64,000 nt of DNA from Malania oleifera (lineage: Eukaryota > Streptophyta > Magnoliopsida > Santalales > Ximeniaceae), in NCBI RefSeq assembly GCF_029873635.1, contig NC_080417.1, positions 27,557,682 to 27,621,681 on the forward strand, in the 5' to 3' direction. Made by a program: the position numbers and the translations under genes. Positions 1-64,000 of the stretch are shown here, piece after piece. The notes below the pieces were generated by a model that was not told the DNA's origin, did no database searches, and saw only the letters and a list, made by a program, of their open reading frames with translations. Each line of letters begins with the position of its first letter. The first letter of the stretch is position 1.

Positions 1-386
1 CTACTCGGTCAGATCAAAACAAGAAAAGCATCTATAGTACGAGTGGCCTACCTAATCCTGGTTCAAACCCCAATGGGTAACACAACACTTCATAGGACCA
101 ATCGATTGCCTCTCCACACGCTATGCAAGTCGTGTGGTTGCACTAACACAATTCTAGCAATAGTACCGTGCTCTGTATACTATGGTCCATCAGGATTCTC
201 ATTTCCACATTTCTGTGTTCCAATTTCATCATTTATGTAATTCTCGTCATATCTGTTTAATTCTCATCTCATATCTGTATACATATCTTATTTCAATATT
301 TCTATGTGAACATATTTTGTATATCACAATTTATCATCTTTTCTTAGTAAAAGCACATTTGTATATAAATCTCATATCATCACTTA

Positions 387-387
<1 letters not shown>

Positions 388-439
<52 letters not shown>
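388..439. repeat. (AT)n microsatellite
   Basis: About 25 uninterrupted AT dinucleotides inside the gypsy-type LTR. Confidence 0.95.
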
Positions 440-1236
440 CATAAATGGGTTTCCCATAACTTCACATCTGAATAAAAACAAATCCGAGTATCTCATATTA
501 TCATATCTCTATATCACATATTTCAATATCAACCACATTCCTAGTAATAAACTGTTATTTCATATTCCTTATGCCACACAATTTTTTTAACTGATAATCA
601 TAATATAATAAGCACAGGAAAAATATTCATTTCATAGTATTCTAAAACTATATACCATATTTTCATTTTCATATACGATAAATCAACCAGATCATTTCTC
701 AAAAATATCTGTTATAATTTATTACCCTTACCTGCTTATTGAGAGAATTCCTGCGAAGATCCTAAAACCGAAGTCCGCGGCATTTCGGAGCTCAAAACCC
801 TAAAATCACATTTTCCCAGTTCAATCAACTCAACCCCAGAATTATAATTATTTTAGCATTTCCTAGGCCCACACTCCCAATAACTAATTAAGTTTTAAAA
901 ATAATTAATGGATATAATTTTATTATCCTTACCCTAGCCTTGGAGTGGTGACTAGGAAACCCAAATTAAATATCTACTCCGATTAAAATGATGAGGATCG
1001 AAGCTAGGACCCTGTGGTGGTGTCCAATTGTCAATTTGGTTGAAGATTTGATAAAAAATTGAGAGGAGAGAGAGAGAGAGAGTTTACCTTATCCCAGGAG
1101 TGGTGCCCACAACACCGTAATCATGAATCCACTCCGGTTAAAATGTTTGTGGTTGAGAATGGAACTCAATGGTATTTTTCATTTTTGAATCGACCGAAAA
1201 TTAGAGAAGAAATTGAGGTGAGAAAAATGGGGTGAG

Positions 1237-1261
1237 GAGAGAGAGAGAGAGAGAGAGAGAG
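1237..1261. repeat. (GA)n microsatellite
   Basis: Twelve GA repeats; a shorter GA run lies at about 1066-1082. Confidence 0.95.
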
Positions 1262-1360
1262 TTGAAAAACTTTTGGGGGGGTCTCTAGTTTTGCGAAAGG
1301 GAGATTGAAATCTCTTTCAATTTCTTTCAACAGGAAGCTTTGAGAAGCTTTCTGTTTCTA

Positions 1361-1372
1361 AACTATACATAC

Positions 1373-1439
<67 letters not shown>

Positions 1440-1456
1440 CATACATATATATATAT
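1361..1456. repeat. Compound (ACAT)n/(AT)n microsatellite
   Basis: Alternating ACAT and AT blocks within the gypsy-type LTR, followed by T-rich and TTAA-rich sequence to about 1570. Confidence 0.95.
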
Positions 1457-1602
1457 CTTTATTCCAATTAGTTTCTTTTTTTTTTTCATTTGAATACTAT
1501 TTAATTTATTTTTTAATTAATTAATTTAATTTAATATTAATTAAAATTAATTTTAATTATTTTTTTTACTCTTACACACATATTAGTTTTGGGGTCGTTA
1601 CA

Positions 1603-2650
1603 TTAGCAATACTTGAACTTGTCTCTGACTATCAAATTGCAGTCAAACTACACCTTGCTGGACTCCTAGCTCCCTAACCAATTTTGTAAGCTACAATGCT
1701 TCCTTGGCAGCCTTAGCCACTGCAATGTACTCCGATTCAATAGTAGATAAAGCAACGAGCTACTACACCATAGACCTCCAAAAAATAGGTCCTCTCACAT
1801 GGGTGAATACGTACCCTGTGGTAGACCTCCTGTCATCCAAGTCACTTGCGTAGTTAGCATCCACATACCCTACCACTAATGGATCACTCTATTGTCTACT
1901 GAACATAATTCCATATCTGGTTGTACCCCTCAAGTACTTGAGAATCCACTTGACTGCATCCCAATATTGTCAACCTAGATTTGAAAAGAACTTGCTCACC
2001 ATGCTGACAGCATGTGCCAAGTATAGCCTTGTATACGCCATGGCATACATCAGACATCCCACTGCACTAGCATATGGAACCTTCGACATATCACGAACCT
2101 CATCATCCATCTTTGGGCACTGGGTGGTAGACAACATAAAATGACTCACTAATGGTGTACTCACTGGTTTAGCATTAGTCATGCTAAACCTCTCCAACAC
2201 TTTCTCCACATAGGCGCCCTGAGATAACCCTTTCATGTCAAACTCTTTACCCAACAGAGTCCTCAACTGATTCACCTTAGTCATATCTTTCACAGCAATC
2301 AACATGTCATGGACATAAAGCAATAGAAATATAAGAAAATCGTCTTTAAGACTCCTCACATAGACGCAACAATCATACTCACACCTCCTATAGCCAATGT
2401 AGATCATATATGCGTCAAACCGTTTGTACCACTGCTTGGGAGACTACTTCAGTCTGTAAAGTTACTTCTTTAGTTTACAAACCCAGTGCTTATGTCCAAG
2501 TTGACAAAACCCTTTTGGCTGTGTCATGTAAATAAGTGATTCCATTTCCTCCACCATAGCGCCCATCCAACTACCCTTCTCCTAGTTATGCACTGCCTTC
2601 TGAAAGGTATTACGATCCTCGCTGCTAGTGATAATTTCATAAAAGACCTT
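1603..2650 (-). pseudogene. Element Z reverse transcriptase/RNase H remnant
   Basis: Copia RT C-terminus and RNase H on the minus strand. The longest open stretch (1970-2407) holds the palm motif as YVHDML where Copia RTs have YVDDML, so a catalytic aspartate is lost. The thumb region, reading TPLVSHF and VGCLMYAMAYTR, follows. RNase H is broken into pieces below 1960. Near 2530 the upstream text reading EEMESL joins in frame to IYMTQPKGF. In related elements these are separated by roughly 120 residues, so the RT fingers and first catalytic aspartate are deleted. This cannot be an active polymerase. Confidence 0.8.
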
Positions 2651-2659
2651 ATCGTCAAA

Positions 2660-4123
2660 TCTGTACCTGGGGGGTGATATGATGATGCGTTTGGGTCTGT
2701 CTACAGCTATACTACAATGCAACTACTGGTGATCCGAGCTAGAACTCCATGTGTCCTAAAAATTGTCACCTCAACACTGAGTTTCTAACTCCACCTGGAC
2801 CACCTACTGATCTCTCGAGTTCAAACTCCTTACATTTTTTCCAAGAATCTCCAACTCCACCTACACAACATGCTTGTTGCTGCTACAGTTTTTTGGTACC
2901 CGTTTCTCGTCTTCTTCCTAAATATGCCACAACATGGCTTTCTCATTGAAAACCACTTCTCTGTTGATCACCACCTTGCTTGCCACTGGATCCCACAACT
3001 TGAACCCTTTCACACCTTTCAGATATCCTAGAAAGATGCATTGTCTAGACTTCGCCTCAAGATTTGGTCTCTCCTCACCAGGAATGTGCACATAGGCTGG
3101 ACATCCAAATACTCTCAATTTGGAGTAGTCTATCTCATTACAGGTCCACACCTCCTCAGCAAATTTCCCATTTTGTGATGCCCTTGATGATCTGTTAACT
3201 AAGAAACAAGTCATACTCACTGCCTCAGTCCTGAAATTCATAGCGAGCCCAGCATTCAACTTGAGACACCGAGCCCTTTCAGTTAGGGTTTAGTTCATCC
3301 TTTCTGTCACACCATTTTGTTGTTATTCCCAATGTACTTGAAAATGTCTCCTTATGCCATCCTGCTTACAAAACTCTCTGAAACTCGAATTTGTGTACTC
3401 AGTTCCATTGTCTGTTTTAAGGTACTTAATCTTTCTCCCGATTTGGTTTTCCACCTTAACTTTCCATAATTTAAACTTGGCAAACATCTCCAACTCGTAC
3501 ACGTAGACTTTCCATGAGTAATCATTGGTGAAACTCAGAAAGTACACATGCCCCCTCATGATGCCACTTTCACCGGCCCCCAAACATCTAAGTGAATGTA
3601 GTCAAGTATTCCCTCCATCTTGTGCATGGTTGTCATGAAATGAACCCTATTATACTTCCCAAGCATACAATACTTGTAGAAATCTAGCTTACATAATATG
3701 AACTCCTTCAAAAGATTTATCTTGTGAAGTTCCTTCATTCCACGCTCACCCATATGCCTTAACCGCATATGCCACAAAAAAGTACTATCAGACTCGGACT
3801 CTACGTGTGCAACTCCACCTACAACCGTAGTACCCAATAGTTTATATATGTTGCCTAGTACTCTCAGCCCCTTCATCACAGTCAAAACACCATTACTCAC
3901 CTTCATTATCCCACCTTCAAACTTATAACCAAACCCATTACAATCTAAGGTGCCTAACGAAATCAGATTCTTCCTCAACTCTGGTATGTCCCTAACATCA
4001 CATAATGTCTTCAATACACTATTATAAATCTTGATTATGATATTCCCCATCCCAACAACTTTACAAGCAGCGTCGGTTCCCATTAGAACGAAACCAAACT
4101 CACCAATCTGTAGGTGGTGAACT
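2660..4123 (-). pseudogene. Element Z GAG-pre-integrase and integrase remnant
   Basis: Three open stretches (3556-4155, 3323-3583, 2918-3259; the first runs past the element boundary) give, in order, the end of protease (FGFVLMG), the GAG-pre-integrase HHCC zinc domain (WHMRLRHMGERG, with the second Cys pair degenerate), integrase core segments (LDVWGPVKVAS, FTNDYSWKVYVYELE, KTDNGTEY), and the C-terminal Copia motif (RVFGCPAYVHIPGEERPNLEAKSRQCIFLGY). Frameshifts separate them. Normally one continuous polyprotein would cover them. Confidence 0.85.
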
Positions 4124-6076
4124 TGTTGACTCAATGACTCAATGAGTTCGATCACATAACATCTTCAATACTCTAAGCTTTTGAAAAAAATTATTCATAG
4201 CATGCATGGTTGATAAGGATACAGTGGATGCCATAATGAATCAAATGCTCAAATCACAGGATGGCACTTGAAGAGTAAAAGGAATGAAGATCAAGTTTCT
4301 CACTGTGATTGCAATTAAATATTTGGTTCCGTAATAATTCAATTGGTCTGTAATAATTGTATTACATGCATGATAGGAATTAATGCTCAAAGGCCATAGA
4401 CTGACTTTAGGAACCCAAACACTTCATGAAAAATCCCTCAAGCTTAAATGCATTTCTTATACAAATAGGGTTAAAGCTTACTAGATCAAAGATAGGAAAC
4501 ACCTTAATTTTTCAAGAGCCTCAGTCGACCATTCACTTGGTGTTATAAATGCCTCAGTCGACCAAACAGTTAGGAAGTCAAATGTTTGACTTGGCTTGGC
4601 CGACCAAACACTGATTTGAACTAAACTTATATGGTCAACCGACACTTAAAATTGACTTTTTCTACCTTCCTTGCCTGACTAAACTTTTAGTTTGTAAACA
4701 CCTCAAGCGACCGAACCTTATGAAGGTTTGGAAAATCGCCTTTGCTCGGCCGAATGGCACTAGTCACAACCAACCGAACCCTTAAATTAAAATAAAAAAT
4801 CTATGTGTGTTCGATCAACCGATTGTATACCTCAGCTGATCGAACCTCTCAGGTTCAACCATTTTTAACCTTGTTAATCAGGGTTAATTTTTCAATTGAA
4901 CTTTTCCAAAATACGGGTCGTGTCCCTAATGGTAATATTTTTGGGAAAAACTATATATATACCCCTTCATTTCCCGGATTAGATTGAGACTAGCAATTTG
5001 ATTAATACAAAATCCTCTGAAAAATTCTTGAGCCTCACTTCTCTTACTCTTTCTCTTACAAACATACGATTGCTCCCATTCATATTCTCTTGTCAAAATC
5101 CTTTAAGAGAGCTTTGACTCTTAATCTCCACTTGCAAATTATTGCATTTGGTAAATTGATTGGCTGTTATTGTGAGCACTCACACTTGTTTTTAAAAACT
5201 CCTAACTCTCACATACTCTCTTGATTTTAATATCTTTTGAGAGTAAACCTCAAAGTTCTTCCCATTTTTTAATTGATACATATATTTTTCCTGGGAAAAA
5301 CTTTACATAGCTTGGTTGTTTTTGCATATTGGTTGCGGGACTCAAAGGCTTCATTTACGTTTATTGAAAAAGAATTTGTGGAAGCTAATCATCTTTGCTA
5401 CCTATATTTCTTTGTAAAAAATATTTGTGGTGGTTATTATATTTTTCTTTGACATCCTTGATATTTACTTGAAATACTTTATATTTTTTGAATCAAGGAT
5501 CCTTTTCAAAAGTACCTCTCACATTGTTTCATACAATATATTTGTTTGAGAGATAAAATACCAAATACTCTATTTATAATTCCTATCATACTATAAAGAG
5601 TAAAAGCACTTGTATTGGACATGAAATTTTTACTTATTGTTGTATTCCATGTGTGGCCTGAGGGGTTGTTGATCTACCTCATAAGGATCAGTTGTAAAGG
5701 TTGGGGTTAGCCCTGTGAATCTAACCTGGAGCATTCCCTCACTTAGTAAGGAGAGGGTGTTGTAACCGGTGTGGCTCGACTCGTAAGTGAGCATTAGTGG
5801 AATCCTTAGGCTTGCAAGCTAGAGGCGGTGACGTAGGCACAGTTGCTGAACCTCGATAACATATCAAGTGTCATTTTTATTTTATCTACTTTATATTCTT
5901 GTGCCTGCCTTATTAAATTTATCTAGAGCAAATTATTTATGGAATCATTTATCTGTTTATTTCATACTTGCTTTAGATAGACTCTAGGTTATGAAATACT
6001 GCTTGCTAGAATTTTGACCTAGAATTTTTTAAATCTCCAATTCACCCCCCCTCTTGGGATTACACTAAAAACAAAA
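4124..6076 (+). repeat. Element A 5' LTR
   Basis: Starts TGTTGACTC and matches the 3' LTR at 22584-24555 along its length; the first ~55 bp are the most diverged. A palindrome array (TCGACC-type motifs) lies at about 4518-4870. A TATA box (CTATATATATACCCC) follows at 4951-4965. A short C-run then CTCTTGGGA lies at about 6043-6060, close to the end. Between them are long non-coding sequences including CTTTTGAGAG-type words. Terminal bases read ACAAAA here and ACAATA in the other copy, so the expected final CA has decayed in both. Confidence 0.85.
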
Positions 6077-6078
6077 TT

Positions 6079-6090
6079 TGGTATCAGAGC
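6079..6090 (+). promoter_or_regulatory. Element A primer-binding site
   Basis: TGGTATCAGAGC, complementary to the 3' end of plant initiator methionine tRNA, the standard minus-strand primer site of Copia elements. It starts 2 bases after the LTR. Confidence 0.95.
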
Positions 6091-6130
6091 CTTGTTGCAT
6101 TGACTTAAATGTTTTTGTAAAAAGATCGCA

Positions 6131-7806
6131 ATGGCTCACACAAAGGTAACCCCATTTGTAGAGGGACACTCTTCGACATGTCTCTCCTATTTTCTGTGGT
6201 ATGAACTATACCATTTGGAAATAGAGGGTGCACATTTACCTTCAAAATATTGATTGGAAAGTGTGGAGGGTGGTATCCAAAAGAGATTATGTCCCTGTTA
6301 AAACTGTAGAAGGTGCTAGTATACCTAAAACGGAAAGTGAATACACTGACGATGACATGAAAGTAGTTAGTGTTAATGCCACTGCCATAAATGTTTTATA
6401 GTATGCTCTTAATGTTAATGAGTTTAATAGGGTTAAGGCATGCACCTCTGCCAAGGAAATATGGGATAAATTAGTGGTCACTTGTAAGGGCACTAGAAAT
6501 GTGAAGGACGGTAGGATTGACATGTTAACTAGTGAGTATGAGGCATTTAGGATGAACTCTAGTGAATTTATATAGAGCATGTACACTTGTATCATGCACA
6601 TCACTAACTCACTAAATGCACTTGGAAAGACCTATCCCATATACAAAATGATTAGAAAAGTTCTTAGGGGACTACCACCAGTCTAGGAAGCGAAGGCTAC
6701 TACCATTGTCGAGGGTAGAGATTTAAAGGCAATAATTCTAGATGAACTTATAGGGTCACTCATTACGTATGAGATGGAAATTAACGAAAGAATGAGTGAG
6801 CATTGTAGAATAAATAAAGTAACAGCTTTGAAAACATCCACAAACAGTTCTAGTGAATACAGTGAACCCAAGTTAGGAGAGGATATAGCTATGCTAACTT
6901 GAAAAATTTAGTAAGTTCTTTAGGAAGAATGGATGGCCGTTTAGAAAGTTTCGAAGCTCAATATCTGAAAAAGGTGAGTCGAGCAAGAAAAAGGAAAAAT
7001 CAAATCCTCTTTTATGCTACAATTGCAACAAAGTCAGCCATATTCGACTAGAGTGCCCATTATTGAAAAAGGATGCGAAAAAGAAAAAGAAAGCAATGAA
7101 AGCCAACACATCTTGGGATAAACATAACAGTAGTGGTTCAAACACTGACTCCAATGACACAGAAGTCGCAAACTTGTGCTTGATGACACACAATGATGAG
7201 GTACAATCATCTTGCTTTTTATCGTCTTATTTTTCTAATTCTGATGATGATATCATGCCTACGTATAAAGAACTGCAACTTGAGTATAATCGTGTCTGTA
7301 AACTGCTTGATAAAATGACTAAGAAGAATAATATCTTGGAAAATAAATGTAAAAATTAGTCAAAACTTTTTAAAATAGGAAAGCACTCTCATTCTGCTTC
7401 ATTGAAAGAAAAAGATTTGAAAATTGTAGAGCTTAAAAGAAAATGGGAGGATAACTCCAAAACTATTTGCAAATTCATAGAGGGCGAAAAAAATCTTGAT
7501 AGACTCCATGGGATCTAGAGAAGTTCTCTTGATAAATAAGGTCTCAGTTTTAATGGTATTGAAAATAAGAGGCAAAAAAATATTTATTTGGGACATTTGT
7601 TCGTGAATCAAAATTGCACATCCCATCTAAAAACTCATTGTGGCATATAACATGTTTTAAATGTAAAAGAAAAGGCCACATTTAGTTTTACTGTCCATTT
7701 AAAAACAGAGACGTGAAAATTAAGAAAGTATGGAGAGTTAAAGGTGAATCAAGTACTAACCTCTATAGACCCAAGAGAATTTGGGTACTAGAATTAGTTA
7801 CCTAAA
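6131..7806 (+). pseudogene. Element A gag remnant
   Basis: ATG at 6131 starts a Gag whose text (MAHTKVTPFVEGHSS) matches the Gag starts of elements B and D. Stops and frameshifts break it within 150 bp, and again near 6400, 6575, 6685 and 6900. Recognisable landmarks are the UBN2-type Gag core (DIMLTSEYEAF region near 6520, LRGLPP near 6665), a zinc knuckle (CYNCNKVSHIRLEC, third Gly altered) near 7016-7058, a lysine-rich stretch and acidic linker (open 7063-7359), a second knuckle near 7650-7695, and the RPKRIWVLE junction. Gag would form the nucleocapsid and bind element RNA. Confidence 0.85.
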
Positions 7807-7812
7807 TATTCA

Positions 7813-8223
7813 TTGCAGGTGTGCCTGAGATCATCTTCCTCTAAGGACAAGTGGTATATGGATAGTGGGTGCTCACGACACATGACTGGTGACAAGGCTA
7901 AGTTCACTTCCATCACACCCAAAGAAGGAGGATTTGTGACCTTCGGGGACAATGCAAAGGGCAAGATCATCGGAGTAGGTAAGATTGGTAAGGAACCTTG
8001 CCTAGTTATTGATAATGTGTTATTAGTAGATGGTCTAAAACGTAACTTGTTGAGTATAAGTCAATTGTGCGATAAAGGTTATAGGGTGTCCTTTGAACAT
8101 TACAAACGCACTGTAGAAAATAAATCTAAAAACAAAATTATGTTTATTGTCGATCGTCATGAAAATGTTTACACCACTAGCCTTGATAACTTATCAGCGT
8201 GTGACATGCTTTTCTACTATTAA
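7813..8223 (+). pseudogene. Element A protease and start of GAG-pre-integrase
   Basis: An open stretch of 136 codons holding the retropepsin site WYMDSGCSRHMTGD with the DSG catalytic triad intact (near 7852). It then reads LLVDGLKRNLLSISQLCDKGY, typical of Copia protease-to-integrase linkers. It ends at TAA 8221, where related elements continue, so this is one piece of a broken polyprotein. Confidence 0.85.
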
Positions 8224-9420
8224 TGAGGCCAGCTAGCTTTGGCATAGAAGATTAGGGCACGCTAGCGTGGATTTACTGTCAAAACATGTAAAAAAAGAAT
8301 TAGTTAAAGGCTTACCAAAAACACCATTTGTGAAAGATAAAATCTGCGATGCATGTCAAATGGGTAAGCAAACAAGATCTAGTTTCAAGAAAAAGAAAAT
8401 CATTTCTACTATTAGGCCACTTCAAATGCTGCACTTAGACTTATTCAGTCCTAATCAAGTTCAGAGTCTAGGAGGAAAATTCTATGCATTTGTAATTGTG
8501 GATGATTATTCTAGGTTCACATGGGTACTATTTCTTACACATAAAGATGAAACTTGTGAACAATTTACTAGACTTTGCAAACAAATAAAAAATGGAAAGG
8601 GATACAAAAGAAAACACATTCGAAGTGATAGGGGAACAAAATTTTAAAATGAGGATATAGAGAGCTATTGTGACATAGAGGGTATATCTCATAATTTCTC
8701 AGCACCTAGGACTCCACAAAAAAATGGTGTTGTTGAGAGAAAGAATAGGTCCTTACAAGAAATGGGTAGAATAATGCTTAACAAACAAAAATTACCCAAA
8801 TATTTCTGGGCCGAAGTAGTGAGCAGTGCTTGTTACATAATGAACAGAGTCTTGATCAGACCCTCTCTTAACAAAATCCCCTACGAACTATGGAATGGCC
8901 ACATACCAAACATCTCTTACTTTCATGTCTTTGGTTGTAAATGTTTTGTTCTTAGGGATAATGAACACTTGGGAGAATTTGACTCAAAATCTGATCAGGG
9001 AATCTTTTTAGGTTATTCACTTGATAGCAAGGCCTATAGGGTATTTAATAAAAGAACATTGACTGTTAATGAGTCTATCCATGTAGTCTTTTATAAGTCT
9101 AGTCCCTTTTCTAGAAGAGCTTATGAATATGATATTGAAATAAGAACAAAATTAGAGAAGCTTTCCATTGAAAATAATGTAGCTAAGAATTTATAAATTA
9201 AAGTTACATCAGATGAGGATAGTAAAATTGAAAGTGAACTTCAGGAACCACCTAAAGATTGGAAATTTGTAAGGAACTATCCTATGGAACAAATTATTGG
9301 TGAACCCTCACATGAAGTTGCCACACATTCTTCCTTGAGAAATTTGGTGAGTCATTTTGCATTCTTATCTTAGGAAGAACCCAAGAATATAAATGAAGTC
9401 ATAGAGGATGATTCATAGGT
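8224..9420 (+). pseudogene. Element A integrase remnant
   Basis: Pieces with stops between them: a damaged HHCC zinc domain (RLGHA then CDACQMGKQ, 8240-8370), the catalytic core with LDLFSPNQ, VIVDDYSRFTWVLFL and IRSDRGTKF (8430-8647), a stop at 8645, then the PQKNGVVERKN motif carrying the third acidic residue near 8713-8745. The C-terminal region (VFGCKCFVLRDNEHLGEFD, GIFLGYSLDSKAYRVF) is at 8762-9196, and a linker with further stops runs to 9420. Integrase would insert the cDNA and create the 5-bp target duplication. Confidence 0.85.
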
Positions 9421-10084
9421 TATGTCCATGCGGGAAGAACTAAATCAATTTGAAATGAAAAAAGTCTGGACATTGGCTCCTAGACCTAATGATCACAATG
9501 TTATTGGAACCAAATGGGTCTATAGGAACAAAAAGGATGAAAATGGGATAGTCACAAGAAACAAAGTCAAACTAGTAGCCCAAGGGTATAATCAGGAGGA
9601 AGGCATAGATTTTGAGGAAACATATGCTCTCGTGGCTAGGATGGAAGCTATTCAGATGTTGTTAGCATATGCAACTTTTAGAGACTTTAAATTATATCAA
9701 ATGGATGTTAAAAGTGCATTTTTAAATGACTATATCAATAAAGAAGTATATGTGGAATGGCCTCTAGCATTTGAAAATCACAAGCTCCATAACCATGTTT
9801 GTACATTATCAAAGGCCCTGTATGGATTGAAACAAGCTCCTAAAGCTTGGTATAAGAGGTTTAGTGGTTTTCTCCTTGATAATGGATTTACCAGGATTGA
9901 CACAACACTTTTTGTTAAGTCTAAAAATAATCATATGCTTCTTGTGCAAACATATGCTGATGATATTATCTTTGGAGCTACAAATGATGAATTGTGTAAT
10001 GAGTTTGCTAAATGTGTGCAAAATGAATTTGGAATGAGCATGATGGGTGAACTAAACTTTTTCCTAGGACTTCAGATTGAATAA
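9421..10084 (+). pseudogene. Element A reverse transcriptase, partly open
   Basis: 220 codons remain open. In order: [36 protein letters not shown], the first catalytic Asp in [29 protein letters not shown], and the active-site YADD at 9953-9964 followed by IIFGATN. Thumb start [13 protein letters not shown] stop follows at 10082. Catalytic residues look intact, but the polyprotein is broken on both sides. Confidence 0.9.
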
Positions 10085-10930
10085 GCCAAATATGGGACTT
10101 TAATATGTTAATCAAAATATGTTAGGGATTTACTCAAGAAATGTAACATGAAAATGGGAAAACCTTAGGAACACCTATGAGCCCTTCCACAAAACTTGAC
10201 AAAGATGAGCAAGGTGTACCTGTAGATGTGAAGCTCTATCATGGAATGATTGGTAGTCTTTTGTGTCTTACTACGAGCAAGCCTGATATTATGTTTAGTG
10301 TGTGTATGTGAACTAGATTTTAGGCTGCACCTAAGGAGTCCCACCTGTTAGCAGTTAAGAGGATACTTAGGTACCTTATTGGAACTGTTGAATTAGGATT
10401 ATGGTATCCTAAGCATTCCTCATTTGAGATTGTTAGTTACACAGATGCTAACTTTGCCTATAGTAAGGTAGATCGAAAAAGCACTAGCGGCACTTGTCAT
10501 TATTTAAGACAATCTCTGGTTTCTTGATTCTCCAAGAAACAGAAATTAGTTGCACTATCCACGGTTGAGGCTGAATGCATAGCGGTAGGAAATTGTTGTG
10601 TTCAAACACTTTATATGAAGCAACAACTCATGGATTTTGGATTGCGCTATGACATGGTTCCAATCAAATGTGATAACGCTAGTGCAATTAATATCTCAAA
10701 GAACCCCATATCACATTCAAAAACCAAACATATAGAAATTGGACATCATTTTATTTGTGATCATGTGCAAAATTGGGATGTGGCACTTGAATTCATATGC
10801 ACAAATGAACAATGAGCCGACATCTTAACAAAACCACTTCAAGAGGATAGATATATCCAAATCAAACATGAATTAGGCCTAATACACAGTAGGGAAGCTG
10901 CCTAGAGATATGATTGAGTGCATAAACTGA
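10085..10930 (+). pseudogene. Element A RT thumb and RNase H remnant
   Basis: Copia RNase H text continues with several stops: a degraded YTDANFA...DRKSTSGTCH block near 10437-10500, STVEAECIAVGNCC near 10560, then open 10615-10815 (KQQLMDFGLRYDMVPIKCDNASAINISKNPISHSKTKHIEIGHHF). The pol end has the usual HSREAA-like tail and passes into the GAGGGGGAGC tract at about 10931-10939. Confidence 0.85.
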
Positions 10931-10976
10931 GGGGGAGCAACTAACATTGAATACTACAACTCTGAACATTTACGTT

Positions 10977-11368
10977 GAAGTGCGTTGAGAAAATTTAAAA
11001 AATAAGGGAAGAGAGAATGTAAACACAGTTTTTACGATGTTCAGCCAACCCAGCCTACGTCCTCACCTTGAACAACCCACTCAAGGATTCCACTGTAATC
11101 CCTGCTCCTTAAATTGGGACGGAGCTTCCCTTACAATCTGCTACTTACAAGAAGTACAAATTCCTCATAATTTGCTGCTTACAAGAGATACAACTCTCTC
11201 CTCAAACCCGGTCACAACCCAAACTGTGAATACAATCAAATCTATAAAGAAACTCAAAGTTGCTTCCAATAAAGCTAGTGAGTACAATTGAAATTCCTAA
11301 TACATAATTATATGATGAAACTTGAAGCTCAGAATGAATGTAACGATAGAATTGTTATATGGATGAAC
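10977..11368 (-). repeat. Element B 3' LTR, outer part
   Basis: Aligns with 5' LTR positions about 20125-20514 (R/U5 side), including the GTTCAGCCAACCC block and two units of the 34-bp minisatellite at about 11136-11210. The terminal ~150 bp, with the C-run motif, are missing. It breaks off at 11368 and resumes at 13409. Confidence 0.7.
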
Positions 11369-11995
11369 AATTGGTAAGGAGCAACCCACTTCGCTAAAAT
11401 ACCTGCTCCTTAAATTGGTAAGGAGCTTCCCTTACAATCCACTGCTTACAAAAGGTACAGCTCCCTCCTACTTCGCTACTTACAAGAGGTACAATTTCAT
11501 CCTAATCCACTGCTTAAAAGAGGTACAAATTCCTCCTAATTTTGCTGCTTACAAGAGGTATAGCTTCCTCCTAATCTGCTACTTACAAGAGATACGACTC
11601 TCTCCTCAAATCCAGTTCACAACTCCAACCATGAATACAATAAAATCTCAAATCTGCAAACACTCAATGTTGCTTCTAACAAAGTTAGTGAGTACAATTC
11701 AAATTCCTAGTACATAATCATATGATGAAACTTGAAGCTCGGAATGAATGTAACTATACAATCGTTTTATGAATGATTATGCTTCAACACACAATTCTCT
11801 TTTTATCAAATCTCCTAAATAAAGATATATTTAAGCACTTTGGAGAATTTTAGGGTTCTAGTTCACTTGGTAAAAATGCACATCTATATCTAATGTGAAC
11901 TTATTAAAACAAAATTTATCTTAAATATTGGATTAATCAAAAACAACTACTTTCTTTCAAGTATTCAATCACACAATGATCTTTGTAATGAGCCA

Positions 11996-12044
<49 letters not shown>

Positions 12045-13408
12045 TAATGATTTTCAACGATCACAAACTGAATATATTGTTTTTCAGAAAATATCCCTCA
12101 ATAAAATGTATATTTATAAATACCAAGGATATTTAATCAAGCATTAATATATCTAAAATATAGATCCTTTAACAAACACACACTAGAATCAAATATTTTC
12201 AACCAATGATAAAAACCTTTATTAAGTAGTGAGATTATCTAGATAATGTATATATAAAGTTTACTCACTCTCTATCACTCCGCATATTTTAACAATAGAT
12301 TTCTAAATGAGTAGTTCTTTGAAAAATATATATTTCAATGGCAAAGTAAACTTTCTCAAGGAATGAACTTGTCAAACAAAATCTCTATATGGTTAAGAAC
12401 ACTCAAGATCGAATTCTCTAAAGATATTCAATAACAAGTGATGAGATGAGAAGCTCTTGAAAATAATAACTTGAATCACCAAACCTCAATACCAAGATGA
12501 GATCAAAATGTATAAGTGAGATCCCATTTAGTTTTCAGAGTAGATTTGCCCAAGGAAGATGAATATAGATGGAATGCTGCAGGCAATCGTTTAGCAATAC
12601 GTTCAAATCTCTCAATTTTCCTTCACGAAGATGTTCTCTTTTCTTCACGTTGATCATGGCTACAATACTAGGGTTTAGATGATGTATATATAGGTGTTTT
12701 ACCCTTAGGATTGATCTCAACCGTTGGATCAAAGAGATAGTTCACGAGTTCTATTAATAAAAATTAGATTTTTAAGTTTTCCCGCAAGTTCAAGCTTCTA
12801 AAGTGGGGTCCAGGCTCCTAAAGTGGCGAGTTAAGGTGCCTGAAGTCCAAGTTTAGGTGACCGAAGTACCTCGGCCTGATTCTATGTTTCACCATTAAAT
12901 CTTCAGGTTACTGAACTTTATCTTTAGGCTCTTGAAGAAATTCTTCAAGAGAGTGAGGTTGAGTTCAGGCAACTGAAGTCCCCATTTTTTGAATTTTTCT
13001 TTTCTAATTTAAAATTCTGCTTTGCTCTCCTTCTTGGGTCTTTTATAAAACATATTTTCCATGATTTTAAAAGTATTTCTAAGTCCATGAAAGTCCCCTA
13101 GTGATGTTCATGAAATACATGAATCCTAAAGTCATTCTAAGTTATGTTGAACCTACAAAAATGTAAATGCATGAGTTCTAAGTACCTATTCCCAAGATGT
13201 TCTTGAACTTTACCGCTTGCATCTTGATTCTCATACTTTTTGAGTTCCATGGATCTTACCAAGATATGTATGCTTTGCTTTATGGCTTCCATGACTCGTT
13301 ATTCTTCTGTATATGCTTCATATAGTTCCTGTTCACAAACTCAATGCACAGATCAAATACCAAGTAATTTGTCATTATCAAAACTAGATTGGACTCGTAG
13401 TGTCAACA
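11369..13408 (-). repeat. Second B-family LTR embedded in the B 3' LTR
   Basis: Ends on the plus strand with GTGTCAACA at 13408, which is a complete LTR start on the minus strand, and is similar throughout to the 5' LTR of B. Its other end is truncated within the R/U5 side (joins near GAGCAACCCAC at about 11381). It sits exactly between the two pieces of the B 3' LTR. No 5-bp duplication is visible, so a truncated solo LTR or recombination are both possible. It includes an (AT)n run at 12000-12041 and a TATA-like site near 12685. Confidence 0.65.
11436..11613. repeat. 34-35 bp minisatellite, five units
   Basis: Units of the form CTGCTTACAAGAGGTACAA then CTTCCTCCTAAT repeat five times here. 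Only two units are found at the matching place at 11136-11210 and at 20282-20355. Confidence 0.85.
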
Positions 13409-13607
13409 ATATGCTTCCAACACACAATTTCCCTTTTTAATCAAATCTCCAAAAATGATGATATAAGTAAAAGCTTTGGAGAACTTAGGTTAAATCTTTG
13501 AATACGAAAACAACTTTGAAGATTGTAAAGATTTGAAACACATTTTATCACAATAATATTTCTCTCAAGTTTTTAACCACAATATGATCTTTATAATATG
13601 CAACTCA

Positions 13608-13646
<39 letters not shown>

Positions 13647-14723
13647 TGAACTTCTAAGGATATCTAATTAAATAGTTTTGAAGTATCTAAAATATCAAGT
13701 CTTTAACTAAGAACACACATGAATGATAACTCTTTAATCAATGGCAAAAGAAAAACTTTCTTAAGTAATGAGCTTGTAAAAAAAAATTTCTATATGAATA
13801 TGAAAACTTAAGATTGATCTCTCCAATGATATTTCCCCTTTGATTTTCTGAGTTGATTTGCCCAAGCTTGATGAGTATGAGATAGAGTGTAGGCAATCAT
13901 ATAGCTATATGCTCAAGTTTCTCAATTCTCATTCAAAAGCAATGTTCTCTTCTCTTCTCTTTTGTTATTAGCTTACGTACTAGGGTTTAGATGATCAATA
14001 TATAGGTGTCTTACCCTTAGAATTAATCTTGACCGTTAGATCAAAAAATATCTCATGAGTTCTCTTATTAAAAATTATATTTTTCAGTTTTCCTGCAAGT
14101 TCAGATGACCGAAGTCAAAGGCCCTCACAACTAAAGTTTCTTAAAGCTTCAAAAAATCAACCTGGATAGAGGGTTAGACGACTGAAGATTGGGGTTCATA
14201 CGACTGAAGTGTTGGGTTCGTACAATTGAAGTCTGAGTTCAGTCTTCTGTGGTGCTTCTGCCAAGTTCTGTGTTTCAACATTAATTCTTTTGGTGACTGA
14301 ACTTAATCTTCGGTCTTCTAAAGAAATTCTTCAGACGACTAAGGTTAACTTCGGTCTTCTAAAATGGCAACTTCAGGCGACTGACCGCTGAGTTCAGTCG
14401 TATGTTCATGTAATGCATGAGTCATAATGTCATTCTAGTTTATGATTTGAGCCTCAAATTAAATCATATAAAAATGTAAATACATGAGTTCTATGTACCC
14501 ATTCCCATGACGCTCTTGAACTTCTTGCTTGCATCTTCATTCTTCTACTCTTTGAGTTCCATGAATCTTGCCAAGATATGTATGCTTTATTCTTTTATGG
14601 CTTCCATGACTTGTTATCCTTCCATGCATTCTTAATATAAGTCTTGTTCACAATCTCAATGCACAGATCAAATACCAAGTGATTTGTCATTATCAATACA
14701 AGATTAGACTTGTAGAGCCAACA
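13409..14723 (-). repeat. Element B 3' LTR, inner part
   Basis: Begins on the minus strand at 14723 with TGTTGGCTCTACAAG, directly after the purine tract. It aligns with 20515-22009 of the 5' LTR, about 180 bp shorter through internal deletions (for example near 13840 relative to 20878-20965). Palindrome-type words (TCAGGCGACTGA at 14373-14384) precede the TATA-like site near 13995 in minus-strand direction. An (AT)n run lies at 13610-13641. Confidence 0.8.
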
Positions 14724-14737
14724 ATCTCCCCCTTTTT
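14724..14737 (-). promoter_or_regulatory. Element B polypurine tract
   Basis: On the minus strand AAAAAGGGGGAGAT directly before the 3' LTR: the plus-strand primer for reverse transcription. Confidence 0.9.
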
Positions 14738-15550
14738 GATAATGACAAAAATACACGAGCAAAAATATAGAATAAAAATGGGTTACGCCTAAAAAGGCTC
14801 CCCCTCAATTAATGTATCAAATATTCAGTGTGAAATATGCTCATGCCAAATACAATATGCCCATGTTCATACACATGTTGTTTAGCCTGATTCCAAATAA
14901 AATATGCTCATGTTCATACACATGTTGGATTTTCTCTCCTTTACAAAGTTAGTTTTGCCAACAATTTATGTTTATGCTCATGTTCATACACACATTGATT
15001 TTTCTCCCTTTTACACAATTAGTTTTACCAACAATTTATGCTCCTGAATTTTCTTATTTTTGCTCCTGATTTTTCTTCCCCTTTTTGACATCAACAAAAA
15101 GATGTATAATAAGAATACATGAGTGGACATACCCTTATGTTCTTCTCCCATTTGAAATCTTTAATTTTTAAACTTGTTCAACCATTAGATTTGGAAATAA
15201 ATTTACTTCTCCCCCTTTTGACATCAACCAATCCCCTTGCTAATGCATAACTCTGTGTTGTGGAATGTAAATTGCATTGTAAACATACACAGTGTGCCCA
15301 ATTTCAAAGATTATGCAAGGATACCAAATATTAATTGATGTACTACCAAATGTCTACATCTTAAAAGTGCGATACCGAATGAGAATAAATGAGCTGAATG
15401 TGATGCCAAATATTGACTAATATTATATCATATGAGAACAAATGAGTCGGAAGTGAAATTTTTAACCAATTGTGAACCTTAAGCGATGTTGCTCCCCCTG
15501 AATTATGTCATCTAATATAATTCTAGGCAACCTCTCGACTATGCATTAGG
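14738..15550 (-). other. Element B 3' noncoding region with repeated PPT-like tracts
   Basis: Between RNase H and the PPT. Pyrimidine tracts followed by TTTTGACATCA (minus-strand TGATGTCAAAAGGGGGAGA type) occur near 15078 and 15208, plus GCTCCCCCT at 15491-15499. The phrase ATGCTCATGTTCATACACATGTTG recurs in part three times at 14837-14990. Multiple PPT-like tracts are a described Sirevirus trait. No ORF of note. Confidence 0.7.
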
Positions 15551-15559
15551 CCTAATTCA

Positions 15560-16110
15560 CGCCTAATTTGGATAAACCTATCATTTGCAAGCGGTTTCCT
15601 GAATATATCTACCCACTGTTCATCTATGCACACAAACACAAGTGTCACATCTCCTTTTTGCACATGATCACGAAGAAAATGATGTCTTATATCTATATGC
15701 TTAGTTCATGAATGTAATATGGGGTTCTTTGAGATGTTTATTGCACTTGTAATATTGCATCTAATAGGAATTGTTAGCTTAATCCAAAATTCGTTAGTTG
15801 TTGCTTCATGTATAGCGTTTGAGCACAACAATTATCTGCCGCTATGTATTCTGCCTCAGCTGTGGAAAGAGCAACTAAATTTTGCTTCTTGGAAAACCAA
15901 AAGACTAACGAATTTCCTAAGAAACGACAAGTTCCACTCGTGCTCTTCCTATCCACTTTGCTACCAACAAAATCAGCATCTGAATAGCTGATAATCTCAA
16001 ATAATGTATACTTAGGATACCATAACCCTAGTTCCACGATTCCTATCAGGTATCTAAGTATTCTTTTGATAGCTAACAAATGTGACTATTTTGGTGCCAT
16101 CTGAAATCTT
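15560..16110 (-). pseudogene. Element B RNase H remnant
   Basis: Open 15774-16079 with LAIKRILRYLIGIVELGLWYP, YSDADFVGSKVDRKSTSGTC, FSKKQNLVALSTAEAEYIAADNCC and MKQQL: a Copia RNase H with the DAD and AEAEY catalytic region. It is continued by broken text to about 15560 (H-T-K-H-I type end). A break separates it from RT near 16100. Confidence 0.85.
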
Positions 16111-16112
16111 GC

Positions 16113-16960
16113 TCACAAATATACATTAAACATTATATCAGGTTGACTGGCAATCAAATATAGTAAGCTACCAATCATTCCACAATATAGCTTGATGTCT
16201 ACAGGAATACCTTGTTCATCTTTGTCAAATTTCAATAAATAGCTCATAGGTGTTTCTAGTATTTTTTCCATCTTCCATATCAAACTTTTGAGTAGATCTC
16301 TAATGTACTTCGATTGATTTATAAATATTCCATGTTTTGCTTGTTTGATCTGAAGTCCTAGGAAAAAATTTAGTTCACCTATCATGCTCATCTCAAATTC
16401 ATTTTGTATAGTACTGGCAAATTCATTACACAATTCCTTATTTGTAGCTCCAAATATGATGTCGTCTGCATATACTTGCACTAGGAGAATGTCATCTTTC
16501 TTAGACTTTATGAACAGAGTTGTATCTATCTTTCCTCTGATAAATCCATTTTCTAGTAGAAAACCGCTTAACCTTTCATACCAAGCTCTAGGAGCTTGCT
16601 TTAAACCGTACAGAGCTTTTTTCAATCTATACACGTGATCTGGATGCTTATGGTTTTCAAATCCTGCGGGTTGTTCTACATATACCTTTTCACTTATGTA
16701 GTCATTTAAAAATGTGCTTTTGACATCCATTTGATATAGTTTGAAATCCTTAAAAGTAGTATATGCTAAAAGTATTCGAATGACTTCCATTCTAGCTACA
16801 GGTGCAAAAGTTTCTTCAAAATCTATTCCTTCTTCCTGATTATATCTCTGAACTACTAGTCTAACTTTATTTCTCACAACTATCCCATGTTCATCTTTCT
16901 TGTTCTTATATATCCATTTTGTACCAATGATTAACTTATCCTCAGGTCTTGGAACTAATG
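16113..16960 (-). pseudogene. Element B reverse transcriptase, partly open
   Basis: 254 open codons (16113-16877): [85 protein letters not shown] and the thumb to [11 protein letters not shown]. The catalytic aspartates look intact. The fingers start ([16 protein letters not shown]) lies just upstream with a break. It is better preserved than the RT of element A. Confidence 0.9.
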
Positions 16961-16961
16961 T

Positions 16962-18258
16962 CTATACTTTGTTTCTTTCAAACTGGTTTAGCTCTTTTTG
17001 CATGGACAACACCCATGATTCATCCTCAATTGCTTCACTCACATTCTTAGGTTCTTCTTGAGATAGAAAGGCAAAATGACTAATCATATTCCTAAGTGAG
17101 GATCGTGTGGCTACTCCACGTAATTGTTCACCTATTATTTGATCAATGGGATGATTCTTTATGTACTTACATTCTCTAGGTGGTTCATTAACCTCATTTT
17201 CAATTTGATTAGTTTCAGTGGATGGTTCCTTAATTTCATTTTTCTTTTCTGAATCATTCTCAATGGATAGTTTCTCAAGTTCCTTGTTTATCTCAATTTC
17301 ATCTTCATCAAATCTTTTGGAGAAGGTATTTGACTCATCGAACACTACATGAATAGATTCTATAGTCGTTAATGTTTGTTTGTTATACACTCTGTGGGCT
17401 TTACTATCTAAGGCATACCCTAGGAAGATACCTTCATCTGATTTCACATCGAATTTTCCTAAATGTTCATTGTCTCTAAGCACAAAACATTTACAGCCAA
17501 AGACATGAAAATATGATATGCTTGGTCTATGACCATTCCATAACTCATACGAAGTCTTATTAAGTGATGGTCTAATCAGAACTCTATTTAGAACATAACA
17601 GGCGGTATTCACTGCCTTGGCCTAGAAATACTTAGGTAATTTATGTTCTTTAAGCATAGTTTTGGCCATTTCTTGTATAAACCTATTTTTCCTTCAACTA
17701 CACCATTTTTTTGTGGTGTTCTAGGGGCCAAAAAATTATAGGCAATTCCTAATGAATTACAGTAGCCTTCCATGCCTTGATTTTTAAATTCTCTACCCCA
17801 ATCACTTCGAATTTTAGTGATAGTATATCAATTTTCATTTTGGATTTTCTTGCATAGGTTTATGAATTGTTCACATGCTTCATCTTTATGACCTAAGAAT
17901 AGTACCCATGTATATCTTGAAAAATCATCAACTATGAAAAATGCGTATAATTTTCCTCCTAAACTCTGAATTGGTTTGGACCAAATAAGTCTAAGTGTAG
18001 CATTTGGAGTGGCTTAGTAGTGGAGATTTCTTTCTTCTTCTTAAAGTTTGTTCTTACTTGTTTTCCTAGTTGACATGCATCACAGATTTTATCTTTCACC
18101 AATTTAGTCTTAGGCAGTCCCTTAACTAATTCTTTCTTAACGAGTTTGGAGATTAAATCCATGTTTGCATGTCCTAGTCTCCTATGCCAAATCCAACTAA
18201 TTCCATTCATAGCATAAAAGTCACACTCTGTGAGGTTAAGCATATCTGCAAGACACAA
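16962..18258 (-). pseudogene. Element B integrase remnant
   Basis: Open 17959-18258 has the zinc domain WHRRLGHANMD...CDACQLGKQ and the core start LDLFGPNQ. The rest of the core between 17960 and 17620 is frameshifted. Open 16962-17612 has RVLIRPSLNKTSYELWNGHRP, VFGCKCFVLRDNEHLGKFD, GIFLGYALDSKAHRVYNKQT, and a Glu/Asn-rich linker ending near the RT start. Confidence 0.85.
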
Positions 18259-18261
18259 TCA

Positions 18262-19913
18262 GAAAACTAACTTTGATACCCTTATTTTCTTGGGTCCAGA
18301 TCCTTTTACTTTCCATACCTTCTTAATTTTGACATCTTTATTTTTGAAAGGACAGTCAAATTATATGTGACCCAACCTCTTACATTTAAAACATGTAATA
18401 TGTTTATGATAGTCTTTAGTTGGATCATACGATTTTGACTCTTTTACAAAATATCCCATGTAAAGATGTCTCAGTTTTAGATTTTCCTTCCCATTAAAAC
18501 CAACACCTTCCTTTTCTAGGGAATTTATTTGAGCTCCTATGAGCTTTTCAAAATTATTTTTTCCTTTAGTAAATTTACAAATAATCTCTGATTTATCTTT
18601 CAAATTCTCTTCTAACTCCTCAATTTTTAAATCTTTATCTTTCATAAGAGATGCATGAGATTCATTTGGCATTCAACTAAACTTGAAAGTTCTTTGACTT
18701 TATTTTTCAAATCAAAAATTTTCTTTGTTTTCTTCTCAAGCATTTTAATAAAGTACAAGTATTCTTATTTCAGTTCATCATATGAAAGCACGTTATTCTC
18801 ATTTTTAGAATCACTCGAATAATAATAAGATGATAAGAATGATGATTGTACCTCAAGGTCATCATGTGCCATTAGACATAGATTGGCAATCTCGTTATCG
18901 GTGGATTCAAATTCTGAATAGCTCGTGTTGTGTGTATCCCAACCAACTTTCAACGCCTTCTTCTTTTTCTTGGAGGTTTTCACTAGTTTGGGACATTCGG
19001 GCTTGATGTGTCCAACCTCTCTGCAGTTGTAACATGTTGGAGGATCTTCCTTCTTTTTCTTCATGCTTGACTCTCCTCTTTCTGATTTATAGTTCTGGAA
19101 TTTTCTGTTGAACTTCTTATTCTTTTTCAAGAACTTTCTGAACTTCTTTGTTAGCAAGGTCATGTCGTCTTCCGTATCTGTAACACTTTCTTCACTGGAG
19201 TTTTTTGACGATGCCTTAAGTGTTGTGGCTGTCTTTGCTTTGCTTTGCTCATTATTTCTCTCATTTATTGCCAGCTTATAGGTGATGAGCGATCCAATGA
19301 GTTTGTCAACCGAAATCTCCTTGAGATTTCTCCCTTTTTCTATTACCGTAGCTTTCACTTCCTAAACAGGAGGTAGTCCCCTAAGTTTCTTGATCAACTC
19401 ATAAGTAGGGTAAGTTTTTCCAAGTGTATTTAAAGAATTAATGGTGTGTGTGAATCTAGTGTACATGGATTGTATAGATTCATTAGCAGTCATTTTAAAT
19501 GCTTCATATTCACTGGTGAGCATGTCTATCCTACTGTCTTTTACTTCCTTGGTGCCTTCATATGTAACTTCTAATTTTTTCCAAATTTCTTAAGCAAAGT
19601 TACATGACATTACCCTATTAAATTTATTTACATCTAATGCACAGAAAAGCAAGTTCATCGCAGTAGCATTTATTTGCATTGATTTCCAGTCCTCTTCAGT
19701 ATACTCATCTTTAGTTTTAGGTACATTTACTTTATCAATTACTTTCATAGGAACATAATTACCCTTAGTCACTATTTTCCATACCTTCTAGTCTACATTT
19801 AACAAGTAGATGCTCATCCTACGTTTCCAATAGGTGTAATTTACACCATAGAAAATAGGTGGTCTAGTGGATGAGTGTCCCTCACCGAATGGAGTTACAC
19901 CGATGTGTGCTAT
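18262..19913 (-). pseudogene. Element B gag remnant, protease missing
   Basis: Gag text starts at 19913 but the start codon reads ATA, not ATG. It continues through 19590-19772, 18765-19358 and 18361-18672, separated by stops or frameshifts. Landmarks: Gag core, DKLIGSLITYKLAI, lysine-rich linker, first knuckle CYNCREVGHIKPEC near 19030, acidic linker, coiled-coil-like segment (KDLKIEELEENLKDKSE), second knuckle start CFKCKRLGHI at 18361-18390. About 18262 it passes straight to text that in element A lies after protease. The DSG site is absent. Confidence 0.85.
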
Positions 19914-19954
19914 GTGATCTTTTTACAAATAAACTATTAAGTCTATGTAAACCT

Positions 19955-19966
19955 ACTCTAATACCA
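19955..19966 (-). promoter_or_regulatory. Element B primer-binding site, mutated
   Basis: Minus strand reads TGGTATTAGAGT where element A has TGGTATCAGAGC; two bases changed, both C to T. Confidence 0.85.
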
Positions 19967-19968
19967 AA

Positions 19969-22009
19969 TGTTAATTTAGGTGTAATCCCAAGAGGGGGGT
20001 GAATTGGGTATTTTAAAAATTCTTTGAAACTTATTCACTACTTAGTCCCTATGTCTAAATTTAACCAATTACTTATCAAGTTCGCGTGAGATTATTCAAC
20101 AAAAATACATACAATGTAAGTAATGAAGTGTGTTACGGAAATTAAAAAGATAAGAGAAGAGAGAATGCAAACACAGTTTTTACAAGGTTCAGCCAACCCG
20201 GCCAACATCATCGCCTTGAGCAACCCACTCAAGGATTCCACTATAATCCCTGCTCCTTAAATTGGGATGAAGCTTCCCTTACAATCTGCTGCTTACAAGA
20301 GGTATAACTTCCTCCTAATCTGCTACTTACAAGAGATATAGCTCTCTCCTCAAACCTGGTTCACAACCCAAACCGTGAATACAATCAAATCTGTAAAACA
20401 CTCAAAGTTGCTTCCAACAAAGCTAGTGAGTACAATTAAAATTCCTAATACATAATCATATGATGAAACTTGAAGCTCAGAATGAATGTAACGATATAAT
20501 CGTTATATAGATGAATATGCTTCCAACACACAATTTCCCCTTTTAATCAAATCTCCCAAAATGATGATATAAGTAAAATCTTTGGAGAGCTTAGGTTAAA
20601 TCTTTGAATACAAAAATAACTTTGAAGATTGCAAAGATTTGAAACACAATTTATCACAACAATATTTTTCTCAAGTTTTCAACCACAATATGATCTTTGT
20701 AATATGCAACTCAGTATATATATTTGAAGTATCCAAAATATAAAGTCTTTAACTAAGAACACACTTGAATTAACTCTTTAATCAATGGCAAAAGAAAAAC
20801 TTTCTCAAGTAATGAACTTGTCAAAAACAATTTCTATATGAATATGAAAACAAAAGATCGATCTCTCCAATGATATTCAATAATAGATGATGATATGAGA
20901 AACTCTTGAAAACACTAAATGGATTAACCAAACCTCAATACCAAGTTGAAATCAAGATGTATAAACAAATCCCCTTTGATTTTGTGAGTTGATTTGCCTA
21001 AGCTTGATAAGTATGAGCTAAAGTGCAAGCAATCGTATAGCTATATGCTCAAGTTTCTCAATTCTCTTTCAAAAGCAATGTTCTCTTCTCTTCTCTTTTG
21101 TTCTTAGCTTACGTACTAGGGTTTAGATGATCAATATATAGGTGTCTTACCCTTAGAATTAATCTTGACCGTTGGATCAAAAAATATCTCACGAGTTCTT
21201 TTATTAAAAATTATATTTTTAAGTTTTCCTACAAGTTTAGATGACTGAAGTCAAAGGCTCAAACAACTGAGGTTCCTTAAAGCTTCAAAAAATCAACCTG
21301 GACACAGGATTAGTCGACTAAAGATTGGGGTTCATATGACTGACGTTTCGGGATTAGACAACTGAAGTGTCGGGTTCAGACGACTAAAGTCTGAGTTTAG
21401 TCTTGTGAGGTGCTTCTACCAGGTTCTGTGTTTCACCATTAATTCTTCAAGCGACTGAACTTAATCTTCGTTCTTCTAAAGAAATTCTTCAGACGACTGA
21501 GGTTAACTTTGGTCTTCTGAAGTGGCAACTTCAGGCGACTAACCGCTGGGTTCGGTCATCTGAATTTCCTAAATCTTGAATTTTTTCTTTTCGGTTCAAA
21601 AATCTATTTTTCTTTCTTTCTTGGCTCTTTTATAAAAATAATTTCCAGGGTTTTAAATATATTTCTAAGTCTATGAATGTTCCCTAATGATGTTCATGAA
21701 TGCATGATTCCTAAGGTCATTCTAGTTTATGATTTGAGCCTCAAATTAAATCATATGAAAATGTAAATACATGAGTTCTAAGTACCCATTCCCATAACGC
21801 TCTTGAACTTCTTGCTTGCATCTTCATTTTTGTACTCTTTGAGTTCCAAGGATCTTGCCAAGATATGTATGCTTTATTCTTTATGACTTACATGACTTGT
21901 TATCCTTCCGTTCATGCTTAATATAGGTCTTGTTCACAATCTCAATGCACATATCAAATACCAAGTGATTTGTCATTATCAAAATAGGATTGGACTTGTA
22001 GAGTCAACA
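19969..22009 (-). repeat. Element B 5' LTR
   Basis: 2041 bp, TGTTGACTCTACAAG at the minus-strand start (22009) and a TTAACA end (19969). Contains the G/C-run motif (plus strand CCAAGAGGGGGGTGAATTGG) at 19990-20010, two minisatellite units at 20282-20355, degenerate palindromes at 21235-21560, and a TATA-like ATATATAG at about 21133-21140. Confidence 0.9.
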
Positions 22010-22569
22010 TATTCTATTTTACGAATATTCAAAATATTAGTAATAATAGCATGAACTCCCTTGAACTTTACTAAATGAATTACTTTGCATACTTGAGGTT
22101 GTTGCTTTCGTGAGTTAAATGATGTGCAATACTATAAAATGCTATCAAGTCTTTGATGTACAATTTTTTTTTTTGGGAAATGCTTCATTTTCAAACGGCA
22201 TGCTACCAAAATTTCGTAAAATTCCTCCAAAAAATAAAGGCATGTACTATAATGACTGATAGTGTTAAGTTTTTTGTTAACAGTTTTGTTTCTCCTCTTA
22301 AGGTTGCTTTACATGCATATATTTGAATTGCCTTAGCCCTTTCTGATGATGTCAAAAGGGGGAGAAAGATTTTAACAAAACTGGGAAGATAATAGCTATA
22401 GTACTTAAGCTCTATTGCCAAACATTTAATTGCATAATTGTTTTTCTTTCGTGTCTTCCTTCCACATATGCTTGAATTACATTATAAATTTTTTATGCAT
22501 ATTCTTATGGGGGGGGGGGGGAGGCTTTTAAAGGCTATACCCATTTTTGCTTGTGTATTTGTCATTATC
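22010..22569 (+). other. Element A 3' noncoding region, right part
   Basis: Holds the CGGCATGC motif (AAACGGCATGCTACC at about 22194-22208) downstream of GGGAAATGCTTC. A PPT-like TCAAAAGGGGGAGAAAGAT lies at about 22350-22368 and a G-run at 22509-22521. No ORF of note; the short minus-strand ORF at 22203-22421 looks like chance. Confidence 0.75.
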
Positions 22570-22583
22570 AAAAAAGGGGAGAA
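22570..22583 (+). promoter_or_regulatory. Element A polypurine tract
   Basis: AAAAAAGGGGAGAA immediately before the 3' LTR. Confidence 0.9.
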
Positions 22584-24555
22584 TGTTAACTCTATAAGTC
22601 TGATCCCGTTTTGATAATGACAAATCACATTGTATCATACCTGTGCTCTAAGCTTTTGAACAGAATTATTCATAGCATGTATACTTGATAAGGATACAAC
22701 GGATGCCATAAGGAATCAAATGCTCACATCACAGGATGGTACTTGAAGAGTAAAAGGAATGAAGACCAAGTTTCTCACTTGTAATTGCAATTAAATATTT
22801 GCGTGTGTAATAATTCAATTGGTCTGTAATAATTGCATTGCATGCATGATAAAAATTAATGGTCAAAGGCCATAGACTGACTTTAGGAACCCAAACACTT
22901 CATGAAAAATCCCTCAAGCTTAAATGCATTTCTTAGACAAATAGGGTCAAAGCTTACGCCTTAGTCAGCCATTCACTTGGCGTTATAAATGCCTCAGTCA
23001 ACCTAACAGTCAGGAAGTAAAATGTTTGACTTTGGTCAACCAATTGAACACCTTCTTGAACTAAACTTCCACGGTCGATCAACACTTAAAATTGACTTTT
23101 TCTACCTTCCCCGATTGACCAAACTTTTAGTTTAAATACACCTCAAGCGACCGAACCTATGAAAGTTTGGAAAATTGCCTTGGCTCGGCCTAGTGGCACT
23201 AGTCACAGCCAACCAAACCCTTAAATTAAAAGCAAAAATCTATGTGCGTTCGGTCGACCGATGGTATACCTCAGCCGACTGAAACACTCGGATTCGGCCA
23301 TTTTTAACTTTGTTAATCATGGTTATTTTTCCAATTAAACTTTTCCAAAATACGGGTCGTGTCCCTAAAGGTAATATTTTTGGAAAAAATTATATATACC
23401 CCCTCATTTCTCTGATTAGACTGAGATTAGCAATTTGATTAACACAAAATCCTCTGAAAAATTCTTCAGCTTCACTTCTCTTACTCATTCTCTTGCAAGC
23501 ATATAATTGCTCTCATTTATATTCTCTTGTCAAAATCCTTTGAGAGAGTTTTGATTCTTAATCTCCACTTCCAAATTATTGTATTTGGTAGATTGATTGG
23601 CTAGTATTGTGAGCACTCACACTTGTTTTTAAAAACTCATAACTCTCACATACTTATTCGATTTTAATATCTTTTGAGAGTAAACCTTAAAGTTCTTCCC
23701 ATTTTTTTATTGATACATATATTTTTCTTGGGAAAAACTTTACATAGCTTGGGTGTTTTTGCATATTGATTGCAGGACTCAAAGGTTTCATTTACATTTA
23801 TTGAAAAAATAAATTTTGGAAGCTAATCTTCATTGCTACCTATATTTCATTATTGAAAATATTTTTGGTAGATATTACATTGTGCTTTGACATCCTTGAT
23901 ATTTACTTGAAATACTTTATATTTTTTGAATCAAGGATCCTTTTCATAAGTATCTCTCACATTGTTTCATAGAATATATTTGTTTGAGAGATAAAATAAC
24001 AAATACTCTATTGAGTTATAATTCCTATCATACTAGAGTGCATAGATTGAATTGCTATACAAATTTTCTTAGTATTGAAGCACTTATATTGTACACAAAA
24101 TTTGTACTTGCTGTTGTATTCCAAGTGTGGCCTGAGGGGGTGTTGATCTAGCCCATAAGGATCGGTTGTAATGGTTGGGGTTAGCCCTGTGAATCTAACC
24201 TAGGGTATTCCCTCACCCAATAAGGAGAGGGTGTTGTAACCGAAGTCGCTCCACCCATAAGTGAGCATTAGTGGAATCCTCAGGCTTGCAAGCTAGAGGC
24301 GGGGACATAAGCACAGTTGCCAAACCTTGATAACATATCGGGTGTCATTTTTACTTTATCTTCTTTACATTCTTGTGCTTGCTTGATTAAATTTATCTGG
24401 AGCAAATTATTTGTTGCATCATCTATCTATTTATTTCATACTTGCTTTAGATAGACTCTATGTTGTGAAACACTGCTTGCGGGAATTTCGACCTAGAATT
24501 TTTAAAATCTCCAATTCACCCCCCCCCCCCTCTTGGGATTGCACTAAAAACAATA
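22584..24555 (+). repeat. Element A 3' LTR
   Basis: Starts TGTTAACTCTATAAG, similar to 4124-6076. Palindrome-type motifs at 22970-23300 (for example GGTCGACCGATGG near 23260), TATA-like TATATATACCCC at about 23390-23402, and a C-run then CTCTTGGGA at 24519-24539. Followed by GAACT, the right target duplication. Confidence 0.9.
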
Positions 24556-24560
24556 GAACT

Positions 24561-25503
24561 AGTCTTTGTTGGGCATCATATGGTAAGAGCACGCAGAGTC
24601 TAAAATCCAAGAATCCGCGAACTTGATTGACTCGGATAAAACCGAGAGCATGTCACCATCACCACTCCTATTGTCTCTTTCTTCCACTACATTTGTAGTG
24701 TCTGACAAACCTTCTTTGTTTTGAGCTTTCCCTTTCTTCCTCTCCGGACAATCGATTTTTATGTGCCCTTTTTTCCAGCAATTAAAACACCGCACGTCCT
24801 TCCTCTTCCTAAAATTGGACCAAGCCCTATTATTACTTGATCAACCCCAGAACTTGCTCCTCCCACGATTCTGATTCCCTTTAACCATGAGCCCTTCACC
24901 TAGACTATTTTTGTCACTAACCTTCTTCCTTTGATGGAAACTCAATAGGTTACCCATGACATCCTTCAACTCCAAGGTTTCTTTCCCTCATGTCAGAGTC
25001 ATAACCAGAGTCTTGTATGTAGGAGACGTAGGTAGAGAATTCAACAGAATCAACGTTTTGTTTTCATCCTCGAACTTCACATCAACTCACTTCAGATTGC
25101 AAATGATTTGACTGAATATGATGATGTGTTGATTCAGGTCCAAACCCTCTGCTATTTTAAGCCCATAGAGTCTTTGCTTAAGATACAACTTGCTCAATAA
25201 AGACTCGAGCATGTACTGGCTCTTCGATTTCCGTCAAACTGCTGGAGGTGATTTCTCATCGATGACATGATATATCACACCATAAGCCAAACAAAGCTTG
25301 ATAGTAGCCACAGATTTCGCTTCCATCTCCTTCCAACTCGTGTCATCCATGCCTTCCAATTGTTTTCTATATAGTGTTTTCACCATACCTTACTGCACCA
25401 ACAAGTCCTTATCCCTCCTCTGCCAAAGTCTAAAATTATTTCATTCCATCAAACTTACCAATCCCGAACTTTGCAGAAGAAATCCTAGACATTGCAACTA
25501 ATA
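24561..25503 (-). pseudogene. Element Z gag and protease-start remnant
   Basis: Open minus-strand 24559-24795 carries a CCHC knuckle (CFNCWKKGHIKIDC) then, after an acidic linker, the protease site. That site reads WILDSACSYHM, with the catalytic DSG/DSA motif, and runs into a stop right at the insertion point of element A. The Gag core at 24800-25500 is recognisable but stop-ridden. Gag plus protease of a Tork-like Copia element. Confidence 0.8.
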
Positions 25504-25516
25504 GCTTTTATACCAA
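25504..25516 (-). promoter_or_regulatory. Element Z primer-binding site, mutated
   Basis: Minus strand TTGGTATAAAAGC, compared with the usual TTGGTATCAGAGC. Confidence 0.8.
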
Positions 25517-25517
25517 T

Positions 25518-26112
25518 TGATGATTCGAATGCGCAACAGAAACACGCATAACTCAAATCTGGAACAAGTAATGCAAGAAACCTATAATGAATATACAAAA
25601 CAAGCAATCACGATGAGAATAAAGGAAAGTAATAAAATCAATGACACGAGAAATTACATGGTTCGGCAATGTGTCTATGTCAACGAGAACAAACGGTTGA
25701 TTTTCACTATCAAATTGTAAAGCTTACATCAAGGGTTACAAATATAGTCTATATATCTAACCGTATACGCACAAAAGACTTAGAATACATCTAAAACACT
25801 TCTGTAGAAAATCCCGAAAGAAAAACTTTCTAATCCCCCAATCTATTGATCTCCAAATTTAAAAATCTGTAACTTGTGCCGAACAAAATCGTCGAAGATT
25901 TCAGGCAAACCGTCGACGATTAAATAATGAGAGTTATTCCTACTGTAGACTGAAACCGTCGATGGTTTCGTTTGATACCAAGAGCAAACCATAGCTCATA
26001 CCATTGACCAAACAATCGACGGTTTGATCATGCAACTAGTTTCCTTGTTCTTTGCGTCACTATGCTTACCCGACATATACATTCCACACAAATATGAGCT
26101 ACATCTCCCACA
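25518..26112 (-). repeat. Tork LTR shared by elements Z and Z'
   Basis: 595 bp; minus-strand start TGTGGGAGATGTAGC at 26112, end ATCATCA at 25518. Left of it is a PBS and gag (it is the 5' LTR of Z). Right of it is a PPT-like stretch of the 3' end of another copy (it is the 3' LTR of Z'). Palindromes with CGTCGACG core lie at about 25890-26030, upstream in minus-strand direction of TATATAGA at about 25747-25757. Confidence 0.8.
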
Positions 26113-26167
26113 ATCTCCACTTTGGAGAATATTCACCACTTAGGGGAAATATGAAAGCAAAATCTTT
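26113..26167 (-). other. Z' 3' end with polypurine tract
   Basis: 55 bp reading, on the minus strand, TCTCCAAAGTGGAGAT just before the LTR: the PPT side of a Tork element. Its continuation is found at 47500 after the F/C nest. Confidence 0.65.
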
Positions 26168-26550
26168 TGACTTTTGAGTCCGATCTCAATTTTGATGCTG
26201 ACAAATCACCAGTGTCTTATGCGTGTATTTAGTGCGTGAACGGGTTTTCATTTCAGCACTGACATAAGATACTAGAAAATGGATGCCAGCAAGAACTTAA
26301 AGCTCACATCAATCTGGCGCACTCCGTGGAACTAAAAGGCAAGACATAAGAAGACGTACACTTTCTATTGTAATTGCAATTGTTTTTCATATTATGGTCT
26401 GTAATAATGCATTGCATGCATGATGTGAATGGATAGCTCAGAACGACCATAGACAGACCCTAGGGACCAACACTTTACACAGAAACTCATTTCTTAAATA
26501 ACTAACTGGTCGGAGTTAAAGATTAGGGCTAAAACAATGTTTACAAAAAC

Positions 26551-27045
26551 TTCGGTCGACCGAAGGTTTTTGGCCTTAATTCAAAAGCTTCGACCATAGG
26601 GAACCAGACAATGACCATAGCTTACCTTAGGGGCAAAATTGGAATTTCACTTGCCTCGGTCGACCGAACATCACAAAGTCATTTGACCTTGGTCGACCGA
26701 ATTAAGAATTTGACCAAAGTCAAAGCTTCAGTCAACCAAACCCTAACATACAGAGCAACTTTAGTCGACCGAACCTCCTCAAGGTCAAAAGTTTGACCAT
26801 TTGGTCCACTGTCCTTAAAATGAATATCAACGCCCTGGTCAATCGAACTTGAAGTTGAAAAATGGCTTGGTCGACTGAACATCCAAATTCGGTCAACCAA
26901 ACTTAGGCTGATCGACCAAACATCGGAGGTTCAAAAATCACCTCAAGTCTAGTTGACTATCCCCCTCAGTTGAAAAACACCCTAGTCGACCAAACTGAGT
27001 AACTCGGTCGATTGAACCTTAAAAATGGTAGACCGAACCTCTTAA
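26551..27045. promoter_or_regulatory. Palindrome array in LTR F
   Basis: About a dozen degenerate copies of TTCGGTCGACCGAA spaced roughly 25-60 bp. A perfect 14-bp copy is at 26551-26564; TCGGTCGACCGA is at 26656-26667 and GGTCGACCGA at 26691-26700. Others read GGTCAACC, AGTCGACC, GGTCGACT. In the uninterrupted LTR the array would lie about 110 bp upstream of the TATA box. Confidence 0.8.
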
Positions 27046-27120
27046 GTTACTCAATTTTTACTGAGGATAAATTGGGTTATTTTTAATTAAAATTACTTAA
27101 TATTTTTCTAAAATACCCAA

Positions 27121-27536
27121 TGTTGACCTTATGGGTCACACCTTTATTTTGATCATGACAAATACTCTGGTATTTAACATTTTCCAAGTTTGTGTGAAGG
27201 ACCATATTAGGAAAATCATATTGATGGCACATGGCAACTTGAGGAAAATGAAGACCCAGAATCTTTTTAATTGTTGTAATCTATAATTCATTTCGCTGGG
27301 TCTATAATAATAATCATCCAAGGTCTGTAATAATCTACATATCATGCAAGTAGAACTATAAACTTAAGACCTTAGAGAGACCTTAGGGATCACCCTTCGG
27401 TCGACCAACGCCGAATTTTTTCGGTAGGATAGAAAGACCTTAGGTCCCTAAACAAATGCACAAATAGTCTCAATATCACATATAATATCAGGGGAATCAG
27501 TGGGCTTAAAACAGGACTTAAAAGGCTAAATGAACC
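27121..27536 (+). repeat. Element C 5' LTR, part 1
   Basis: Starts TGTTGACCTTATGGG; matches the 3' LTR from 44271. Ends with GAACC, the left target duplication of element D. Confidence 0.9.
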
Positions 27537-29514
27537 TAAAATTAAGAATAGGTTCCCAAAAGGGGGGGTGAATTGGCTTTTAAAATTTTCTTTTAATTCC
27601 TTTGTAGATTTTTTAAACTTATTTTTTTAATTTGTTAAGCACTCAAGAACTTAGTTTCTTTATTTAATCCTTAACCATACAAACATCCAATCATTCAATC
27701 AAACCAATCAATTATAATTAGAAAGCAAACAACCAAGCCAATACACAGCACTTATGTAATATAAAAACTCAAAATGATTGTTTGTTGATATTAGCTAAAT
27801 TTAAACCAAGCCCCATGAAAATTTATGCTTGCTGATGTAAAACCCTATATAAATAAATTTTGTACTTGCTGATATAAAGCCTTGTATTGATGGTTTTACT
27901 TCTTTAATATGATGTGCAATATAACATCCAATCAACACAATATCTACTTCTTCAATATTCAGAACTCAACTAAACTCTCAGTTAATTTATCCTTGGGCTG
28001 TTAACCAAGTAACGTACTCCTGTATGGTTTTCGCAAGATATAGTATAACCAATGTACTCCCTTTCGATTTCCGCAACCCAAATCGAAATTAATTTTTCAG
28101 TTTACTTGGTTTCTATATTACGTAGTATATATGATTATCAATTAAACCATCCACGCAATTTAAATATGCTGAAAATAAAGAGTAAGGGAAAGAGAGAGTG
28201 AGACGGGAATTTTTACGAGGTTTGGCTTATACCCAGCCTACGTCCTCACCTTTGGAAAACCACCAAAGGATTCACTAAACCTGTTCCGTTGACGGTTGGA
28301 ATAAAACCTTTAAAAGTGATATCCCATGCTCAAACACTCCTTCACTAGGATAGAGCCCGCCTCTCCAAACGATATTCCCTTATTTGGTCCAACGATTCTA
28401 CAATCCTGAATCGTCTATAAACAAGAACCAAGATAGAGAAGAGTTTGTGTACAAGAAAATATTCTCACAGTAGAGTAGGTTAGTACAACATTCAGTACAA
28501 TAATACTTCAAAGTAATTCAAATATAAAAGAATTTGAAGCTCAATACTTAATATAGATCACCAAATATCTTCCAAAATTTGAAAGATTCTGACTTTGAAA
28601 GCTTTACTTTGGAGTTTGAACCAGTAGCAATTCAATAGTTGAACACAAGAGAGTTTGAGAGCCTTTTTAAGAACTTTGATTGCTGAAAATTTCTTGGTGT
28701 CTCAAACCTTTGAAGTTTGGGGCTATTTATAGATGTTTGAAAGTAATTCATTTCCCCCAAAGTTTCCTTGAAGTAGTTTCCAAGTTTTTCAAAATAATGG
28801 TGTCCAAAAACTTCATTTAAAAAATCATCCCGTTGAGAGTTTTTAAACCAATGTTCGAGTGGCAGTCGCTTGTCATAGAACAAACTCATAACACAGAACA
28901 CTGGCAGTCGCCTGCTAAAACCAAGGCAGTCGCCTAGCATGACCACCCAGGCACCTGGCATGTTCAGGTAGTTGCATGTCTTGCTACTGTCTCTGAAAAA
29001 TCATTTACTTAATTTAGCAGTCGCCTGCCACAATAGGACAGTTGCCTGACCCTTCTTTTTTCAAAAACTTTTCTTTTTCAAAACCCTTTCTTTTCATTAA
29101 TTATAAAAGTATTCTTTAGAGTTTTCCCAAAAAATATATTTCTGAATTTCTTAAGAGCTTCAAAATAATTTATACTTGAAATTAACTTGAAGTACTTACA
29201 TTCAGAACATCCTTAAAAATTTAATTCTTTGATCTTCAATCTTATTCTTCCATCATATTTGAGTTTTCGATCTTTTCTTTAAGCTTTCACCATGTTATTT
29301 TAATCCTCATGCTCTTCAAGATCTCTTTTTAATCCATAAGTTTTATCATGCTCTTCAAGATTTATTTTTAATCCATAAGCTTTATCATCCTCTTGAGCAT
29401 TGTCGCTTCCTTTAAGCTTTGCCTTTTTCTTGAAAAACTTTCACTTGAACCACATTAAACATATCATGATTTGTTATCATCAAAATAAGAATTGTAAGCC
29501 TTATTAGGCCAACA
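27537..29514 (-). repeat. Element D 3' LTR
   Basis: Minus-strand start TGTTGGCCTAATAAGG at 29514. The terminal CA is mutated to TA at 27537. Contains the G-run motif near 27555-27575, a TATA box (minus CTATAAATAG, 28723-28732) and CAGTCGCCTG-type palindromes at about 28860-29050. Confidence 0.9.
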
Positions 29515-29530
29515 ATCTCCCACTTTTTTA
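29515..29530 (-). promoter_or_regulatory. Element D polypurine tract
   Basis: Minus strand AAAAAAGTGGGAGAT next to the 3' LTR; one G interrupted by T compared with other elements. Confidence 0.85.
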
Positions 29531-30663
29531 TGATGACAAATCGAGAGCAAAAATAATAAGAATTAATACTCATGGCTCAGTTTTTGAAATATACTTTGCA
29601 ATACTATGCTCAATTTTTACTTAAACACTTCTCCCCCTTTTGACATCCATCAAAAAGGAAAAAAAAAAATGATTAAGTTCAAGTAAAATCACATGTTGAG
29701 CATATCATCAAACATGCGTATCAAACATATGAACACACTCAATTTATTATTTTTCAATATAGCATGTGTAATGTGTTATAACATTCAAGTATATGAGTTG
29801 TAACTTCATTACTAACAGCTTTTTCCTTTAGACAATATTCAAGATTTCAATTGTTGATTTTATGATACCGATTTAAAATTGTATTCATGATATCTATTTA
29901 AAATTCATTATACCAATTGAGAATTGATACCAATTGAAAATTTAATTCATCATACCAAATGAAAATTCTCTGAATTGATTAATAGAGAAACAATCATGAT
30001 ATAAGCTATATGACATAACACTCCACCTCAATTCAATACATTCAGTTTTGTTATCAATTTTGCTTTCATAATCCTATATTTCAAAACATTGATTCACATT
30101 ATGTATCGAATATCAATATTATGCTCATATCATCAATGTCATACCATGCTCATAGATATAATTATCTTTTTCATGCTCAAAAGACAAATTGAACTTCTAG
30201 ATTGTGATACCAAGTGAGCTTTTAAATTTTGACACCAATTAAAATTTTTAAAATGTGATACCAAAAATATTTATGGATAGCAATATAATCATTATATCTC
30301 TCATAACTCATGGATATAAAAAAAAAAAACAGTAAGTCTATTCATGTAATTCATCAATAGCATGCATGATCAAGAATTAATCTCATATCAAAATTCATGC
30401 TTATACTCAATAATCTCATGCTTAAATTTTCAACATAGTGAGCCATAAATTTTAATATAAGTCAAGCATTCCATGTAGCATATCATATAGGCATGTAAGC
30501 ATATAGCATCTCATATAGTCATTCATTCTCAAACTTATCTTAAACTCATCTTTAAGTTTTTCTATTTTAACTAGTTTGTTTGTTGATCATGAATTAAGTT
30601 ACTTTCTCAATTTTTAAAGGGAATGACTTAATCCATGGAGTTTTTCACTTATGAACTAGTCTA
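29531..30663 (-). other. Element D 3' noncoding region
   Basis: 1.1 kb of AT-rich DNA without open reading frames. A second PPT-like tract (plus strand CTCCCCCTTTTGACATCCATCA) lies at about 29632-29653. Phrases such as GATACCAA-TGA and CATGCTCATA recur as in the same region of element B. The pol genes would be expected between Gag and this region but are absent. Confidence 0.7.
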
Positions 30664-32580
30664 TCATCTCGGTACCCATACTTTCTTGGGTCTGGTTGGC
30701 TTAACAAGGGATGATTCCTTAATTCTCCATACTTGTTTAATTTTCACACCCTTTCTCTTAAATAGACATTCAAACTTTATATGCCCCTTTTTCTTACATT
30801 GATAGCATATGGTGTTGGTGTAAGCATTAAAGGATGTGCTTGAATTATCTTTGGAGGCTTTTGAGAAATAACCCATGTAAAGATTCCTTTTCTTTTTATT
30901 TTCAATTCCATTAAAACCAATGCCTGCTTTGTTTAGAGACATTCTTTGTAAGCCTATCATTTTATCAAGATTTTCTTTTCCTTTAGTGAAGTTATAAATG
31001 ATCTTATCTTTATCTTTGATTTGACTATTGAGATTATTTAACTCTATCTATTTCTTGTTGTCCACTTTCTTTAATGATTTCTCTAACTCTAGACATAATT
31101 TTCTGATTCTATCCTCTAATTCAGAAATATACATATCTTTCTCATATGCCATAGAGGATAGGGATCTAAGGTCTTCTATCATTTTTTCATTCTTCCATTC
31201 TAATTCTTTAATTTTCAAGTCGTTTTCCTTTTTAGCAAGAGTTTTAGCTTCTAATTCTTTCATTGCAGCATCATACTTATTTTCAATTTTCTTGATCCTT
31301 GAATCCTTTTCCCTTTCAGCATTCTTAAGGGATTCTAATTCTTTCATTATACCTTCATTCTTATTCTTCAATGAAGCATTTTGTTTATTTACTTTAATCA
31401 GCATCTTATGTACTTTGAATAGATCATTTTGTAGTTCTTCATAAGATGGCATACCCTCATCATTGGATTCACTGGATGAATTACTACAAGAATTATTTAA
31501 GGGTTTGGATGAGGAGCTTTCCTCATTGTCCCAAGCCACAAAGCAAGTATGAGCAACCTCTTGGTCACTTGATTCAATTTCAGAACTACTTGTACTTATC
31601 ATATCCCAAGTAGTGGCTTTCATGACCTTTTTCTTTTTCTTCTTAGATTCTTTTTTTAGTAGTGGACATTCTGGTTTTATATGTCCAGCTTTGTTGCAAT
31701 TGTAACATGTAGGAGTTTTATTCTTTGATTTCTTGCTAACTTCTTCTTCTGATTCATTTGATTCAGATTTTTGATTTCTTCTCTTTAATTTGTTTCTCTT
31801 TCTTAGTATCCTTACTAGCTTTTTAGATATGAAGGCTTCTTCATCTTCATTCATTTCACTACTTGAGTTTTCTTTCAATGTTTTAAAGGCTATTGATTCT
31901 TGGGCTTTGGTTTTTCCATTCTTTTTATTCATTGCCATTTCATATGTAAGGAGAGAACCTATAAGTTCATCTAAGGAAGTGTTTTTCAAATTTCTTCTTT
32001 CGGTTATGATAGTGGCTTTTGGTTCCCATATGGTTGGTAGCCCTCTAAGAATTTTCCTTATCATTTCATAAGTAGTGTAGGTTTTTCCTAGTGCATTTAG
32101 GGAATTGATTATGTGAGTGAGCCTAGTAAACATATTTGTAATTGATTCATCTAGGTTCATCTTAAAGGCTTCATACTCGCTTGTGAGCATATCAACCCTA
32201 TTATCCCTAACATCCGTTGTTCCTTCATAAGTAACTTCTAGCTTATCCCATATTTCCTTAGCTGATTTACAAGCCATTACTCAATTAAATTCATTAGCAT
32301 CCAAGGCACAATATAAAGCATTTATAGCACTTGAATTTGTTTGGAGCATTTTATAATCTTGATCGGTCATATCTTTCTTCTCTTTTGGGATTTGTTTTCC
32401 ATATACTATCTTAGTAGGAATTTGATCTCCATCTATAACAACTTCCTATACTTTCCAATTCATCGTTTGGAGATAGATTTGCATTCTCTTTTTCCAAAAC
32501 GTGTAGTTCAAACCTCAAAAGAGAGGAGGCCTAGTTGAAGATTGTCCCTCTCCAAAGGGAGCTACCCCTAATTGAGCCAT
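30664..32580 (-). pseudogene. Element D gag, nearly complete with a few stops
   Basis: ATG at 32580 (MAQLGVAPFGEGQSS) then a Gag of about 640 codons. Stops interrupt the first 100 codons (the last is TGA just before 32277, a likely CGA change). Then 409 codons are open (31048-32277) and, after a small break, 98 more (30664-30960). Order: UBN2-type core (DMLTSEYEAF, ILRGLPTIWEP, DELIGSLLTYEMAM), first CCHC knuckle CYNCNKAGHIKPEC, poly-Lys, acidic Ser-rich linker, long Lys/Glu coiled coil (about codons 270-409 of the open part), second knuckle CYQCKKKGHIKFEC, and RPKKVWVPR at the end. Best-preserved Gag in the window. Coiled-coil Gags are known for Sireviruses. Confidence 0.9.
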
Positions 32581-32623
32581 TTAGATCTTTTTATAGCTTC
32601 TAGTTAAGAGTTGCTATAACCCC

Positions 32624-32635
32624 GCTATGATACCA
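32624..32635 (-). promoter_or_regulatory. Element D primer-binding site
   Basis: Minus strand TGGTATCATAGC; one base differs from the initiator-tRNA complement. Confidence 0.9.
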
Positions 32636-32637
32636 AT

Positions 32638-34632
32638 TGAAATTAGGAATAGCTTCCCGAGAGGGGGGTGAATTGACTTTTAAAATTTTCTTTTAATTCC
32701 TTTGTAGAATTTTTAAACTTATTTGTTTAATTTGTTAAGCACTCAAGAACTTAGTTTCTTTATTTAATCCTTAACCATTCAAACATCCAATCATTCAATC
32801 AAACCAATCAACTATAATTAGAAAGCAAACAACCAAGCCAATACATAACACTTATGTAATATAAAAACTCAAAATGATTGTTCATTGATATTAGCCAAAT
32901 TTGAACCAAGCCTTGTAGTGAATGAAAATTTATGCTTACTGATGTAAAGCCCTGTATAAATAAATTTTGTACTTGCTGATATAAAGCCTTGTATTGATGG
33001 TTTTGCTTCTTTAATATGATGTGCAATATAACATCCAATCAACACAATATCTACTTCTTCAATATTCAGAATTCAACTAAACTCTCAGTTAATTTATCCT
33101 TGGGCTGTTAACCAAGTAACGTACTCCCGTATGGTTTCCGCAAGATATGGTATAACCAATGTATTCCCTTTTGATTTTCGCAACCCAAATCAAAATTAAA
33201 CTTTCAGTTTACTTGATTTCTCTATTACGTAGTATATATGATTATCAATTAAACCATCCACACAATTTAAATATGCTGAAAATAAAAAGTAAGGGAAAGA
33301 GGAGTGAGACGGGGATTTTTACGAGGTTCAGCTTATACCCAACCTACGTCCTCGCCTTTGGCAAACCACCAAAGGACTCACTAAACCTGTTCCATTGAAG
33401 GGTGGAACAAAACCTTTACAAGCGATACCCCATGCTCAAACACTCCTTCATTAGGCTAGAGTCCGCCTCTCCAAACGATATTCCCTCATTTGGTCCAATG
33501 ATTCTACAACTCTGAATCGTCTATAAACAAGAACCAAGATAGAGAAGAGTTTGTGTAGAAGAAAACACTCTCACAACAGAGTAGGTAGTACAACATTCAG
33601 CACAATGATACTTCAAAGTAATTCAAATATAAAAGAATTTGAAGCTCAATACTCAATATAGATCACCAAATATCTTCCAAAATTTGAAAGATTCTAACTT
33701 TGAAAGCTTTACTTCGGAGTTTGAACTAGTAGCAATTCAGTAGTTGAACAGAAGAGAGTTTGAAAGCCTTTTTAAGAACTTTGATTGCTGAAAATTTCTT
33801 GGTGTCTCAAACCTTTGAAGTTTGGGGCTATTTATAGATGTTTAAAAGTAATTCCTTTCCCCCAAAGTTTTCTTGAAGTAGTTTTCAAGTTTGTCAAAAT
33901 AATGGTGCCCAAAAACTTCATTTAAAAAATCTTCCCAGTGAGAGTTTTTAAGCCAACGTTCGCGTGGCAGTCGCCTGCCATGACTTGGTAGTCTCCTGTT
34001 ATAGAACAAACTCACAACACAGAATACTGGCAGTCGCCTACTAGAGCCAAGGCAGTCACTTGGCATGACCACCCAGGCACCTGGCATGTTCAGGCAGTCG
34101 TATGTCTTGCTACTGTCTTTGAGAAATCCTTTACTTAATTTGGCAGTTGCCTGCCACAATAGGATAGTCGCCTGGCCCTTCTGTTTTTCAAAAACTTTTC
34201 TTTTTCAAAACCCTTTCTTTTCATTGATTATAAAAGTATTCTTTAGAGAAATTCAAAAAATATATTTCTGAATTTCTTGAGAGCTTCAAATCAATTTATA
34301 CTTGAAATTAACTTTAAGTACTTACATTTAGAACATCCTTAAAAATTTAATCCTTTGATCTTCAATCTTGTTCTTCCATCATCTTTGAGTTTTCGATCTT
34401 CTCTTTGAGCTTTCACCATGTTATCTTTATTCCTCATGCTCTTCAAGATCTCTTTTTAATCCATAAGCTTTATCATGTTCTTCAAGATTTCTTTTTAATC
34501 CATAAGCTTTATCATCCTTTTGAGCGTTGTCACTTCCTTTAAGCTTTGCCTTTTTCCTGAAAAACTTTCACTTGAACCACATTAAACATATCATGATTTG
34601 TTATCATCAAAATAAGCCTTATGAAGCCAACA
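32638..34632 (-). repeat. Element D 5' LTR
   Basis: Minus-strand start TGTTGGCTTCATAAGG at 34632, end TTTCA at 32638. Perfect-arm palindrome GGCAGTCGCCTGCC at 33966-33979 with others to 34170. TATA box (minus CTATAAATAG) at 33828-33837. G-run motif at 32659-32675. Confidence 0.9.
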
Positions 34633-35215
34633 GAGCCGACTTCGGGCGACCAAACCAGGCAAGTCAAAATTGTCTCGGTTGATCGAACCATGGACCGATC
34701 AAAAAGTTGACCAAGATTCAGGCAACTGAACCCAAAAGGACTTCATCGTCCACGGTCAACCAAACTCATACCATATACTTTTCCATCCTCAACGAGCGCC
34801 TGAACTCTTAGTTCATTTTCACCTTGAGCGACCAAACTTAGAAGTTTGGCACACCGACCTCAGGACCGAGTGACTAAATCACGGTCTTTTAGAGAATTTC
34901 CTGGTTCAGCCACCTGATTATAAATTCGGGAACCCAAACATGAAAAACTCGCTTTTTCCATTGTGTCTATTCGGGCGACCAAACCTTGGGCTTGGTCGAC
35001 CGAAACTTCCGGGTTGCACAATTTTTACCGCAGGTAATTGCGGTTAATTAAGGGTAAATTGGTTTTAAAATTCATTAAACAAATTTAATAATACCCCTTG
35101 TGTCCTAATGGTTATATTTTTGTGTAAGGTCATATATATATGATCATTTGCAAAAATTAAGATAAGATTAGGGATTTAGATTAGGGAAATTTCCTCTGAA
35201 ATTTTGAAAGCTCTA
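34633..35215 (+). repeat. Element C 5' LTR, part 2
   Basis: Resumes after element D with GAGCC and matches 44684-45293 of the 3' LTR, including the GGGCGACC/GTCGACC palindrome array and the ATATATATATGATC TATA-like site at about 35133. Ends with CTCTA, the left duplication of solo LTR E. Confidence 0.9.
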
Positions 35216-37120
35216 TGTTAGCCTAATAAGGGTTTCACCTCTTGTTTTGATGATAACAAATGAAGAAAAGGTTAATGACATTATGTGTTCAAGTAATGAT
35301 GTTTTCAGGAATCTAAAAAAGCCAAACTCAACAAAGTTTCGAAAGATCACTATCAAGCTTAATGGTGTATGGTGTGGCAATAAGTGATCAAACCGGGAAG
35401 CACGAAAACATCTGAAGATGAAATAAACTTAAAGCTTCAAGATGATCATGAAGTTTCAAAGAACAAGAAATGTTCATATTGTTAGGAAATCTTCATGTAA
35501 GTACTTCAAAGTTAAAAATGTCATTATGAATGAAATGAAGCTCATTAGGGGATAAATATGGACTTAGAAACTTTATTTTAATACCCTGGAAAATGTTTTT
35601 CAAAAGTAAGAAAGCAACAAAACTGAATATCTTTGAAAAAGAAAGAAGGAAAGTTTTTTTATATTGTCCAGGTGACTGAAGATAATTCCTCAGGACACCG
35701 AAGATTTTATTGAAGCAAATAAACAAGACAGTGTACCTTCAGGCACCTGACCCTGTGTCTTCAGGCTCCTGAACATACCTCAGGCTACTGAGGTTGCACT
35801 TCAGGCAACCGAAGTACGACAACGGGCAGATTTTTTAAACTTCTCTTTTTCAAATCTAATTGACTTGCGCCTTAATATTTTTGGAAACTTTGGGGGCACT
35901 CCAGGTAAACTTGGGGAGCACAAATGAAAGTGTTTTTTAGGCCTATATATATATGGTTTATGAGAAACAAATCAACCAAGCATTGAAAATTCTTTCAAGA
36001 TATCTTTCACTCAAAGCCTCTTGCTATTTGGTTTAAAAGCTCTAAATTGCTACGAAAATTCTGAGAATCTCTAAGATTTTACAACTTCTATGAAGAATTT
36101 GATTTAAGTTATTGATCCTCATCAAAGAGAAGTAATCCGGTGATATTTACATAGAGTTTCTTACTTCATTCTTTTGATATTTTGAATTTGAAGTATATTA
36201 GCTTCTAAAGTGTACTAATCAGCTCTTTGTGTGAGCATTATTTGTACGCATCTATTTGAATTATTTCTTGTAGATTGACGATTCCAAGGGCTGTTTGGAT
36301 CATTGCCTAAGCAAGAGGATATTGCTTAGAGAGGCGGGCTCTAGCCTATGTAAGGAGTGACCGGACGAGAGGATATCGTTTGGAGAAGGCGGGCTCTAGC
36401 CTTACTCAAGGAGTGTTGTAAAGGTTTGTTCCAGCCGTTAAAGGAACAAGTTTAGTGAATCCTTTGGTGGTTTACCAAAGGCGAGGACGTAGGCTGGGTA
36501 TAAGCCGAACCTCATAAAAATCCCTATCTCACTCTCTCTTTCCCTTACTTTTTATGTTTAGTACATATTTAAATTGCGTGGATGGTTTAAATTGAAAATT
36601 ATGTATACTACGTATATTTGGGAATCAAGTAAACTTAAAGTTTTATTTTGATTTGGATTGTGGAAACCGAAAGGGAGTATGTTGGTTAAACCATATCTTA
36701 CGGAAACCATACGGGAGTATGTTACTTGGTTAAACATCCCAAAGATAAATTAACTAAGAGTTTATCTGAATTCTAAATATTTGGAAAGAGTGATTAGATT
36801 TTATATTGTACATCATATTGAAGAAGCAAATTCATTTATAGAGTGCTTTACATCAGCAAGCATAAATTTTCATTTACTACAGGGCTTGTGTAAAGACTCG
36901 AAAATTTAAAAAGATTAAAATAATTTAAAAAAATAATAAAATAATAAATAAATAAATAAAAGGAATGACGTGGGAAAAAGAAAAAAATAAAAAATAAATA
37001 AATTAAATTAAATTAAGATAAATAAAATAATTAAATAACTAGTTGTTAAATTAAATATTATTGTATTAGATTTAAAAAATAATAATAATAATTAAAATAA
37101 TATATATATATAAGTTAAAG

Positions 37121-37173
<53 letters not shown>

Positions 37174-39723
37174 TAAGTGACTAAAGAGATAAGAAGGAAG
37201 AAAGAAGAAAGAAGAAAGAAGAAGAAGTAAGAAGAAGAAAGAAAAGATGTCAGGGTGAAATTTTCCTGCGCGCGCCAGCCACCTTTGTCTCTGTCTCTCT
37301 CTTTCTCAATTTCTCAGCAAGTTTGTGACGAATCGGGAAACAGAAGGTGCTGTTGGAATCCTAATTCCGCTGTCAACATTTCTACTGGAGCAAATTTTTC
37401 ATAGGAACGACTTAAGCACTGCTCCCGAGGAAAGGTAATTTTTTCCTATTTTCTCAATTTCGCTACTAATATGCGGTTAAATCGACGAACGGACACCACC
37501 ATGGGGTCCTAATCGTCGTCATCGTCATTTTGACGTAGGTAATTTTTCAATTGAGATTTTCTAGGCCCTACTCCAAAGCGAGAGTGGGATTTGAGAAATT
37601 TGGCAATTTGGCTAAATGTAAGGGTATTATTATTTATTTAGGAATTATGGTCCTAAAAAATATTTAAATAATATTTTATTTAAGAATAATTTATTGAAAT
37701 TAGAAATTTAATTTCAGAGTCCGGGTGAGTGCCGCAGGTATTTTTCGGAGTCCCTGTTGGCGTAGTTCAAGAAACCAGGTAAAGAGAAAAATATATATTA
37801 AATCAAAATTTTTATGAATTTAATGGAAAAATAAATCGTGTTATATATACGTGTATATGTTTCGGTATGGGTAAAATGCTAGCCATTTAAATTATATTTT
37901 TTCGAGTTTAGGGTTATTTATTAGATATGTATATGCGAAAATGAATTGATGAAAGTAGGAAATATTTTCAGGATAATTATGTAAGAAATGAAAGGTATTT
38001 TCAGTATATAAACGTTAAATGTTGGTTGACTTATTTTACAGGTAATGTATGAATTTTACTGCTAAACTGTGTGGCATGAGATTCTGTGCAAATATATGTT
38101 AAATATACAAGATGCAAGTTAAGTAAGTAAAGCAATGAAAATAAAATATGATATGAACAATGTTGCCTGTGTATGTTAAATGCAACCATGTAAATGTAAG
38201 ACAGCTGAAAGACAGTCATATTAACAGATCTAGCACAATTCTGTGTAGACTAACTGATGATAACTAAAAGGACCTGTGTTAGCAGATCTAGCACGTTTCT
38301 ACGTAGACTAACTGATGCTGGCTAAAGACCAGCTATAGTACGAAGTAATGAAATGAAATGTTATGCAATGAAATGACGATGAAAAGGCAATGAAATGAAA
38401 TGACAAAGGTAAATGATGTAAATGGGAAAGAGTCACTTAAAGTGAAACAAATGCAAAGTTAAGTTATAAACAGGAATGAATGTGCATGAATGTATAATGA
38501 TAGAAAAGAATGATGTATTATGATATTAGAAGTATGTATGTACGTAGAACATGTTACGATTGGGCGAGGCGTACCTTTTGCCTAAGGGCTTGCTGAGTAA
38601 GGCGAGTGCACTAGTAGTTTCAGATGTGGCAGTAGCTGCATAACGCACTAAGGCAGAGGGAACCTACTTGTATGGACAGGTAGAATTCTCTATCCTTAGG
38701 GCCTTTGCCGGTAAACTATTATTGAATGCGTGAGTATGAGATCAATTTAACACTTGAGGGCTTACTGAGTAAGGTGAGTGCTCTAGTATGTTTTAATTGT
38801 GACCTTAGGGTTACCTAAGTATCAGAGCAGAGGGGTGCTACTTGTATGGGCGGGTCTCATGGGTTAAACATTTGTATGTGTTTGATTAGGATCAGAAAAT
38901 GGTTTCAAGAAATTATGTTAAGGATTTTTAAATGTTAAATCTTATGTTATAAATAAACTCATGTTGGCCACACACTGTTTTAATATATGATTTCTTCCCT
39001 TACTGAGATGTGTCTCACCCGAATATGAATTTATCTTTTTTTCAAGATTTCTTCGAGATCAAGCTTAGAAAGCTCGAGATTTTTATAGCATTATTGGGAG
39101 ATATAAGAAAAATGGTATAAACATTTTAATGATGTTTTTGTAAAAAGTAAATATTTAAGTTTTATGTCTTTATGTTTTGAGACTATTGAATAAGGAATGA
39201 TTGTGAAAATACTGAATTATTTTGGGAGTTATGTAGATTTATGGAAATGCAAGTGATTGATAATTTATTATGGATTATAGTTAGAATTAGTAAACTCTGG
39301 TATTATGTTATATGGAGATTATAATTATGTTTTTCGCTGCGTATGTTATGTTAATTATGGATTATTAGGTATAATGCGCCGGACCCTAGATTAAGGGTTC
39401 GGGGGTTACAGCTTGGTTCATATTTGACTAATATAAACAAACAACCATCTTGAGTTTTTATATTACATAAGTGCTGTGTATTGGCTTGGTTGTTTACTCT
39501 CTAATTATAGTTGATTGGTTTGGTTGAATGATTGGATGTTTGTATGGTTAAGGATTAAATAAAGAAACTAAGTTCTTAAGTGCTTAACAAATTAAACAAA
39601 CAAATCACGAATTGGTTAAAACAAATAAAATAAGTTTAAGAATTCTAAAAAGGAATTCAAAGAAAATTTTAAAAGCCAATTCACTCCCCCCCCCCCCTTC
39701 TTGGGAAGCTATTCCTAATTTCA
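35216..39723 (+). mobile_element. D-family solo LTR E, split by gypsy solo LTR G
   Basis: Plus-strand LTR of the same family as D: start TGTTAGCCTAATAAGG, end CCTAATTTCA. Flanked by CTCTA at 35211-35215 and 39724-39728. Pieces 35216-36888 and 39416-39723 sum to 1981 bp, matching the D LTRs (1978 and 1995). Palindrome-type motifs (CAGGTGACTG, CAGGCAACCG) are at about 35668-35815 and a TATA box (CTATATATATATGG) at about 35943-35956. C-run at about 39685-39697. Confidence 0.9.
36889..39410 (+). mobile_element. Ty3/gypsy-type solo LTR G
   Basis: 2522 bp starting TGTAAAGACTCGAAAAT and ending CGGGGGTTACA, with perfect target duplication GCTTG at 36884-36888 and 39411-39415. It lies inside LTR E, whose sequence resumes exactly after it. 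Contains an (AT)n run at 37122-37169, a GAAGAA tract at 37190-37245, a CGCGCGC-containing leader at about 37270, and two near-copies of the AGATCTAGCAC-TTCT phrase near 38227 and 38287. A phrase of the type CTTGCTGAGTAAGGCGAGTGC recurs near 38588 and 38762. No coding region. Confidence 0.9.
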
Positions 39724-39728
39724 CTCTA

Positions 39729-40833
39729 GCTTCCCATACTAAGCCAAATACTCTTCCTTTGCTCATTCATTTGAAAAATCTTATTGTGTGAGAGTATTCT
39801 TGAGTGATTTTGCAATATTCCTACTTGCTAAAAACTCTCTTTGATTTATTGCTTGATTGATTTTTATCGAGAGTTTTAGCTTATAGTTTTTCCCCCCGGT
39901 TTATTTAATAACTTCATTATGTGGGGAAAACTTTGAGGCTTGTGGGTTCTTGCATAGATATTGCAAGGTACCTTAGCCCATACTTTTGTGTGCAAAATAT
40001 TTTACAAAGCTTAATTTCAAACAACTCTAGTGCTTGATAATTTGAGAAAATATTTTTTGAGTTCGTTTGAATATTATAGATAGCATCTTTCAAACACTAA
40101 TCTGTTATTGAGATTTGATATACTTTGCTTTCAAAGATTAGCTTGTTTGAACACTATGTGTGTACTTGAGATTATCATTGTACTAAGTGTAGATTGCACA
40201 CATATACACCCTTAAGTTATAACTCCTATATGTTTGGTGTTCATTGATTATACTATGCGTATTGTACATATCTGCTTATATAAGAAGCGTTTATTTGTAC
40301 TAAAATTTTCATATTTGTTGTATTCGAAGCATGGGTCTGAAGTGGGAGACTAGCTCTGTTAAATAGTCCCGGATTGGCTTAGACCCGGTTAGGAAATCTA
40401 GGTGCACCATCCTAGTAAGGTATAGGTTGAGGTCAGCCCCACTAATTGACCTAGTTGTAAAGGTTAAGGTCAACCATGTGCTAATTGATCTGATTGTAAC
40501 CAGTGCAGCTCCACCCGTTAAGTGAACATTAATGGAATCCTCAGGCTTGCGAGCTATAGGTGGGGACGTAGGCATAATTGGCCGAACGCCGATAACATAT
40601 CGTGTGTGCACTGTTATATTTCCATAATTTATATTTCGGCACGTGTATGTTATATGTAAATTCTGTGTATGATTTACTTTTCGCACGTTATATTTATTTG
40701 TGCATATTGGAACTACATAGACAGACCCTAGGTTTGTGTAATACTGGTTTTTAGATTAGTTGAACTTAGGAAGAAATTTTAAAATTCCAATTCACCCCCC
40801 CCCCCCCTTCTTGGGAATACACCAAAGCTAACA
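39729..40833 (+). repeat. Element C 5' LTR, part 3
   Basis: Continues the LTR after E and matches about 45298-46381. Has the C-run and TTCTTGGGAA motif at 40794-40819 and ends CTAACA. Small reading frames on the minus strand here are not genes. Confidence 0.9.
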
Positions 40834-40834
40834 A

Positions 40835-40847
40835 TTAGTATCAGAGC
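40835..40847 (+). promoter_or_regulatory. Element C primer-binding site, one base changed
   Basis: TTAGTATCAGAGC compared with TTGGTATCAGAGC. Confidence 0.85.
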
Positions 40848-40869
40848 CTCGTGGTATTGACTTAAACGT

Positions 40870-41532
40870 TTTTGCTAAAAGATCGAGATTGCTCACATTG
40901 GTGTATCCCCATTCAGAGAGGGACGATCACCTTCCAATCCTCCATTGTTTTGTGGTGTTGATTACACCGCCTAGAAAAATAGAATGAGCATATTTATAAA
41001 ATCAATGTACTAGAGGGCCTAGTAGGTGATTCTCAAAGGAATTTATATGCGTATAGAAAATGATAATAGTTTAATGCATGCAAATTCACATGCCATGGAT
41101 TTACTGTACTGTGCTTTAGATACTGATATTCTTTATGAGATTATGGCATGTAGTAGTGCACAAGAGATCTGGGTTGAGCTTGAAAAGAGATATGGAGAGA
41201 CCTAAGAATAGGAGATCACCACTCTAGAGGTGTCATGCTCAGATGGTCAAGGAGTGGTAAATGATAGGGAAATGGCATTAAATTAAAAGGAAGTATATGT
41301 TCCTATCTCAGCCTCTATAGATGATTCTATTGCTGAATGCTATGATCTGTCAAATGCTAAATCATCTGTTGAATTTTATGATAATTCTGTTAATGATGCA
41401 TATGATGATTCTTGTGGAAAATATTGCAATTTATTGTATGCTGAATCATCTGTCAAACCTTGTGATAGTACTGTAACTAATTCATGCGATGTTTATTGTG
41501 TAAAATCTTGTGATGAATCATGTGCAAATTGA
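40870..41532 (+). pseudogene. Element C gag remnant
   Basis: Broken Gag core: a PLFCGVDYT-like start near 40940 and NSHAMDLLYCALDTDILYEIMACSSAQEIWVELEKRYG near 41090-41200, with stops. From 41287 to 41532 an 81-codon stretch without a start is open. It is rich in Ser, Asp, Cys and Tyr, with a repeated pattern of the type YDDSCGKYC / CDVYCVKSCDES. It resembles the acidic linker of Gag in position but not clearly in sequence. No knuckle or pol follows. Confidence 0.6.
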
Positions 41533-41638
41533 ATGATGAAAACATGCCCGTATATAGAAAATTAGAAAAGGTTTCATCTAAACTGTAAAAGTTCCTAGTT
41601 AGGATGCCTAAACATAAAACATTTTTGAAAAGTGAAAT

Positions 41639-42350
41639 GTAAAGGTGGCAAAGCACTTATTTAAGAACCCAAATCGTGATATATGGAATAAATTAAATAA
41701 GAGAAAGGTAAAATGGTAATTGAGTAGGCTTCGTCGACGAAACCAAAATTCATCGACGAAGGCCTTATGCTGCTCGGCGACGAAATGTAGGAGCTCGTAG
41801 ACAAGGAGAAGCCGAGAGGTTTTGGGAATCCAGAAATATTAGGCTCATCGATGAGGTCACCGCTTCATCGATGAACTGTCTTCAGTGACTTGTCAACGAA
41901 GACGCCATCTCGTTGATGAGGTTGGCCGAGTCAAAGGGCTATAAATATCCATTTGGGTTGCTTAACAACTAAGAAATCAAAAATTCTCTCTCTCTTTCTC
42001 TCTCTAAATTTCTTCACTGTACTGGAATCATAGATCCGACATTACCACGAGGATCAGGGAAGGATTCTCTTCAAGATTTGTGGAACGGATCTTAATTCCA
42101 AGTATTTCAGGTTTTGTCTCGAAATCGAGGTAAGGCTCGATTTTTAATTTTGTTTCGGTAGTTATGTAGGGCATAGAATTGTGAGAATGTTCTGTACTGT
42201 GATTTATAGGTTTTAGAAACTCGGTTCGTTGTTTAGGGACCATAGAGTTCACGATTGGTCATTTGGGGAAAGGTATGGGGATTCTGTTTATGTCGGTTAT
42301 TTTCGAAATCGAACTCGGTAGAACTTTAATTCATTTAAAGAAATACTCAT
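41639..42350 (+). repeat. Foreign LTR-like promoter fragment inside element C
   Basis: Sequence unlike the rest of C: palindromes TTCGTCGACGAA (41730-41741) and TTCATCGATGAA (41864-41875) plus several degenerate ones, then GCTATAAATATCC at about 41938-41950 and a CT-rich leader at 41987-42008. This resembles the 5' half of an LTR (U3 with TATA box, start of R). It occupies the place of pol. Right and left borders are approximate and no target duplication was found. Confidence 0.5.
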
Positions 42351-44255
42351 TATGACTTTTTGGTTCTCTAAGCCTAATCACGTAAAGCTGAGTCTGAATC
42401 ATTGAAAATCTTATATCTATTGGCTAAAGAACTAGAAAATGAAAAGGACATTTAAATGAGTTGAGTGCATAACTCAGGGGGAGCTTTTATTCTTCATAAT
42501 TATATATGTTGAAATGCTTTCTTGATATCATACATTTTATGCTCATATGCCTTTATGAAATCAACATTGTTGTCCGCTATCCATAATGTACTAAATGATT
42601 GAATTTCCTTGATGGATAGATTATTATTCATGAATTGTTGATTATACTACTGGATTGCATGCTTGTTATTGAAAGCTTCCTGCATGGCGGATGCAGTGAT
42701 GTGCATTGCATGCTGGTAGTAGATATAGATTCTCGTGTGCCTTGAACTGAAATATAAATTGCTTGATTGAACCTATCAGGTACAGGTTTTATAGGAAAAT
42801 GTCCGATTTACAAACGACATGTTGCCGAAATTTCGATAGGAATTTTACCAAAAGTAAAACCTTGTACATAGATGATTATGATAAAATTAATGTTAAAATA
42901 TTTTTGAAAAGTTGAGTGAAAACTCAAATAGATAATTAAACTTCATCTTAACATAATCATCAAACGTTTAGAAAGGCTCAGATCCATCCGTATAGGAAGC
43001 GCATAAATGATCCATATGCATCACTTTCGTCTACTGAATTATTGAGGCTCTTATGAAATCCCTGAACATTATATCCTACGCCTGAAGTTTTATAGTTTGA
43101 TATGGAATGTTCTTGGGTCATGAACATTATTGCATGCCTTAATATATATCTTCTGATGCATCTATGGTCTATAGGGGCAACTATGCTGATAAGGATAAAT
43201 ATAGTTGATTAATAATCAATATGGTTAGTTTAAGAGATTTAAAATGAATGGCTTATACTCTTGACATACTGAAATTAATCTTTAGTTAGTATAAGTAGTT
43301 AAAGAATCTAAGCACATACTCAAAATGATAGGGGGAGCATCTAAACATAAATTTCTATTTTGTTCTACTCACAAATATTTTTAGCTTAGATCTATTGTGA
43401 ACTCATTATGGCATGTGATTGAATGAAATGTTTTTATTGAAAATCATAATCTGAAGCATGTTGATTTGCCACAGTCATTTGATTTGTCATATGATCTTGC
43501 ATGTGATTGTTAAATTTTAAGGATCATTATGGTTGTGGTTTTCTAGTTATATTTTAGTATGTGCTTCATTGACAAACTAGAAAATTTATGCTTGCTTGAT
43601 CCTTAAAGCTTCTTTTTCAGCAAACGACCCCCTGTACCTTTTTGCAAACATCATAAGGATAATATATATTTATTATATACATATATATTTTTTAAAATTT
43701 CATAATTGGTTTGGTAACTTCATATGAAAATGCATGCAAACTAGTTAGACTCTGTTTGTGTTCAAACCAACTATTTGCTATCATATGTCGTGTGCTTTAA
43801 ACTCATATCTTTCACGGGTCTTATGATATGTTTCAATTGTAATGGTTTGTGCATATTTATGGTCTAATTCTATTTTCATGCCATTTAAATCTTTAAATGT
43901 TGTTTGTGTGATCAATTGCTATATTTCATATTTTGTCATTCATTGTGCATTGTATGATTATATTATCTTTTTGGATGCTGAAAGTAATAATACTTGAGCA
44001 TACTGGACTGTTTGAGTTGGTAGTTGTGGATAAACTATTAATCTAAAACTCAATCAGGTCATTTTTATACAGATATTCTTCTGGGAAATGTTCTACTTTC
44101 AAACGGCATGCTGTCGAAATTTTTAAAGATTTCCCAAAACCATACTTGTATTTGAATGATAATTATTTTTTATTTGCCTATATACTTAAATGATTTATCT
44201 ATACTCCTTTCGTTGTTACCAAAAGGGGGAGAAGTAGGCAAGTATTTGTCATCAT
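42351..44255 (+). other. Element C 3' noncoding region
   Basis: Starts at the pol-end-like phrase GAGTGCATAACTCAGGGGGAGC (about 42463-42484). Contains two copies of the CGGCATGC module (near 42816 and 44105). Further PPT-like tracts: GATAGGGGGAGCATC at about 43329 and AAAAGGGGGAGAAG at 44221-44234. No coding region. Confidence 0.75.
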
Positions 44256-44270
44256 AAAAAAAAAGGAGAT
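44256..44270 (+). promoter_or_regulatory. Element C polypurine tract
   Basis: AAAAAAAAAGGAGAT directly before the 3' LTR. Confidence 0.85.
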
Positions 44271-45178
44271 TGTTGACCCTATGGGTCACACCCTTGTTTT
44301 GATCATGACAAATACTTTAGTATTTAACGTTTTCCAAATTTGTGTGCAAGACCATATTAAGAAGATCATATTGATGGCACATGGCAACTTGAGGAAAATG
44401 AAGACCCGAAATGTTTTAAATTGTTGTAATCTATTTTTCATTTTGTTAGGTCTGTAATAATAATCATCCAAGGTTTGTAATAATCTGCATATCATGCATG
44501 TAGGACTATAAGTTCAAGACCTTAGAGAGACCTTAGGGATCACCCTTCGGTTGACCAACACCGGAGTTTTTCAGTAGGATAGAAAGACTTTAGGTCCCTA
44601 AACAAATGCACAAACAATGCCAATAACACATATAATATTAAGGGAATCAGTGGGCTTAAAATAGGACTTAAAAGGCTAAATGAATTGACTTCAGGAGACC
44701 AAACCAGGCAAGTCAAAATTGTCTCAGTCGACCAAACCGTGGATCGATCAAAAAGTTGACCAGGATTTGGGCGACCGAACCCAAAAGGACTTCACCATCC
44801 ACGGTCGATCGAACTCATACCATGTACTTTTCCACCATCCACAGGCGCCCGAACTCTTAATTCATTTTCACCTCGGGCGACCGAACTTGGAAGTTCAGCA
44901 AACCGACCTTAGGACCGGGCGACTAAATCGTGGTCTTTTGGAGAATCGCTTGGTTCAACCACCCGATTATAAATTTGGGCACCCAAACATGAAAAACTCG
45001 CGTTTTCCATTGTGTATGTTCGGGCGACCGAACATTGGGCTCAGTCAACCGAAACTCTCGGGTTGCACAGTTTTTATCGCGGGTAATTCTGATTAATTAA
45101 GGGTAAATTGGTTTTAAAATTCATTAAATAAATTTAATAATACCATTTGTGTCCTAGTGGTTATATTTTTTAGCAAGG

Positions 45179-45217
<39 letters not shown>

Positions 45218-46381
45218 ATCATTTGCAAAAAATTAAGATAAGATTAGGGATTTAGATTAGGGAAATTTCCTCTAAAATTTTGAGAGCTCTATCTTCCCAT
45301 ACTAAGCCAAATACTCTTCCTTTGCTCATTCATTTGAAAAATCTTATTGTGTGAGAGTATTCTTGGGTGATTTTGCAATATTCCTACTTGCTAAAAACTC
45401 TCTTTGATTTATTGCTTGATTAATTTTTATCGAGAGTTTTAGCTTATAGTTTTTCCCCCTGGTTTATTTAATAACTTCATTGTGTGGGGAAAACTTTGAG
45501 GCTTATGGATTCTTGCATAGATATTGCAAGGTACCTTAGCCCGTATTTTTGTGTGCGAAATATTTTACAAAGCTTGATTTCAAACAACTTTAGTGCTTTA
45601 TACAATTTTAGAAAATATTTTTTAAGTTCCTTTGAATATTATAGATAGCATCTTTGAAACACTAATCTGATATTGAGATTCGATATACTTTACTTTCAAA
45701 GATTAGCTTGTTTGAACACTTTGTGCATACTTGAGATTATCATTGTACTGAGTGTAGATTGTACACATATACACCCTTGAGCTTATAATTTCTACATGTT
45801 TGGTGTGCGTTATTGTAGTACATATCTGGTTGTGTAAGAAGTGTTTGTTTGTACAAAAATTTTCATATTTGTTGTATTCTAGGCGTGGACCTGGAGAGGG
45901 AGACTAGTCCTGTTGAATAGTCCTGGATTGGCTTAGACCTGATTAGGAAAGTTAGGTGCACCATCCTAGTAAGGTATAAGTTGAGGTCAACCCCACTAAC
46001 GAACTTGGTTGTAAAGGTTGAGGTCGGCCCTGTGCTAATTGACCTGATTGTAACCAATGCCACTCCATCCGTTAAGTGAGCATTAGTGGAATTTTCGTGC
46101 TTACGAGTTAGAGGCGGGGACGTAGGCATAATTGGTCGAACCCCATTAACATATCGTGTGTGCACTGTTTATATTTCTGTAATTTATATTTTCGCACGTA
46201 TATGTTATATTGTGAATGTTACGCATGATTTACTTTCCACATGTTATATTTATTTGTGCATATTGGAACTGCATAGACAAACCCTAAGTTTTTGTAATAT
46301 TGGTTGTTGGATTAGTTGAACCTAGGGAGAAATTTTAAAATTTCAATTCGCCCCCCTCTTGGGAATACACCAAAGCTAACA
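44271..46381 (+). repeat. Element C 3' LTR
   Basis: TGTTGACCCTATGGG to CTAACA, 2111 bp, uninterrupted. Palindrome array at about 44545-45060 (GGGCGACCGAAC, GGTCGATCGAAC, AGTCGACC), an (AT)n TATA region at 45178-45214, C-run motif at 46349-46363. The 125-codon frame at 44719-45096 spans the palindrome array and is not a gene. Confidence 0.9.
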
Positions 46382-47499
46382 CCCAACGTGTCCCCAATGG
46401 CTATAATTCTTCCTAACTCTATAAATACCTCCTCATTTGAAAAATTAAGCAATGATTAGGGTTTTAGATTAGCCAAATTTCTCTAAAAACTTTATTGGGA
46501 AAAATCTTTCCTACTTCCATATTTTTCATACTTATTGCCAAAATCTCTTCTACATACTCATCTTGCCTTTTATTTTGAGAGAGATTAGTGTTTTATATTC
46601 ACCTAGCATGTTTTAACTCTCCCTCATTTTATTTGATTGTATGTTGATTTTTTGGAGAGTTGCTTAAGGTTTTTCCCATAATATTTCACTCATAAATATT
46701 GTATTGGGAAAAAAATTTACTTGGCTTAAGATCTTGCATCCTCATTGCAAGATTCATAAGCTTGCTTTGTGTTTTGACAAAAACATTTTTAGCAAGCTTA
46801 ACCCTATCATCTATTGTGCTTCACATTTGAAAAATATTATTGTGATAATTGTTTAAGGGTTATAGAGACCTTTTGATTATTCGCATTACAAGCACATTAT
46901 CTTGAAATCAAAAGTTTCACTCCCACATACACACATTGACATACATATTATTGAGAGTTAACACATTAGTTAATGAAATCTCACTTGAACTTAATATCCT
47001 ATCATATGTGAGTGCATAAATTGATTGAGTATAGTGGTACATATCTGCTTAGTGTAAGAAGCATATTTGTTTGTATACAAATTTGATTATCTATTGTATT
47101 CCCTATGTATGGTCGGAAGAGGGAGACTAGCCCTGTGAATAGTCCCAGATTGGCTTTGACCCGGTTAGGAAAGGTAGGTGCACCATCCTGTTAAGGTGAT
47201 GTATTAGGTGTCGCTCCGCCCATTAAGTGAGCTTTAGTGAAATCCCCTTACTTGTGAGCTTGAGGCGGGGACGTGGGTAGTATTGGCCGAACCTCGATAA
47301 TATTTATTGTGTCTCCTTTTAATTTCTGTAATTTAAATTTCAGCACTTGAATGTTTATATTTAATTCTTGATTAAGTTTATAATTGTATAGAAAGACCCT
47401 AGGCTTGTGTAATACTACTTCTGGAATTTGAATTGATCTAGGAAGAAAAATTTTAAATACCCAATTCACCCATCTCTTGGGAATGCACCAATTCCAACA

Positions 47500-48344
47500 T
47501 AACTCACTGCTCCATCTAGAATAATAAATTGGGATTGTCTCCTGTCTAGCACGTGGAGACGTTGATCAAGTCCAAGCAATGCTTGAAGTTATCCGTGTGA
47601 CACGCTTTGTCAACATATCAGCTACATTGTCAGATGTGTAAACCTTCTAAAGAAAAAAAAAAAGTTCACCTAAAACAATCAGTTCCTTGATCCTATGAAA
47701 CCGCATATCAATGCGTTTTGTCCTCACATGATACACCTAATTTTTCGCCAAATAGATGACACTCTGACTATCACACTATAGTCGAACTCCACCTTACCGG
47801 ATACACATCTCCCTGACCATCCTGTAAGCCACAATGCTTCTTTGGCAGCTTCAGCCACTACCATGTACTCCGATTCAGTGGTAAATAAAGCAATGAGTGA
47901 CTGCACCATAGACCTCCAACAAATAAATCCTCCTATAAGGGTGAATACGTACCGTATGGTAAACCTTTTTTCATCCAAGTCTCCTTCATAGTCATCATCC
48001 ACATACCCTACCACTAATGGATCACTCTATTGTATATTGCACGTAATTCCATATTCGGTTGTACCCCTAAAGAACTTGAGAATCCATTTGACTTCATCCC
48101 AATGTTGTCGACCCGAATTCGAAAAGAATTTGCTCACCACATCGACAGCATGTACCAGGTCTGACCTTGTACGTACCATTGCATACATCGGATACCCCAC
48201 AACACTAGCATAGAGGACCTTTGACATATTACGAACCTCATCGTTCATCTTTAGGCACTGGGCAGTAGACACCCTAATCATTCATCTTTTGACATATCAT
48301 AAACCTCATCGTCTGTATTTGGGCATAGGGGATTTTTGACATAT
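47500..48344 (-). pseudogene. Element Z' RT end and RNase H remnant (Tork-like)
   Basis: Minus-strand text: DEVRNMSKVLYASVVGYPMYAMVRTRSDLVHAV (48027-48281), then YVDDDYEGDLDEKRFTIRYVFTLIGGFICWRS and ALFTTESEYMVVAEAAKEALWLTG (47724-48014), an RNase H with stops. Homologous to 1603-2230 in element Z. Above 48281 a phrase (CATATCATAAACCTCATCGTC) partly repeats the preceding one. The coding text then passes directly into LTR sequence, so gag and most of pol are deleted. Confidence 0.8.
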
Positions 48345-48503
48345 CTCTGAAACTGTCGACGATTTGATACTGAAAACAAATCGTCGCTCATAGGTCGACC
48401 AAACAATCGACGATTTAATCTTACAACTAACTTTCTTGTTCTTTGCATTACTATGCTTCTCCTGTGCATGCGTTCCCCTAAAGTATGAGTCACATCTTCA
48501 ACA
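48345..48503 (-). repeat. Partial Tork LTR of Z'
   Basis: Matches 25950-26112 of the Tork LTR, including CTTTCTTGTTCTTTGC and the GTCGACGATTT palindromes. Minus-strand start TGTTGAAGATGTGACTC near 48503. Confidence 0.7.
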
Positions 48504-49330
48504 ATAAGTATATGTGTATATATTTTTAGTTTGCATGTAAAAAAAGGAAAAAAAAAAATCTTTTTCATTAATAATATAATTACACTGCACATGCTTACTC
48601 AAATTAGAAGTCGTATTCCCTCAACATAGGTTTCTTTATTATAGAGGTTAATGCACAAGGGCAGTTCGAAAATTGTCCGTGCCCGCTTGCCTCCTATGCC
48701 AAATTAATCTCACACTTATTATATACTTTTCGCGTAAAACCTATTATTATAAAATTTTTAGTAGATAGCCGATCTCAACATGATTCACAACTCATCCAAA
48801 AATATCATGCTCCTTCTCAATTTCTCTTTGATCGAAAAAAATTTCACTCAATTATTGTTTTTTTCTTTTTTTGAGTAAATTATTAATTTCCTGACTATAA
48901 TTATTAATTAGTCTGCCGGTGTCACGCCTAACACATTCCACAAAGTCCCAACGTGCTCTTGTGATTTTGGGCGCAGCGACATGCCAAGTTTTTGGCTAGC
49001 AGGCATCTTAAGATGATCCATAATTACCATTCAAATTAAATGTAATTAGAGCATAATTTTTAGCTCATTTATAGTTTGTTAATCTGCTTATCATTCTTTG
49101 GTGGCAGACGGCTACTGTGTGAATGTGGTATCATTCAAAGAAAGACGAAGAGGTCTGCAGTCTCCACCATGGTCTCGACTTCCATGATTTTTCTCCCTTG
49201 AGGGACCAGCGCCACCATCACCCCCAACCCAGACGCATAAATACATTAAATTTTTTTTTAAAAAAAAAAAAGAGCTTGTCATCTTTACGACCTAGCTGAC
49301 GGTTACACTTTGCGAAATCCAAAATCTCCA
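48504..49330. other. Intergenic DNA upstream of the ELO-like gene
   Basis: Low-copy-looking sequence with no recognised repeat or gene. An A/T-run pair (T9 then A13) lies at 49249-49272. It probably holds the upstream promoter of the gene at 49458. Confidence 0.5.
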
Positions 49331-49340
49331 TTATAAAAAA
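49331..49340 (+). promoter_or_regulatory. Candidate TATA box of the ELO-like gene
   Basis: TTATAAAAAA about 120 bp before the start codon. It is followed by pyrimidine-rich sequence typical of plant core promoters. Confidence 0.6.
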
Positions 49341-49412
49341 GCCAGCCATTCATCTCCTTATTTTAATCCTCTCCCCCTCTATCCCTCCCCAGCTTCCTTC
49401 ACCTGCTACTCC

Positions 49413-49440
49413 TCTCACTCTCTCTCTCTCTCTCTCTTCT
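49413..49440 (+). repeat. (CT)n in the 5' leader
   Basis: A CT-rich tract ending 18 bp before the ATG; common in plant 5' untranslated regions and core promoters (Y patch). Confidence 0.8.
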
Positions 49441-49457
49441 GAAAAGAAAAGGACAAT

Positions 49458-50375
49458 ATGTTGCAGAAGGACTCATCTCCGCCGTCCGTTCTTTCTCTCA
49501 TCTCATCACCATCGGACATGAGGAAGACGATTCAGGGCTTAAACTACTGGCTATCGGAGCACCCGTCAATAATCCGGTTCAGGTGGGGTGACAACCAGTC
49601 ACTCGGGTCCAACACCTGGGCCTTCCTCTTCGTCTCCATGGCCTCCTACATCGCCTTCTCCCTCTTCCTCCACCTCCTGCTCGCCCTGTTCCGCCGCCGG
49701 CGGCCCGTCCCCCTGGGCCCCATCCCTGCCGTCCACAGCCTCTTCATGGCCCTCGCCTCCGCCACCATCTTCGTCGGAATCCTCCTCTCCGCGGCCGCCG
49801 AGATCCGCGAGACCCGCTGGTTCTGGCGTCGGTCGAAGACCCCACTCCAGTGGCTGCTCTGCTTTCCCCTGGGGACGCGCCCCTCGGGCCGGGTCTTCTT
49901 CTGGTCCTACCTGTTCTACCTCTCCCGGTTCCTGCACATGCTGCGTACATTCATCGCCATCCTACGACGTCGTAAGCTGACCTTCTTCCGGCTCTTCAAC
50001 CACTCCATCCAGCTGTTCACGGCGTTCATGTGGCTGGAGTTCTCGCAGTCGTTCCAGGTGCTGGCGATCCTCTCGACGACGTCGGTTTACTCGGTGGTAT
50101 ACGGGTACAGGTTCTGGACCCAAATCGGGTTGCGGGGTGCGTGCTTCCCGTTGGTGGAGAATTGCCAGATGCTGGCGCTGGGCTGCAATCTGGTGTGGCA
50201 CGTGGGGGTGTTTCTGGTGCATTTCATGATTAAGGGGGACTGCAATGGAATTGAGGCGTGGGTTTTCAATTCCGTGTTGAACTGCGCGATTCTGCTGCTG
50301 TTCTTGAAATTCTATGCGAGGAATATGCAGACGATGAAGGTGGAGAAGACTGTTAAAGATAACACGGATAACTGA
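49458..50375 (+). CDS. ELO/GNS1-SUR4 family membrane protein, degenerate histidine box
   Basis: 305 residues, single exon, A at -3 of the ATG. Hydrophobic segments at about 53-78, 88-113, 144-169, 181-218, 236-256 and 269-288 fit a multi-pass endoplasmic-reticulum protein. ELO proteins condense malonyl-CoA with acyl-CoA in very-long-chain fatty acid elongation, and overall order fits: LNYWLSEHP (28-36), VPLGPIPAVHSLFM (84-97), FYLSRFLHMLRT (153-164), RLFNHS (178-183), VVYGYRFW (213-220). The canonical HxxHH box reads RLFNH, keeping one His, and the SKxxELxDT-type motif reads SRFLHMLRT. Plant ELO-like proteins of the Arabidopsis At1g75000 type are, from memory, the closest match and are also diverged there. 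Catalytic activity is therefore uncertain. The coding region is very GC-rich over its first two thirds; reading frames on the other strand are shadows. It is the only intact gene in the window. Confidence 0.9.
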   Translation: MLQKDSSPPSVLSLISSPSDMRKTIQGLNYWLSEHPSIIRFRWGDNQSLGSNTWAFLFVSMASYIAFSLFLHLLLALFRRRRPVPLGPIPAVHSLFMALASATIFVGILLSAAAEIRETRWFWRRSKTPLQWLLCFPLGTRPSGRVFFWSYLFYLSRFLHMLRTFIAILRRRKLTFFRLFNHSIQLFTAFMWLEFSQSFQVLAILSTTSVYSVVYGYRFWTQIGLRGACFPLVENCQMLALGCNLVWHVGVFLVHFMIKGDCNGIEAWVFNSVLNCAILLLFLKFYARNMQTMKVEKTVKDNTDN

Positions 50376-50700
50376 TTTTGAGTTTTGAGTGGTGTCAATT
50401 TCATTCTGCCTGGAGGTCTTTTTCCATCCGTCTGGCAGTTCAGGCTTTTGGCCTTGCTCAAAAAAAGAGAAAGCTAAACAAGTTGTTTAATTTCGCACTA
50501 AAAAATTATCTATTTTTTTTTTTTTCTAAAGACAATTTGAGTGATGGGGAATGGGGATTTACTCGTCCTGCAATCTGGACTTTTTAGGCAAAAATATTAC
50601 CACTTTTCTTCCCCCTTTATTTCTTCTTTTTATTTATTTAATCTCACCAAAGAGTGTCAAATCTTAGCTAATTTTAATTTTTAAAAATAAAATAAATATT
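50376..50700 (+). other. 3' untranslated region and candidate poly(A) signals
   Basis: AT-rich sequence after the stop with a T-run at 50514-50525. AATAAAATAAAT at about 50686-50697 offers polyadenylation signals. Confidence 0.5.
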
Positions 50701-50859
50701 AAAAAAACTAAAATTTTTATTATACTAAAATAAAATTATATTTTTTTTCATATTTAAGTACTTCGGTTGTATTTAGATTGTGGAACATGAATTCTTAAAA
50801 ATAATATGACTATTATTATAGATTTTCGACCGTCTATGCATATACAAAAAGAAAAAAAA

Positions 50860-51090
50860 AAGTAGGTTATTATAAATAAATAATAATGTAAAATATTTTA
50901 TCAATTTATAATAAATGTAAAAAAGGGGAAAAAAAAAGTATGTCACTGTATCTAAATTATATTGCAAGAAACTTAATGAATTTATAACAATAAATGTAAA
51001 AAGGGGGGGGGGGGGGAAGAGTATGTTATTGTCACTAAATAATATTGCAAAATACTTTATGAATTTATAACAACAAATGTAAAAGAAATA
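50860..51090. repeat. Tandem repeat, about three units of 70-80 bp
   Basis: Each unit contains GTATGT-A-TGT, an AAAT-ATATTGCAA-A block, TTTAT-AATTTATAACAA-AAATGTAAAA and a G/A-rich end. Units start near 50862, 50938 and 51020. The G-run at 51003-51016 lies in the second unit end. Confidence 0.75.
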
Positions 51091-51141
51091 TATATTCCCA
51101 AATTTTGCCATCAAGTTAAATTTTACATTCTTTTCGGGGAT

Positions 51142-51428
51142 TCGTTTGGATCAAGAATTTTGTTTGAAGAAAAGAAAGGAAAATAATGAGAAAATTCATT
51201 TTTTGCTATATTTTCTCTTTATATCAAATACTACTAAAAATAAAAATTTGTTATAATAAGATTAAGAATTAAGAAAAACCAAACCTTGATAAGGTATAAA
51301 ATCAAATTTTTGAAGATTTGGTGTATTTTTATTTTATTTTTCATTTTATTTGATAATCAAATATAAAAAGTGGATACATTTAAATTTTACTTTCTTTTCT
51401 TTAAATATTTTTCAAGTTCCAAACGAGA
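51142..51428. mobile_element. Possible MITE-like foldback element
   Basis: ATTCGTTTGGATCAAGAA at the left is inverted, imperfectly, by TTTTCAAGTTCCAAACGAG at the right, enclosing about 290 bp of AT-rich DNA. No clear target duplication; superfamily not assigned. Confidence 0.35.
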
Positions 51429-51839
51429 CTTCTTATTCCTCATTGAATAGCATAAGGTAAGTTTTAACATGAGTCAGTTAGTTCAAAATTATTACATCAT
51501 ATACATTTTTCTTACATTTTTATTGCATTCATTGCATTCCTAGTAATAATCATTCTGCAAACCAAACATAAAGTTTGGACCTTGAATTTAAATTTATTTT
51601 GATTAAGAAAAATACAATACAAAACTTATGTACATACTTTCATAAAAATTCATGCATTCCAATTCAAAATATGGAATTCATGCTTTGAATACAACCTTGG
51701 GTTTATTATGAGAATATGAATTTGAGGCCTTAAATTCATGTGAATGCAAAAATTCAATACAATATTGTACTTTTTTATATAATTAAAACCTACCTGAATT
51801 CAATTATGAGATTCAAATTTCAAACTACCAAATCCAAAA
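51429..51839. other. AT-rich intergenic stretch
   Basis: No gene seen. Words such as CATTCCTAGTAATAATCATTC and GAATTCATG recur loosely; nothing identifiable. Confidence 0.5.
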
Positions 51840-52092
51840 TAATTTTTTTTAAAAGAGGCAAATCTATTAAAGGATCGATAAGCAAGAAGCTTCAATCCTC
51901 CCAAGCGAAAGAGAGAAAAGGAAGAGATGGAAGGATGAACTTAATCACCCTCCCAAATCTTGGAATATACATGAAAACACTTTTCAAACCAGATGAGACA
52001 ACAAATGATTGGATCTAATCCAAATGTACAAATTTGATAAACAATTATCAAACACTTTTGTGGCGGGGGAGTAGTTTTCATTGAAAATTCTT

Positions 52093-52430
52093 TCATTCCT
52101 CTCCTTCCAAATTTCCCAGCAAATGAATAGTTGATTCCATCCTTATAAGAATCCCTTTAAGATTTGAAAATTTCCATGTTAAAAACATTGATTTATGATT
52201 ACACGCTCTCTGATACATAGTAGACCAAATCTGCTTGCTAAACTGATGGTGCAGGAAAATGTGGTCGACTCCTTCACTTTCCTTCTTACACAAGACACAC
52301 CTAGGAGCCATCCTCCAACATCTTTTTTTGTAGATTGTCCAAAGTAAGAATATTGTTGTTTATTGCAAGCCAACATAAAACACTCACCTTTGATGAAATT
52401 AAATAATTACACAAGTGATTTTAAAGGATT
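52093..52430 (-). pseudogene. LINE ORF2 C-terminal zinc-binding (zf-RVT) remnant
   Basis: CVLCKKESEGVDHIFLHHQFSKQIWSTMY, the zinc-binding reverse-transcriptase C-terminus of plant LINEs, in two overlapping frames because of a frameshift near 52300. Confidence 0.8.
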
Positions 52431-52552
52431 CTTACATAATTGCAATTGCTCCTGCTAACGTGGTGAGATTAGATGCTTGAAACCGAGAATCTCTGGGATG
52501 TATTAAGAGTCCAAGAACACAAATCTTTTCTCCCCCAATTACGGTTGACATT

Positions 52553-53980
52553 TTATATCATTTTGAACAGCTCCATGACTTTGTCGAAATGAGTGTTACT
52601 ACAGAAAATCAACGTATCATCTGCAAAAGGAAGGTGAGATAATGTGGTTGATTGAGACGAATTATGAAGACAGACTCCCTTCAAAAGATCATTATCCAAG
52701 CCTCTGTGAATCATCTGTGAAAGGGCTTCTACGACAACAACAAAAATAAAATGGGACAATGGATCGCCTTGTCTTAAACCCCTTGTGTTCTTAAAGAAGT
52801 CGGTAGCCCTACCATTGACCAAAATAGAGAAAGAGGTCGTTGAGATGCACCAATCTCTCCGGTTTCGCCATTTTCTCCTAAACCCATAATTCTAAGGATG
52901 TTGATGAGGCATTTCCAGTTGACATGGTTAAAGGCCTTATCCAAATCAAGCTTGCACACAAAGCTTTTGATCTTGTTTTTCCGCAGGAAATCTACTTCCT
53001 CATTTACAATCAAATATAGATCAAGAATTTGTCTTCCTTCAACAAAGACCATTTGTTGCTTTGAAATGAGCAAGGGTATGACTTCTTGGATTCTGTTAGA
53101 GAGAACCTTTGCTAGTATTTTATTAAAAAAAAAAAAAAAAAAACCTATAAGACTTATTAGCCTGAAGACCTTGATGTTCTCAGCTTCGCCCTTCTTGGGA
53201 TGGTGCCAATGAATGTGGCATTTAGGCTTTTTTCAAATCTTTCTTTACTATGAAATTCCTTGAAAGCATTAATGAAATCTTCCTTTAACAATCTCCAATA
53301 TTTCTGAATAAAAACAAATGGTGAACCCATCTAGAACATGCAATTTGTCCCGGTCTAACGATGAGACGACTCTCCAAATCTTGTTTTATGAAAATTGCTC
53401 TCGAGATCTTTGTCTTGTCTACTTGATAAGGATGCAATCCCATCCTATTTTAGTCTAGGCCTCCACCCACATGGTTTTTGAAGAATGTCATGGAAGTATT
53501 TTGTGATCTCGAAGTTTATTTAGCTGACCTTGGTCTTCCTTTCTATTCCAATAGTCCACCTCTAATATACCTGAAACCTTAAGCTGTGATTCAGATGTCA
53601 TATACTCTCTGCTTCATTTTTTCAAGTGATCCTTCATGGTCTTTAATTTTTTTGCCAATACATACGATGTTATGCCGCTAAAGTTCATGTCCTCCGACCA
53701 ATCCTCCATTTTTCTCTATAATTGATCTATCATTAACTAGCTATTGTAAAATCTGAAAGAAGCTCTTCCCCATTTCATATCGCCGCAATCCATTATGATA
53801 GGATATGGTTCGAGATACAATAGGTCAATGCCATTTGACTAGTCTGTGGGTAGTTATCCAGCCAGTCCAAAGTAAGTAAGAATCTTTCTAGCCTAGACAT
53901 TATGAGAATATCCTGATTATTGGCCCAGGTGAATTCCGGCTTGCTAAGCGGTAAGTCGATCAGTTCCCATTTGGATATAA
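52553..53980 (-). pseudogene. LINE reverse transcriptase remnant
   Basis: Minus-strand pieces: KQQMVFVEGRQILDLYLIVNEEVDF then KSFVCKLDLDKAFNHVNW with the first catalytic Asp (52850-53073), GLRQGDPLSHFIF (near 52770), and the palm FADDTLIF with FADD at 52616-52627. Region 53100-53980 continues the RT start and the endonuclease-RT linker with many stops. A T-run at 53128-53150 (A-run on the other strand) interrupts it. Confidence 0.85.
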
Positions 53981-53984
53981 AGGT

Positions 53985-56257
53985 TGTTAGAATTTGTGTA
54001 TTCTCAAGAGGAGGGTGAATTGAAATTTTAAAATTTATCTCCTAGGTTAAATGAAATACTTGTATAATACAACCTAGGGTCTTTCTATGCAGTTCCAAAT
54101 GCGCCAATAATATAACGTGTGAAAATTTAAATCAAGTGCATCATTCACACCATAACATACATGTGCGGTAAATATAAAGTGCAAAAATATAAACAAGGCA
54201 CACAATATGTTATCAGGGTTCGCCTAACTATGCCTACGTCTTCACCTCTAGTTCGTAAGCCCAAGGATTCCACTAAAGGTCCACTTAAGGGTGGAGCGGC
54301 AAAGATTACAACCAGGTCAATTAGCACAAGGCTGACCTCAACCTTTACAACCAAGTCAATTAGAGGGGCTGACCTCAACCTACACCTTAATAGGATAGTG
54401 CACCTAACTTTCTTAACCGGGTCTAAGTCAATCCGAGACTATTCCAAAGGGCTAGTCTCCCTCTTCAGGCCCGTTCCTGGAAATACAGCAGTATGTTCAC
54501 AATCAGTGAAATTGTACAATGATTATGCTTTCATGTAAAGCAGATGTATACCCAATTACGTGCAATCACATACACCACCAAGAGATATAATAAGTAAGCT
54601 CAGTGTGGTCTAATATTTCAACTCTCAAATAAATTTGTTATCGATGTAATAAGTGTGTGAGAGTGCAAACCAGTATGATCTTTGTATCACAATATGTATT
54701 CGATCTAAAAGCTCACACAAAGATATCTATCAACTCTCAAATATCTCAATCTTCTAAATATCTCAATCATATAAATCTTAAGCAGCATATAGATTTGGTT
54801 TGCAAAAGGAAATTTAATCTTTGTATTCAGAAAGAGATAAGGCTTAATGAATATTGCCACAAAGATTTTGACTCACAAACAAATATCACTTCAAATATTT
54901 TTCAAGATAAAATATAATAGATATTTGTAAATGATTTTAAAAAGATTTTGCAACCAAAATAAAATACGAGCTTCTCAAGATGTTGCAATGAATATACAAT
55001 CTTAGAAGATCGCACGAGATCTTCTTAGGCAAGACTTATTAATGAAGTCTCCTAAGAATACTCAAGGTTTTGCTCTCAAGAAAATGGAATCAATCAATCA
55101 AGCCAAGGAGAGCAAACCTTTCCAAAATAATCACTCAATCAACTTATAGAGAGTTTAGACGATAGTAGAAGGTAACTATGAGTGAAAGTGGAGTGAAAAA
55201 ATGAGTAGTAGAAGTTTAGAGCTTGAGAAAGAGTTTCTTAATCAAGTTGGTTAATCTCCTTACTAATTTTCCCAAATGAAGGGGTATATATAGACTCCCC
55301 TAGAATTATAACCATTAGGGACAAGGTTGGGATTATTAGAAAAAATTTAATAACATTTAGTTATTTTAACACTGTTTAAAAAATAGTTAACCACGATAAA
55401 AATGCAGGGCAACCCGAGAGCACCAATCGACTAGGATAGGTTTGGTCGACCGAAGTTCTTGAGGCTCGGTTGACCGAGCCAAAAATGAACTTTAGGTTCC
55501 GTCGACCGGACAAGTATGTCTGAGGAGATTTTTCCTATTTTGCGAGGTTTGGTCGACCAGGGTCATTTTGATCTAAGCCTGTCGGTCGACCAAACCGTTG
55601 AATTCCCACACATGGGAACTTGGTCAATTAGGTTAGTGGTATACAAATTTCTCACGATCGACCAGGAAGTCAAAATGTTGACTTCAAGGAGGTTCGGTCG
55701 ACTGAGGTCAAATGAGCTTCAGAAGCTCGATCGATCGGACTGTGGTCAACTGGTTAACCTAGACCGGGTTTGGTCGACTAGAGGCAAAATGACCTGTATA
55801 GGTCGGTTGATCGAAGGTGCACATTTTGTGCAATTCAATCTTGTTTTATTCAAAAATCACCATATTTCAAATAATCAAACATGTGTATGTATGAGTGAGT
55901 GTTATAGGGGCATTTCTATGTTTTTTTGAAAAATACTAAAAAAATCCTGCATCGGTCGACCGAAGGTCAACTGAAGGATAATCCCTAAGGTCTTTTTAAG
56001 ATCATTTTAATTTTGAGCTTACCTATCGTATCATGCAGGTGATACATGCAATTATTACAATCAAAGCCTTATTTACTATTACAAACTCTTTGCATAAATG
56101 AAATACATTACAACACATCTATTGGGACTTCAACTTCAATCTCTTCTTTGTGCCATTATTATGATCTGTCAATTTAAACCTGCATATGAACTAGATAGCC
56201 ATTAAATGGCTGAGTATTTGTCATAATCAAAACAGGGTATGACCCATAAGGTCAACA
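53985..56257 (-). mobile_element. Sirevirus-like solo LTR H
   Basis: 2273 bp, minus-strand start TGTTGACCTTATGGGTC at 56257, end CTAACA at 53985; same family as the element C LTRs. Imperfect target duplication AAGGT (53980-53984) and AAAGT (56258-56262). Palindrome array at about 55440-55970 (GGTCGACCGAAG at 55444-55455), TATA box (minus TATATATACCCC) near 55282-55292, G/C-run motif near 54009-54022. No internal domain is present. Confidence 0.85.
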
Positions 56258-56262
56258 AAAGT

Positions 56263-56767
56263 TGAGAAGTGGCTCATGTACTAGGAAATTTTGGTGCAAC
56301 CTGTTCTTTCGTTAGGGAATCTAATCTCATTAAAGTCTCCATAAATGCACCAAGGTAATTTGAAATTTTCGTTATGTTTTGACAATTTATACCATAAGGA
56401 ATATTTCTTCGTAGCATCATAAAGGACCATAAACCACTACTGTATGCAACCATTCCTAACCTATTAGGACATTTTGGAAAACAAAGTTGTTTGAGAAACT
56501 GCCTCTAATAATTTCCTTGCTTTTAAAATTGGTAAAGTTCCATGACACTAAGATACCATCAAAGGACCCCATTGCCTTCAAGTATGAACACTCTATTTGA
56601 CTACTTTTCCATATCGACTTCAACTCCTTGTTTCCTATGCTTTCCATTTTAGTTTCTTGCAAGAACAAGATATCTAGTTTCCATATTTCCAACATAAGTT
56701 TAATTTTTCTTCTCTTCACTGTATTATTCATTCCCCTAACATTCCATGATAAAATCTTAGGATTCAT
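56263..56767 (-). pseudogene. LINE endonuclease remnant (ORF2 start)
   Basis: ATG at 56767 then MNPKILSWNVRGMNN, LDILFLQETKMES and LKAMGSFDGILVSWN: the N-terminal apurinic-type endonuclease of L1-type ORF2, with the catalytic Asn and Glu of NVRG and QETK visible. Open to 56456, then broken before LTR H. Confidence 0.85.
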
Positions 56768-56983
56768 AATAAGACATCCTTCGCATCTATGGGGTTTTTC
56801 TTCTCCTTAATTTCTGTAAATAGTCCTTTTAGGTCATCATTACAATCTTCTTGCCTATAGCCCACTTCCTTACTAACTTCCATTGCTTTGTTAATAACCC
56901 AATTCGTATCCATTGTATTGCTTGCACTAATATTAAATCCAAAAAAATCTACAACAAGACCACATTTACTCAATAGAGTTGGG
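56764..56983 (-). pseudogene. LINE ORF1 tail
   Basis: About 69 residues (MSKCGLVVDFFGFNISASNTMDTNW...) upstream of ORF2. Its TGA stop overlaps the ORF2 start as ATGA. The rest of ORF1, including any zinc knuckle, is missing. Confidence 0.55.
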
Positions 56984-56985
56984 TA

Positions 56986-58440
56986 ATCCTCTCAAAAACA
57001 TTTTTCAAATAAATGAATGAGAGTATGGAAATGATTTTTCTCAAATAATATTTGAGATATGAAATGTGAGAAGCCTCTCAAGCAAGTATATATACAATGA
57101 ATATATGCTCAACGTTCTCTTCAATGACCCATGGATATTCTCAAAAAGAATTTTCAAAAAATATAAAGGAGAAGCTAGGGTTTAACTCTCAAAATGATTT
57201 TTTCCAAGAATAATAAATAAAAAATATGATTTGTCTCAGGAATGACCTTTTGATAAAATCAAATGCAAGGAGCTTTCAAGCAATATAAATATGAATGAAA
57301 GTATATGCTTAAGTCCTGCAAGAACCCCTTTAAAAAAATTTTCCCAAATATATTTTCAAGAAGAGTAGGAGAAATTTGAAAACAATTTTTTCAAGTTTTG
57401 ACCTTTGGAATCTCAAGAACACGAAGTCCTTCAAGCAAGATATATGAAATTGATATATGCTCAAAGCTTACTTGTATAACCCCAATATTTTCTCCCAAAA
57501 AGAATTTTCAAAATGAAGAAGTAGGAGAAATATAAATATGATTTTCAAAAATGGAGTATGAAAATGAGAAAGAATTAAAGAACAAGCAAGAATACTCCCA
57601 AGGGGTTTTTCTAACATTTTACAAGTTCTTGGGGTTGATATTTATAAGCTAAAACCAAATGTAGTCATTTTATGGCCATTGGGGTGTTAAAATATAATTT
57701 ATTTTGAAAACTAGCGAGCATAAATTTTTTTTACAAAACTCTAAATTGGACATTATTGATATCAACGGAAAGTTAAGAGAAAATTCCACAACTTTTATGT
57801 TGAATACTTTTTAATATAAAATGTGATTGATTAAGAAAATTACTCATAATTGAGACGGCAAAAACATGAAGGGAATTTTCTACTGTGGACACCTTTCAGT
57901 TTATTAGACATTACTTTTTCTAAAAAAACTCCAAATGGGACTTTATTGGTATCAAAAGAAAGTTAAGAGAAAATCTCACAACTTTCATTGTGAACATTAT
58001 TTAGGATGAGAATGTATTGATTGAGAAAAGTACTCATCAATGCGATGGACGAACATGAAAGGGATTTTAAAAAACTTGTTTTGGAGTTTTTCATTTGAAA
58101 TAATTTTTGTACATTTGTAAAATAATTTTCCATGAAATATAGAGTGCCTAAGGTCAATCTAAGGTTAGTGTAGAGAGCTTCAATTTAAATCAAATGATCA
58201 TGCATGCACAGCTGAAACCTAATAAACTATACAACTTAAAAACATAAGTCTTCAAGTTTTTGCTCTTCTGATTCCCATGGAATACACCAAGAAGATGTGA
58301 TCGTGTACGTGCTACATGGCTTCCATTTTGCATCTGTGACTTGTGCTATCACAGAGATAAACTTGTACACACACTTAGCACACAATTGAAATACTGTGCT
58401 TTGTTATAATCAAAACGGGATTGAACTCAAAAAGCCAACA
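56986..58440 (-). repeat. Truncated Sirevirus-like LTR I with internal tandem repeats
   Basis: Minus-strand start TGTTGGCTTTTTGAG at 58440 followed by the shared TTTTGATTATAACAAA word. The U5 end is missing and its left border with the LINE near 56985 is approximate. Inside are two copies of a ~180-bp unit (about 57715-57890 and 57897-58075) and, at 57000-57540, three loose repeats marked by CAAGCA...TATATGCTCAA about 180 bp apart. Confidence 0.6.
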
Positions 58441-58531
58441 AAAATTAATATATATTTTCTTTCTTTCTTATTTTTTCCTTTTCATTTTACTCCTTGCCCA
58501 AACTCTCTAGAATTTTCTCTCTCCCCTCACT

Positions 58532-58563
<32 letters not shown>

Positions 58564-58985
58564 ACTCTTACATCCCACTCTCTTTCTCTGCTCCATCTCA
58601 CTTTTCTCTTTCTTTTTCTCTTCTTGCTCTCATTTTACCTTTCTTTCTCTTTCTCACTTCTTGCTATTTTCTATATCTCACTCTTTCTCTCTCAGATATT
58701 TTTTTTTTCCTTTTTTGTTCTTCTTGATTTCACCCCCGCTTTCCCATTTTACAAGTTTAGACAAAGCACATCATGGCAAGGAGCTTTAAGCTCTTTTCCT
58801 CACCTTTCAAACTTAGGCTTTGATCAATTGAACGTAAAATCCAACCTCTCTCCCTTCAATTTCTCTTTTCCTTTATTTTCTTTTGAGATTTTCTGATTCG
58901 TTTCCTATTTCTTACTATTTTCCTTGATTTTATTGCATTTTACTTTTCTTTTCTTGCATTTTCTTTCAATTTCTTATAATCCAAA
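58441..58985. repeat. Pyrimidine-rich tract with (CT)n
   Basis: Long CT/TTTC-rich stretch; (CT)n at about 58536-58562. The 166-codon frame through it is low-complexity Leu/Ser/Phe and not a gene. It could be part of the leader of region J. Confidence 0.6.
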
Positions 58986-60496
58986 TGGGGGTTCAGGTCG
59001 GTTGGGTTAAACTAGGCTTAAGGTGTTGGGTCATGCTGATACTAGGATTAGATCTTAGTTTAAATATTTGGGCTTGTACTGGATCAAGATTGGTAGGATG
59101 GGTTTTGGATTAAAATTAGGCTTGGGTTATTGGGCTAGCATGATTATTAGGTTTTGTCAGGCTCATTTGGGCCTCAATGAATTGAACCAAGACAGGCCCA
59201 ATTGGGTCGTGGATTTTAAGTGGGCTTTAGGGCTTTTAAGTTTAGCTTAGGTTGACTTAACTGGGCTAGGTCCAATTAAGCATGGGGCACTTTGGTTTAG
59301 GTTTAATTAAATTAGGCCTAGGTTAGACTATTGAGCTAGTGGGCTTAAGTCTATGAGGAATTTGGGTCAATTGACTCAAGTCAAAGTTGACCTAGATCTT
59401 GGTAAATGAGTCAGACTCAAGTCATTGGACCCAAGTTAAGCTTTTCAGATCAGCTGATTACCTAGAATTGGTTTTTGGGCATGGTTTTTCAAATTCGAGT
59501 ATTCGAGTCAGGTTTTTCAAGTTTTAGAGTCAACATTTAAGATCTATTTGGGAGGTTTTAGAGCCTTTTTTGGGTTTTTGGCTTCTAAATTTTGAGGCCC
59601 TATTTGGAGAATTTGAGATTTGAATTTTGGGGATTTGGAGTTTTTGTTTTGAGGTTTAAGGGACTGAAATGACCATTTTATCACAAAATTCTGCAAAACT
59701 AATTTTACTAAAGCATGCATTTACCACTCTCTATTTGTTGAATATTTAGAGCAAACCATGCATTATAATGAAACAAAATATAGGATGCCTACCTCTTTAG
59801 GATGCCTACCTCTTTAGTTCCTTTTTGTCTTCCTTTACCATTTATGTTGCTCCCTCCCCTAATTTTTTGTTTTTCCCTGCTTCCTGCTTCAGCCTGTATT
59901 TCCTCTTTCTTGAGCTTCGTACTCTGCCTTTCCTCTTCCGTGACTTCCTTGCAGCTTCTCCTCCTCTTAGGCTCTTCTTGCACTCCCTCTATCTCACTTT
60001 TCTCACTCTTTTCTCAACATCCCCCTTTTTTTTTTCTTTCAATTTTTCAATCTAAATTTTCTCAATCTTTCTATCTCACTCCTTTTTCTCATATCAAAAT
60101 TTTCTACGGCTCTATTCCTTTGCAATGCTCTATTTATAAGTTTTAGGGAGAACAAGTAATTAATTTTGATTAATCAATCTATTTTGATTGATCAATGAAT
60201 TTTAAAACAATTTGGTTGATTTTTATTTATTTATTTATATTTACCAATCCACAGCTAAGTGAAAATTATCCTTTTTAATGTGTGTTAGGATAAGCGTGGA
60301 GAACTAGTCTACCAAAGTGGAGCTTAATTTTTATTTTTATTTTTTTATTATTTACATGTATTTATTATTTTTTATTCATTTTTTGATTGCACCAATTACA
60401 AAATAATATACATTTGAATTGAATGGTAAAGATGAGGGACCATACCTAGGAAAAGACCCCAGAGGGCATTAGAATTTAAAAATATATATATATATT

Positions 60497-60535
<39 letters not shown>

Positions 60536-60574
60536 TTTGTTGTATTAAGCCTCAAACAAAATGGGGTGTTTACA
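58986..60574 (-). repeat. Ty3/gypsy-type LTR-like region J
   Basis: Minus-strand start TGTAAACACCCCATTTTG at 60574, a common gypsy LTR start. It contains an (AT)n run at 60481-60531, pyrimidine-rich sequence at 59800-60070, and a stretch at 58990-59480 dense in GGGCTT, AGGCCC and GGGTT words. A 19-bp tandem duplication (GGATGCCTACCTCTTTA) lies at 59783-59817. The other LTR end was not found, so the left border is a guess. Confidence 0.45.
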
Positions 60575-62100
60575 TTGGACATATTAATAAAGAAAATTAT
60601 GCAGAAAAAATATCCATGTTGTGTTGGTATTATTGATATGAAGAGGATGCAACATTCGCGATAGCTTCACAGAATTTTTTTTAAAATTTTTTTGAATGAA
60701 CATACTATACTATTAACACATCATTTTGTTCAAATTCTAATTGATTGAAGCATGTTAATTCTATATTTTCATGTCTTTTGGCTTAATGGTAGCAATTTTT
60801 ATTTTTAATCTTTGTTTGAAAAATGTTGACCTAGCCCTACTGCTTCTCTTTTGAATTGCAAGATCGCACTATATTGGCTTCCATCACTCTTAAGTTTTCT
60901 TGCATAAGCAATACTAAAGTAATGTTTAATTTATAATTAGAATCAGACTCAAAATTCAAATTTGAAATCCACTGAAATTAAAAACAAAATGTCATTCATC
61001 ACTCATGTTTAGTTCGACATATAATCAAAATCAAAATCAAAATTATATTATATGGTATATATAGACATGTAAATTAAAAATAAGTGTTCTACATCAATTA
61101 TAACATTATAGTATAAAATATTTATTCAATTAATTTAATATGAAATAAAAATATCATAAATATATCTATTATTTAATGCTTGTTTATTAATTTATATAAT
61201 AAATAATTTTTGCAATAAAAATATTTTGACAACCATGTGCTTGATTATGCTTTGCATATAATATAATATTATTTTATAATAAATAATTTTTGCAATAAAA
61301 GTATTTTGACAATCATGTAATTAATTATCGTATTTTTTGTTATTTGTATTTTGTCTTAACTATATTATTAATATTACATTTTAATTTATATTTTATAAGT
61401 GTTATATTTTAATATGTAATTTAATAAATATAAATAAGAATATCATATATTATAAGATTATAACATAATTTTTTATTTAATATAAAATAATAATATAGTA
61501 AAACAACAATCATGACATTATATTTTATTACAAAATAATATTATATTCTTTTATACATTATATCATTAATAAATTTCACTATTATATATTTGTATTAATA
61601 ATAATAATAATTAATATTATACCACATTTAAATCAGAATATTTTATAATTTAATACTATTTTAATATTTATATGTGCTATAATATAAATATAACCTAAAC
61701 ATTAACAATAATTGTTATAGTTTTTACATTAAAATTATTATTGTTTATTTGTATTTAATGATATCATAATATTAATATTTATTTTAGATTTATGTAACAA
61801 GTATTACATTATATTATATAATATCATATTAATATTATTCTTTAATTTTGTATAATATATATTATATGCAATATATATGCAGCCACATATATTTACTATA
61901 CTTATATTCTTGTGTATACTATATCATTAAATTTTATTATTGTATATTATTGTATATTTATAATTCATAATGTTAATATTATTTTTAAAATTTATGTAAC
62001 ATAACATATATGTATAGATGTGTGAGTAGGGTAATAAATATTATATTTTCAGGAATCATGATTTGATTTCAAAATAAGAGACAGAATTCAAGAAATAAGT
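60575..62100. other. Very AT-rich intergenic DNA
   Basis: No gene or recognised element. Dominated by TAATATTA-type words, like a matrix-attachment-type region in composition only. Confidence 0.6.
61199..61318. repeat. Direct repeat of about 36 bp
   Basis: AATAAATAATTTTTGCAAT then AAAA-TATTTTGACAA-CATGT occurs at about 61199-61238 and again at about 61280-61318, separated by about 42 bp. Confidence 0.85.
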
Positions 62101-62109
62101 AAAAAGAAA

Positions 62110-63200
62110 ATCAAAAGCTGATGTGGAGGTCTGATGTGGCCCCTCGTCCCCAAGCCCACCAAGGTATTGAACCCACACCCAAAAACAAGCAAACTTAACA
62201 CAGCTGGAGCCCAAGCCCAAAAACAACACAAACTGAGAAACCTAAACAGAGCCCAACCAAAGCCGAACATAAACCAGCCCAGTCCAAATCCAAAACAAAG
62301 CCCAACCAAAGCCCAAAGAAAGCACTGTTCCTAATCCACAGCTAAACCTAATATCTAGCAGCCCCCCATAATGAAGCCCACCTCAAAACAAATAAATAAA
62401 CAGAGCCAGGTTGGCCTCCCAAGACTTATAGAGCATCTGAAGGAGAGGGAATTACCTCCCTAAGCCATCCATTTCACCTCCATTCCCTTTTAGAGTAACA
62501 CTGGCTGATGCAACTTACAAAGCAATAACCTTTGTACTAATGGGTCAAACTGGGACGACTCCATAAACTTACACACACATAGTGTCACGATCCATTTATA
62601 AACGGTTCAATCCAAATACAACCCATTTAATAAATAAGTTGGACGATTTGGGTCAAGCATCCCCTCGATCACCCATTTACATTTTAAAAAATGTTTTATA
62701 ATTTTTATTTTTACTTTTGGACTTTTAGATAAATAATATTTTATGATTACAAGTTATGTAACTAGATTTATCAAAAATTTGAAGAAGAAAAAATGATATA
62801 AAATACAAGTGATAGATTATATTTATATGGTGTTATTTTTAAAATTTTAAACTATAGTTTTTTTATAAAAAAAAAAAAATTAAAGAGACATACTGTTTTT
62901 AAAAGTTCAAGTTTTTTGTTTAGATATTAATAAATGAATAAATTATTAATGAGTGCTATTTTTTAAAAAGGCAATTAAGTCAAATTTGGTTAAATGTTAG
63001 AAAAAAAGTTCAAATAAATATATTGTATTTTTAAATCGATGCTTAACAGATATTTATGATTCATTTATTAAACTGGTGGGTTTGGTTTAGAGATTATTTA
63101 CTCGTTAATAAACAGGTCAATCCAAATCTAAACCTATTTAACCCTCACCTGTTCACCGCCCAAATTCAACCCGTGAACCCATTTTGTCATCCTTACACAC
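62110..63200. repeat. CCAAGCCC-rich block and paired AACGGTTCAA repeats
   Basis: 62140-62345 is rich in AAGCCCAA words, as in untranslated parts of gypsy-type LTRs. A ~30-bp phrase (AAACGGTTCAATCCAAAT, then ACAACCCATTT) at about 62600-62630 recurs with changes at about 63110-63140. Similar phrases occur in plant non-autonomous DNA transposons, but no ends were identified. Confidence 0.4.
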
Positions 63201-64000
63201 AAACACAACACACAAGACTGAAGAAAAGGACCCAAAACATTTGTCAACAAAATCTAGAAAATTCAAGATTAATTTAACCAATATTGACAGAACTTAGAAA
63301 TTGGGCAATTCACATTCTTCTAAGCATCTAAAGATGAGAATACTCTTTACAACTACAGGATTATTCAAAATTTTGTAAGTTGGTAGTCTAGCAATTTGAA
63401 CCATAAATCACTTAATTTAAGAGATAATCATTGACTAATTAGATTTCACTCATGGAATAGAATTATAGCATATTCTAGTTGTTCAGATCTCATATTTGCT
63501 TGGAATTCACTCTCGGAAATATAGTCATCCACCCCCCTTTCAGCAATCCCAAGAGCCTCTTATACATTCTCATTCGATTATGGTGAGAGAGCAAGTCAAA
63601 ATAGAAAACTTACATTGAATTTAGGGATAATCAAACTCGCGTTAGTAATTTTCACCAAGTCAAGGTACACCACCACTATGTTATATCTCTCCTTTGTCCC
63701 AATTGAGATAAGTTAAAGGGTTGAGAAATTAAACACTGTTATTCTTGAACAACATGGAGTTGAGCATATCCTTACATAATTTTTATAAGAGCAAGCTCAA
63801 CGAAATGAAAAATATATGATTTCTATCTCTTTTACTTCTTACTTTCGAAAAACAAACATGGGAATCATTAAAATGCATATTAATTTATTTGAAAGGATAT
63901 TATTCATATAATACAATACATTAATACATTACTCCACTAGAATCTAATGCAATTTCGGAATGAAGATATTTTTATTTAATAGTTAATATAGTAAGACTAT
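63201..64000. other. Unassigned AT-rich sequence to the window end
   Basis: No open reading frame of note and no recognised repeat; a C-run (CCACCCCCCTTTC) lies at about 63529-63541. Confidence 0.5.

Follow-up and report, generated by a model that had tools for sequence, protein, structure and literature searches.

Dyad-symmetric arrays before the TATA box in copia and Ty3/gypsy LTRs of one plant genome, candidate sites for a dimeric host factor

LTRs of several Sirevirus lineages, one non-Sirevirus copia family and one Ty3/gypsy family carry multiple palindromic units in U3, before the TATA box, with the same dyad symmetry and the same preferred 4-bp gap. What they have in common is a pair of inverted half-sites around 4 bp, with arms that are family-specific, and not a TCGA core. 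A sequence-only reading of the window (the whole 64-kb stretch of DNA analysed) had proposed that unrelated families share such arrays, and the sharing is supported and wider than was claimed, as it includes Ty3/gypsy. The Sirevirus part, including the same motif core, was already published in 2010; the array in a non-Sirevirus copia family, the array in a Ty3/gypsy family and the inverted half-sites around 4 bp as the common feature are new. Palindromic promoter arrays had been described as peculiar to Sireviruses; a similar architecture in non-Sirevirus copia and abundant Ty3/gypsy elements within a single genome gives testable grounds for supposing that unrelated retrotransposons rely on a host factor of a common kind.

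Judged from sequence, the arrays are probably, though far from certainly, U3 enhancers, that is, dyad-symmetric sites at a family-fixed distance before TATA that a host dimer would bind. Each unit consists of a 4-5-bp half-site and its inverted counterpart with 4 bp between them, and an array mostly holds 3 to 12 units. A host DNA-binding protein, as a homodimer or as paired monomers, would bind each unit and help to start transcription of the element. The arms may differ among families because different members of the factor family, or different specificities, are used, and duplication and turnover inside the LTR would keep the arrays uniform.

Arrays in the window

The arrays are as follows, with their distance to TATA where measured.

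4553..4844, plus strand: LTR A array, S1 type TTCGG-4-CCGAA, in LTR fragment 4171-6077 with PBS and polyC signal; TATA 108 bp on
12789..12977, minus strand: older Sirevirus LTR fragment, S2 type TTCAG-4-CTGAA; TATA 97 bp on
14100..14406, minus strand: LTR B array (S2), 3' LTR of the E/B element; TATA 96 bp on
21236..21564, minus strand: LTR E array (S2), 5' LTR of the E/B element; TATA 96 bp on
22993..23283, plus strand: LTR C array (S1); TATA 108 bp on
25886..26025, minus strand: four-unit array of a Tork-like LTR (25518-26112); TATA 131 bp on
26551..27037, plus strand: LTR F array (S1), in LTR 26160-27120, which resumes near 46385 past the nested K/H element
28861..29050, minus strand: LTR D array, 3' copy, S3 type GGCAG-4-CTGCC; TATA 130 bp on
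33966..34176, minus strand: LTR D array, 5' copy (S3); TATA 130 bp on
34641..35004, plus strand: LTR K array (S1), 5' LTR of the K/H element, split by nested D and S4; TATA 129 bp on
35667..35813, plus strand: array of solo LTR S4, TTCAG-4-CTGAA with variable spacer; TATA about 130 bp on
41662..42331, plus strand: Ty3/gypsy LTR fragment, homologous to family copies, with an eight-unit array at 41729-41921 and TATA at 41940
44690..45053, plus strand: LTR H array (S1, many GCGA spacers), 3' LTR of the K/H element, with an extra unit at 44546-44559; TATA 127 bp on
48350..48416, minus strand: two units, by half-site matches, in a remnant Tork-like LTR (48347-48505)
55441..55815, minus strand: LTR I array (S1), with an extra unit at 55951-55964; TATA 149 bp on

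The five palindromes quoted in the sequence-only reading are found at 26551-26564, 33966-33979, 14373-14384, 25911-25918 and 41730-41741. Its claim of arrays in every Sirevirus-like, Tork and fragment LTR stands as to their presence, but its list missed the array of the solo Sirevirus LTR S4 (35216-39722, itself interrupted by 36891-39411), and half of 14 U3 stretches do not rise above shuffles. When each U3 was taken alone against dinucleotide shuffles, CG-core 12-mers were enriched (p<=0.05) in Tork, F, D3, D5, H, the gypsy fragment and I, but not in A, B, C, E, K1, K2 and Tork2, seven fainter arrays that are degenerate and visible only with family half-sites. The half-sites used for unit listing and gap counts (Sirevirus, Tork and gypsy) were picked from the same data they test, and units with more than 4-5 mismatches were left out. 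An LTR-blind scan of the window for 400-bp stretches with at least three CG-core 12-mers (at least 5 of 6 pairs) found dense stretches over the Tork, F, gypsy fragment, H or I arrays, with the sole exception of 49601-50050, a 64% GC stretch inside an ELO-like gene; the arrays of A, B, C, D, E, K, S4 and the older S2 copy, with 0-2 such sites each, fall below this threshold. A sigma-70 promoter scan of the window was set aside as irrelevant to plant DNA. The placement first described, 50-150 bp before TATA, agrees with 12 of the 13 LTRs measured, where 96-149 bp separate the array end from the first TATAWA, but not with the gypsy fragment, where the interval is 19 bp.

By the polyC-signal and PBS criterion the S1-S4 LTRs are Sirevirus LTRs. 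The polyC integrase signal lies near the LTR end in 10 of 12 of them, exact at 6040, 19994, 24514, 27563, 32663 and 40790, with one mismatch at 39679, 46346 and 54010 and with two at 47464; at up to two mismatches none appeared for B or for the older S2 copy, both with LTR ends that are not delimited, and further matches at 1-2 mismatches fall outside LTRs. PBS-like sites of the TATCAGAGC type are present at 6079 (no mismatch), 32624 and 40836 (one) and 19955 (two), and the PPT AGGGGGAG followed by AT-TG is perfect at 14722 (minus), with one mismatch at 29513 (minus) and two at 22574 (plus), the remaining LTR starts being unmatched at up to two. The multi-copy palindrome before TATA that defines the Sirevirus RM is present in the Sirevirus LTRs of the window.

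Families outside the Sireviruses

LTR 25518-26112 has no polyC integrase signal at up to two mismatches and adjoins copia gag remnants at 24562-25233, in which zf-CCHC scored above its cut-off, Retrotran_gag_2 (E 0.0017) and Pol_BBD both scored below theirs, and one of three pieces gave no domain match; from these gag/pol domains the LTR is classed as copia-type. The label Tork follows the sequence-only reading and is kept as an assumption. All 11 copies compared (the window copy and 10 of 39 further matches; the TATA of copy L069 was not found) carry 3-4 units, spaced 52, 46, 21 in several of them, and together hold 21 CG-core palindromes against 2.9 expected. Inverted half-sites number 28 at gap 4 and at most 3 at any other gap, counted without shuffles.

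The fragment at 41639-42350 had been taken for a separate LTR type, but it is Ty3/gypsy, homologous to family copies over 41662-42331. In family copies gypsy-type integrase coding stands right before the 3' LTR by profile matches, with Integrase_H2C2 in L043 and SH3_Tf2-1 in L052, L060 and L033 (E 1e-24 or better), two of six coding pieces giving no domain match. We take these two domains as signs of Ty3/gypsy, and the lineage is presumably chromovirus/Tekay. Among 30 of 41 matches compared, window copy included, eight units (steps 19, 24, 21, 50, 20, 25, 20) stand at fixed offsets before TATA. A score of 9/12 or more is reached at these offsets in 239 of 240 unit slots, against about 4% in shuffles. 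CG-core palindromes number 115 upstream of TATA, where 14.8 are expected, and none in the roughly 140 bp downstream, where 3.4 are expected; inverted half-sites at gap 4 number 31 (exact CTCG) and 33 (exact TTCG), the next highest count at any gap being 11, again without shuffles. The contrast originally drawn between copia and gypsy LTRs therefore fails: 1-1602 and 36891-39411 indeed show no palindrome cluster in the LTR-blind scan, but arrays do occur within the gypsy class. A shared sequence origin of the gypsy fragment and 1-1602 was considered and rejected (z 2.2, a CT-rich match).

Unit geometry and candidate functions

A TCGA or TCGC core had been described as kept throughout. TCGA is present in A/C/F/I, in Tork and in the gypsy fragment, both TCGA and GCGA occur in H and K, and half-site analysis finds B/E, D and S4 without it, so that TCGA is rejected as the shared core. 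Inverted half-sites instead peak at gap 4 (S1 18 against 0.86 per gap in shuffles, S2 15 against 1.35, S4 7 against 0.38, S3 5 against 0.09, with K1, K2 and B left out), although in S3, represented by two LTRs of one element, gap 0 has a nearly equal count of 4. Helical phasing as a general rule is also rejected: with K1 and adjacent spacings above 120-130 bp left out, C at 10.5 bp is 0.63-0.80 in S2 and S3 but weaker in S1 (0.33-0.47), where 33/39-bp steps common by descent dominate; S3 fits a 7-bp period better (0.92-0.93), and Tork taken together with the gypsy fragment is non-significant at 10.5 bp (p 0.26-0.30).

The units had been suggested to be either sites for a dimeric host factor or RNA hairpins. 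As hairpins (5-bp stem, 4-nt loop) in a U3 transcript they would feed or block silencing small RNAs, or serve packaging or 3'-end formation. A 4-nt loop also makes sound hairpin geometry, and the GCGA spacers found in D and H, which we take to be GNRA-like loops, count in favor of this reading. Folding is better than in shuffles for most of the 12 arrays (z -0.7 to -7.1, both strands), though scarcely for the D arrays (z -0.7 to -1.4). In maize, small RNAs accumulate on Sirevirus palindromes (PMC10760457), clustered as here in the LTR cis-region (PMC10760457, PMC5311732), although the maize motif CACCGGAC..GTCCGGTG is unlike those described here. Pairing of arms within units, however, is no better than between halves dealt at random, whether in three sets of units (154/245 against 156.3, 105/150 against 106.0, 44/65 against 45.3), the gypsy fragment (33/48 against 31.1, p 0.24), Tork (31/42 against 31.3) or the F family (584/980 against 618; 30 of 40 genome matches compared), and no covariation appears within gypsy array positions in the 30 copies. 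Across gypsy array positions pairing does exceed random re-matching (all arms z 3.6, pair 1-12 z 7.3, though by our own arithmetic chance alone would give the pair 1-12 pattern at eight positions about 10 times in 56). Six of seven sets, all but Tork, have more A-C mismatches than G-U wobbles when read as sense RNA, although on antisense RNA those mismatches would be wobbles. Many unit differences look like post-insertion decay (transitions), which would leave the covariation test little power for the era of active elements. Hairpins strike us as distinctly unlikely: arms that are independent within units, and a placement tied to TATA, a DNA feature, favor the docking of a dimeric host factor over selected RNA hairpins. 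Binding sites for such a factor appear better supported by the 4-bp gap, the fixed pre-TATA placement and the non-covarying arms.

It is also possible, if somewhat unlikely, that a single promoter module was passed among families by recombination or gene conversion, in which case the likeness reflects descent rather than convergence and factor binding could still apply. GTCGAC is common to the TCGA-core families, and a stretch of about 85 bp spanning the units aligns between F and the gypsy fragment (SW 46, the best of 40 shuffles reaching 44), a match that is weak because two other of 12 targets, both without such arrays, also beat their shuffled maxima (56 against 55, 57 against 55). Einkorn offers a precedent, as the Cereba/Quinta gypsy LTRs have a promoter-adjacent motif that is also found in a copia LTR (PMC11302176); that motif is 162 bp long and nucleosome-linked, conversion is proposed for it, and the passages available describe no palindrome array. 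Against transfer, the gypsy fragment and Tork lack similarity (z -0.6), unit layouts differ (F has 33, 39, 33, unlike the gypsy and Tork steps above), and so do distances to TATA.

That the arrays have no function, being plain tandem duplications of palindromic seeds that hitchhike on successful elements, is suggested by layouts common by descent within lineages (K, H and I; B and the older S2 copy), by the 33/39-bp alternation of S1, suggestive of a 72-bp tandem, and by genome-wide counts that mirror element copy number. We consider this highly improbable, as Sirevirus, Tork-like and gypsy LTRs have similar pre-TATA geometry and gypsy copies confine units to the stretch before TATA. Linkers are also less alike than units (0.36-0.47 against 0.63-0.74 for 20-22-bp-spaced units, over 9, 21 and 5 linkers), the unit figure being inflated because units were chosen by similarity.

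Published precedents and genome-wide occurrence

Sirevirus LTR palindromes, mentioned in the sequence-only reading, have indeed been in print since 2010: the RM, a dyad-symmetric motif, is present in multiple copies in the upper LTR half, a short way ahead of a conserved TATA, and is described there as Sirevirus-specific and absent from classic copia elements (Bousios 2010, PMC2829016). At the core of the S1 arrays here is the RM published for Vitis, CGGTCGACCG (PMC2829016). Arrays in non-Sirevirus copia and Ty3/gypsy families depart from this description, as does the absence from S2, S3 and S4 of the CGG-CCG signature, which is seen in 12 of 13 published RMs and in S1; a 4-bp gap is common across families here, whereas several published RMs have other gaps (PMC2829016). 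Maize Ty3 elements generally show no obvious peak of such structure, in the passages available (PMC10760457), in contrast to the gypsy family with its array. Among the matches listed in open-licence literature, titles, abstracts and passages held no report of palindrome arrays outside Sireviruses (gypsy/Tekay/Tork), and the literature matches listed included no plant LTR report for the exact unit words and no usable factor for GTCGAC with DAP-seq. In Tnt1, a Tork-type element, symmetric or repeated U3 boxes are linked to transcription, and they resemble the Tork-like arrays by description only. Box I of Tnt1 is described as symmetric (PMC2829016).

The word CTCGTCGACGAG occurs 29,470 times in the 1.49-Gb genome, against 36 for the reversed word, which has no CpG, and 7 for a palindrome of the same composition with an ACGT core and three CpGs; across the genome 6,369 matches lie 5-30 bp upstream of TATAAATA, and the reversed pattern gives none. 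Such large counts reflect the copy number of the elements. These controls bear on a further alternative, that the arrays are CpG islands acting via methylation or chromatin rather than sequence-specific sites. In 10 of 12 arrays the CpG observed/expected ratio is 0.74-1.74, where the window as a whole has 0.50, and Bousios 2010 also raises CpG islands (PMC2829016), but neither D array is CpG-rich (0.43) and yet both carry units, and the three-CpG control is 4,200 times rarer than CTCGTCGACGAG, so the precise sequence counts, at least through descent. We regard CpG islands as a very poor prospect.

A bolder form of the dimeric-factor reading, which we hold tentatively and with more doubt than belief, is that this plant's major copia and gypsy elements share a promoter key, namely one host factor or dimeric family that recognizes GTCGAC-centred sites, the arrays having been acquired independently at stereotyped pre-TATA places. 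If so, tens of thousands of copies would spread, or soak up, the factor's sites genome-wide. A 12-mer with 29,470 copies is exact enough for affinity pull-down, and the natural differences among arms provide a test of specificity.

Palindrome arrays in a nest of LTR retrotransposons

Self-comparison, Sirevirus signatures and Pfam scans resolve the window, from what the elements show to be a plant genome (1.49 Gb, 510 contigs), into a nest of LTR retrotransposons. The Sirevirus LTRs comprise A, B, C, E, F, I, the two of D, K and H (read as 5' and 3' LTR of one element), a solo LTR, S4, and an older S2 fragment. They fall into the types S1 (A, C, F, H, I, K), S2 (B, E and the older fragment), S3 (D) and S4. 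Other stretches, and the nesting itself, are as follows:

1-1602 (-): LTR-like stretch without a palindrome cluster; it starts TGTAACGACCCC and adjoins a truncated copia pol (1623-4164)
25518-26112: non-Sirevirus copia LTR, which we take to be of the Tork family
26160-47499: nesting chain with LTRs as repeated insertion targets; the K/H element sits within the F LTR, and the K LTR houses D (27539-34616) and S4
35216-39722: S4, split by a solo-LTR-like stretch (36891-39411) that lies within it
41662-42331: LTR fragment of a further family
47727-48281: presumably RNase-H-like copia coding, without a match in the Pfam scan
48278-48505: Tork-like LTR remnant adjoining that coding at an odd junction
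49443-50375 (+): ORF matching ELO (GNS1/SUR4) fatty-acid elongase, 58% GC against 34% for the window; the sole host-gene-like ORF among those scanned

A sequence-only reading had described arrays of TCGA-core palindromes in U3 of the Sirevirus, Tork and fragment LTRs, and the five palindromes that it quoted were all found exactly where it placed them. An LTR-blind scan of the window for CG-core 12-mers that form 5 or more of their 6 pairs returned 54 sites in the 64 kb. The 400-bp windows containing three or more of these sites all fall on the Tork, F, fragment, H and I arrays, except 49601-50050, a 64% GC stretch inside the ELO-like gene. The arrays of A, B, C, D, E, K, S4 and the older S2 fragment hold 0-2 sites each, below this threshold. 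Against dinucleotide shuffles of single U3s, the excess of CG-core 12-mers held in 7 of 14 stretches (p<=0.05) and failed in the other 7, a mixed result because several arrays are degenerate. The palindrome arrays are real.

Geometry and placement of the units

Each unit consists of a half-site, a 4-bp centre and an inverted half-site. Counted by gap and orientation, inverted half-site pairs peak at the 4-bp gap in the Sirevirus types; since the half-sites were drawn from the same data these counts are partly circular, with other gaps and orientations as the internal control. S1, S2 and S4 each show it sharply; in S3, where both LTRs belong to one element, gap 0 is nearly equal (4).

Table. 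Units by Sirevirus type: arms; centre; inverted pairs at 4-bp gap (shuffle expectation per gap)
S1: TTCGG/CCGAA; mostly TCGA, sometimes GCGA; 18 (0.86)
S2: TTCAG/CTGAA; 4 bp; 15 (1.35)
S3 (D): GGCAG/CTGCC; GCGA; 5 (0.09)
S4: TTCAG/CTGAA; variable GNNN; 7 (0.38)

By these centres TCGA is not the common constant, and the geometry comes closer to being one. The S3 and S4 arrays are probably homologous despite their differing arms, since the layout begins alike (21 and 49 bp in D; unit steps of 22, 49, 22, 19 and 21 bp in S4) and one stretch towards the LTR end is about 80% alike, although U3 identity is only 47%. The D arrays (33966-34176 and 28861-29050, both -) show spacings of 21, 49, 42, 22, 42 and 21, for which a 7-bp period does better than 10.5.

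Table. Array-to-TATA distance (bp)
A, C: 108
B, E, older S2 fragment: 96-97
F: about 119 (coordinate arithmetic)
H, K: 127-129
I: 149
D, S4: 130
Tork: 131
gypsy fragment: 19

The array lies just upstream of the TATA box at a distance fixed for each family; the range of 96-149 bp does not extend to the gypsy fragment, at only 19 bp. Steps of 19-25 bp, about two helical turns, recur in S2, S3, S4, Tork (one step) and gypsy, S1 steps are 33 and 39 bp, and a test for 10.5-bp phasing was clear only in S2 and S3.

Arrays beyond the Sireviruses

The LTR at 25518-26112 is adjoined by copia gag remnants, and the Sirevirus polyC signal was not found in it. A genome search with this LTR raised 1,446 candidates, of which 40 were scored, and yielded 40 matches; ten short ones were read together with the window copy. 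All 11 carry 3-4 units in similar places, each agreeing with AACCGTCGACGGTT at 10 or more of its 14 letters, and their half-sites pair at a 4-bp gap 28 times and at any other gap at most 3 times. CG-core palindromes number 21 against 2.9 in shuffles, with at least one in 10 of the 11 copies, and the TATA box lies 136-140 bp from the last unit's centre in 10; in copy L069 it was not found.

A search with 41639-42160 raised 6,929 candidates, 40 of them scored, and yielded 41 matches; homology between copies covers 41662-42331 of the window. Where a copy has coding sequence ahead of the LTR, this matches Integrase_H2C2 in L043 and SH3_Tf2-1 in L052, L060 and L033, with no Pfam match in two of six pieces; judged by these domains it is integrase of the Ty3/gypsy kind, which places palindrome arrays in Ty3/gypsy as well. 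The statement that gypsy LTRs lack arrays accordingly applies to the array-free stretches of the window and not to the fragment family. In 30 copies, the window copy included, eight units stand at about -203, -184, -160, -139, -89, -69, -44 and -24 from the TATA box, and 239 of 240 unit slots score at least 9/12, against about 4% in shuffles. Palindromes before the TATA box number 115 against 14.8 expected, and there are none in roughly 140 bp after it (3.4 expected). The F family, with 30 of 40 matches read, shows a like pattern: 77 palindromes in the array against 11.6 in shuffles, and 6 against 5.2 and 14 against 6.9 in the flanks, where 14 equals the shuffle maximum.

The Sirevirus half of the observation is already known: Bousios et al. 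2010 (PMC2829016) describe palindromic repeated motifs before the TATA box in Sirevirus LTRs, CGGTCGACCG in a Vitis element, and remark on CpG islands. They report the motif as absent from classic retrotransposons, whereas here similar arrays occur in non-Sirevirus copia and gypsy LTRs. An LTR motif common to gypsy and copia has a precedent in PMC11302176. Searches of the open-licence literature turned up no account of arrays like these in gypsy LTRs, and as far as searched their presence, with similar geometry, in other copia and gypsy LTRs is new. The sharing may reflect either convergence or exchange between families; over the units the gypsy fragment aligns with F slightly better than shuffles do, yet so do 2 of 11 other targets, and its alignment with Tork is no better than shuffles.

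Possible roles (host-factor sites or RNA hairpins) and genome-wide abundance

Placement, pairing, wobble and spacing taken together fit best with the units as putative docking sites for a dimeric host DNA-binding factor. Were arm pairing itself selected, as for RNA hairpins, compensating arm changes would be expected. The predicted covariation did not appear within units: in S1, S2, S3, Tork and the fragment the arms pair as often as halves re-matched at random, in the F family less often (z -3.5, partly a unit-threshold effect), and the gypsy family shows no excess within array positions (z -1.5). Across gypsy positions the arms do pair more often than at random (z 3.6 over all arms, z 7.3 for one arm pair), which points towards selected pairing but is weak evidence with only eight positions. 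In sense RNA, wobble pairs have no advantage over A-C mismatches, with Tork the exception. In a transcript, the GCGA spacers closed by G-C arms in H (44766-45032) and D (33966-34176) would fold into hairpins with GNRA-type tetraloops.

Genome counts include element copy number, and so speak to abundance and placement, not selection: CTCGTCGACGAG occurs 29,470 times, against 36 for its backward word (a palindrome of the same letters without CpG) and 7 for an ACGT-core version of the same composition with three CpGs, and TTCGGTCGACCGAA 3,249 times against 1. CTCGTCGACGAG followed by TATAAATA at 5-30 bp gave 3,216 + 3,153 matches, and the reversed pattern none. Among the 100 places listed of 6,369, the promoter context takes several different forms on reading, so that the sites seem to belong to LTRs of more than one type. 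In these 100 the gaps are 8-10 (11), 18-21 (22) and 28-30 (67, 30 bp being the upper bound of the search), with none between, and the three classes lie about one helical turn apart.
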